DNA of 33,701 nucleotides, from the NCBI GenBank assembly GCA_947632385.1, contig CANRPD010000020.1, forward strand, positions 1-33,701, given 5' to 3'. Every line of letters begins with the position of its first letter. Within the stretch, counting starts at the first letter, position 1. Made by a program: the position numbers and the translations under genes. Below, one piece after another: positions 1 to 33,701 of this stretch. The notes beneath the pieces were generated by a model, which was given only the letters and a program-made list of their open reading frames with translations, searched no databases and was not told where the DNA came from. This DNA comes from an uncultured Clostridia bacterium (lineage in GTDB: Bacteria; Bacillota; Clostridia; Oscillospirales; Acutalibacteraceae).

Positions 1-1464
1 GCTTTGCGTGAGGGCTGGGATAATCCTAATGTATTCCAGATCTGCACGCTGAAGCAGTCAAGCAGTGACGTTCGCAAACGTCAGGAAGTAGGCCGTGGCC
101 TGCGTCTGTGCGTCAATCAGGACGGCGAACGTATGGATACGAATGCGCTCGGTAACGATGTACATAACATCAATGTGCTGACTGTTATTGCAAGCGAGAG
201 CTATGATTCCTTTGCCAAGGGACTTCAGACTGAAATGGCGGATGCAGTAGCAGATCGCCCGCGTGCAGTCACTGTAGACCTGTTTGTCGGCAAGGTCATC
301 AAGGATGACAAAGGCAATGAGCAGGTTATCGATCAGGATACGGCATCTGCGATCCATTACGATATGATAGTCAATGGCTATATCGACCGCAAGGGTGTTC
401 TGACAGATAAATTCTATCAGGATAAGGCCAATGGTGAGATCAAGGTTGCCGAGGAGGTTGCTGATTCTGCAGCGTCCGTTATCGAAATTGTTGATTTCAT
501 CTATGATGCCCGCAGCATGCAGCCTGAGAGCGCCCGCAGCAATAACGTGGAACTGCAGGTTGACGAGGATAAGATGACGATGCCGGAATTTAAGGCACTC
601 TGGTCCAAGATCAATGCCAAGTCAGTATATGTGGTGGATTTTGATACTGATGAGCTCGTTCGCAAGTCTATTGCTTCGCTGGATAGCGAACTGCATGTTT
701 CAAAGATTTACTTCCGCGTTGAAACCGGAGCAATGGATACCATCAAATCGAAAGATGAGCTTTTGTCCGGCGCCTCCTTCGTTAAAGAAGAATCCGCCAG
801 CTACGGTGTGACTGTAACGGCAAATTCTAACGTGAAGTATGACCTGATCGGAAAGCTGGTAGATGAAACGGGCCTGACAAGAAAGGCTATCATTGCCATC
901 CTTCAGGGTATCCAGCCATACGTATTCAATCAGTTTAGGGACAATCCGGAGGAGTTTATTTTGAAGGCTGCCTTTCTGATCAATGAACAGAAAGCAACGG
1001 CTATCATTGAGCATATTACTTATGACGTTCTGGACGAGCATTACGATACAAATATTTTCACCGAGCCTACCATCAAGGGCAAGCTGGGTGTAAATGCAAT
1101 GAAGGCCAAGAAGCACCTTTATGACCATATTGTTTACGACTCCAGCAACGAGCGCGACTTTGCCACCGATCTGGACACCAACACAGATGTTGCTGTTTAC
1201 ATCAAGCTGCCGGATGGCTTCTATATCTCCACGCCGGTTGGACACTACAATCCGGACTGGGCAATTGCCTTTTACGAGGGCAAAGTAAAGCACATTTATT
1301 TCGTGGCAGAGACAAAGGGTTCCATGAATTCTATGCAGTTAAGGATGATTGAGGAGTCCAAGATTCATTGCGCAAGAGAGCACTTCAAGGCAATCTCCAG
1401 CGGCAATGTCGTTTATGATGTTGTAGACAGCTATAAGTCTCTGCTGGAAAAGGTTATGAAGTGA
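1..1464 (+). CDS. Type III restriction endonuclease subunit R (Res), 3' part
   Basis: This is the C-terminal 487 codons of a Res-type restriction subunit; the frame is open through base 1, so the start lies outside the window. Seen: REGWDNPN (helicase motif V) at the very start and [10 protein letters not shown] (motif VI, arginine finger) about 25 residues in. Near the C-terminus is a PD-(D/E)xK-like nuclease site: NPDWAIAF, then FVAETKG about 20 residues later, around residues 420-445. In the family, Res pairs with a Mod methyltransferase and cleaves DNA after ATP-driven communication between two sites. Mod and the Walker A half of Res should lie upstream, out of view. Base composition is clearly lower in GC than the next 32 kb, which suggests horizontal acquisition. 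The reading frame is intact to TGA. Confidence 0.9.
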
Positions 1465-1487
1465 AATCAACACAGAGCCTAATAACC

Positions 1488-1536
1488 AAAAAGCACAAAG
1501 TGCAGGGATTGCTCCCCATACTTCGTGCTTTTTGTT
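1488..1536 (+). terminator. Rho-independent terminator after the restriction gene
   Basis: A 14-bp stem pairs 1488-1501 with 1520-1533 with one mismatch and an 18-base loop, and a T-run closes it. It starts about 24 bases after the Res stop. The 3' arm ends in TTTTTG, and the A-rich 5' arm would let it work in both directions. Confidence 0.8.
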
Positions 1537-1670
1537 TGCCCCAATCCAGCCTGACAGATGCCGTAATTATAATTTTAGCTTCAAAACTTTCTTACGGGCA
1601 CCCGCCATTGGACCGGGCGGTTTTTGCGTGCAGGGGGGACTTCCGAGGGACGGGGTGGGTGGAGGCCGTC
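1537..1670. other. Composition boundary, no gene
   Basis: There is no credible coding frame here. Between about 1555 and 1600 the sequence is AT-rich (AATTATAATTTTAG), then it switches abruptly to the GC-rich background of the rest of the window. This marks the right edge of the DNA that brought in the restriction gene. I could not find an att-like duplication or tRNA remnant here. Confidence 0.5.
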
Positions 1671-1750
1671 GTCTCGCCGCCCCGCCGCCTTTGGCGGCGG
1701 GGCCTTCTCCGCAGGAGAAGCGCCCGGGCCGCAGGCCCGGGCGGCGAGAC
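1671..1750. repeat. Three-armed cloverleaf element, copy 1
   Basis: The outer stem GTCTCGCCGC (1671-1680) pairs with GCGGCGAGAC (1741-1750). Three hairpins fit between: 1681-1689 with 1693-1701 (loop TTT), 1704-1710 with 1714-1720 (loop GCA), and 1723-1730 with 1734-1741 (loop GCA). It lies just downstream of the membrane-protein gene (minus strand), so it may also act as a transcription stop. Copies 2-4 are at 2776, 23558 and 28028. Copy 4 has nearly the same outer stem but different arms. Confidence 0.75.
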
Positions 1751-1766
1751 GGCGGGGCCTGCGGGC

Positions 1767-2654
1767 TTAGAACATCCCGGGCAGGAGCAGCATCAGGGCA
1801 ACCCCGGCCAGCAGGGACAGCAGATTCGCGGAAAACGCATAGAGCGCCGCCCGCACCGGGCCCGTGGGCCGTCTCCGGGTGTGTTTGGGCAGCAGCATCG
1901 CGTAGAGCACGGCCTCCACGACAAAAATGAGCAGCTCCAGCAGGAAGTACAGCAGCAGCGTCGCAAGCGGGCCGGAAAAATACCCCACCAGATTCAGCGC
2001 CACGTTGAGCCCCACCTGGGTCACGCCGTTGACCAGCAGGATCAGCAGCAGCGGGACCTTTTCCCGGTACCCGAAGGCCAGCGCCAGGAACATCTCCACC
2101 CCCAGGGTGAGCAGCAGCCGCAGGAAAAAACCCAACAGCTCCGGCCCAAGGCGGGTGTCGCGCTCCACGGAGATCGTTGCACCGCCCACCCCCAGGGGAT
2201 CCACCTCCAGGGTCCCGTCTGTGATCCGGGCGGTAAACGTGCTGTGAAATGCGTACCGCTCCAAGATCCCGCTGGAGAGGAAGACCTCCCGCTCCGGGAA
2301 ATACAGCAGCAGCTTGAACCGATAGGGCGGGTAGTAGGTCCAGGCAAGCTCTCCGGTCTCCCCCACGTCCCAGCTCTCCTGCAGGTAGTAGTAGCCGTCC
2401 GGGTCCTCATACCGGACGAACACCTCCCAGCCGGGCATGGCCCGCCGCCACTCGTCGGGCTCTTCGCCCTCCCAGACGCTGGCGGGACCGGTGGATTCCT
2501 TCTCCGACAGCAGCGTGCCCCAGCAGGGCTCGTCCCCCAACCCGTAGATGGTGATCTGCACCGAGGGCTTGGGGCCGGAATCGGCGTGGATGGGGACCGC
2601 CAGCGTGCAGAACAGGAGCACAGCCAGCAGCCAGCACAGTCCTTTTCGTCTCAT
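1767..2654 (-). CDS. Exported/membrane protein of unknown function
   Basis: I do not recognise this 295-residue protein. It starts with a typical signal peptide (MRRKG, then a leucine-rich core, cleavage likely after HADS or nearby). About 150 polar, aromatic residues follow, presumably outside the cell. The C-terminal 130 residues hold about four or five hydrophobic segments with short charged links, ending in a last helix LLSLLAGVALMLLLPGMF. The ATG at 2654 is chosen because AGGAGG ends about 8 bases upstream; a GTG at 2663 overlaps that ribosome site. A sigma-A promoter lies at 2678-2706, so the gene is probably monocistronic. A short exported domain joined to a helical bundle could be a sensor or envelope protein, but nothing here shows which. 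Confidence 0.8.
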   Translation of the reverse strand: MRRKGLCWLLAVLLFCTLAVPIHADSGPKPSVQITIYGLGDEPCWGTLLSEKESTGPASVWEGEEPDEWRRAMPGWEVFVRYEDPDGYYYLQESWDVGETGELAWTYYPPYRFKLLLYFPEREVFLSSGILERYAFHSTFTARITDGTLEVDPLGVGGATISVERDTRLGPELLGFFLRLLLTLGVEMFLALAFGYREKVPLLLILLVNGVTQVGLNVALNLVGYFSGPLATLLLYFLLELLIFVVEAVLYAMLLPKHTRRRPTGPVRAALYAFSANLLSLLAGVALMLLLPGMF

Positions 2655-2677
2655 GAAGCGCACCTCCTTCTGGTTCC

Positions 2678-2706
2678 AGTATATCGGAGCGGACCGGGGA
2701 AAGCAA
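2678..2706 (-). promoter_or_regulatory. Promoter of the 1767-2654 membrane protein
   Basis: On the minus strand, a -35 box TTGCTT (2701-2706) and a -10 box TATACT (2678-2683) are separated by 17 bases. The -10 ends 23 bases before the chosen ATG, which leaves just room for the AGGAGG site. Confidence 0.7.
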
Positions 2707-2775
2707 GTTACAGTTGGGCTACAAACTCCCTACAAACCGGTAACATCGCCCGCCCCGCCTGCCGGGAGGCCGCCG

Positions 2776-2867
2776 GTCCCCGCCCCGCCCGGCGGTTTGC
2801 CCGCAAACCGCCGGCTTTCCCTCCAGGAAAGCGCCCGGTCCGGGGGCCCGGGCGGCGGGGCGGGGAC
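2776..2867. repeat. Three-armed cloverleaf element, copy 2
   Basis: A perfect 14-bp outer stem joins GTCCCCGCCCCGCC (2776-2789) to 2854-2867. The arms are 2790-2800 with 2803-2813, GCTTTCC (2814-2820) with GGAAAGC (2826-2832), and GCCCGG (2833-2838) with CCGGGC (2848-2853). The arms abut with no spare bases, giving a closed cloverleaf. The stem sequence is unrelated to copy 1, but the layout is the same. It lies between the promoter region of the membrane protein and the GGGtGRT terminator. Confidence 0.75.
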
Positions 2868-2890
2868 ACCCTCGGCCAGAACGCGGCCGC

Positions 2891-2924
2891 AAAAAAGCAC
2901 CCCCGCCGGTAGGGGCGGGAGTGC
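2891..2924 (-). terminator. Terminator of the NifU-like/GGGtGRT operon
   Basis: On the minus strand, GCACTCCCGCC pairs with GGCGGGGGTGC across a short loop (2897-2924) and is followed directly by TTTTTT (2891-2896). It begins about 22 bases after the GGGtGRT stop. Confidence 0.9.
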
Positions 2925-2946
2925 TCGCAGGTCGGATCGCAGAAAC

Positions 2947-3954
2947 TTACTTGGTGCCCTCGTACACCGCCACGGCGCAGGCCACGGTGGCGCCCACCAT
3001 GGGGTTGTTGCCCATGCCGATGAGGCCCATCATCTCCACGTGAGCCGGCACGGAGGAGGACCCGGCGAACTGGGCGTCGCCATGCATGCGGCCCATGGAG
3101 TCGGTCAGGCCGTAGGAGGCCGGGCCGGCAGCCATGTTGTCGGGATGCAGGGTACGGCCGGTGCCGCCGCCGGAGGCCACGGAGAAGTACTTCTTGCCGT
3201 TCTCGTTGGCCCACTTCTTATAGGTGCCCGCCACCAGATGCTGGAAACGGGTGGGGTTGGTGGAGTTGCCGGTGATGGACACGTCCACGCCCTCGTGCTT
3301 CATGATGGCCACGCCCTCCAGCACGTCGTTGGCGCCGTAGCACTTCACCGCCGCGCGCTCGCCGTCGGAGAAGGGCCGCTCTTCCTCCACATGCAGCTCG
3401 CCGGTGAAGAAATCGTAGTCCGTCTTCACATAGGTGAAGCCGTTGATCCGGGAAATGATGTAGGCGGCGTCCTTGCCCAGGCCGTTCAGGATGATGCGCA
3501 GGGGCTCCTTGCGGGCGCGGTTGGCCGTCTTGGCAATGCCGATGGCGCCCTCAGCGGCCGCAAAGGACTCGTGGCCCGCCAGGAACGCAAAGCACTTGGT
3601 CTCGTCCCGCAGCAGCATGGCGCCCAGGTTGCCGTGGCCCAGGCCCACGTTCCGCTGCTCCGCCACAGAGCCGGGGATGCAGAAAGCCTCCAGGCCGATG
3701 CCGATGGCCTCGGCCGCCTCGGCGGCGGTCTTCACGCCCTTCTGGATGGCCACCGCGCAGCCCAGGGTGTAGGCCCAGCCGGCGTTCTCAAATGCGATGG
3801 GCTGCACGCCCTTGACGATCTCGTAGGGATCGAAGCCCTTGCTGTTGCACAGCGCTCTCGCCTCTTCGAGGGACCCGATGCCGTACTCGGCCAGGCACTT
3901 CTCGATCTTCGGCATTCTTCTCTCTTTGCCTTCAAACACAACGTCGTTTGCCAT
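2947..3954 (-). CDS. GGGtGRT family protein
   Basis: This 335-residue protein carries the sequence that names its family: SGGGTGRTLHP, around residues 265-275. Other conserved-looking blocks are NVGLGHGNLGAM, FLAGHESFAAAEGAIG, SITGNSTNPTRFQHLV and MGNNPMVGATVACAVAVY. The biochemical role of GGGtGRT proteins is not established. In anaerobes they are typically found beside a NifU-like scaffold protein, as here, so an Fe-S or metal-related role is inferred from context only. It is the second gene of a two-gene operon, 32 bases after the NifU-like gene, with AGGAGG 8 bases before its ATG and its own terminator downstream. Length and frame look complete. No signal peptide or membrane segment is visible, so it is probably cytoplasmic. 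Confidence 0.88.
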   Translation of the reverse strand: MANDVVFEGKERRMPKIEKCLAEYGIGSLEEARALCNSKGFDPYEIVKGVQPIAFENAGWAYTLGCAVAIQKGVKTAAEAAEAIGIGLEAFCIPGSVAEQRNVGLGHGNLGAMLLRDETKCFAFLAGHESFAAAEGAIGIAKTANRARKEPLRIILNGLGKDAAYIISRINGFTYVKTDYDFFTGELHVEEERPFSDGERAAVKCYGANDVLEGVAIMKHEGVDVSITGNSTNPTRFQHLVAGTYKKWANENGKKYFSVASGGGTGRTLHPDNMAAGPASYGLTDSMGRMHGDAQFAGSSSVPAHVEMMGLIGMGNNPMVGATVACAVAVYEGTK

Positions 3955-3986
3955 TTTGGTTATCCTCCTGTGTCAATTGATGTGCA

Positions 3987-4679
3987 TCATTCTTCTCTGG
4001 GGTCGATGTACTTGGCAGCGCCGTCGAACCGGCCGTACTGGCCGATGTTCTTCTGGTACGCCTCATCGGGAGAAACGCCGTGCCGGATGTCTTCCAGCAT
4101 CTTGCCCACGCGCACGAACTGATAGCCGATGACCTCGCCTTCCTCGTCCAGGGCCATCTTGGTCACATAGCCCTCGGCCATCTCCATGTAGCGCACGCCC
4201 TTGAGCTTGGTGGAGAACATGGTGCCCACCTGAGAACGCAGGCCCTTGCCCAGGTCCTCCAGGCCGGCGCCGATGGGCAGGCCGTCCTCGGAGAAGGCGG
4301 TCTGGCTGCGGCCGTAGGCCAGCTGCTTGAAGATCTCGCGCATGGCCACGTTGATGGCGTCGCACACCAGGTCGGTATTCAGGCATTCCAGCAGGGTCTT
4401 GCCCGGGAGGATCTCCGCGGCCATGGCGGCGGAATGGGTCATGCCGGAGCAGCCGATGGTCTCCACCAGCGCCTCCTGGACGATGCCCTCCTTCACGTTC
4501 AGGGTCAGCTTGCAGGCGCCCTGCTGCGGCGCGCACCAGCCGATGCCGTGGGACAGGCCGGAGATGTCTTTGATCTCATACGCCTTGACCCATCTGCCCT
4601 CCTCGGGGATCGGCGCCGGGCCGTGATGCGGGCCCTTCTTCACCGTGCACATATTTTCCACTTCATGGGAATAGTTCAT
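3987..4679 (-). CDS. NifU-like iron-sulfur cluster assembly scaffold protein
   Basis: The 230-residue protein resembles the clostridial NifU/IscU-like scaffolds that accompany GGGtGRT genes. Possible ligand cysteines are C in GIGWCAPQQGACKL (two), ETIGCSGMTHSAAMAAEIL and NTDLVCDAINVAM. The CSGMTHSAAMAA block is the IscU/NifU-like core around the second cysteine. The ATG at 4679 follows AAAGGAG by 8 bases; upstream extension would run through the promoter at 4732-4760 and is rejected. It is the first gene of the operon with GGGtGRT. Assembly or transfer of Fe-S clusters in the cytoplasm is the likely role by family, and what the cluster is delivered to is not shown. Confidence 0.85.
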   Translation of the reverse strand: MNYSHEVENMCTVKKGPHHGPAPIPEEGRWVKAYEIKDISGLSHGIGWCAPQQGACKLTLNVKEGIVQEALVETIGCSGMTHSAAMAAEILPGKTLLECLNTDLVCDAINVAMREIFKQLAYGRSQTAFSEDGLPIGAGLEDLGKGLRSQVGTMFSTKLKGVRYMEMAEGYVTKMALDEEGEVIGYQFVRVGKMLEDIRHGVSPDEAYQKNIGQYGRFDGAAKYIDPREE

Positions 4680-4731
4680 AATCGGGACTCCTTTCGTTTT
4701 CTGCGTATCGTGACCGATACATTCTCCTCCC

Positions 4732-4760
4732 ATTATAAACGGATTGTCCAAAGGTTGCAA
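4732..4760 (-). promoter_or_regulatory. Promoter of the NifU-like/GGGtGRT operon
   Basis: On the minus strand, -35 TTGCAA (4755-4760) and -10 TATAAT (4732-4737) are 17 bases apart. This gives a 5' leader of about 45 bases before the ATG at 4679. Confidence 0.85.
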
Positions 4761-4791
4761 GCCCTCTCGCAAAAAAATCTTCCGTTTTGCC

Positions 4792-4826
4792 AAAAAACGG
4801 CGCCGCCCGACCCTTCGGGCGGCGCC
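4792..4826 (-). terminator. Terminator of the arginine operon
   Basis: A perfect 12-bp GC stem, GGCGCCGCCCGA with TCGGGCGGCGCC (4799-4810 with 4815-4826) and a 4-base loop, is followed on the minus strand by a G and TTTTTT. It sits about 10 bases after the GNAT stop codon and separates the arginine operon from the next promoter. Confidence 0.95.
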
Positions 4827-4836
4827 GCAGGCGCGT

Positions 4837-5280
4837 TTATGCTTCCGGTCCGTAAAACCACCGGTCCATCCCGGCCCCGCCGGTCTCGTTGGGCCGCTGG
4901 CGAAAGCCGAACTGCTCGTAAAAGGTCTCCCGCCCCGCCGCGGACATCAGCGACACCTTCACCCGCCAGCCGGGGCGCAGCTGCTCCTTCAGGGCGGTCA
5001 GCAGCTTGGCCACCATGGTGGTTCCCAGGGCCTGTCCCCGGTATTCCGGCAGCACCACCACGTCGGAGAGATACGCCACGTAGCTGCCGTCCCACAGCAG
5101 CCGGGCCATGGCCACCGTCTGCCCATCCACCCGCGCCGCCACGATGCGAAACGCGTTGTCCAGGCCGTTTTGGGCCTGCTCCACCGGAAAGGCCGGCCAC
5201 CCCGTGGAGGTCCGCAGCCGCAGGTAGTCCTCCACCGAGAGGGTGTCCTCCCACTGGATGGCGCTCTCGGTCCCCGTCAT
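4837..5280 (-). CDS. GNAT-family N-acetyltransferase
   Basis: This 147-residue protein has the GNAT acetyl-CoA site: strand DVVVLPEY followed by RGQALGTTMVAKLL (R/Q-x-x-G-x-G/A type) around residues 72-92. A late FYEQFGFRQRP block is typical of the family's final strands. It is the last gene of the arginine operon. Its ATG overlaps the argF stop by 4 bases (ATGA), so the two are translationally coupled. The substrate is unknown. Position suggests an amino acid or arginine-related metabolite, but GNAT genes are also common passengers. It is not a clear ArgA, and ArgJ in this operon already supplies N-acetylglutamate. The terminator follows about 10 bases after its stop. Confidence 0.85.
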   Translation of the reverse strand: MTGTESAIQWEDTLSVEDYLRLRTSTGWPAFPVEQAQNGLDNAFRIVAARVDGQTVAMARLLWDGSYVAYLSDVVVLPEYRGQALGTTMVAKLLTALKEQLRPGWRVKVSLMSAAGRETFYEQFGFRQRPNETGGAGMDRWFYGPEA

Positions 5281-6185
5281 GCGCCCATCACCCGGACCAA
5301 AACCGCCTTCTGGGCATGCAGGCGGTTCTCCGCCTCCTCAAAGATCTCCCCGGCGTGGGCCTCAAAGACCCCTTCGCTGATCTCCTCGCCCCGGTGGGCG
5401 GGCAGACAGTGCAGCACCATGGCGTCCGGCGCGGCCAGGGCCATCAGCTCCTCGTCCACGCAGTACCCGGCAAAGGCCGCCTCCCGGGCCTTGCGCTCGT
5501 CCTCCTGGCCCATGGAGGTCCACACGTCGGTGTACACCGCGTCGGCCCCCTGCACCGCCTGCCGTGGGGAGTCGGTGATCTCGAACCGCTCCGGGTACCC
5601 CACCGCGAACTCCAGGATCTCCCGGGGCGGCCGGTACCCTGCGGGGCACGCCACCGACACCCGCATCCCGGTCTTCAGTCCCCCCACGATGAGGGAATTC
5701 ATCATGTTGTTGCCGTCGCCGATAAAGCACAGCTTGCGCCCCTCCAGGCCGCCCTTGTATGCCCGGATGGTCTGCAGGTCGGCCAGCACCTGGCAGGGGT
5801 GGCAGAAGTCCGTCAGGCCGTTGATCACCGGCACGGAGCCGTACTGGGCCAGGGCCTCCACCTCCTCCTGGGCAAAGGTGCGGATCATGATCCCGTCCAC
5901 ATACCGGGAGAGGACCCGGGCGGTGTCCTGCACCGGCTCCCCCCGGCCGATCTGGCTCCCGTCGGAGGACAGCACCACAGCGTACCCGCCCAGCTGGTGG
6001 ATGCCCACCTCAAAGGACACCCGGGTGCGGGTGGAGGACTTCTCAAAGATCATCCCCAGGCACTTCCCCTGGAGGATGGGATGGGCCACGCCCTGCTTGT
6101 TTTCGGCCTTCAGCCGGTCCGCCAGGTCCAGCAGATCCACGATCTCCTCGCCGGTCAGGTCCAGCAGCTTCAGTAAATGCTTCAT
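5277..6185 (-). CDS. argF: Ornithine carbamoyltransferase
   Basis: It joins carbamoyl phosphate to ornithine to make citrulline, step six of arginine synthesis. At 302 residues it has the usual length. Seen: SSTRTRVSFE (carbamoyl phosphate loop, about residues 51-60), the FCHPCQVLADLQT block (ornithine carbamoyltransferase HPxQ motif), DGNNMMNSL, and HCLPAHRGEEIS with the ornithine-side HCLP motif near residue 265. These distinguish it from aspartate carbamoyltransferase. The gene lies 18 bases after argD, with GGGGAG ahead of its ATG, and overlaps the GNAT gene downstream. Biosynthetic rather than catabolic use is inferred from the operon. Confidence 0.96.
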   Translation of the reverse strand: MKHLLKLLDLTGEEIVDLLDLADRLKAENKQGVAHPILQGKCLGMIFEKSSTRTRVSFEVGIHQLGGYAVVLSSDGSQIGRGEPVQDTARVLSRYVDGIMIRTFAQEEVEALAQYGSVPVINGLTDFCHPCQVLADLQTIRAYKGGLEGRKLCFIGDGNNMMNSLIVGGLKTGMRVSVACPAGYRPPREILEFAVGYPERFEITDSPRQAVQGADAVYTDVWTSMGQEDERKAREAAFAGYCVDEELMALAAPDAMVLHCLPAHRGEEISEGVFEAHAGEIFEEAENRLHAQKAVLVRVMGA

Positions 6186-6203
6186 GTCGTTTCTCCCCTT
6201 TTT

Positions 6204-7382
6204 TTATCCGTTGCAGCTCTGCAAAACGTCCGCGAAAATGGCGAGCCCCTGGTCCAGGTCCTCCCGGGAGATGGTCAGCGGCGGCAGGAACCGCACCCGC
6301 TCCTTGGCGGTGAGGATCAAAAGCCCCCGCCGGGCACATTCGGTGAGCACCCGGTGGGCGTCCAGCCCCGCTTCCAGCGCCACGCCGATCATCAGGCCCC
6401 GGCCGTACACCCCAGTCACCCGGGGCGTCTCCAGCAGCCGCTCCCGCAGGTACGCGCCCTTTTCCCGCACTGCTTCCAGGAACGCCGGGTCGCTGACCCG
6501 GGACACCACCTCCAGCCCGCCGGCGGCGGCCACCGGGTTCCCCCCAAAGGTGGACCCTTGCTCCCCGGGCTTCAGCACGTCCCGCAGCCGCTCGCTCACC
6601 AGGCACGCCCCCATGGGCAGCCCCCCGGCAATGGCCTTGGCGGTGGTCACCACGTCCGGCTGCACCCCATATCCCTGATAGCTGTAAAAATACCCTGTGC
6701 GGCCCACGCCGGTCTGCACCTCGTCGATGATCAGCAGCACGTCCTTCTCGTCGCACAGCGCCCGCACCCCCCGAACGAAGTCCTCCTCCATGGGCACCAC
6801 GCCGCCTTCGCCCTGCACCGTCTCGATGAGCACCGCGCACACCGTCTCGTCCATCTGCTCCGCCACGCTGTCCAGGTCGTTGGCCCGGGCATACCGGAAC
6901 CCCGGGGTCAGGGGCTGGAACAGCTGGTGAAAGCTCTCCTGCCCGGTGGCGGCCAGGGTGGTCAGCGTCCGCCCGTGGAAGGAATTCTCCAGGGTGGCGA
7001 TCTCAGCGGCGCCCCGCTGAGCCCCGAACTTCCGGGCCACCTTCACGGCGCACTCGTTGGCCTCCGCCCCGGAATTGCAGAAAAACGCCTGGGCCATGCC
7101 CGCCGCGGTGCACAGCCTCTGGGCCAGGGCGGCGGTCACCGGGGAGTAGTAGTAGTTGCACAGGTGCTGGATCTCCCCCGCCTGCCGGGTCACGGCGGCC
7201 ACCCAGCCCGGGTCCGCATAGCCCAGGGCGTTGACCCCGATGCCTGCGGTGAAGTCGATGTATTCCCGTCCGTCCGCGTCCCAGGCCCGGGCGTTCTGCC
7301 CCTTCACCAGGGCGGCGTCCACCCGGCCGTAGGTCCCCAGGATGTACTTCCGGTCCTGGGCCCGGATCGTTTCAAACTCCAT
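6204..7382 (-). CDS. argD: Acetylornithine aminotransferase
   Basis: A class III PLP aminotransferase of 392 residues that converts N-acetylglutamate semialdehyde to N-acetylornithine. Seen: NSGAEANECAVKVARK, the PLP-binding IIDEVQTGVGRTG with its aspartate, and the Schiff-base lysine in TTAKAIAGGLPMGA. GSTFGGNPVAAA near residue 275 is also typical. The ATG at 7382 follows GGGGAG by about 6 bases; longer frames upstream only read through argB in another frame. The gap to argB is 20 bases and to argF 18 bases. A succinyldiaminopimelate role is possible for the family, but the operon makes ArgD the natural call. Confidence 0.95.
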   Translation of the reverse strand: MEFETIRAQDRKYILGTYGRVDAALVKGQNARAWDADGREYIDFTAGIGVNALGYADPGWVAAVTRQAGEIQHLCNYYYSPVTAALAQRLCTAAGMAQAFFCNSGAEANECAVKVARKFGAQRGAAEIATLENSFHGRTLTTLAATGQESFHQLFQPLTPGFRYARANDLDSVAEQMDETVCAVLIETVQGEGGVVPMEEDFVRGVRALCDEKDVLLIIDEVQTGVGRTGYFYSYQGYGVQPDVVTTAKAIAGGLPMGACLVSERLRDVLKPGEQGSTFGGNPVAAAGGLEVVSRVSDPAFLEAVREKGAYLRERLLETPRVTGVYGRGLMIGVALEAGLDAHRVLTECARRGLLILTAKERVRFLPPLTISREDLDQGLAIFADVLQSCNG

Positions 7383-7402
7383 GATCGTCTCCCCTTTCCG
7401 GA

Positions 7403-8254
7403 TCAGTACAGCATGGTGCCGATCCCTTCGTCGGTGAACAGCTCCACCAGGATGGAATGCGGGATCCGCCCGTCGATGATGTGGGCCCGGCCCACGCCCC
7501 GGCGCACGGCGTCCGCCGCACAGTCGATCTTGGGGATCATCCCTCCCGAGATGACCCCTTCCCGCTTCAGGCGGGCCACCTCGCTCACCCGCAGCACCGG
7601 GATGATGGACTCCTCGTCTGCGGTGTCCCGCAGCAGGCCCCGCACATCGGTGAGCAGGATGAGCTTCATGGCCCCCAGCTCCCCGGCGATCCGCGCCGCC
7701 GCCGTGTCCGCGTTGACGTTGAACACCTCGCCGTGATACCCCGCCGCCACGGTGGACACCACCGGGATGTACCCGTTTTCCGCCGCATCGGTCAAGATCT
7801 GGGTGTTCACCTCCCGGATCTCCCCCACATAGCCCAGGTTCTCGTCCAGCATGTCCGCCTTCAGCAGCGAGCCGTCCAGCCCGCACAGGCCGATGGCCTT
7901 GCCTCCCGCGTCCTCCAGCCGCTGCACCAGGTCCTTGTTCACCTTCCCCGCCAGCACCTGCTGCACGATCTCCATGGTCTCGGGGTCGGTATAGCGCATC
8001 CCGCCTACGAACCGGCTCTCCTTGCCCACCTTTTGCAGCATGGTGTTGATCTCCGGCCCGCCGCCGTGCACCAGCACCACGTTGATGCCCACCAGCTGCA
8101 TCAGCACGATGTCGCTCATCACGGCGCTTTTCAGCTCCTCGTCCAGCATGGCGTTGCCGCCGTATTTCACCACCAGGGTCTGCCCGGCGTATTTCTTGAT
8201 GTACGGCAGGGCCTGCACCAGTACGTGGGCCCGCTCGCTGTTTGAGATATCCAT
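7403..8254 (-). CDS. argB: Acetylglutamate kinase
   Basis: This 283-residue kinase phosphorylates N-acetylglutamate, the second step of the pathway and usually the feedback-controlled one in organisms with the ArgJ cycle. Seen: VVKYGGNAM (phosphate-binding lysine/glycine loop, about residues 23-31), LVHGGGPEIN (substrate loop), and VNADTAAARIAGEL plus GGMIPKIDCA near the C-terminus. The length matches arginine-sensitive, hexameric forms, whose N-terminal helix precedes the YGGNAM loop; the first 20 residues here (NSERAHVLVQALPYIKK) fit such a helix, so arginine inhibition is likely but inferred. It sits 16 bases after a small membrane protein gene. Confidence 0.95.
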   Translation of the reverse strand: MDISNSERAHVLVQALPYIKKYAGQTLVVKYGGNAMLDEELKSAVMSDIVLMQLVGINVVLVHGGGPEINTMLQKVGKESRFVGGMRYTDPETMEIVQQVLAGKVNKDLVQRLEDAGGKAIGLCGLDGSLLKADMLDENLGYVGEIREVNTQILTDAAENGYIPVVSTVAAGYHGEVFNVNADTAAARIAGELGAMKLILLTDVRGLLRDTADEESIIPVLRVSEVARLKREGVISGGMIPKIDCAADAVRRGVGRAHIIDGRIPHSILVELFTDEGIGTMLY

Positions 8255-8270
8255 GTTTTTCCTCTCCCGG

Positions 8271-8591
8271 TCAATTCAGTTTCGACAGCGCCCCCACGAT
8301 GGAGACCACCGCCAGCACATACAGGCCCACCAGCGCCAGGTCGCACAGCACCCCCGCCAGCAGCACCCGCCGCGCCGTCCGGCCCACCTGCAGCCGCCCC
8401 GCCAGGGGGTACCCGATGAGCCCCAACAGCAGCAGTACCGCCGTTCCCAGGGCTGCGGGCAGGTTCATGGCCAGATCCAGGTCCACGATCCACAGCGCCC
8501 CCAGCACCAGAAAGTCCACCAGCAGCAGCCCGCCCAGCACCAGGAACACCCCGTTCCACACCGTGCCCGGGCCCCGTTTTTTGGGCTCCAT
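8271..8591 (-). CDS. Small membrane protein inside the arginine operon
   Basis: A 106-residue protein I cannot name. Three hydrophobic segments are visible: about residues 13-37, 43-62 and 74-98, separated by short loops with a basic link (GRLQVGRTARRV). The N-terminus MEPKKRGPG is basic and lacks a cleavable signal. It lies between argJ (27 bases) and argB (16 bases) in the same orientation and is co-transcribed with them; GGAGG sits near its ATG. It could help arginine or ornithine movement or be a neutral passenger. Nothing in the sequence shows a transport fold. Confidence 0.75.
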   Translation of the reverse strand: MEPKKRGPGTVWNGVFLVLGGLLLVDFLVLGALWIVDLDLAMNLPAALGTAVLLLLGLIGYPLAGRLQVGRTARRVLLAGVLCDLALVGLYVLAVVSIVGALSKLN

Positions 8592-8618
8592 GGCCGCGCC
8601 TCCTTTCGCTCCGCAGGT

Positions 8619-9833
8619 TTACGTCCGATAGTCCCCGTTGATCTTCACATAGTCGTAGGTCAGGTCGCAGCCATAGGCCTCTGCGGCCCCGTCCCCGTCG
8701 TGCAGCGTCACCGCCACGGTGATCTCCTGGGCGTGGAGCACCCGGGCGGCCAGCTCCTCGTCAAAGGCCAGCCCGCAGCCGTCCCGGCACACGGCGATCT
8801 CCCCGTTGGCGCTCTCATACGCCACGTCGATCTTCCCCACGTCCACCTGGGCGCCGGAATACCCCACGGCGCACAGCACCCGGCCGCAGTTGGCGTCCTC
8901 GCCGAACATGGCCGCCTTCACCAGGCTGGAGCAGATCACCGCCTTGGCGGCCTTCCGGGCGTCAGCGGTGTCCTTGGCCCCCGTCACCCGGCAGATGAGC
9001 AGCTTCGTGGCGCCCTCGCCGTCTCCGGCCATCTTCTTGGCCAGCGCCCGGGCCACCTGGGTCAGCGCCTGGGTGAACGCCGCAAAGTCCTCGTCCTCCC
9101 CGGCGATCACCGGGTTCCCCGCCAGGCCGTTGGCCAGCACGGCAAAGGTGTCGTTGGTGCTGGTGTCCCCGTCCACGCTGATCATGTTGAAGGTCTCGTC
9201 CGCCGCCCGGCGCACGGCAGTTTGCAGAAGCTCCGGCGCAATGGCGCAGTCCGTGGCCAAAAAGCACAGCATGGTGGCCATGTTGGGGTGGATCATCCCG
9301 CACCCCTTGGCGATGCCCCCCACGGTGACGGTCCTGCCCCCCAGGGTCACCTGGGCGGCGGCCTCCTTGGGCACCGTGTCCGTGGTCATGATGGCCCGGG
9401 CCGCCAGCCCCGATCCCGTCCGGGAGAGGCTCGCTTTCAGCGCCGCCGCCGCCCCCTCGATGGGCTCCATGGGCAGCTTCTGCCCGATGACCCCCGTGGA
9501 GGCCACGATCACGTCCTCGGCCGGGATCCCCAGCTGCTCCGCCGCGATGCCGCACATGCGCTGGGCTTTCTCCTCCCCGTCGGGGTTGCAGGTGTTGGCG
9601 TTGCCGGAATTCACGATCACCGCCTGGGCCCGGCCGTTTGCCAGGTTCCGCTTCGTCACCGCGATGGGCGCCCCCTGCACCCGGTTCTGGGTGTACACCG
9701 CCGCCGCGGCGCAGGGCGCTTCGCTGTAGATCAGCGCCAGGTCCTCCTTCTGGGCGTTGGGCTTGATGCCCGCCCGGACGCCCCCGGCCCAAAATCCCTT
9801 GGGGGCGGTGATGCCCCCGGAAACAAACTCCAT
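8619..9833 (-). CDS. argJ: Bifunctional glutamate N-acetyltransferase / amino-acid acetyltransferase
   Basis: ArgJ moves the acetyl group from N-acetylornithine to glutamate, closing the acetyl cycle, and in bifunctional forms also uses acetyl-CoA. At 404 residues it has normal length. Seen: N-terminal VSGGITAPKGFWAGGV, the oxyanion region STGVIGQKLPME, and the self-cleavage site KGCGMIHPNMATML near residue 190, where the Thr of MATML becomes the N-terminal nucleophile of the beta chain. SVDGDTSTNDTF and a C-terminal KINGDYRT are also typical. Whether it uses acetyl-CoA cannot be read from sequence, but no argA is present here, which favours the bifunctional form. It lies 21 bases after argC. 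Confidence 0.95.
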   Translation of the reverse strand: MEFVSGGITAPKGFWAGGVRAGIKPNAQKEDLALIYSEAPCAAAAVYTQNRVQGAPIAVTKRNLANGRAQAVIVNSGNANTCNPDGEEKAQRMCGIAAEQLGIPAEDVIVASTGVIGQKLPMEPIEGAAAALKASLSRTGSGLAARAIMTTDTVPKEAAAQVTLGGRTVTVGGIAKGCGMIHPNMATMLCFLATDCAIAPELLQTAVRRAADETFNMISVDGDTSTNDTFAVLANGLAGNPVIAGEDEDFAAFTQALTQVARALAKKMAGDGEGATKLLICRVTGAKDTADARKAAKAVICSSLVKAAMFGEDANCGRVLCAVGYSGAQVDVGKIDVAYESANGEIAVCRDGCGLAFDEELAARVLHAQEITVAVTLHDGDGAAEAYGCDLTYDYVKINGDYRT

Positions 9834-9854
9834 GAAAATGCTCCTCTCCCCGGG

Positions 9855-10805
9855 TCACCGGACCGGCGGCAGGGGAGTGAGCCCCGTCGTCTCGTCCAGT
9901 CCCAGCATCCGATTCATGTTCTGCACCGCCGCGCCGGAAGCGCCCTTGCCCAGGTTGTCGAACAGCGCCGTCACGGTGATCCGCTCTCCGTTCCCGGCCA
10001 CCACCAGCTCCAGCCCGTCCGTGCCGGCATACGCCGCGCCGTAGAGCTTTCCCCGGCCCTGGCTCCCCGTCACCCGGATCAGCGGCTCCCCGGCATAGGC
10101 TGCGGCCAGCGCCGCCTCCACGTCCTCCGGGCCCGCACCGCCCCGCAACTGGGACCCGTGCAGCAGCACCGTGGTGGCCATGCCCTGCCGGTAGTCATCC
10201 ACCACCGGGCAGAACACCGGGGCCGTCTCCAGCCCGCAGCGCACCTGCATCTCCGGCAGGTGCTTGTGGCCCTGGTCCAGCCCGTAGATCCCCGGGCTGG
10301 CAAGGGCCGCCTCCCGGTCCGCCGCCTCATACTGGGCGATCATCTTCTTCCCCCCGCCGGAGTACCCCGTCAGGGAGAAGCAGTGCAGCGCCGCGTCGGC
10401 GGGCAGCAGCCCCTGGGCCACCAGGGGGTACACCGCCGCGATGAACCCCGTGGCGTGGCACCCCGGGTTCGCCACCCGGCGGCTCTCGGCGATCCGCCGC
10501 CGGTGCAGCGGCGAGAGCTCCGGGAACCCATAGGCCCAGCCGGGCGCCACCCGGTGGGCGGTGGAGGCGTCGATGACCCGGGTCTCCGGGTCCTCGATCC
10601 AGCTCACGGCCTCCCGGGCCGCGTCGTCCGGCAGACACAGGAACACCAGGTCCGCCGCGTTCAGCAATTTTTTCCGCTCTGCGGGGTCTTTGCGCTTCTC
10701 CGGGTCGATGGTCAGCAGCCGGAGGTCCTCCCGCTGGCTCAGCCGCCGTTCGATCTGCAGCCCCGTGGTCCCTTCCCGTCCGTCGATGAAGATCTGCGGT
10801 CTCAT
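9855..10805 (-). CDS. argC: N-acetyl-gamma-glutamyl-phosphate reductase, short type
   Basis: This NADPH-dependent reductase makes N-acetylglutamate semialdehyde. At 316 residues it belongs to the shorter of the two ArgC types (the common Firmicute type is about 345). Seen: N-terminal FIDGREGTTGLQI nucleotide-binding loop, FLCLPDDAA, and the catalytic cysteine in VANPGCHATGF near residue 120. GYSGGGKKMI and the C-terminal GKGASGAAVQNMN are also typical. Its ATG overlaps the argH stop by 4 bases (ATGA), so it is translationally coupled to argH. Confidence 0.94.
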   Translation of the reverse strand: MRPQIFIDGREGTTGLQIERRLSQREDLRLLTIDPEKRKDPAERKKLLNAADLVFLCLPDDAAREAVSWIEDPETRVIDASTAHRVAPGWAYGFPELSPLHRRRIAESRRVANPGCHATGFIAAVYPLVAQGLLPADAALHCFSLTGYSGGGKKMIAQYEAADREAALASPGIYGLDQGHKHLPEMQVRCGLETAPVFCPVVDDYRQGMATTVLLHGSQLRGGAGPEDVEAALAAAYAGEPLIRVTGSQGRGKLYGAAYAGTDGLELVVAGNGERITVTALFDNLGKGASGAAVQNMNRMLGLDETTGLTPLPPVR

Positions 10806-12184
10806 GCGCTTTCCTCCAATTCATCCAGCACCCGCCGGGCCTCCCGGCGCACGTTGTCCGGGGCGGGGCCTCCCACCGCCGTCCGGCCGGCCACGCAGCG
10901 GTCCAGGTCGATGGCGGAGTACACCCCCTCGTCGAACAGCGGGCACAGGGCCTGATATTCCGCCAAGGGCAGGGTCTCCAGGGTCTCCCCCAGCTGGATG
11001 CACCGGGCCACCAGCTCCCCCGTGATCCGGTACGCGTCCCGGAAGGGCACGCCCTTTTGGGCCACCAGGTAGTCGGCGCAGTCCGTGGCGTTGATGAAGC
11101 CCCCCGCCGCCGCGGCCCGCAGGGCCTCCCGGCGCACCGTCAGGGTCTCCAGCATGGGGATCAGCGGCGTGAGGCACAGCTTCAGGGTGTCCAGGGCGTC
11201 GAAAACGGCCTCCTTGTCCTCCTGCATGTCCTTGTTGTAGGCCAGCGGCAGGCCCTTGAGCATCGTCAGGATCCCCATCAGGTCGCCGAAGACCCGGCCG
11301 CTCTTGCCCCGGATCAGCTCCGCCAGATCGGGGTTTTTCTTCTGCGGCATGATGCTGGAGCCCGTGCAGAAGGCGTCGTCCAGCTCGATGAACCGGAACT
11401 CCCAGGAGCACCACAGCACCAGCTCCTCGCACAGCCGGGAGAGGTGGGTCATGGTCAGCGCCGCGCAAAAGGCCAGCTCCGCGCAGAAATCCCGGTCGCT
11501 GACGGCGTCCAAGCTGTTCCGGCTGACCTGGGAAAAGCCCAGCAGTTCTGCCGTCCGCTGCCGGTCCAGGGGATAGGTGGTCCCCGCCAGCGCCCCGGCT
11601 CCCAGGGGCAGCACGTCCATGCGCTTTTGGGCGTCCTCGAACCGGGAAACGTCCCGCAGCAGCATCTCGCAGTAGGCCAGCAGGTGGTGCCCGAAGGTCA
11701 CCGGCTGGGCCCGCTGCATGTGGGTGTAGCCGGGCATCACGGCGTCGGCGTGCTCCAGGGCCCGGCGGGCCAGCACCCGGATGAGCGCCCGCAGCTGGGG
11801 CACGAGCTCGCCGCAGACGTCCCGCAGGTACAGCCGGGCATCCAGCGCCACCTGATCGTTCCGGCTGCGGGCGGTGTGCAGGCGTTTGCCGGTGTCCCCC
11901 AGCCGGGCGGTGAGCTCTCCCTCCACGAAGGTGTGGATGTCCTCGGCGTCCGGGTCGATGGGCAGCGTGCCGCTCTCGATGTCCCGGAGGATGTCCAGCA
12001 GGCCCGCCTGGAGCTTCTCGCTCTCCTCGGGGGCGATGATCCCCTGTTCGCCCAGCATTTTCGCGTGGGCCACCGAGCCCAGGATGTCCTGCCGCGCCAT
12101 GCGGCTGTCCACGGAAATGCTGGAGTTGAAATCGTTGGTCTTGGGGTCCGGTTCCTTCTGGAACCGGCCTTTCCAGAGCTTCAT
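10802..12184 (-). CDS. argH: Argininosuccinate lyase
   Basis: It splits argininosuccinate to arginine and fumarate, the last step. At 460 residues it has standard length for the fumarase/aspartase superfamily. Seen: HTARSRNDQVALD, GYTHMQRAQPVTFGH, and the superfamily signature GSSIMPQKKNPD near residue 280 with the flexible catalytic loop. The start MKLWKGRF matches the canonical ArgH N-terminus, although the ribosome site before it (GGAAGC) is weak. It is separated from argG by about 507 bases of repeat DNA, the only large gap in the operon, and overlaps argC by 4 bases. Confidence 0.95.
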   Translation of the reverse strand: MKLWKGRFQKEPDPKTNDFNSSISVDSRMARQDILGSVAHAKMLGEQGIIAPEESEKLQAGLLDILRDIESGTLPIDPDAEDIHTFVEGELTARLGDTGKRLHTARSRNDQVALDARLYLRDVCGELVPQLRALIRVLARRALEHADAVMPGYTHMQRAQPVTFGHHLLAYCEMLLRDVSRFEDAQKRMDVLPLGAGALAGTTYPLDRQRTAELLGFSQVSRNSLDAVSDRDFCAELAFCAALTMTHLSRLCEELVLWCSWEFRFIELDDAFCTGSSIMPQKKNPDLAELIRGKSGRVFGDLMGILTMLKGLPLAYNKDMQEDKEAVFDALDTLKLCLTPLIPMLETLTVRREALRAAAAGGFINATDCADYLVAQKGVPFRDAYRITGELVARCIQLGETLETLPLAEYQALCPLFDEGVYSAIDLDRCVAGRTAVGGPAPDNVRREARRVLDELEESA

Positions 12185-12691
12185 GCTTCCACACTCGCTT
12201 TCATCCAGTGTCAAAATGCTTTGAAGGCCCCCGGCAGGGGGGCAGCAGTCGGGTTGCGGTAGGGTTGCGGCAGGGTTCGAGGGGGAAAATGGGCGGTTCG
12301 TGCACGGTGGGAGCAGGTTGGGGGATTTTTGCCCCTCAAAGCCGGGGCAAACAGCGGGGACAGACGATCGCCCGCCCCGCACAGCGCGGGCCGATATGGT
12401 TGATTTTTCAGCACACCTGCTCGCGCGACACGCCCCGCGGGGACGAGGCGCCGGCCCGGGGAAAGAACTCACCAAGAGGCCGGGCTGGCAGGAGCCGGGT
12501 TGCGGTGGGGTTGCGGTAGGGTTGCGGTACGAAAAAGCGGGGTTCGTGCACGGTAGGGGCAGTTTTGGGGTTTTCGGTCAACACAGCGCGGGCTAATTGG
12601 GGTGGTTTTTCAGCACACCTGCTCGCGCGACACGCCCTGCGGGGGCACCCGCCACGCGTGACTTGCCCGCCGCGGGCACGCGGCACGCGGA
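12185..12691. repeat. Repeat-filled spacer between argG and argH
   Basis: There is no credible gene. Two diverged copies of one composite unit lie here, about 12251-12440 and 12497-12642. Each has GGGTTGCGGTAGGGTTGCGG-type tracts, then GTTCGTGCACGGT (12296-12308 and 12542-12554), then a perfect 28-bp match at 12404-12431 and 12606-12633. The end near argG (12640-12690) carries GC hairpins that could weaken read-through on the minus strand. The same GTTCGTGCAC core recurs upstream of the terminase genes (27891 and 28262). Confidence 0.75.
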
Positions 12692-13918
12692 TTACTTGTC
12701 GTAGGTGAGGCCCTTTTTGGCCTGGACCTTGATGGGCAGGCCGAAGAGGTTGATGAAGCCGGCGGAGTCCTTCTGGTCGTAGACCTGGTCCTCATCGAAG
12801 GTGGCGATGTCCTCGTCGTAGAGGGAGTAGGGAGAGGTGACGCCGGCATCGAGGATGTTGCCCTTGTAGAGCTTCAGGGTCACGTCGCCGGTGACGGTCT
12901 GCTGGGTGGAATCCACAAAGGCGGAGAGGGCCTGGCGCAAGGGGGTGTACCACTGGCCGTAGTAGACCAGCTCCGCGAATTTCAGGGCCACCTGCTGCTT
13001 GTAGTGGTAGGTGTCCCGGTCGAGGCAGATCTCCTCCAGCTTGTTGTGGGCGTGGTAGAGGATGGTGCCGCCGGGGGTCTCGTACACGCCGCGGGACTTC
13101 ATGCCCACCAGGCGGTTCTCCACGATGTCCGCCAGCCCGATGCCGTTTTGGCCGCCCAGCTCGTTGAGCTTGGCCACCATCTGGGCGCCGGAGAGGGTCT
13201 CACCATTGAGGGCCGTGGGTACGCCCTGCTCAAAGTGCAGGGTGATCTTGGTGGGCGTGTCCGGGGCCAGGAGCGGGGAAACGCTCATCTCCAGGAAGCC
13301 GGGCTTCTCGTACTGGGGCTCGTTGGCGGGGTCTTCCAGGTCCAGGCCCTCGTGGGAGAGGTGCCACAGGTTCTTGTCCTTGGAGTAGTTGGTCTCCCGG
13401 TCGATGCGCAGGGGGATGTGGTGGGCCTCGGCGTAGTCGATCTCCTCCTCCCGGCTCTTCAGGTCCCAGATGCGCCAGGGGGCGATGATCTTCATATCCG
13501 GGGCGAAGGCCTTGATGGCCAGCTCGAACCGGACCTGGTCGTTGCCCTTGCCGGTGCAGCCGTGGCAGATGGCGTCCGCACCCTCTTTCTTGGCGATCTC
13601 CACGATGCCCTTGGCGATGATGGGCCGGGCAAAGGAGGTGCCCAGCAGGTACTTGTTCTCGTACACCGCGCCGGCCTTCAGGGTGGGATAGACATAGTCC
13701 TGCACGAATTCCTCCTTCAGGTCCAGGATGTACAGCTTGGAGGCGCCGGTCTTTTTGGCCTTTTCCTCCAGGCCGTCCAGCTCGGTGCCCTGGCCCACGT
13801 CGCCGGAGACGGCGATGACCTCGCAGCCGTTGTAGTTCTCCTTGAGCCAGGGAATGATGATGGAGGTGTCCAAGCCTCCGGAATACGCCAGAACGACCTT
13901 TTTGATCTCGTTTGCCAT
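12692..13918 (-). CDS. argG: Argininosuccinate synthase
   Basis: It ligates citrulline and aspartate with ATP, the penultimate step. At 408 residues it has normal length. Seen: the N-type PP-loop [12 protein letters not shown] at residues 9-20, [15 protein letters not shown] around residue 115, [16 protein letters not shown] and [20 protein letters not shown]. The ATG at 13918 is preceded by AAAGG about 10 bases upstream; a longer frame to 13960 would overlap the -10 box and is rejected. It is the promoter-proximal gene of the arginine operon. Confidence 0.97.
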
Positions 13919-13951
13919 GATGATCCGACCTTTCGTCAAATTTACTCTGCT

Positions 13952-13979
13952 ATTATACACCCGTTCCCGGAAAAAGCAA
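13952..13979 (-). promoter_or_regulatory. argGp: Promoter of the arginine operon
   Basis: On the minus strand, -35 TTGCTT (13974-13979) and -10 TATAAT (13952-13957) are 16 bases apart. The transcript would start about 25-30 bases before argG. An ARG box begins 8 bases upstream of the -35. Confidence 0.85.
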
Positions 13980-13986
13980 GCCCCAA

Positions 13987-14004
13987 TTTGAATATTTATT
14001 CATT
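13987..14004. promoter_or_regulatory. ARG box (ArgR/AhrC operator)
   Basis: The 18-base site contains the perfect palindrome TGAATATTTATTCA (13989-14002), matching the ArgR/AhrC consensus half-sites TGAAT and ATTCA with an AT-rich centre. Its place just upstream of the -35 of argG indicates arginine-dependent control of the whole operon. ArgR itself is not encoded in the window. Confidence 0.88.
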
Positions 14005-14093
14005 TTGGGCGGTTTTCGTCTCCTCCCACAGGAACAACAGGCATATCCCCGCGGGTTTTGGGGGAATTTCCGCGAGGTGAGGGTTGGAATATA

Positions 14094-14107
14094 CACTGTA
14101 TGCAGTG
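14094..14107. promoter_or_regulatory. Short palindrome upstream of argG, unknown
   Basis: CACTG-TATG-CAGTG lies in an AT-rich patch between argG and the Nudix gene. It could be an operator or a weak hairpin after the Nudix stop. It does not match the ARG box half-site. Confidence 0.3.
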
Positions 14108-14119
14108 ATTTATACATTC

Positions 14120-14596
14120 TTATTCATACTCGGCCCGGAGGGTCAGGGCGTCGGGCAGGTGGAAGACGGCCTCTTTGAGGAACAGGGGGTAGAAGTAGGC
14201 GTCCCGCAGCTGCGCGAAGGGGAGCCAGCAGAACTCGTGGACCTCCGCGCCTTCCCGGCGGAAGAAGGGCTCGACGCCCGTCGGCAGGCCGCTTTCCGGG
14301 GTCTCCATCAAAAAATAGAGGCAGAGCTCATGGACTTTCTGCTGGGTGCCGTCCGGCACGAAAAAACTCTGGTTGAGCCACAGGGGCCGGTGGATCTCGG
14401 CGGAAATGCCCAGCTCTTCACGCATCTCCCGGAGCAGGGCGGCCTCGGCGGTCTCCCCCACCGCCACCCGGCCGCCGGGCAGGTACCAGTTGCCCTCCGG
14501 GGCGTCCCGCATGACCAGCAGCCGGCCCTCCCGGAGGAAGAGCCCGGCGACGCGGTAGTTGAAAAGCTGATCGCCCACAGTGAAGGTGATATCCAT
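14120..14596 (-). CDS. Nudix hydrolase
   Basis: A 158-residue Nudix protein. The Nudix box is complete: G-x5-E-x7-REMREELGI within GGRVAVGETAEAALLREM and following residues, about positions 47-70, giving the metal-binding glutamates. An upstream NWYLPGG is typical. Substrate cannot be told; ADP-ribose, nucleotides or capped RNA are all possible for the family. The ATG at 14596 has AGGAGG 7 bases upstream. The open frame extends beyond it to 14785, but that part runs through hairpin repeats and is rejected. It is probably a single gene, ending about 115 bases from the ARG box. Confidence 0.9.
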   Translation of the reverse strand: MDITFTVGDQLFNYRVAGLFLREGRLLVMRDAPEGNWYLPGGRVAVGETAEAALLREMREELGISAEIHRPLWLNQSFFVPDGTQQKVHELCLYFLMETPESGLPTGVEPFFRREGAEVHEFCWLPFAQLRDAYFYPLFLKEAVFHLPDALTLRAEYE

Positions 14597-14619
14597 GTGC
14601 AGTCCTCCTTTGTGTGTTT

Positions 14620-14823
14620 GTCCCGGGCAGCGCGGGGCTGCGCCTGGGGAACCCCTTGCCTTGGGGAACCCCTTGCGAGGAGTTCCGTCCTGCGCTTCTC
14701 GACGATAAAGGCCGTAGGGCTTTGCCCTACAACCCACCATTCTCGCCTGCCGGCTCGGTCGGCGCTGGACGGTTGCCACCGGCAACCAGCGCCCTTTTTG
14801 AAAAAGGCGGGCGAAAACTTTAT
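14620..14823. repeat. Hairpin-rich intergenic repeat block
   Basis: The gap between the Nudix gene and hflX is filled with short inverted repeats: GGGGAACCCC twice (14646-14655 and 14663-14672, in a 17-base direct repeat), GTAGGGC/GCCCTAC (14714-14730), a two-part stem at 14761-14793 with inner GGTTGCC/GGCAACC, and CCTTTTT/AAAAAGG (14793-14807). No gene is visible. It looks like a dispersed composite repeat, but only one copy is in the window. It does not form the closed three-armed cloverleaf seen elsewhere. Confidence 0.55.
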
Positions 14824-14870
14824 TGTGTTTTCGGCAGGCTGGGAAATCGTCCCATTCCGCAGGGGGAACG

Positions 14871-16157
14871 TCAAGGCAGGAGATACGCTTTCACCTGGGC
14901 GTACAGCCGGTCGTCCACCCGGGCGGTGACGGCGATCCCTTCGGCCACATATTCCTCCCGGAGGACGGCCCCCTGCTCCCGGAGGGAGGCCAGCAGGCCG
15001 CCCTTGGCAAAGGGCAGCAGCAGGTCCACGTCCCGGGTGGGATGGGGGAGGTTTTGGTCCACGGCGGCCAGGAGGTCTTCCACACCGAAGCCGGTGCGGG
15101 CGGAGAGGCGCACCGCCCCGGGGATGCGCAGGGTGTTTTCCGGGTCCGTGACGGCGTCCCACTTGTTGAGCACGGGGATCACCGCGGCCTCCCCCGCCCC
15201 CAGGGAGCGCAGCAGGTCCTCGGTGACCTGCAGGTGCTCGGCGGCTTCGGGGCTCGACGCATCGCAGATGTTGAGGAGCACGTCCGCCGAGGCGGCCTGC
15301 TCCAAGGTGGAGTGGAAGGCCTCCACCAGGTGGTGGGGCAGCCGCCGGAGCAGCCCCACGGTGTCCACCAGCAGGACGGTGCGCCCCGAGGGGAGCTTCA
15401 GCGCCCGGGCGGTGGGGTCCAGGGTGGCGAAGAGCTTGTCCTCCGCCAGGACGCCGGCATCGGTGAGGCGGTTCATCAGGGTGCTTTTGCCGGCGTTGGT
15501 GTAGCCCACCAGGGCCACGGTGAGGACGCCGTCCTTTGCCCGGCGGCGCTGGGTGACGGCCCGGACGGCCTCGCTCTCGGCCAGCTGTTCCTTGAGGGAG
15601 GCGATGCGCCGGCGGATGTGCCGGCGGTCGGTCTCCAGCTGGGTCTCGCCGGGGCCCCGGGTGCCGATGCCGCCCCCCAGCCGGGACAGGGCCGTGCCCC
15701 GGCCGGTGAGCCGGGGGAGCAGGTACCGCAGCTGGGCCAGTTCCACCTGGAGCTTGCCCTCCCGGCTGCGGGCCCGCTGGGCGAAGATGTCCAGGATGAG
15801 CATGGTGCGGTCCACCACCCGGACGCCGAAGGCCTCCTCCAGGTTGCGGATCTGCACCGGGGTGAGCTCCCGGTCGAACACGGCCAGGTCCAGGTCCAGC
15901 TCCCGCAGGACCCGGGCGGCCTCCTCCACCATGCCGGAGCCCAGGCAGGTGGCGGCCTCCGGCCGGGGACGCCGCTGGAGCAGCTCCGCCGCCGGGACGG
16001 CCCCCGCGGTGCGCACCAGCTCGGAGAGCTCCTGCAGGGAGCTCTCCCCGTCGTAGTCTCCGGTGTCCAGGCACAGCAGCAAAGCCCGCTCCGGCTGCGG
16101 GGCCGTGTCGATGAGGGCCCGCTGGGACCGGCGGGTCCCGTTCCGTTCCGTCTGCAT
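14871..16157 (-). CDS. hflX: Ribosome-associated GTPase HflX
   Basis: HflX binds 50S or 70S ribosomes and helps split or rescue stalled ribosomes under stress. The 428 residues contain an N-terminal HflX domain (about 1-190, with the characteristic GGGIGTRGPGETQLE link and a coiled RRHIRRRIASLKEQL) and a GTPase domain. The GTPase domain shows G1 GYTNAGKS, G3 DTVG, G4 NKWD and G5 SA. Start: the ATG at 16157 lies 8 bases after AGGGAGG; two upstream candidates are too close to, or upstream of, the ribosome site. A sigma-A promoter is at 16183-16211, back to back with that of the 16281 gene. Confidence 0.95.
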   Translation of the reverse strand: MQTERNGTRRSQRALIDTAPQPERALLLCLDTGDYDGESSLQELSELVRTAGAVPAAELLQRRPRPEAATCLGSGMVEEAARVLRELDLDLAVFDRELTPVQIRNLEEAFGVRVVDRTMLILDIFAQRARSREGKLQVELAQLRYLLPRLTGRGTALSRLGGGIGTRGPGETQLETDRRHIRRRIASLKEQLAESEAVRAVTQRRRAKDGVLTVALVGYTNAGKSTLMNRLTDAGVLAEDKLFATLDPTARALKLPSGRTVLLVDTVGLLRRLPHHLVEAFHSTLEQAASADVLLNICDASSPEAAEHLQVTEDLLRSLGAGEAAVIPVLNKWDAVTDPENTLRIPGAVRLSARTGFGVEDLLAAVDQNLPHPTRDVDLLLPFAKGGLLASLREQGAVLREEYVAEGIAVTARVDDRLYAQVKAYLLP

Positions 16158-16182
16158 GGGCATCCCCTCCCTGTTTTTCTCC

Positions 16183-16211
16183 ATCATACAATAGCCGGGC
16201 CGATCCGTCAA
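16183..16211 (-). promoter_or_regulatory. Promoter of hflX
   Basis: On the minus strand, -35 TTGACG (16206-16211) and -10 TATGAT (16183-16188) have 17-base spacing. The box edges lie 25 bases before the hflX ATG. Confidence 0.8.
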
Positions 16212-16224
16212 GGCGGGAAGGTGG

Positions 16225-16253
16225 TTGCATTTTGGAAAAAAAGTCTGTATAAT
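16225..16253 (+). promoter_or_regulatory. Promoter of the LURP-one-like gene
   Basis: -35 TTGCAT (16225-16230) and -10 TATAAT (16248-16253) have 17-base spacing. It is divergent from the hflX promoter, with the two -35 boxes 13 bases apart. Confidence 0.85.
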
Positions 16254-16280
16254 GGGCAAAAAGGCAAGGAGGTCCTGTCC

Positions 16281-16781
16281 GTGCTGTACCATATCCGTCA
16301 AAAGGTGATGTCCCTGCACGGGGTCTACAACGTCACCGACACCGCCGACCGGCTGTGCTTCCACGTGAAGCAGCGGGCGGTCTCCGCCACCAACCACACC
16401 GTGCTCTACGACGAGAACGACCTGGAGCTGGGGACCATCCACCGGAAGATGGTGTCCCTGCACGGGACGCACACCATCGAGATGAGCAACGGCGAAAAGG
16501 CCGAGCTGCGGGAGCACCGGGCCCTGGAGCTCCACGACAACTACGACGTGGAGGGCTTTGGGTGGACGGTGGCCGGGAACATCACCGGCCACGAGTTCGC
16601 CATTCAGGACGCGGGGGGCAATGAGATCGCCCGCAGCCAGGAGGCGTACCTCTCCATCGGCGACCGCATGGCCGTGGAGGTGCTGGACGAGAGCCAGACC
16701 GCCAAGGTGGTGGCCGTGCTCATCGCCATTTTGGAGATCCAGCGGGACCGCAAGAACGCGGTGGCGCACGATCCCCAGTAA
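16281..16781 (+). CDS. LURP-one-related (tubby-like fold) protein
   Basis: A 166-residue protein starting at a GTG placed 8 bases after AAGGAGG. Its repeated short beta-strand pattern (HTVLYDENDLELGTIHRK, HGTHTIEM, AIQDAGGNEIARS) and the C-terminal hydrophobic stretch VVAVLIAILEIQRD match the LURP-one-related/YxjI family, which folds like the tubby barrel with a central helix. The molecular role of bacterial members is not established. It has its own promoter and a strong terminator. Long open frames running into it from upstream on this strand are antisense to hflX and rejected. Confidence 0.8.
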   Translation: MLYHIRQKVMSLHGVYNVTDTADRLCFHVKQRAVSATNHTVLYDENDLELGTIHRKMVSLHGTHTIEMSNGEKAELREHRALELHDNYDVEGFGWTVAGNITGHEFAIQDAGGNEIARSQEAYLSIGDRMAVEVLDESQTAKVVAVLIAILEIQRDRKNAVAHDPQ

Positions 16782-16793
16782 ACGGGCGCGGGA

Positions 16794-16831
16794 GAAGAGC
16801 GAAAGCGGGGTGCTTTCGCTCTTCTTTTTTT
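16794..16831 (+). terminator. Terminator of the LURP-one-like gene
   Basis: A perfect 13-bp stem, GAAGAGCGAAAGC (16794-16806) with 16812-16824 and a 5-base loop, is followed by seven T. It abuts the stop of the phage-like cassette on the other strand. Confidence 0.95.
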
Positions 16832-17294
16832 ACGCCCGGGACCAGGGCAGGTGGGCCGGCAGCAGCCGGTCCAGGGCCGCGTCGGCCTGGGCCTGGGTGA
16901 CCCCCAGCAGCCGGTCCACCGTCACGGTGAGGGCGCCGTCTGCCTCCTGGAGGGTCCCCAGCACCCCGGCCCCGGGCAGGGCCCGGGCGAAATCGGCGGG
17001 GGTGAAGCCCCCCGGGCGCTGGGACAGCCGGCCCAGGAGCACCTGCCGCCGGTCTTCGGGGTCACCCGGGGCGGGGAGCTCCCCCAGAAAGCGGGCCCAG
17101 CGGTCCAGCTGATCCGCCCCGGCGGTGGCGGCAAAGCAGTCCGCCTTGAGGGCATCCAGGGCGGCGTCCAGCTCCTCCAGGCCGGCGGCCGCGGCCAGGG
17201 TCTCCCAGTCGGCGGAGGTCTCCCCCGTCAGGCGGAAGGCCCGGGTTGCGTTGAGGGCCTCCCGCATGCGCCGGGCGATGGTCCCCGGGGTCAT
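16830..17294 (-). CDS. YmfQ/XkdU-like baseplate protein (DUF2313 type)
   Basis: A 154-residue protein at the position of PBSX xkdU, directly after baseplate J. The N-terminal MTPGTIARRMREALN, a middle predicted helix rich in LDALKADCF, RQVLLGRLSQRPGGFTPADFARAL and a short final beta part fit the YmfQ/gpI-like wedge component. Its ATG overlaps the baseplate J stop by 4 bases. It is the last gene of the cassette, where tail fibre genes would normally follow; instead the next feature is the terminator of the convergent gene. Family assignment rests partly on order. Confidence 0.72.
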   Translation of the reverse strand: MTPGTIARRMREALNATRAFRLTGETSADWETLAAAAGLEELDAALDALKADCFAATAGADQLDRWARFLGELPAPGDPEDRRQVLLGRLSQRPGGFTPADFARALPGAGVLGTLQEADGALTVTVDRLLGVTQAQADAALDRLLPAHLPWSRA

Positions 17295-18352
17295 GACAGG
17301 GCCTCCACGGTCACCGTGCCCAGCACCGGGAGCACCCCCGGCACGCCGGCCACGTCCCGGACGGTCATGCCATATTCCACCTCCCGGGCGGGCACGGCCT
17401 CCAGCACCGCCCGGGTGAGCTCGGTGACGTACACCGGGTCCCCCACCTGCTTGGCGGCGTACAGCGCCCCCAGGGCTGCCTCCACCGCCGGCTGGGCGGC
17501 GGAAAGGGGCACGGTGTCCGGCAGGAGCAGCCGCACCAGGGTGTTGATGCGCTTGGCCGAGGCGGCGGCCACGGTGACGGCGACCCCCAGCTCCCGCTCC
17601 CGGGCATAGCGCTCCCGCAGGGCGGTGAGGGTCTCCTCCGCCGGGGGCGCGCCGTCGCCCCAGACATACACCGTCACGGTGTTGGGCCCGGAGGCCCGGG
17701 GCACCACCTGCACGGCGGTGACCCCCGGCTGGGACAGGGCCACCCGGCGGTAGTAGGCGGCGTTGGCGCCGTTTTCCGGCAGGCGGTAGGCCGCCTGCAG
17801 GCGGGCGCGGTAGGCCTCGTCGTCCTCGGGGTCCGCGCCCCCGGTGAAGGCCGCCCGGTTGACGCAGTAGTTGACGCCTTCCGGGGCGTCGATGAGGGTG
17901 TTGATGGCCGAGGGGGCGCAGTTGCCGCTGATCCCCCCCAGCACCGCCCGGGCCGGGACGTCCACGGAGACGGTCCCGGCGGCAAGCACCCCTGCTTCGG
18001 TGGTCTCGTACTCCACGGGGTCCGGGCCGGACACGGCGCACACCGTGCCCGCCGGGATCACCAGGTCCAGCTCCATGGGCAGGTACCGGGAAAAGGTCAC
18101 CGTGCCCACGGCCTGCCGGGCGGGGAAGCGCTCCAGCCCCCGCTGGGCCCCGTGCAGGTCCAGATAGGTCCCCTGGGCCGTCTGCACGAAGGCCTGAAGC
18201 CGGATGAACTCCAGCCGGTGCCACAGGCGCTCGAGCTCCGCAGCCAGCACCTGCAGCCGCAGGCCCGTGTCGGAGACGTCCCGGGCGGGGTGCCCCGCCG
18301 CCTGGGCGTAGGCTGCCTCCATGCGTTCCAGGATCTCGCTATATTCCTCCAT
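17291..18352 (-). CDS. Baseplate J-like protein (XkdT type)
   Basis: The 353-residue protein has the baseplate J pattern. An N-terminal helical part ends in TAQGTYLDLHGAQRGLERFPA. A middle part follows with VIPAGTVCA and VPARAVLGGISGNCAPSAI. The core is GGADPEDDEAYRARLQAAY, near residues 175-195, then SQPGVTAVQVVPR. In contractile tails this protein forms the wedge that links the hub to the fibres. It overlaps the gp25-like gene by 14 bases and the XkdU-like gene by 4. The length matches the PBSX homologue (about 350). It looks intact even though sheath and tube genes are missing. Confidence 0.92.
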   Translation of the reverse strand: MEEYSEILERMEAAYAQAAGHPARDVSDTGLRLQVLAAELERLWHRLEFIRLQAFVQTAQGTYLDLHGAQRGLERFPARQAVGTVTFSRYLPMELDLVIPAGTVCAVSGPDPVEYETTEAGVLAAGTVSVDVPARAVLGGISGNCAPSAINTLIDAPEGVNYCVNRAAFTGGADPEDDEAYRARLQAAYRLPENGANAAYYRRVALSQPGVTAVQVVPRASGPNTVTVYVWGDGAPPAEETLTALRERYARERELGVAVTVAAASAKRINTLVRLLLPDTVPLSAAQPAVEAALGALYAAKQVGDPVYVTELTRAVLEAVPAREVEYGMTVRDVAGVPGVLPVLGTVTVEALS

Positions 18353-18704
18353 GTTCCAGTGCTCCTTTCTGTGTTGCGGTGTATCGGACCACGCCGGTCC
18401 CCAGCGGGGTGGAAAGGGTCACGTCCCAGGAGCCCTCCGGCCCCGGGGCCGCCCCGGTGACCTGCACCCCGGGGAGCTCCAGCAGGGCCTCGGCGGCCAG
18501 GGCCTGGGCCCGCTCCGCCGCGTGTTCGGCGGCGGGATCCAGGGTGTCCAGGCGGCTGCCCAGCCCGGGCCCGTAGGGGAAGGCCCCCCGGGGCAGCTCC
18601 AACAGCAGCCGGACGTCCTGCAGCAGGGCCGCGAGGCCGTGGATCTCCACCGGCAGCCCGTTGGGTCCCAGGACGTAGACGCCGTCTTGCAGCAGCAGCG
18701 CCAT
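18339..18704 (-). CDS. gp25/XkdS-like baseplate wedge protein
   Basis: A 121-residue protein at the xkdS position. It carries a gp25-like middle block: LLELPRGAFPYGPGLGSRLDTLDP, with regular helices around AERAQALAAEALLELPGV. In myophage baseplates this protein nucleates sheath assembly. It starts 4 bases after the preceding gene and overlaps baseplate J by 14 bases. The identity is supported by both order and length (PBSX XkdS is about 140). Confidence 0.75.
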   Translation of the reverse strand: MALLLQDGVYVLGPNGLPVEIHGLAALLQDVRLLLELPRGAFPYGPGLGSRLDTLDPAAEHAAERAQALAAEALLELPGVQVTGAAPGPEGSWDVTLSTPLGTGVVRYTATQKGALEHGGI

Positions 18705-18708
18705 GGGC

Positions 18709-19038
18709 TCAGCCTCCTTCCCGGGGGGCGAAGACCTGGCCGTTGATGCAGACCTCGCCGCTGTTCTTCAGCACGATCTCCGCCCCGCCCCGGGAGTAGA
18801 GCCGCACCTCCCCCTCCTCGAGGTCCGTCCCGGCGGTGCCGGCCACCCCGGCCAGGCGGCCCTCCAACAGCACCGCCCGTTCTCCGGGAGCGGGGACGCT
18901 GGAAAAGCCGTAGGGCAGCACCGTCTGAGGGTTGCGGTATTCCCGCTCCGCCCGGATATCCAGCCGGGAACCGCCGGTGACGGTGCCGTCGGTGAACCGG
19001 CTGGGCTTGGGCCGGTTCAGTTGTCTTGTCAGCCACAT
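18709..19038 (-). CDS. Tail spike/gpV- or XkdR-like baseplate protein
   Basis: A 109-residue protein. The ATG at 19038 is used because GGGAGG lies 7 bases upstream; an ATG at 19044 is too close to it. The strand-rich sequence ends in EVRLYSRGGAEIVLKNSGEV-type repeats and INGQVFAP, the pattern of the beta-prism tip of gpV-like spikes. PGERAVLLEG and VAGTAG upstream fit an OB-fold start. It lies 16 bases after the hub gene. It may puncture the target envelope or simply cap the hub. The name is by pattern and order. Confidence 0.65.
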   Translation of the reverse strand: MWLTRQLNRPKPSRFTDGTVTGGSRLDIRAEREYRNPQTVLPYGFSSVPAPGERAVLLEGRLAGVAGTAGTDLEEGEVRLYSRGGAEIVLKNSGEVCINGQVFAPREGG

Positions 19039-19054
19039 GGGCATTCCTCCCTTC

Positions 19055-19954
19055 TCATGCACAAAACGTTTCCGGCGGGGTGAGGACCAGCCGGGTCTGC
19101 TCGCCCCCTGCGTCCCGGCGGACCCGGGCGCTCTCCACGGGGCAGCGGGCAAACCGCCCCACCCCCGGCAGCTCCGCCGTCACCCGGGTGCCCGGGTGGG
19201 GCCAGCAGGCCCCGGGCACCGTCACCTCCAGCCGGAAGGCCGCCTCCCGGCCGCTGCGCAGCACCTGCCGGGGGTCCTTGCCGCTGTCCGCCGCCAGATA
19301 CCGCACCCGGGGCAGCACCGCCTCCGGGTCCCGATAGCGGGTGTCGTACTGGCCCCGAAAGCTCTGCTGCCACACCTGGCTCAGCCGGCGGCAGGGCTGC
19401 AGCTGGAGCTCCCAGGTCACCGGCGGGCCCAGCCGCAGCTGCTCTTCCGGCAGCGCCCGGCACCAGACCCGGCCCTCCGGGTCCACCCGGGGCACCGCGC
19501 CCAGGCGCTGGCGGCAGAAGTCCGCCAGCACCGTCCAGCAGCTCTGCCCCTTGGAGACGGTCCAGAGGCCTCCCCGCCCGGCGGGGCCCTCCTCCCCCAG
19601 GCGCAGGCCCAGGGGCTCCAGCAGACGGCGCTCCCACAGGGCCAGGCTGGGATCCTCCACCACCCCGGGCGGGGCCTCGCTGTCCAGCAGCAGCCCCTCC
19701 AGGCTGCGGCCGATGAGCTCCAGCTCCAGGCCCTGGGCGCTGAGGCGCGTGTTCTGCTCGTCCACGATGCCCCGGAACACCGCCGCGTCCCCGTCGCGGA
19801 TCTCCACCCGGTACAGGGCCTCGGGCACCTGCTCCACCGGGAACCGGGCCGCAAAGCCTTGGGCCGGGGCGTCCCGGTCATAGGCCCACTCCGCCCGGCT
19901 GGGGGTCCCCAAAAGGACCCGTCCCCCGCCGGCGGTCTCGCCCCAAACGGTCAT
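19055..19954 (-). CDS. Tail hub protein, XkdQ/late-control-D-like
   Basis: The 299-residue protein sits at the xkdQ position and has the hub pattern: an N-terminal domain with FAARFPVEQVPEALYRVEIR and DGDAAVFRGIVDEQN, a middle CWTVLADFCRQRLG with RVDPEGRVW, and a C-terminal strand domain with VTVPGACWPHPGTRVTAELP. It corresponds to the gpD/gp27-like ring that joins tube to baseplate. Its ATG overlaps the LysM gene stop by 4 bases. The length is close to the roughly 320 of PBSX XkdQ. Confidence 0.8.
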   Translation of the reverse strand: MTVWGETAGGGRVLLGTPSRAEWAYDRDAPAQGFAARFPVEQVPEALYRVEIRDGDAAVFRGIVDEQNTRLSAQGLELELIGRSLEGLLLDSEAPPGVVEDPSLALWERRLLEPLGLRLGEEGPAGRGGLWTVSKGQSCWTVLADFCRQRLGAVPRVDPEGRVWCRALPEEQLRLGPPVTWELQLQPCRRLSQVWQQSFRGQYDTRYRDPEAVLPRVRYLAADSGKDPRQVLRSGREAAFRLEVTVPGACWPHPGTRVTAELPGVGRFARCPVESARVRRDAGGEQTRLVLTPPETFCA

Positions 19955-20466
19955 GGCGCCGTCACCTCCTCTCCCGCCTGCAGGCAGGCGATGTCCTCGA
20001 TCTGCGGGTTGGCCCGGGTCAGCTCATCGATGCTCCGCCCCCACCGGGCGGCATAGTCCCACAGGCTCTCCCCCGCCTGGGCCCGGGCCTTGCCCCCGCC
20101 GTCTCCGGGCGCCCGGCACCGGGTCTCCACAAAGGAGAACCCGTACCGGATCAGATCCTTCCCCGCCGCGCCCAGGAGGCGCAGCCCGTCCATCACCGCC
20201 AAAAAGGGCTCCTGCCCGGGCAGGCACAGGCTGCCGGGGCCGCCCGCCCGGTACAGGGCCTCTAAGCGGCCAAACTGCTCCCGGCACCCCGGCCCGGTGA
20301 AGTACCCCTCCCCGGTGACCCGCCGCTTCCGGGGGCCCAGGTCCGTCACCCGGCTGCCCGCAAAGGGCAGCACCGTTTCCGGCACGGTGCGTTCCTGGGT
20401 CACCTCCAGCGCGGTGGGGTTCACTTCCCACACAAAATCCCGAAAACTCATGGCCATCAGCTCCAT
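19951..20466 (-). CDS. LysM-containing tail protein, XkdP-like
   Basis: The 171-residue protein has an N-terminal part (about 1-115) like the DNA-circulation/tail proteins that precede the hub gene: RDFVWEVNPTALEVT, RKRRVTGEGYFTG, KDLIRYGFSFVE. A C-terminal LysM domain (about 125-168) shows AQAGESLWDYAARWGRSIDE, ANPQIED and LQAGEEV. LysM proteins at this site bridge tube end and hub or bind peptidoglycan. The start at 20466 has AGGAGG 5 bases upstream, with other ATGs 3 and 5 codons later. It directly follows the place where sheath, tube and tape-measure genes are missing. Confidence 0.82.
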   Translation of the reverse strand: MELMAMSFRDFVWEVNPTALEVTQERTVPETVLPFAGSRVTDLGPRKRRVTGEGYFTGPGCREQFGRLEALYRAGGPGSLCLPGQEPFLAVMDGLRLLGAAGKDLIRYGFSFVETRCRAPGDGGGKARAQAGESLWDYAARWGRSIDELTRANPQIEDIACLQAGEEVTAP

Positions 20467-20487
20467 GTGCTCCTCCTTTCTGCCGAT

Positions 20488-20577
20488 TCACTCGGCTTCC
20501 AGCTCCTCCCGGGGATACCGGCGGCTGTCCCGCTCCAGCTCCCGGGAAAGCTCCCTGGCCCGATCCGTCTCTTCCAC
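20488..20577 (-). CDS. 29-residue ORF with strong ribosome site
   Basis: A GTG at 20577 lies 7 bases after AAGGAGG and opens a 29-codon frame ending in TGA at 20488, 21 bases before the LysM gene. The peptide is highly charged (MEETDRARELSRELERDSRR at the start) and likely one helix. It fills the site where PBSX carries sheath-to-tape-measure genes. It may be a real small tail or assembly peptide, or the trace of a deleted gene. No family is recognised. Confidence 0.5.
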   Translation of the reverse strand: MEETDRARELSRELERDSRRYPREELEAE

Positions 20578-20600
20578 GGTCCTTCCTCCTTTCCGGCGTT

Positions 20601-21275
20601 TCACGCCTCCACGCGCTCACAGGCCACAAAGACCGCCCGCTTGGCGGCATACTGCAGGGTCTTCCACCGGCAGTGCCGGTATTCCCGGGCGGGTCCGCCC
20701 GCCAGCCGGACGGTAAAATCCACCAGGCCCTCCAGGCCCTCGGGGAGGAACCCCTCCAGCTCCACGGTGTACCGGGGGCCTGCCCCCAGCCAGCCGAAGG
20801 GCACCTGCTCCCCCACGCTGACGAGCTCCTTCCCCTCGAACCCGGCGGTCTCCCGCACCGCCCCGGCCTGGACCTGCCGCCCGCCCAGGGTGAGCTCCAC
20901 CCCGGCGCCGGGCAGCAGGTCGTCCCCGGCCACGGCCTCCACCAGGCTCACGGTGCAGGCAAGCACCCCGCAGCCGGTGGTCCGGTCCGCCTGCACGGCC
21001 CCCCGGCTCACCGCCGAGAACCCGGGCTCGCCGCAGGCGGCGTCGCACATCCCGGCAAAGATGGCCTGGCCCCGGCGGGCGTCGGTGCCCTGGGGCAGGT
21101 AGATCCCAAACCCCAGCCGCACCTCCCGGGAACCGGGCCGGCGCACCTCGGCCTCCACCGAGCCCGCCACCGTGGGCCGTTCCACCCGCCGGGAGGCCCG
21201 TTCGCCGCTCCAGCCGGAGAGGAACGTCACCTCCGGCATGGCCTGGGCGAACCGCTCCAGCAAATCCTCAAGCAC
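20601..21275 (-). CDS. Neck/tail protein of two apparent domains
   Basis: A 224-residue protein whose N-terminal half (LEDLLERFAQAMPEVTFLSG, RLGFGIYLPQGT, GQAIFAGMCDAAC) has the mixed alpha/beta look of a tail-terminator or connector subunit. The C-terminal half (VELTLGGRQVQAGAVRE, ELVSVGEQVPFGWLGAGPR, YTVELEGFL) is strand-rich and reminiscent of a tail-tube-like barrel. The GTG at 21275 overlaps the previous stop by 8 bases; no ATG is near and the ribosome site (GGAG) is modest. Position equals xkdI/xkdJ. The two-domain reading is inference and a single unknown fold is possible. Confidence 0.6.
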   Translation of the reverse strand: MLEDLLERFAQAMPEVTFLSGWSGERASRRVERPTVAGSVEAEVRRPGSREVRLGFGIYLPQGTDARRGQAIFAGMCDAACGEPGFSAVSRGAVQADRTTGCGVLACTVSLVEAVAGDDLLPGAGVELTLGGRQVQAGAVRETAGFEGKELVSVGEQVPFGWLGAGPRYTVELEGFLPEGLEGLVDFTVRLAGGPAREYRHCRWKTLQYAAKRAVFVACERVEA

Positions 21276-21630
21276 CGTCTCCGTCGTCTTCGTCTTCCGT
21301 CCCTCCTTTCTCCTCCAACAGGGCCCGCACGCACAGCAGCCGGTCCCCCAGCCGCACTTCCCGCAGGTCTGCCACCCGGTACGCCCGGTCCCCCTGGGTG
21401 AGGTCTCCCCCCAGGGCATCCCGGGCCGGGGGCGGCAGCCACCCCACGAACCGGGCCGTGGGCCGGGGCAGGTCCCCCAGGGCGGTGCGCAGGGGGCCCA
21501 GTTCGCCGGCGCCGGTCTTGCCCGGGCACACCACGCCCCGCCCCGGCCACTGCCGGCCGTCCGGGGCCGTCACCGTCACGGCGGGGGTCCTGCGGAAGAT
21601 CTCTTTCGCCAGCCGTTCACATCCGTCCAA
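21268..21630 (-). CDS. Head-tail connector protein
   Basis: A 120-residue protein with a TTG start at 21630, chosen from AGGAGG 9 bases upstream. It has a strand-rich core (AVTVTAPDGRQWPGRGVVCP, GDRAYRVADLREV) and an acidic C-terminus (TEDEDDGDGA). Order places it as the second connector, after the helical one, like xkdI or a stopper protein. It overlaps both neighbours (14 and 8 bases), implying coupled translation and fixed stoichiometry. Confidence 0.6.
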   Translation of the reverse strand: MDGCERLAKEIFRRTPAVTVTAPDGRQWPGRGVVCPGKTGAGELGPLRTALGDLPRPTARFVGWLPPPARDALGGDLTQGDRAYRVADLREVRLGDRLLCVRALLEEKGGTEDEDDGDGA

Positions 21631-21976
21631 AGTAAAACGCCTCCTCTCCCAGCAGCCGCCGGGCGATCCGCCGTTTCTCGTCCCGCAGCGCTCGGGCCCG
21701 CCGGGCGGCGGGGGCGGCGGTCACCCGCACCCCGTCGGCGGTCACTGCCTCCGGCGCCGCCGCCTCGTCGATGAGGGCCAGCTGGTAGAAGGCCTCCGCC
21801 GCCTGCCAGTTTTCCAGGGCCGCGGCCGCCGGGGCCGTGGTGTCCCGGTCTGCCACCGCGGCCAGACAGTCCGCGCACAGCCGCAGGCACAGCTGCGCCC
21901 GGGCGTCCCCTGCCGTCAGATCCTCTCCGGAAAACAGCCCGAAGAGGGCTTGCACATGCGCTAGTTCCGGTCTCAT
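21617..21976 (-). CDS. Head-tail adaptor protein
   Basis: A 119-residue, mainly helical protein (LAHVQALFGLFSG, ARAQLCLRLCADCLAAVAD, LENWQAAEAFYQLALIDEA) directly after the capsid gene. This is the usual place and shape of the gp6/gp15-like ring that docks on the portal. AGGAGG precedes the ATG at 21976. Between its stretches is a proline/alanine link, and a basic ARRARALRDEKRRIARRL helix follows, then FYFGRM at the end. The family is inferred from order. Confidence 0.62.
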   Translation of the reverse strand: MRPELAHVQALFGLFSGEDLTAGDARAQLCLRLCADCLAAVADRDTTAPAAAALENWQAAEAFYQLALIDEAAAPEAVTADGVRVTAAPAARRARALRDEKRRIARRLLGEEAFYFGRM

Positions 21977-22050
21977 TTCGGTTCCTCCTTTTCCGCCCGG
22001 GCCGGGGGGAGGGACCGGCCCCAGCCGATCCCCTGCCCGCGCCCGTGGGC

Positions 22051-23052
22051 TCAGCTGTACTGCAGTCCCCGGGCCGCTCCGGCGTAGATCCGGGCAAAGC
22101 CCGCCACGCTGCTGATGGATGCCCGCTCCAGCTGCCGGTCGATGAGCCGGTCGCTGTCGGTGCAGATCCCCTCTCCGGCCTGGACCATCTCCAGGGCGCA
22201 GTCCCGGTCCAGGGCCAGCAGCTTCTTGTCCGCCATGCCCGGCACGTGGATGAGCTTGGCCCCCAGGGGCGTCACCAGACGGCCGGTACCCTGGAAATTC
22301 ATCCCCGCCTGGGGGTCCTTGAACTCCGCGATGCCCAGCAGCTGCTGCATGGCCCCGGTGCCCCCCACCAGCACGTTGAGGCGGAAGGGGGCCAGCTCGC
22401 CCCACAGCTTCACCAGGTCGCTGTAGTCCGGGGTGCCGCTGTCGAAAACCACCCCGGGCTGGGTGCCATCGCCGCTTACCAGGGCGTCCACCGCGTCCAG
22501 CATCTGGGCGTTGGCAATGGCCGCGCCGATCTGCCGCAGCGCCACGGAGAACAGGTCCAGCTTCATGAACCGCAGCGCCTCATAGGAGCTCACCAGCATG
22601 CGGCCGCGCTTTTTCAGCTGCACCAGGCCCTTCCCCAGGCGGATGTGGGTCTCGGGGAGCTGGGCGCCCTCGGCCACCCGGGCCGCCGAGGCGTTCCCGT
22701 TCTCCTGGGCGTTCACGGTGCGGTAGTCCAGCCCGTCGATGTGGGTCACCGCCGCCACCAGCTCCTCCACCCGGCTGGCCTTGTCCATGCCCTGGCGCAC
22801 CGCCCGGGCCACATATTCCGGGAACAGGGCCGCGCTGCCGGCGGTGCCGAAAAAGTGCTCCACCGTGTCGGAATCCGGCCCGCTGACGCGGATGCCGAAG
22901 CGCATCAGCTGGCGCTGGTAGGCGTCCAGGCCCTCCAGGGCGGTGCCCCGGTAATTTTCGCTGCTGTCCAGCTCCTCCAGCACCTGGGTAAAGCTCTTGC
23001 CGGGCACGGCGTACATGCCCTTTTCCAACGTGATCCGTTCAAAACCTGCCAT
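22051..23052 (-). CDS. Major capsid protein, HK97 fold type
   Basis: A 333-residue protein. The ATG at 23052 lies 8 bases after AAAGGAG; an ATG at 23058 is too close. The pattern fits HK97-like capsid subunits of the XkdG type: an N-terminal arm, FGTAGSAALFPEYVARAVRQGM, the strand block VAEGAQLPETHIRLGKG, an axial helix region (DLFSVALRQIGAAIANAQMLD) and the late VTPLGAKLIHVPGMADKKLLALD (P/A domain strands). A short C-terminal RASISSVAGFARIYAG follows. It is preceded by a decoration protein and a protease, completing a head module. Confidence 0.88.
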   Translation of the reverse strand: MAGFERITLEKGMYAVPGKSFTQVLEELDSSENYRGTALEGLDAYQRQLMRFGIRVSGPDSDTVEHFFGTAGSAALFPEYVARAVRQGMDKASRVEELVAAVTHIDGLDYRTVNAQENGNASAARVAEGAQLPETHIRLGKGLVQLKKRGRMLVSSYEALRFMKLDLFSVALRQIGAAIANAQMLDAVDALVSGDGTQPGVVFDSGTPDYSDLVKLWGELAPFRLNVLVGGTGAMQQLLGIAEFKDPQAGMNFQGTGRLVTPLGAKLIHVPGMADKKLLALDRDCALEMVQAGEGICTDSDRLIDRQLERASISSVAGFARIYAGAARGLQYS

Positions 23053-23086
23053 TTTCATGTCTCCTTTCGTCATTTGACCCTGGTTT

Positions 23087-23425
23087 TTACAGCAGCATCC
23101 AGCAGCTGCCGTTTTCCACTGCCGCCACCGTGACGGTCCTTCCGCCGGTCTCCACGGACGCCACCTTGCCGGTCTCGTCCACGGCCACCGCCTGGGTCCC
23201 CACGGAGAGCGCACCCGCGCAGGCCGCCTGCACGAAGCCGGCCACCTGCACCGCCGCTTCCCCCGCGTGGACACTGATTGCCACCCCGGCGAACACGTCC
23301 CCGTCGGCGGCTGCCTTCTCCACACGGCCGTTGCCGGTGACCTTCACCAGGTCGCCGGGCTGCACGTCCTCGGCCGCGTCGAACGTGGCCACCACTGCGC
23401 CGATCCCTTCAAATGCTACGTTCAT
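23087..23425 (-). CDS. Capsid decoration/cement-like protein
   Basis: A 112-residue, nearly all-beta protein (VQPGDLVKVTGNGRVEKAA, GVAISVHAGEAAVQVAGFV, VAVDETGKVASVETGGRTV). It resembles the small cement or DUF2190-like proteins placed just before phage capsid genes. The ATG at 23425 has AAGGAG about 10 bases upstream; an upstream extension through the cloverleaf is rejected. It lies 34 bases before the capsid gene. It probably sits on the outer head surface. Confidence 0.72.
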   Translation of the reverse strand: MNVAFEGIGAVVATFDAAEDVQPGDLVKVTGNGRVEKAAADGDVFAGVAISVHAGEAAVQVAGFVQAACAGALSVGTQAVAVDETGKVASVETGGRTVTVAAVENGSCWMLL

Positions 23426-23667
23426 GTTTTTTCTCTCCTTTTTTGAGTTTGTATTTGCATCAGCGTTGCCGCTGTCTGCCGGTTTTTTCGGGCCTGCCGG
23501 TCCCGTCCCCCGCCGGCCCGTGGGCGGGGCTCCTCCCACCCGCCTGCGTCCCGCCGACCCCCGGGCGCTCACCCGGGCTGCGCCCGGGGCGGCCCTCCCC
23601 TGCGGGGAGGGCCCGGCCGCGCCTGCGGCGCGGCGCAGCGCCCGGGGGCCTTCCGCTCACCGCCGCC
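23426..23667. other. Gap in the head operon holding a cloverleaf
   Basis: There is no gene. Most of the stretch is cloverleaf copy 3 (23558-23648) with GC-rich flanks, plus the ribosome site of the decoration gene at its left end. A break of this size between protease and decoration genes is unusual for a phage operon. Confidence 0.6.
23558..23648. repeat. Three-armed cloverleaf element, copy 3
   Basis: The outer stem CCCCCGGGCGCT (23558-23569) pairs perfectly with 23637-23648. The arms are 23572-23578 with 23582-23588, 23592-23600 with 23604-23612, and 23616-23623 with 23627-23634. All three loops are the same TGC. Every arm is perfectly paired. It lies inside the phage cassette, 19 bases beyond the protease stop. 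Confidence 0.85.
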
Positions 23668-24636
23668 TCAAATGCGGTACGCCTGGACGGCGGGGGCCGT
23701 CTCCGGGGACTTCTCGGGCAGCGTCTGGGGCCGGATGGGCAGCCGCAGGGCCGCCTCCCGCTCCAACCCCCGGCTCAGGGCCTCCAGCTCCGGGGCCGTC
23801 AGGTGGGCAAAGGCCTTTTCCAGCACCTCCCGGGGCGCCCCGGGCTGGGTCACCGCGCAGTACCGCAGGGCGTTCTCCTGCAGGCTTTTCCGATACGCCG
23901 CTCCCCACGCCGCCTGCTGCCGCAGGGAGGTAAGCTCCTCCGCCAGCAGCCGCGCCTCCCGGGGGGTCAGGTCCCGGTCGCCCCGGGCGGCGGCGCCCAG
24001 GGCCTTCTCCAGGGTTGCCTCCCCGTCCTCCACAAAGGCCTTGCGCACTCCGGCCTCCCGCTGGGCGGGCACCGCCACAAAGGAGCACTCATAGGCGTCC
24101 GTGGGCTCCTCCAGGATCCGCACGCACTGGACGCCGCCGTACCACTGGCCCGCCTCGTGGGCGCAGTCCGTCTCCCCGCACACGGAGCACACCCGCCGGG
24201 CCACCGCGCAGCTGATGCTCACCTCCTTGAGGATCCCGCTCTCGATAAGGGCGATGGTCTCCTCGTTGCGCCGGGTCCGGGGGAGATATGCCCGGGCGGT
24301 CAGCCGGGTGTAGGGCTCCCCGGCCTGGGTGCGCCGGTCCGGCTCCGTCTCCAGCTCCGTCTGGTAGATCCGCGCCGTCTGGTTGGCGCTTTTCCGCTCG
24401 TGGTCCAGAATGCACGTCCGGCCCAGGAACAGCTCCCGCAGCGCATCCAGCGCCGCCAGGGAGAACCGCTCCCCGTCCCGGTCCACCTCGTTGTCGCACA
24501 GCACCAGGGAGAAGGCGTACACCTCCTGGGGGCCGTATTCCCGCCGGGTGTACCGGTTGATCCGCTCCATCTCCTCCGGGGAGAGCGCCTCTGCCCCCTG
24601 GGCAAAGCCCTCCTGCCGCTTCACGTCACTGTCCAT
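23668..24636 (-). CDS. Prohead protease-like protein
   Basis: A 322-residue protein between portal and capsid. Seen: a probable catalytic histidine in CILDHERKS near residue 79 and a serine in GILKEVSISCAVAR near residue 140, the order expected for HK97/herpes-type prohead proteases. CSVCGETDCAH just after the serine is a cysteine-rich insertion (C-x2-C-x4-C-x-H), which could bind zinc. The C-terminal third is helical and may be the scaffold part. The ATG overlaps the portal stop by 11 bases. It should cut capsid precursors during maturation. Confidence 0.78.
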   Translation of the reverse strand: MDSDVKRQEGFAQGAEALSPEEMERINRYTRREYGPQEVYAFSLVLCDNEVDRDGERFSLAALDALRELFLGRTCILDHERKSANQTARIYQTELETEPDRRTQAGEPYTRLTARAYLPRTRRNEETIALIESGILKEVSISCAVARRVCSVCGETDCAHEAGQWYGGVQCVRILEEPTDAYECSFVAVPAQREAGVRKAFVEDGEATLEKALGAAARGDRDLTPREARLLAEELTSLRQQAAWGAAYRKSLQENALRYCAVTQPGAPREVLEKAFAHLTAPELEALSRGLEREAALRLPIRPQTLPEKSPETAPAVQAYRI

Positions 24637-25756
24637 GTTTTGCCTCCTTTTCCAGTTTTTCTTCCACCTGCCGGGCCCGGGCCGTCAGGTACCGGGCGTT
24701 GGCGTGGTCCACCTCGTCCTGCATGGTCACGTCGTCCCAGACCACCTCCACCCGGGGGTCGAAGCCCTCCAGCTGGAGGTACGTCTCGGCGATGCGGGCC
24801 ACCACGGGGGTCAGCAGCCGGCGGTAGGCCTCCAGCTCGCTGGTGAGCACGTCCGCCTGCTGGCTGGACATGCGCTCGGTGCTGGACCAGGACAGCCCCA
24901 GCAGGAACGGCGGCAGACCCAGCTTCGCCACGATCTGCTCCAGCATCTGCCGCACGGGCACGTCGCTGTCCAGGATCTGGTTGTCCGCGCCGATGGCCCG
25001 GATGGACACATCGCCCACCGCCACGAAATCCCCGGGGGCGCTGTCGCTCATGGCCCGGCGCCACTCCCGGGCCATCTGTCCGGCCCGCTCCGCCGCGGAA
25101 AATTCCCCGTCCTCCCCGGGCTTGCAGGTCACCGCGAACCGCACGTTGCCCAGCCGGTCCCAGTTGGCGCCCACGGTGCGGTAGATCTTCAGCAGCACCT
25201 CGCTGACGAAGGGCAGGCCCTCCAGGATGGAGGTGCCCCAGGGCTGGCCGGCCCGGGGATTGAGCGCCGACACCAGCAGCAGCTCCGGGTAGGGGCAGGG
25301 CCGCAGCCGGCCCCCCTCCCGCACGGCCACCGCCACCTCCAGCGGGCCGGGGCTGGTGAGCTCCAGGTCGTCCAGGTCGGCGTTGTACAGCGCCCGCAGA
25401 CGCCCGCCGGCCACCACCATCTCCCCCACCGCGGTGCCGCAGGTCAGCAGCTCCTCCAAAAAGCTGCCGATGAACTCCTGGGCGCCCCGGCCGGCGGCGC
25501 CCACCTGCACCGAGCCCAAAAACCGGTCCAGGGCCTCCTGACCCGCCGGGTCGGCGCACACCACGGTGAATTCCCCGATGAGCCGCCGCAGCTTGCTCAC
25601 CGCCGCGTCGATGATGGGCACCGAGCGCCGCAGACTGCGGTACAGCGCCCGCTGGGCCGGGCCCGGGGGCAGCGCCTGCTCCCAGGGCCGCACCGCCCGG
25701 GGCGCGCTCTGCACCGCCGCAGCCGCCGGGGTCTTGTCACGTTTCCAAAATCCCAC
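24626..25756 (-). CDS. Portal protein
   Basis: A 376-residue portal of the XkdE type. Seen: basic N-terminus GFWKRDK, stem-like LRRSVPIIDAAVSKLRRLIG, LEGLPFVSEVLLKIYRTVG, the DNA-channel region with DNQILDSDVPVRQMLEQIV, and the late KLGLPPFLLGLSWSSTERMS with a final helix bundle. The GTG at 25756 is chosen because AAAGGAG lies about 7 bases upstream; an ATG at 25774 sits on the ribosome site. Twelve subunits would form the ring through which terminase packs DNA. It is separated from terL by 488 bases of repeats, but overlaps the protease gene. Confidence 0.87.
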   Translation of the reverse strand: MGFWKRDKTPAAAAVQSAPRAVRPWEQALPPGPAQRALYRSLRRSVPIIDAAVSKLRRLIGEFTVVCADPAGQEALDRFLGSVQVGAAGRGAQEFIGSFLEELLTCGTAVGEMVVAGGRLRALYNADLDDLELTSPGPLEVAVAVREGGRLRPCPYPELLLVSALNPRAGQPWGTSILEGLPFVSEVLLKIYRTVGANWDRLGNVRFAVTCKPGEDGEFSAAERAGQMAREWRRAMSDSAPGDFVAVGDVSIRAIGADNQILDSDVPVRQMLEQIVAKLGLPPFLLGLSWSSTERMSSQQADVLTSELEAYRRLLTPVVARIAETYLQLEGFDPRVEVVWDDVTMQDEVDHANARYLTARARQVEEKLEKEAKHGQ

Positions 25757-26244
25757 GATCTCTCTCCTTTCCATCCGCGCCCCGCAGCCCGATCCCGGGT
25801 GGGGGCGAAATCGTCTCAAACTTGCAATCAAGGGGCCTTTTTGTGTCTCGAAGCCGCCGGAAGGGGCGGTTTGGGGGGGCAAACAGGCCTCCAGTGCGCC
25901 GGTCCAGGTTGGCCGGGGCGCGAGCCGCCGGGCGGGCGGGGGTCGGGTCCCCGGGAACCAAAAATGCGCCGAACGTGCCCCAAAGGGGTGGTTTTGCGTC
26001 TTGAAGCCGCCGGAAGGGGCCTTTTTGTGTCTCCAACCTGCCCGAAAGGGACGTTTTGAGGGTTCCAACGGGCCTCCGGCGCGCCGGGCGGGGTTGGCCG
26101 AGGGCCGGGCCGCCGGTTGAGCGGGGTCGGGTCCCCGGGAAGAATAAATGCGCCCAACGTGCCCCAAAGGGGTGTTTTTGTGTCTCGAACCTGCCCGCAA
26201 GGGGCATTTTGGGTGGCCGAAAGTGCACCAAGGGGCTCCGGGGG
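25757..26244. repeat. 184-bp tandem repeat between terL and portal
   Basis: Copies start at 25830 and 26014, with a third partial copy from about 26199. Matching markers (AAGGGGCCTTTTTGTGTCT, and GGGTCGGGTCCCCGGGAA near 25940 and 26124) fix the period at 184 bases. Each unit also carries a degenerate half-unit motif of the type GTCTCGAA(G/C)C(C/T)GCC. The units are diverged and have no credible coding frame. It breaks the packaging operon exactly between motor and portal genes. Confidence 0.8.
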
Positions 26245-27492
26245 TCAGCGGGGAGAGGCCTGGCAGAAGTTCCCGGGGCTGCGGCCGGCCTCCACCACGG
26301 TGGAGACGAAGTAGCGGATGTCGTCCATGGCGTGGTCGTTTTCCTTGAGCACCCGGTCCTGGTCGGTGTCCTCGTCCCATCGGTAGAGGCCGAATTCCCG
26401 GATGGCGTGCTTGCACCGACGGTCGATGCGCACCCGGCCGGTCTGCAGGGCAGCGGCGGTCTGGCGGATGCCGGTGAGCACGTCGTTTTTGGCGGGGGTC
26501 ACCCGGAACCGGCCCTTTTTGCGGATGAGCTGGATCAGGCTCAGGGCGCTGGGGTCCACCACCACCCGGCTGACGTTCACCCCCCGGCACAGGCGCTCCA
26601 GGGCCCGGTAGTGCTCCTCGTCGGTGCGCAGGCGGTCCTGGGCCCGGCCGTCGTAGTAGCTCTCCTTGACACGGTACCAGCAGCCGCCCTTTTTGCCCCA
26701 CAGGCCGAAGGAGGTGGGGTTGCGGGTGCCGTAGTCGCAGGAGACGGCCCACTGGGTGATCCCCGCCGCCGGGGCGTCGCACACAGCGTCCTTCCAGTCC
26801 GGGTACACCAGGCCCTGGGAGGCCTCCCAGCGGCCCTCCACGAAGCGGCGGTAGAACACGCCGGAAAAGAGCTTCCGGTAGCGCTCCAGCACCGCGGGGC
26901 TGAGGCTGGGGTTGTCCCGCATGGAAAAGTGCAGGTACAGCATGTCCCGCTGGGCCCGCTGCTCGATCCACTCCCGGTAGAACCAGTGGCCGGGGTGCTC
27001 GGGGTTGCAGCTGAACCAGAATTTGGCCCCCGGCGCCGAGCACCGGGCCAGGGCCTGCTCCACGAAGGACCGGGGCATCAGGGCCACCTCGTCGAAGAGG
27101 ACGCCCCCCAGGGTCATGCCCTGGATCAGTGCGGCGGAGCCCTCGTCCCGGCCGCCGAAGAGATAGAACCGGCCGGTGCGGCCCCCGCGGCTGACCAGGA
27201 CCAGGTTCTCGCTGTGGCGGATCTTCACGGAGAAGCCCAGCCGGGGCAGCAGGGGGAGCAGGTCCACCAGGAGGTTGCGCCACATGCTGCGGATGGTCTT
27301 GCCGCACAGGGCAAAACTGCCCCCGGGGCTGGCGGTCATGGCCCAGAAGACGAAGCCCAGCCCCAGGGCCAGGGTCTTGCCGCTGCGCACCGCCCCGTCG
27401 CAGATGATGCCCGCCCGGTCCCGCCAGGGGCTGCGGGGGGTCCACCAGCACAGGACCTTCATCTGCTTGGGGGAAAAGCTCACGAGACGCAC
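26245..27492 (-). CDS. Terminase large subunit
   Basis: The 415-residue packaging motor has an N-terminal ATPase with Walker A CDGAVRSGKTLAL (about residues 30-42) and Walker B GGVLFDEVALM. NPEHPGHWFY serves as the coupling region. A C-terminal RNase H-like nuclease domain includes VSCDYGTRNPTSFGLW, where the D is the first metal ligand; VVDPSA and MDDIRYF provide likely further acidic residues. GTG 27492 is chosen from GGAGG 7 bases upstream; GTG 27483 is the alternative. It overlaps terS by 13 bases. All catalytic motifs look intact. Confidence 0.93.
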   Translation of the reverse strand: MRLVSFSPKQMKVLCWWTPRSPWRDRAGIICDGAVRSGKTLALGLGFVFWAMTASPGGSFALCGKTIRSMWRNLLVDLLPLLPRLGFSVKIRHSENLVLVSRGGRTGRFYLFGGRDEGSAALIQGMTLGGVLFDEVALMPRSFVEQALARCSAPGAKFWFSCNPEHPGHWFYREWIEQRAQRDMLYLHFSMRDNPSLSPAVLERYRKLFSGVFYRRFVEGRWEASQGLVYPDWKDAVCDAPAAGITQWAVSCDYGTRNPTSFGLWGKKGGCWYRVKESYYDGRAQDRLRTDEEHYRALERLCRGVNVSRVVVDPSALSLIQLIRKKGRFRVTPAKNDVLTGIRQTAAALQTGRVRIDRRCKHAIREFGLYRWDEDTDQDRVLKENDHAMDDIRYFVSTVVEAGRSPGNFCQASPR

Positions 27493-27812
27493 GGCTGATC
27501 CTCCCCCTCCCGGATGCCGCGCAGGGCCAGGGCGCCCTGCTCCAGCGCCCGGAGGATGCCGGCCTGGTCCTCCTCGCAGAAGGCCAGCATGGCCTGCAGG
27601 GCTGCCATGCGGTCGTAGAATTTGATCTCCGTGCCGCCGCCTTTCACCGTCTTGATCTCCGACACCCGGAACAGGTCCATGTTCCGGATGGCGCGCTCGC
27701 CGGGCTTTTCCGCCACCAGCAGGCGCACGGGGCCGTCCACCGGGCCGAACGCCAGGTGGGCATAGCCCTCCAGGACCCTGCGGCGCAGGGCCTCTTTGTC
27801 CAATTCTTCCAT
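27480..27812 (-). CDS. Terminase small subunit-like protein
   Basis: A 110-residue protein directly before terL. The stretch VKGGGTEIKFYDRMAALQAM resembles the end of terminase small subunits (oligomerisation part). At 110 residues it is shorter than the usual 140-180, and I see no clear helix-turn-helix at the N-terminus, so DNA recognition may be altered or lost. The ATG at 27812 has AAAGGAG 8 bases upstream. It is the first gene of the cassette; no clear promoter is found in the repeat-rich DNA upstream. Confidence 0.68.
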   Translation of the reverse strand: MEELDKEALRRRVLEGYAHLAFGPVDGPVRLLVAEKPGERAIRNMDLFRVSEIKTVKGGGTEIKFYDRMAALQAMLAFCEEDQAGILRALEQGALALRGIREGEDQPCVS

Positions 27813-27857
27813 GTTTCGAGCTCCTTTCTTGGGGTTGGTTTGGGGGACTTTTTGGGG

Positions 27858-28005
27858 GGTTCGCGCCGGTTTGAAGGGGGTTTTTGCACGGTTCGTGCAC
27901 GTTCGAGGTTTTTTTCAAACCGATGGGCGCGACGGCTCACTAATTTCCCGTAGGAACTGGAACGCGGCGTTGCCCCGTCTGGGCACGGACCGGCAGGGGC
28001 CGCGG
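27858..28005. repeat. Direct repeat upstream of terS, copy A
   Basis: This matches 28229-28365 along its length with scattered changes. Shared blocks include TTTGAAGGGGGTTTTTGC, CGGTTCGTGCACGTTCGAGG, GGGCGCGACGGCTCACTAAT and TAGGAACTGGAACGCGGCGT. It contains the palindromic GCACGGTTCGTGC. The GTTCGTGCAC core is shared with the argG-argH spacer. Confidence 0.85.
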
Positions 28006-28027
28006 CTTTGGCCTGCCGGGCTACCGG

Positions 28028-28111
28028 CCGTCTCGCGGGGGCGGCCCGGACCTTGGGCCGCCCCCCTCCTTTTGCGGAGCAAAAGGGCCTGCGGAGCAGG
28101 CGGCGAGACGG
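28028..28111. repeat. Three-armed cloverleaf element, copy 4
   Basis: The outer stem CCGTCTCGC (28028-28036) pairs with GCGAGACGG (28103-28111). The arms are GGGGGCGGCCC (28037-28047) with 28055-28065, CCTTTTGC with GCAAAAGG (28068-28086, loop GGA) and GCCTGC with GCAGGC (28087-28101, loop GGA). The outer stem shares CGTCTCGC with copy 1, 26 kb away. It lies between the two direct repeats. Confidence 0.85.
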
Positions 28112-28228
28112 GGGAGGCGGGTGGGGGCCCTGCCGGCTGCGCGGACTGGCGGGCGCGACTGCGAGCCGGGTGCCCCGGAAAAACCATGGCGCGACTTGGC
28201 CCGTCCGGCCACGGACCGGCAGGAGCCG

Positions 28229-28365
28229 GGTTCGTGCGGGTTTGAAGGGGGTTTTTGCGCGGTTCGTGCACGTTCGAGGTTTTTGCCAACCGACGGGCGC
28301 GACGGCTCACTAATTTCCAGTAGGAACTGGAACGCGGCGTTGCCCTGCCCCGGCAGGGGCCGCGA
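28229..28365. repeat. Direct repeat upstream of terS, copy B
   Basis: The partner of 27858-28005. A further fragment with TTCCAGTAGG follows near 28378. The two copies bracket the cloverleaf and are in the same orientation. Confidence 0.85.
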
Positions 28366-28445
28366 CGACCCACTTTTTTCCAGTAGGCGGTTGCCCGCGA
28401 CACCGGCCTGCCGGGCCACCGGCTAAAAGTCCCTCCATATATCCC

Positions 28446-28487
28446 CCCTTAAAAAGGGTAAAGTTTCCCTGGAGAGGGAAACTTTTT
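28446..28487. terminator. Orphan hairpin with T-run
   Basis: CCCTT/AAGGG is followed by a perfect 10-bp stem AAAGTTTCCC/GGGAAACTTT (28460-28469 with 28476-28485, 6-base loop) and TT. It looks like a terminator reading rightward, but no gene ends here, as both flanking operons point away. It may be a dispersed repeat or a relic. Confidence 0.45.
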
Positions 28488-28730
28488 GAAAAATTTTTAT
28501 ATTTTGTTTCGGAATCGTGCAGTCAAGTTTTGAAATGAGAGCCGGTTTGGGGCGGGAAATGGGCGTTTTTGCCGGGTCGTGCCCGTTTGTCCGTTGCCCT
28601 GACTGTCCCAGGGGGAAACGGTTCGGGAGACGGACTGTTGGGGGAAGGAACGGTTTTTGAGGCGAACGGTTCGGGGAGCGACAAAAAGGCGACGCAAATC
28701 TTAAAAATTTCTGAAGCGGGCCCCAAACTG

Positions 28731-28759
28731 TTGATTTGCGAAAAAAAAAGGTGTACAAT
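28731..28759 (+). promoter_or_regulatory. Promoter of the TM2 genes
   Basis: -35 TTGATT (28731-28736) and -10 TACAAT (28754-28759) have 17-base spacing that includes a run of nine A. It lies 33 bases before the ATG of the first TM2 gene. Confidence 0.85.
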
Positions 28760-28792
28760 GAGGGTATTCCAGCAAAAAGAGGTGCGTTTTCC

Positions 28793-29098
28793 ATGAACGA
28801 GTATCCAAATTATCCCAACAACGGCCAGCCTCCCTTCCAGCAGGGCATCCAGCCTCCGGAGGGGTACATCCAGAAGAGCCGGATCGCGGCAGGGCTTTTG
28901 GCCATGCTGCTGGGCGCGTACGGCGTGCACAGCTTCTACCTGGGGAATACCTCCCGGGGCATTTTGCAACTGCTGGTCTCCGCGCTCACCTGCGGCGTCG
29001 GCGCCATCGTCATGTTCGTTTGGGGCATCCTGGAGGGCATCAAGATCCTGGATGGCCGCATCAATACCGACTTTAACGGCGTCTATTTGAAAGACTGA
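28793..29098 (+). CDS. TM2-domain membrane protein 1
   Basis: A 101-residue protein. A short N-terminal tail rich in Asn, Pro and Gln (PNYPNNGQPPFQQ) is followed by a TM2 domain: KSRIAAGLLAMLLGAYGVHSFYLGN, then a polar turn and a second membrane segment ILQLLVSALTCGVGAIVMFVWGILEGI. The GxxGxHxFYLG motif is the family hallmark. The role of bacterial TM2 proteins is not established. The ATG at 28793 has a modest ribosome site (AAAGAGGTG). It is the first gene of a two-gene unit with a longer paralogue 21 bases downstream. Confidence 0.9.
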   Translation: MNEYPNYPNNGQPPFQQGIQPPEGYIQKSRIAAGLLAMLLGAYGVHSFYLGNTSRGILQLLVSALTCGVGAIVMFVWGILEGIKILDGRINTDFNGVYLKD

Positions 29099-29119
29099 AC
29101 CACGAAAGGAGCGCAGACC

Positions 29120-29764
29120 ATGAACGAGAACGAGACCCGCAATCCGCAGGAGCCCAACCAGCCCGCCCCCGAGACCCCCCAGGCCCCGGAGACCCCCGCC
29201 CAGGGGCAGCAGCCGGACTTCCAGGCCCCGGATTATTTCGCAGCCTACGGCAACGCGGTGGGCCAGGGCGCTCAGCCGCCCCAGCCGCCCCAGGTGCCCC
29301 CCGGATATGCCGCGCCGCAGTACGTGCGGCAGCGGTATGAGCAGCAGTATCACACCCCCTACACCGGGGCGCAGCCCATGCCCCAGCCGCCCCAGGCACA
29401 GCAGGCGCAGCAGCAGCCCCCTCAGCAGCCCTATCCCCCCTATGGGCAGCCGGTACAGCCCCAGCAGCCCGGCTACACCGGGCAGGTGACCTATGACGTG
29501 CCGCCGGCGGGGTATGTGCAGAAGAGCCGTCTGGCGGCCGCCGTGCTGGCGCTGCTGCTGGGCGTGTTCGGGGTGCACAACTTCTACCTGGGCTTCAACA
29601 CCCGGGGCGTCATCCAGCTGGTGGTGGCCCTGGCAGGCGGTCTGGTGACCTGCGGCCTCGCCTCCGTGGCCATCGAGGTGTGGGCCCTCATCGAAGCGAT
29701 GCAGCTGTTCACCGGGATCCCCTCCCGGCTGTACGACGGCCACGGGGTCATCACCCGGGAGTAA
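29120..29764 (+). CDS. TM2-domain membrane protein 2 with Pro/Gln-rich tail
   Basis: The 214-residue paralogue of the upstream gene. Residues 1-135 are a low-complexity Pro/Gln/Tyr region (APETPQAPETPAQGQQ, PQPPQAQQAQQQPPQQPYPP). The TM2 domain follows: KSRLAAAVLALLLGVFGVHN, FYLGFNTRG and a second membrane helix. The C-terminus is FTGIPSRLYDGHGVITRE. The tail is probably disordered and cytoplasmic and could bind partners. AAAGGAG lies 8 bases before the ATG. The two genes look like a tandem duplication in which one copy gained a tail. Confidence 0.9.
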   Translation: MNENETRNPQEPNQPAPETPQAPETPAQGQQPDFQAPDYFAAYGNAVGQGAQPPQPPQVPPGYAAPQYVRQRYEQQYHTPYTGAQPMPQPPQAQQAQQQPPQQPYPPYGQPVQPQQPGYTGQVTYDVPPAGYVQKSRLAAAVLALLLGVFGVHNFYLGFNTRGVIQLVVALAGGLVTCGLASVAIEVWALIEAMQLFTGIPSRLYDGHGVITRE

Positions 29765-29777
29765 GCAAAAAAAGGCC

Positions 29778-29811
29778 AAAAAAAAGACCTCCCGTGGGGG
29801 AGGTCTTTTTT
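29778..29811. terminator. Bidirectional terminator between TM2 genes and nagB
   Basis: GACCTCCC (29786-29793) pairs with GGGAGGTC (29798-29805) across a 4-base loop and is flanked by A-run and T-run, so it can stop transcription from both convergent units. It lies 14 bases after the TM2 stop and 11 before the nagB stop. Confidence 0.95.
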
Positions 29812-29821
29812 GCGTGGAAAT

Positions 29822-30529
29822 TTAAGCGGTGGCGCGGATCACGGTGACGTCGGGGTGGAGCTGGAGCACCGAGGCCGGCACCTGGGGGGTGATGGGGCCG
29901 AACAGGGCCCGGTGGATGATGTCCCCCTTGTCCGCGCCGGCGATGAGGAGGATGCGCCGGGCCTTGAGGATGGTGCCGATGCCCATGGTGAGGGCCTGGG
30001 TGGGGACGTCCTCGATGCGGGGGAAAAGGCGGGAATTGGCCCGGATGGTGCTCTCCGTCAGGGCCACGGGGTGGACGCAGCGGGGAAAATCGGGGCCGGG
30101 CTCGTTGAAGCCGATGTGGCCGTTGTGGCCGATGCCCAGCAGCTGCAGGTCCGCGCCGCCCAAGGAATCGATGAGGGCCTCGTAGCGGGCGCACTCGGCG
30201 GGGAGATCGGCGGCGCAGCCGTTTGGCAGGTGGGTGTTCTCCGGGAGGATGTTCACCCGGGAGAAGAGGTTTTGCTCCATGAAATACCGGTAGCTCTGGG
30301 GATCCTCCGGCCCCAGGCCCACGTACTCGTCCAGGTTCACCGTGCGCACCTGGGAAAAATCCAGCAGGCCGGCGGCGCAGTCCTCCGCCAACCGGGCATA
30401 GGCCCCGATGGGCGAGCTGCCGGTGGCCAGGCCCAGCACACAGTCCGGCTTGAGCAGCACCTGGGCCCCCAGGATCCCGGCGGCCAGGCGACTCATTTCG
30501 GCATAGCTGTTGGTCTCGATGATCCGCAT
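29822..30529 (-). CDS. nagB: Glucosamine-6-phosphate deaminase
   Basis: It converts glucosamine 6-phosphate to fructose 6-phosphate and ammonia. The 235 residues match the short, Bacillus-type NagB. Seen: LGLATGSSPIGAYARL (phosphate loop), NLDEYVGL with the catalytic aspartate, and GIGHNGHIGFNEPG with the catalytic histidine and glutamate (Asn in place of the Asp of longer enzymes, as in Bacillus). The ATG at 30529 has AGAGGTG upstream. It lies 38 bases after the MATE gene and may share its transcript. No nagA or amino-sugar transporter is adjacent. Confidence 0.95.
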   Translation of the reverse strand: MRIIETNSYAEMSRLAAGILGAQVLLKPDCVLGLATGSSPIGAYARLAEDCAAGLLDFSQVRTVNLDEYVGLGPEDPQSYRYFMEQNLFSRVNILPENTHLPNGCAADLPAECARYEALIDSLGGADLQLLGIGHNGHIGFNEPGPDFPRCVHPVALTESTIRANSRLFPRIEDVPTQALTMGIGTILKARRILLIAGADKGDIIHRALFGPITPQVPASVLQLHPDVTVIRATA

Positions 30530-30567
30530 GACAGACACCTCTCTGTAGGAAAAATGGCAGGGCTCGT

Positions 30568-31932
30568 TTATGTCGTCCCGGTCTCCCGGGTCAGGTCCTT
30601 CATCCAGTTGAACCGGTTGATCTTGACCACGGCCACGAAGCACTTGAGGATCTGGTCGCACTTGAGGGCGGCGAACACCACCCAGGGGGCGGCCCCCCAG
30701 TGCTGGCACAGCAGGGCGGCGGGCAGCACCACCAGGAAGACGAAGATGGTGTCGTTTTTGAAGACGAAGGAGATGTCGCCGCCGGATTTGACCAGGCCAA
30801 AGAGGCACGCCGCCTGGTAGCAGGTGCCGATGATGGTGACGGAGATGACGTTGATGAATTCTCGGGAATAGGCCCGGGCTTCAGGGCTGGCATTGTACAG
30901 GCCGATGAAGCCGTCCCGGCAGAGGAGCACCGCCGCCCCGGAGAGCAGCCCCACCAGGAGGAAGATGACCTGGACAGTGCGGGCGTATTCCTTCATTTCC
31001 TCCCGGCGGCCGGCGCCCACAGTCTTGCCGGTGATGACCCCCACCGCGGAGGACAGGCCGTTCATCCAGACGTAGATCAGGTTGTGGAGCATACCGGTGA
31101 TGCTGGCGGCGGTCATGACCCCGGCGGTGTAGGCCCCCAGGATCTTGGTGTTGGCCAGCATGTTCACCGCCCAGACCACCTGGCCCCCCATGATGGGCAG
31201 GCCGTAGCGGAGGAAATCCTTGAGGAGGGTGCGGTCGGTGTGGAGCAGGTCCTTGAGGCCGAAGCGGAGCTTCCGGTCCCCGCAGAACACGTAGAGGGTG
31301 CTGACGAGCATCTCCAGGAAGCGGGAGATCAGGGTGGCGATGGCCGCCCCCCGCACCCCCAGGGCCGGGAAGCCCAGCTTGCCGAAGATGAGGATGTAAT
31401 TGAGGGTGACGTTCACCAGCAGGGTCATGAGGGAGATGTACAGGCCGATCTTGGCGGTCTCCACGCTGCGCATGGAGGCGATCATCACCTGGGCGATGCA
31501 GAAGAACAGGTAGGTGAAGCCCACGATCTGCAGGTAGCTGGCGCCCTCGGCCACCACGCCGGGGTCCGCCATGAAGGCCCGGATGAGGGCCGCGGGGAAG
31601 CACACGGCCACCAGAGTGACCACCAGGCCCACGGCAAAGGCCGCCTTGACGCCGATGGAGACCACCTTGCGGATGCTGGCGGTATCCTTTTTGCCCCAAT
31701 ACTGGGCCGCCAGGATGAGGATGGCCCCCTCGATGCCGGCCACGAACATCTGCAGGACGGTCTGCATCTGGTTGCCCACATAGACCCCGGAGATGGCGTT
31801 GTCCCCCAGGGAGCCGATCATCAGGTTGTCGGCGAAGTTCACGGCAAAGGTGATGAGATTTTGCAGGGAGATGGGAATGGCTAGGGCCACCAGGTCCCGG
31901 TAGAAGGTGCGGTCGCGGGTAATGATGCGCAT
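30568..31932 (-). CDS. MATE-family efflux transporter
   Basis: A 454-residue membrane protein with about 12 hydrophobic segments in two similar halves. The N-terminal LALAIPISLQNLITFAVNFADNLMIG-like segment, with N-x-D-N before the first loop, and GVRGAAIATLISRFLE are typical of MATE proteins. It exports drugs or metabolites using an ion gradient; the substrate is not readable. The ATG at 31932 follows AGGAGA. Longer frames upstream pass through the promoter and are rejected. Confidence 0.92.
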   Translation of the reverse strand: MRIITRDRTFYRDLVALAIPISLQNLITFAVNFADNLMIGSLGDNAISGVYVGNQMQTVLQMFVAGIEGAILILAAQYWGKKDTASIRKVVSIGVKAAFAVGLVVTLVAVCFPAALIRAFMADPGVVAEGASYLQIVGFTYLFFCIAQVMIASMRSVETAKIGLYISLMTLLVNVTLNYILIFGKLGFPALGVRGAAIATLISRFLEMLVSTLYVFCGDRKLRFGLKDLLHTDRTLLKDFLRYGLPIMGGQVVWAVNMLANTKILGAYTAGVMTAASITGMLHNLIYVWMNGLSSAVGVITGKTVGAGRREEMKEYARTVQVIFLLVGLLSGAAVLLCRDGFIGLYNASPEARAYSREFINVISVTIIGTCYQAACLFGLVKSGGDISFVFKNDTIFVFLVVLPAALLCQHWGAAPWVVFAALKCDQILKCFVAVVKINRFNWMKDLTRETGTT

Positions 31933-31969
31933 AGGTGTCTCCTTGGGGCCAAAATGGGCCCTCAAGAGG

Positions 31970-31999
31970 ATTATAATACGGACAAAAGGGGTTTGTAAA
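31970..31999 (-). promoter_or_regulatory. Promoter of the MATE-nagB unit
   Basis: On the minus strand, -35 TTTACA (31994-31999) and -10 TATAAT (31970-31975) have 18-base spacing, and the -10 ends 37 bases before the MATE ATG. Confidence 0.75.
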
Positions 32000-32041
32000 G
32001 CGGTTTTTTCCCTTTTTGGAGAAAGGGGGCCCCAGGGGGCG

Positions 32042-32083
32042 AAAAAACGCAAAGCCCGCCGGCTCCCGAAGGAGCGCGGCGGG
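32042..32083 (-). terminator. Terminator of the binding-protein gene
   Basis: On the minus strand, CCCGCC and GCTCC pair with GGAGC and GGCGGG around a TTCG tetraloop (about 32055-32083), followed by CTTTGCGTTTTTT. It starts about 20 bases after the lipoprotein stop. Confidence 0.85.
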
Positions 32084-32104
32084 GAAACTGGCGCGGGGCG
32101 GGGG

Positions 32105-33373
32105 TCATTCTCCGGCGGTATCGGCCGTGTCGGCGCCCTCGGCGCCGGTGGCGGGGATGGCCTGGTCGCTGTACAGCCGGGTGAGGGTCTCGGCATCGGC
32201 CACGCCGGTCTCCTCCAGGCCGTTGAGCTGCTGGAAGATCATCACGCAGGTCTGGGTGTACTCGCCGAAATAGCCGGTGTAGTCGCCCTCCAGATAGCCC
32301 AGCTCCTCCAGGCGCTGCTGCATGCGGAAGACGTCGTCGTTCTCATCCTCCAGCTGGAGGGGGGTGTAATCTCCGGCGGGGGCGGGACTGGGCGAGGGGA
32401 CCGTGCTGGGGGACGGGCTGGGAGACAGCTCCGCCGTGACCTGGCTGTTGATCTCGTCGATGGGGTCCACGTCCTGGGGGTCCTGCTCCTCCAAAAGCTC
32501 CGGGAAGGCGGCGGCGCTGATCTCATAGGCCAAGGTGACCACGGTGCGGCCCTGCCACTGGACCAGGCTGGGGTCCAGCTCGAAGACCCGGTGGTTCTTC
32601 ACCGCCACGAAATTGGCGAACCGGCTGTCGGACAAGAGGGTCTCCTGCACGCCGGGGGCGCAGAAGATCACATCCGGGTTGGAGACCCGGAGGGAGTCGA
32701 AATCGTAGACGCCGCCGGAAAGGCTGCGGAAGATATTGGTGACGCCGGCGTAGTTCATGACGGTGCTGGCCAGCATGTCCCCGGTGACGGCGGCGCTTTC
32801 GGTGTCGTAGAGATAGCAGGCGGTGACCACCTTCTCCTTGGGGACGATGCGGTTGATGTCATCCAGGGTGGTGAACACATCCTGGGCGACGGTGATGCCG
32901 TCGTCATACCCCGCGCCGCCCCCCGCCAGGGCGGAGGAGACCTGGGCATAGAGGCGCTCGAAGTCCTCCCGGTCCACTGCGGGAGCCAGAGGCAGGACGG
33001 TGAGCCCGGCCTCGGTGAGGGGGCCGGCCAGGCCGGACTGGGAAGCGTCCAGCAGGACCAGGTCGGGGGCCAGATCCACCACGGCCTGGGTGTTGGCGGG
33101 GTCCACCTTTTGCAGGGTGGACAGGGCCTTCTGGCCGCAGTCCGCCGGCACGGCGGCCAGCTGGGTCTCCCGGCCCAGGGCCAGGACCACATCGGCGAGG
33201 CTGGCGGAGAGCACCGCCACCCGGGAGGGCCGGGCCGCGATGGTGACGCCCTCGATCTCCACGGGGAATTCTCCGGGATTGGTGACCTCGGACACCAGGG
33301 TGCCGATCTGGGAGCAGGCGGTCAAAATCAACAGGCAAAGCGCCAGGAAAGCGGTCAAAACTCGTTTGCGCAT
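32105..33373 (-). CDS. Lipoprotein: ABC substrate-binding domain fused to peptidoglycan-binding domain
   Basis: A 422-residue exported lipoprotein. The signal ends in a lipobox LTAC with the cysteine at residue 20. Residues about 45-300 look like a periplasmic-binding domain of the BtuF/FhuD type (VAVLSASLADVVLALGRE, DLAPDLVLLDAS, SNPDVIFCAPG). A Pro/Ser-rich linker (SPSPSPSTVPSPSPAP, about 320-345) follows, then a PG_binding_1 domain (VFRMQQRLEELGYLEGDYTG, TQTCVMIFQQLNGL, about 355-400). No permease or ATPase gene adjoins, so it is an orphan or works with distant parts. The ATG at 33373 is used; a GTG at 33382 is possible. Cargo (cobamide, heme, siderophore) is unknown. Confidence 0.85.
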   Translation of the reverse strand: MRKRVLTAFLALCLLILTACSQIGTLVSEVTNPGEFPVEIEGVTIAARPSRVAVLSASLADVVLALGRETQLAAVPADCGQKALSTLQKVDPANTQAVVDLAPDLVLLDASQSGLAGPLTEAGLTVLPLAPAVDREDFERLYAQVSSALAGGGAGYDDGITVAQDVFTTLDDINRIVPKEKVVTACYLYDTESAAVTGDMLASTVMNYAGVTNIFRSLSGGVYDFDSLRVSNPDVIFCAPGVQETLLSDSRFANFVAVKNHRVFELDPSLVQWQGRTVVTLAYEISAAAFPELLEEQDPQDVDPIDEINSQVTAELSPSPSPSTVPSPSPAPAGDYTPLQLEDENDDVFRMQQRLEELGYLEGDYTGYFGEYTQTCVMIFQQLNGLEETGVADAETLTRLYSDQAIPATGAEGADTADTAGE

Positions 33374-33419
33374 GACGAACACATCCTTTCAGCGACGGCC
33401 GGACAGGCCGTACACCGAC

Positions 33420-33448
33420 ATTTTACCGCGTTTCGAGAAATATGTCAA
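33420..33448 (-). promoter_or_regulatory. Promoter of the binding-protein gene
   Basis: On the minus strand, -35 TTGACA (33443-33448) and -10 TAAAAT (33420-33425) have 17-base spacing. The short leader contains ACGGCC/GGCCGT, a small inverted repeat. Confidence 0.88.
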
Positions 33449-33464
33449 CCTTTTGCGAAAACAC

Positions 33465-33493
33465 TTGACTTTGGGCGGGGGACGGGGTAGAAT
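33465..33493 (+). promoter_or_regulatory. Promoter reading into tRNA-Ser
   Basis: -35 TTGACT (33465-33470) and -10 TAGAAT (33488-33493) have 17-base spacing, divergent from the binding-protein promoter. It lies about 60 bases upstream of the tRNA-Ser 5' end. Confidence 0.8.
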
Positions 33494-33556
33494 AGAGAAA
33501 CACGGCCGGGGGCGCCGGCCGGGTGGTTTTTCAGGCATGCAGGCGGAAGCCGAAAC

Positions 33557-33596
33557 GGAGAGTTGTCCGAGCGGTCGAAGGTGCAGCACTCGAAAA
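33557..33596 (+). pseudogene. tRNA-Ser (CGA anticodon), 5' part only
   Basis: GGAGAGTTGTCCGAGCGGTC, then GAAGGTGCAGCA and loop CTCGAAA, match the acceptor 5' strand, D arm, and anticodon 5' stem and loop of bacterial tRNA-Ser with anticodon CGA at 33591-33593. The expected 3' anticodon stem (TGCTG), variable arm, T arm and acceptor 3' strand do not follow. The break falls in the anticodon loop, so the gene is either split by an inserted element or interrupted by an intron whose end is outside the window. Confidence 0.75.
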
Positions 33597-33701
33597 CGAA
33601 GCACCACTTTGGACAACTCCCTCTGAAAAGTCTTGATTTTACAAGGGTTTTCGGCTATCCTTGAAAAGTAAATATGTTGTAGTTCTCTCCATCAGTTCTC
33701 T
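33597..33701. mobile_element. AT-richer sequence after the tRNA break, likely element end
   Basis: From 33597 on the sequence is AT-richer than the chromosome. GAAGCACC and GGACAAC just after the break mirror GGTGC and GTTGTCC in the tRNA half, making a stem-like arrangement around the break as in recombinase core sites. Two related CTTG/CAAG motifs follow (CTTGATTTTACAAG and CCTTGAAAAG). No gene fits in the 105 bases. Confidence 0.45.

Follow-up and report, generated by a model that had tools for sequence, protein, structure and literature searches.

Four sites in a 33,701-nt stretch of DNA from an uncultured Clostridia bacterium (here called the window) raise the question of what is conserved when a fold persists in sequences that hardly resemble one another, and of whether that fold acts as DNA or as RNA. 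When the sites were folded as DNA, all four were predicted on both strands to form three side-by-side hairpins closed by an outer stem, with z-scores of −4.5 to −8.0, and for each of the eight folds (four sites, two strands) none of 200 shuffles matched the native stability. A stability scan of the window (110-nt stretches, step of 20 bases) gave the four cloverleafs the top ranks, at −48.2 to −53.5 kcal/mol, followed by a runner-up of −38.5 kcal/mol at 16781 that is chiefly a single long hairpin. A detector based on shape only, requiring an outer stem of at least 7 bp around three adjoining hairpins, each of 5 bp or more, with Watson-Crick pairing and at most one mismatch per arm, returned these four sites and no others, and found no cloverleaf in 10 dinucleotide-preserving shuffles of the window. 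Since the detector thresholds were chosen after viewing the window, a fair test comes from the shuffles and from other genomes. Folding, stability scan and detector all confirm the four three-armed loci described in the first-pass annotation.

The outer stems, given there as 9–14 bp, measured 8, 13, 12 and 9 bp in copies 1 to 4, placing copy 1 below the range, and the pairing, given as perfect or nearly so, holds overall, with a mismatch in arm 3 of copy 2. Copy 1 (1670..1751, unstranded; arms of 11, 7 and 10 bp) occupies the gap between two convergent genes; the 3′ end of the one at 1767–2663 (−) is 15 nt away. Copy 2 (2776..2867, unstranded; arms of 11, 6 and 7 bp) has no unpaired junction bases; the GGGtGRT gene at 2947–3954 (−) has its 3′ end 79 nt away. 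Copy 3 (23558..23648, unstranded; arms of 7, 10 and 8 bp) has eight unpaired junction bases, the maximum among 61 copies of the family; 19 nt separate it from the 3′ end of 23668–24636 (−), and a phage capsid gene (22051–23325, −) lies downstream. Copy 4 (28028..28111, minus strand) is a member of the main subfamily, marked by the outer stem GTCTCGCC and by TTTTGCTCCGCAAAA in its middle arm, and sits within a mosaic repeat island (27857..28504, minus strand). This island comprises repeated modules at 27857–27992 and 28228–28362, an AT-rich core at 28405–28504 (motif at 28435–28453) that is common to other islands of the genome, and a 27-nt unit (28190..28218, minus strand; GTCCG-TGGC-CGGAC-GGGCCA-AGTCGCG) that forms two mutually exclusive hairpins and is itself a covarying module. 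Copies 1 and 4 do share an outer stem, as had been proposed; this stem, GTCTCGC...GCGAGAC, occurs at 42 places in the genome including these two, compared with one for the reversed pattern. The family is therefore neither confined to the window nor matched by equally frequent folds in shuffled sequence, which yielded none.

In the 1.96 Mb examined of the source genome, 61 cloverleafs of 70–102 bp were counted, with a median outer stem of 9–10 bp and few or no unpaired junction bases. About half belong to a single sequence subfamily, mostly within mosaic repeat islands, and the remaining half have little in common except shape. Another species of the genus, G016, holds eight in 400 kb and nine in all its DNA examined. 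The shape-only detector found none in 729 kb from 22 further genus members, and none occur in 329 kb from nine genus members of 57–65% G+C. Two-arm variants numbered zero in the window, one in 400 kb of G016 (belonging to a three-arm copy), zero in the 329 kb of the nine other members and two in selected loci; four- and five-arm variants were absent from all sets scanned. The covariance-model scan proposed for the family gave further matches in the source genome with both models used, R1 and R2 (best 150 candidates scored), and in G016 with R1. Within the window R1 found copies 1, 2 and 4, copy 3 was not recovered as a whole element, and the other matches, at E of 0.06 and above, were taken as noise. 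Across 60 genomes including the source, R1 matched the source, G016 (two matches) and G026 (six weak matches of 54 nt). The G026 matches were not accepted as cloverleafs: the one locus inspected is a direct repeat of ~130 bp with hairpins, and R2 gave no match in that genome. Over 394 genomes of the order, R2 matched only the source genome among the best 11 candidates per genome, which is weak evidence of absence elsewhere. An exact-pattern scan gave one match (Roseicyclus), near chance by our own estimate, in genome_contigs and none in viral_contigs, collections that may exclude the source genome itself. A 400-kb sample of the source genome, from stretches that happen to lack model matches and which therefore probes for copies overlooked by the models, contained one cloverleaf, suggesting that copies are clustered along the genome. 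A literature search of a partial collection returned no title or abstract opening describing such cloverleaf repeats.

The proposal that the family keeps its fold and hardly its sequence is supported by these 61 copies and by the covariation among them. Changes on both sides of a pair outnumbered one-sided changes by 394 to 10 and were present at 22 of 24 pairs, 98.5% of cells were paired compared with 74.7% after shuffling, and the covariation score was 0.535 against 0.135 in shuffled and 0.047–0.118 in slid controls. Covariation is usually taken as a sign of functional RNA. In the cloverleafs, G-U pairs made up 13 of 1391 pairs on one strand and 27 of 1415 on the other in 41 copies chosen by outer stem alone, whereas terminator-like hairpins had 160 of 1747 (157 hairpins) and 264 of 2740 (249 hairpins), that is 1–2% versus 9–10%. 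Triloops closed 73 of 106 loops in the shape-only copies and 41 of 249 in terminator-like hairpins, which favour tetraloops, and the GNA/TNC type made up 38 of the 73 and 5 of the 41, respectively; because the copies are related, such arm and loop tests overstate their independence. GNA loops showed no sense-strand preference (14 sense, 12 antisense). Counting against the DNA reading, a GNA/TNC loop was absent in 13 of 27 isolated copies of the source genome, and three of the eight isolated copies with at least two such loops carry them on different strands. Few G-U pairs, triloops and the lack of sense-strand bias together point to folding as DNA, with pairing and loops more like those of folded DNA than of folded RNA. 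Selection on the fold had been suggested for either molecule; the same three features favour the DNA side.

A rival reading is an RNA element that would fold at mRNA 3′ ends as a terminator or stabiliser, with compensatory changes selected in the transcript. None of 59 copies lay within predicted genes, all 17 isolated copies in tandem gaps were closer to a gene's 3′ end, and 21 of 25 isolated copies in the source genome and eight of nine in G016 lay within 80 nt of a gene 3′ end, distances that rest on a home-made codon-usage gene finder and no annotation. A site past stop codons is also compatible with a role at the mRNA 3′ end. A canonical U-tract terminator followed within 150 nt of the cloverleaf at just two of 30 gene ends, as such an RNA might predict; at four of the same 30 a terminator-like site lay within 130 nt before it. 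Against this reading, canonical terminators occurred at 33 of 154 gene ends without and two of eight with a cloverleaf in G016, and at three of 13 and one of three, respectively, in the source genome, frequencies that do not support cloverleafs replacing terminators. The copies inspected show no T run where the outer stem closes, so the layout of an intrinsic terminator is missing from them. Together with the low G-U share, the triloops, the GNA loops on either strand and the lack of any Rfam 15 match in the window at gathering score, this makes an RNA element unlikely. A tail motif, GGCGG/CGGCG, beside isolated copies (17 of 35, versus 177 of 692 control positions) was weak and was not used.

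The first-pass annotation had also suggested a mobile element of REP or MITE type, and dispersal is visible in outline. Three orthologous gaps (L035, C5:9873-9911 and C45) are filled in one of the source genome and G016 and vacant in the other, and in the L068 pair the cores are 98% alike with flanks of 59% and 49%, similar to those of unrelated pairs. As to a MITE, which would have terminal inverted repeats and a target duplication, the outer stem is an inverted repeat; neither a target duplication nor a precise joint of insertion could be made out at the orthologous gaps compared, where empty-site flanks align loosely because the two genomes are ~70–90% alike in the genes compared. The partner transposase failed to appear: no Y1_Tnp (RAYT) was found in the source genome (G000, 97.8% complete) or G016 (81% complete), and the nine of 29 genus genomes that have one show no R2 match. 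The source genome also gave no reverse transcriptase (RVT_1) match, leaving no sign of a retron, DGR or group II intron. We know of no four-way junction in mitochondrial double-hairpin and repetitive hairpin-forming elements. These elements, described in PMC2800124 and PMC4478555 as palindromic and thought mobile, reside in organelle genomes, unlike the cloverleafs. Integron attC sites, as portrayed in PMC2727003, are recognised as folded single-strand DNA with poorly conserved sequence; they carry R and L boxes and extrahelical bases, a layout not seen by eye in the copies inspected, whereas cloverleafs form a four-way junction with nearly fully paired arms. REP/REPIN elements mobilised by RAYT (TnpA-REP) are, according to PMC3733652, short, palindromic, mostly extragenic, numerous and near gene 3′ ends, as the cloverleafs are. 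Mobilisation by a RAYT or IS200-like Y1 transposase since lost or acting in trans would fit this copy number, 3′-end position and limited spread. It is nevertheless very unlikely given that no Y1 gene was found and given the structure, since REPs are single 20–40 bp palindromes with an unpaired GTAG/CGTC tag and a family consensus, whereas cloverleafs enclose three hairpins within an outer stem, vary freely in sequence and lack an unpaired GTAG or CGTC tag, any CGTC in the copies inspected being paired.

A mutational by-product would need no dedicated machine: template switching at replication, described for hairpins in PMC8794818 as altering both stem sides at once, would make and mend hairpins in GC-rich 3′ regions. 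The predominance of two-sided changes fits, as do a symmetric gain of a C-G pair when L055 is compared with L056 and a pair of orthologues, L213 and L133, whose arms differ in length on both sides. However, this is a mutational process and the cloverleaf an element with a fixed arm number; exactly three arms within one outer stem are not predicted, four-arm forms were not found in the sets scanned, the nine GC-rich relatives have no copies in 329 kb, and the L068 pair is left unexplained. The five closest main-subfamily pairs, with four one-sided, one two-sided and five unpaired changes, do not favour a single event changing both sides, and this origin alone is quite unlikely. A supercoil-absorbing or gyrase/SMC-binding role has been proposed for E. 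coli REP/BIME. By analogy, cruciforms formed in the duplex might serve as such a sink, as their occurrence between convergent and between tandem genes would allow, but three arms would be unnecessary for that role, and we consider it highly improbable.

We therefore favour, with a probability of roughly 60%, a family of dispersed extragenic palindromic, REP-like DNA elements defined by their four-way-junction fold, in which the trait kept would be the cloverleaf shape in DNA more than the sequence. They behave like REPs in being numerous, extragenic, placed past stop codons, restricted to few species and variably present. Each single strand folds into an outer stem and three hairpins, a single-strand four-way junction. 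Such elements may spread by a machine recognising the folded single strand, for example on the lagging-strand template, with template switching within hairpins or similar events on the DNA renewing their perfect arms and with broken shapes being selected against. A further, tentative and rather doubtful extension is a mobile element whose sole heritable identity is the junction: a putative junction-specific nuclease or transposase would recognise the Holliday-like fold regardless of sequence, and hairpin-templated synthesis would renew the arms during movement, so that shape is inherited and sequence rewritten.

Here the covariation is strong, yet G-U pairs are very scarce, the triloops are of a DNA type and neither strand is preferred as sense, so that selection seems to act on folded DNA. 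Dozens of elements with one fold and differing letters suggest that something in the cell copies or maintains DNA according to how it folds. If spread by shape is true, the family would be a dispersed element that escapes sequence-based searches. It would also offer a natural system in which to test junction-specific enzymes and the part of template switching in producing compensatory change.

In the window, the four sites that the first-pass annotation had described as an outer stem around three adjoining small-loop hairpins (1670..1751, 2776..2867, 23558..23648 and, on the minus strand, 28028..28111; copies 1–4) do have this form, with the fold seen on both strands and a stability that sets them apart from the remainder of the window. 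A detector for the shape alone (outer stem plus three adjoining hairpins, sequence ignored) returned these four sites and nothing else from the 33.7-kb window, and found no cloverleafs in 10 dinucleotide shuffles. Copy 3 sits directly upstream of a phage capsid gene (22051–23325, −; related at 49–63% to human-faeces phages). These phage relatives and a GGGtGRT gene (2947–3954, −) suggest that the carrier may be a gut Firmicute. At the window edge, a type III restriction endonuclease is represented by its C-terminal part (4–1464, +), with a G+C content below that of its neighbours. Other intergenic repeats in the window (12241–12690 and 25819–26226) had only short chance-level matches in the fetched relatives.

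The family extends across the genome: the outer stem shared by copies 1 and 4 (GTCTCGC, 50–80 bases, GCGAGAC) occurs at 42 places, compared to one for a reversed-pattern control. A covariance model, R1, built from 38 of these places matched copies 1, 2 and 4 in the window and did not recover copy 3 as a whole element; on the genome it gave 87 matches with E ≤ 1 among 150 candidates scored, strands counted separately, and these matches led to a second type of copy, isolated and with different arms. With duplicates removed, the shape detector accepted 61 copies from this genome and nine from G016, another species of the genus, in the DNA fetched for the two, a count that leaves out some model matches failing the strict shape filter. 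A simple rule on sequence assigns 34 of the 70 copies to a main subfamily of one sequence type, copy 4 included, and leaves 36 as shape-only. A ~130-bp direct repeat in a further relative, G026 (locus L047), with hairpin GCGCGAAGCGC and TTTTTGCTGCGCAAAAA, was half-matched by R1 and looks like a separate repeat family.

Median lengths among this genome's 61 copies are 9 bp for the outer stem and 10, 7 and 10 bp for the arms; unpaired junction bases are absent in 28 copies and number at most one in 40, so that each folded strand approximates a perfect four-way junction. The model-aligned set has a loose consensus that runs from GNCTCGCC through a first GC-rich arm to CTTTTTGC...GCAAAAAG, followed by another GC-rich arm and GGCGAGNC. 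Isolated cores (27 here, nine in G016; n = 36) have a median pairwise identity of 63% versus 56% when shuffled. The window and 329 kb from nine further members of the genus contained no two-, four- or five-armed versions; two-armed versions numbered one in 400 kb of G016, itself part of a three-armed copy, and two in selected loci of this genome, with no four- or five-armed versions in either.

The paired bases covary, as had been claimed for the four copies, with two-sided change in 22 of 24 pairs in an alignment of 80 model matches, whose rows are not independent, as both strands of many copies are included, and whose fitting to the structure favours that structure. In this alignment, 98.5% of cells are paired; 394 cells carry a two-sided and 10 a one-sided change, and 28 are unpaired. 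Only 44–58% were paired in slid-structure controls, and none of 500 shuffles reached the observed values. The five closest main-subfamily pairs showed four one-sided versus one two-sided change.

Main-subfamily copies lie mostly within mosaic-repeat islands, often two in direct orientation flanking an AT-rich core. This core motif (window 28405–28504, −) has 25 matches genome-wide at ≤2 mismatches, with none for a control. It reads ACATTTGTTCAAATATGAACAAATTGT...GGGGATATATGG, lies in islands whose repeats are GC-rich, and to the eye is promoter- or origin-like. A 27-nt island unit (28190–28218, −; also in islands in L001–L035), GTCCG-TAGC-CGGAC-TGGCTA-AGTCGCG and variants, is sometimes tandem; its stem and loop both covary and the loop pairs with the bases immediately 3′, giving two mutually exclusive hairpins.

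Using gene positions from a home-made gene finder, none of 59 copies in this genome was inside a predicted gene. A gene 3′ end lay within 80 nt of 21 of 25 isolated copies here and of eight of nine in G016, and all 17 isolated copies in tandem gaps (13 here, four in G016) were closer to the 3′ than to the 5′ end. This is a likeness to REPs, for which PMC3733652 describes the same preference for gene 3′ ends. The transposase domain of the REP-partner type, PF01797, was found in nine of 29 genus genomes and not in this genome or G016; reverse transcriptase (PF00078) was not found in this genome.

Among the matches listed for a second covariance model, R2, two of 29 genomes of the genus are represented: this genome and G016. 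In G016, a sample of 400,000 bases gave the shape detector eight copies, and two shuffles of each stretch gave none. It found none in 14 genus members, sampled over 400,000 bases, or in a set of nine, of which eight were new, sampled over 329,377 bases; among members of the family and order it returned a single odd AT-rich match in 342,839 bases. The stretches were chosen non-randomly, from contigs known from prior matches or by contig number, and left out five genus members. Within this genome the copies look clustered: among the matches listed, contigs C7, C8, C11, C14 and C15 (~261 kb) had no R2 match and other contigs several apiece.

Evidence of movement was sought in similar copies and orthologous gaps. 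A pair of copies at L068, separated by 500 bp, is 98% identical with dissimilar flanks; the sole other isolated pair above 80%, L055/L056, has related flanks (81% and 87%), indicating duplication of a longer piece. Five gaps compared between this genome and fetched G016 DNA had both sides matched and a copy in one species or both. One (L035) holds a copy here and is empty in G016, and two are empty here and occupied in G016: C5:9873–9911 and a C45 gap, where the element is absent after the stop codon and ~0.9 kb of other DNA lies farther beyond this site. Both species have a copy at L002/L132, without clear likeness, and at L213/L133, with related sequence and arm lengths differing on both sides. 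In weaker cases with one matched flank (L053, L067, L070, C5:15090), the element is missing in one species. Neither an insertion joint nor a target duplication could be pinned down in the compared gaps.

Whether the fold is one of DNA or of RNA was weighed from base pairs and loops, and three results favour DNA: G-U scarcity, loop type and strand balance. In 41 copies picked by outer stem alone, G-U pairs numbered 13/1391 on one strand and 27/1415 on the other; in 60 shape-picked copies, a set biased to Watson–Crick pairs, they numbered 21/2221 and 25/2224. Terminator-like hairpins of this genome and G016 had 160/1747 and, in a second set, 264/2740. Three-base loops made up 73 of 106 in shape-only copies versus 41 of 249 in terminator-like hairpins, and GNA or its complement TNC accounted for 38 of those 73 versus five of those 41 (about one in eight expected with equal bases); kinship of the copies by descent overstates the significance of these loop comparisons. 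In DNA, triloops of the form C-GNA-G have unusual stability. GNA loops were balanced by strand (14 sense, 12 antisense). Against the DNA reading, 13 of 27 isolated copies here lack a GNA/TNC loop, and of the eight isolated copies, from the two species together, that have two or more such loops, three carry them on different strands; in main-subfamily copies they share a strand in 28 of 28.

The cloverleafs are a genuine dispersed family, and what unites them is a fold that resembles one of DNA. They are REP-like in behaviour, yet they lack the features that define a REP and are not REPs by that definition.
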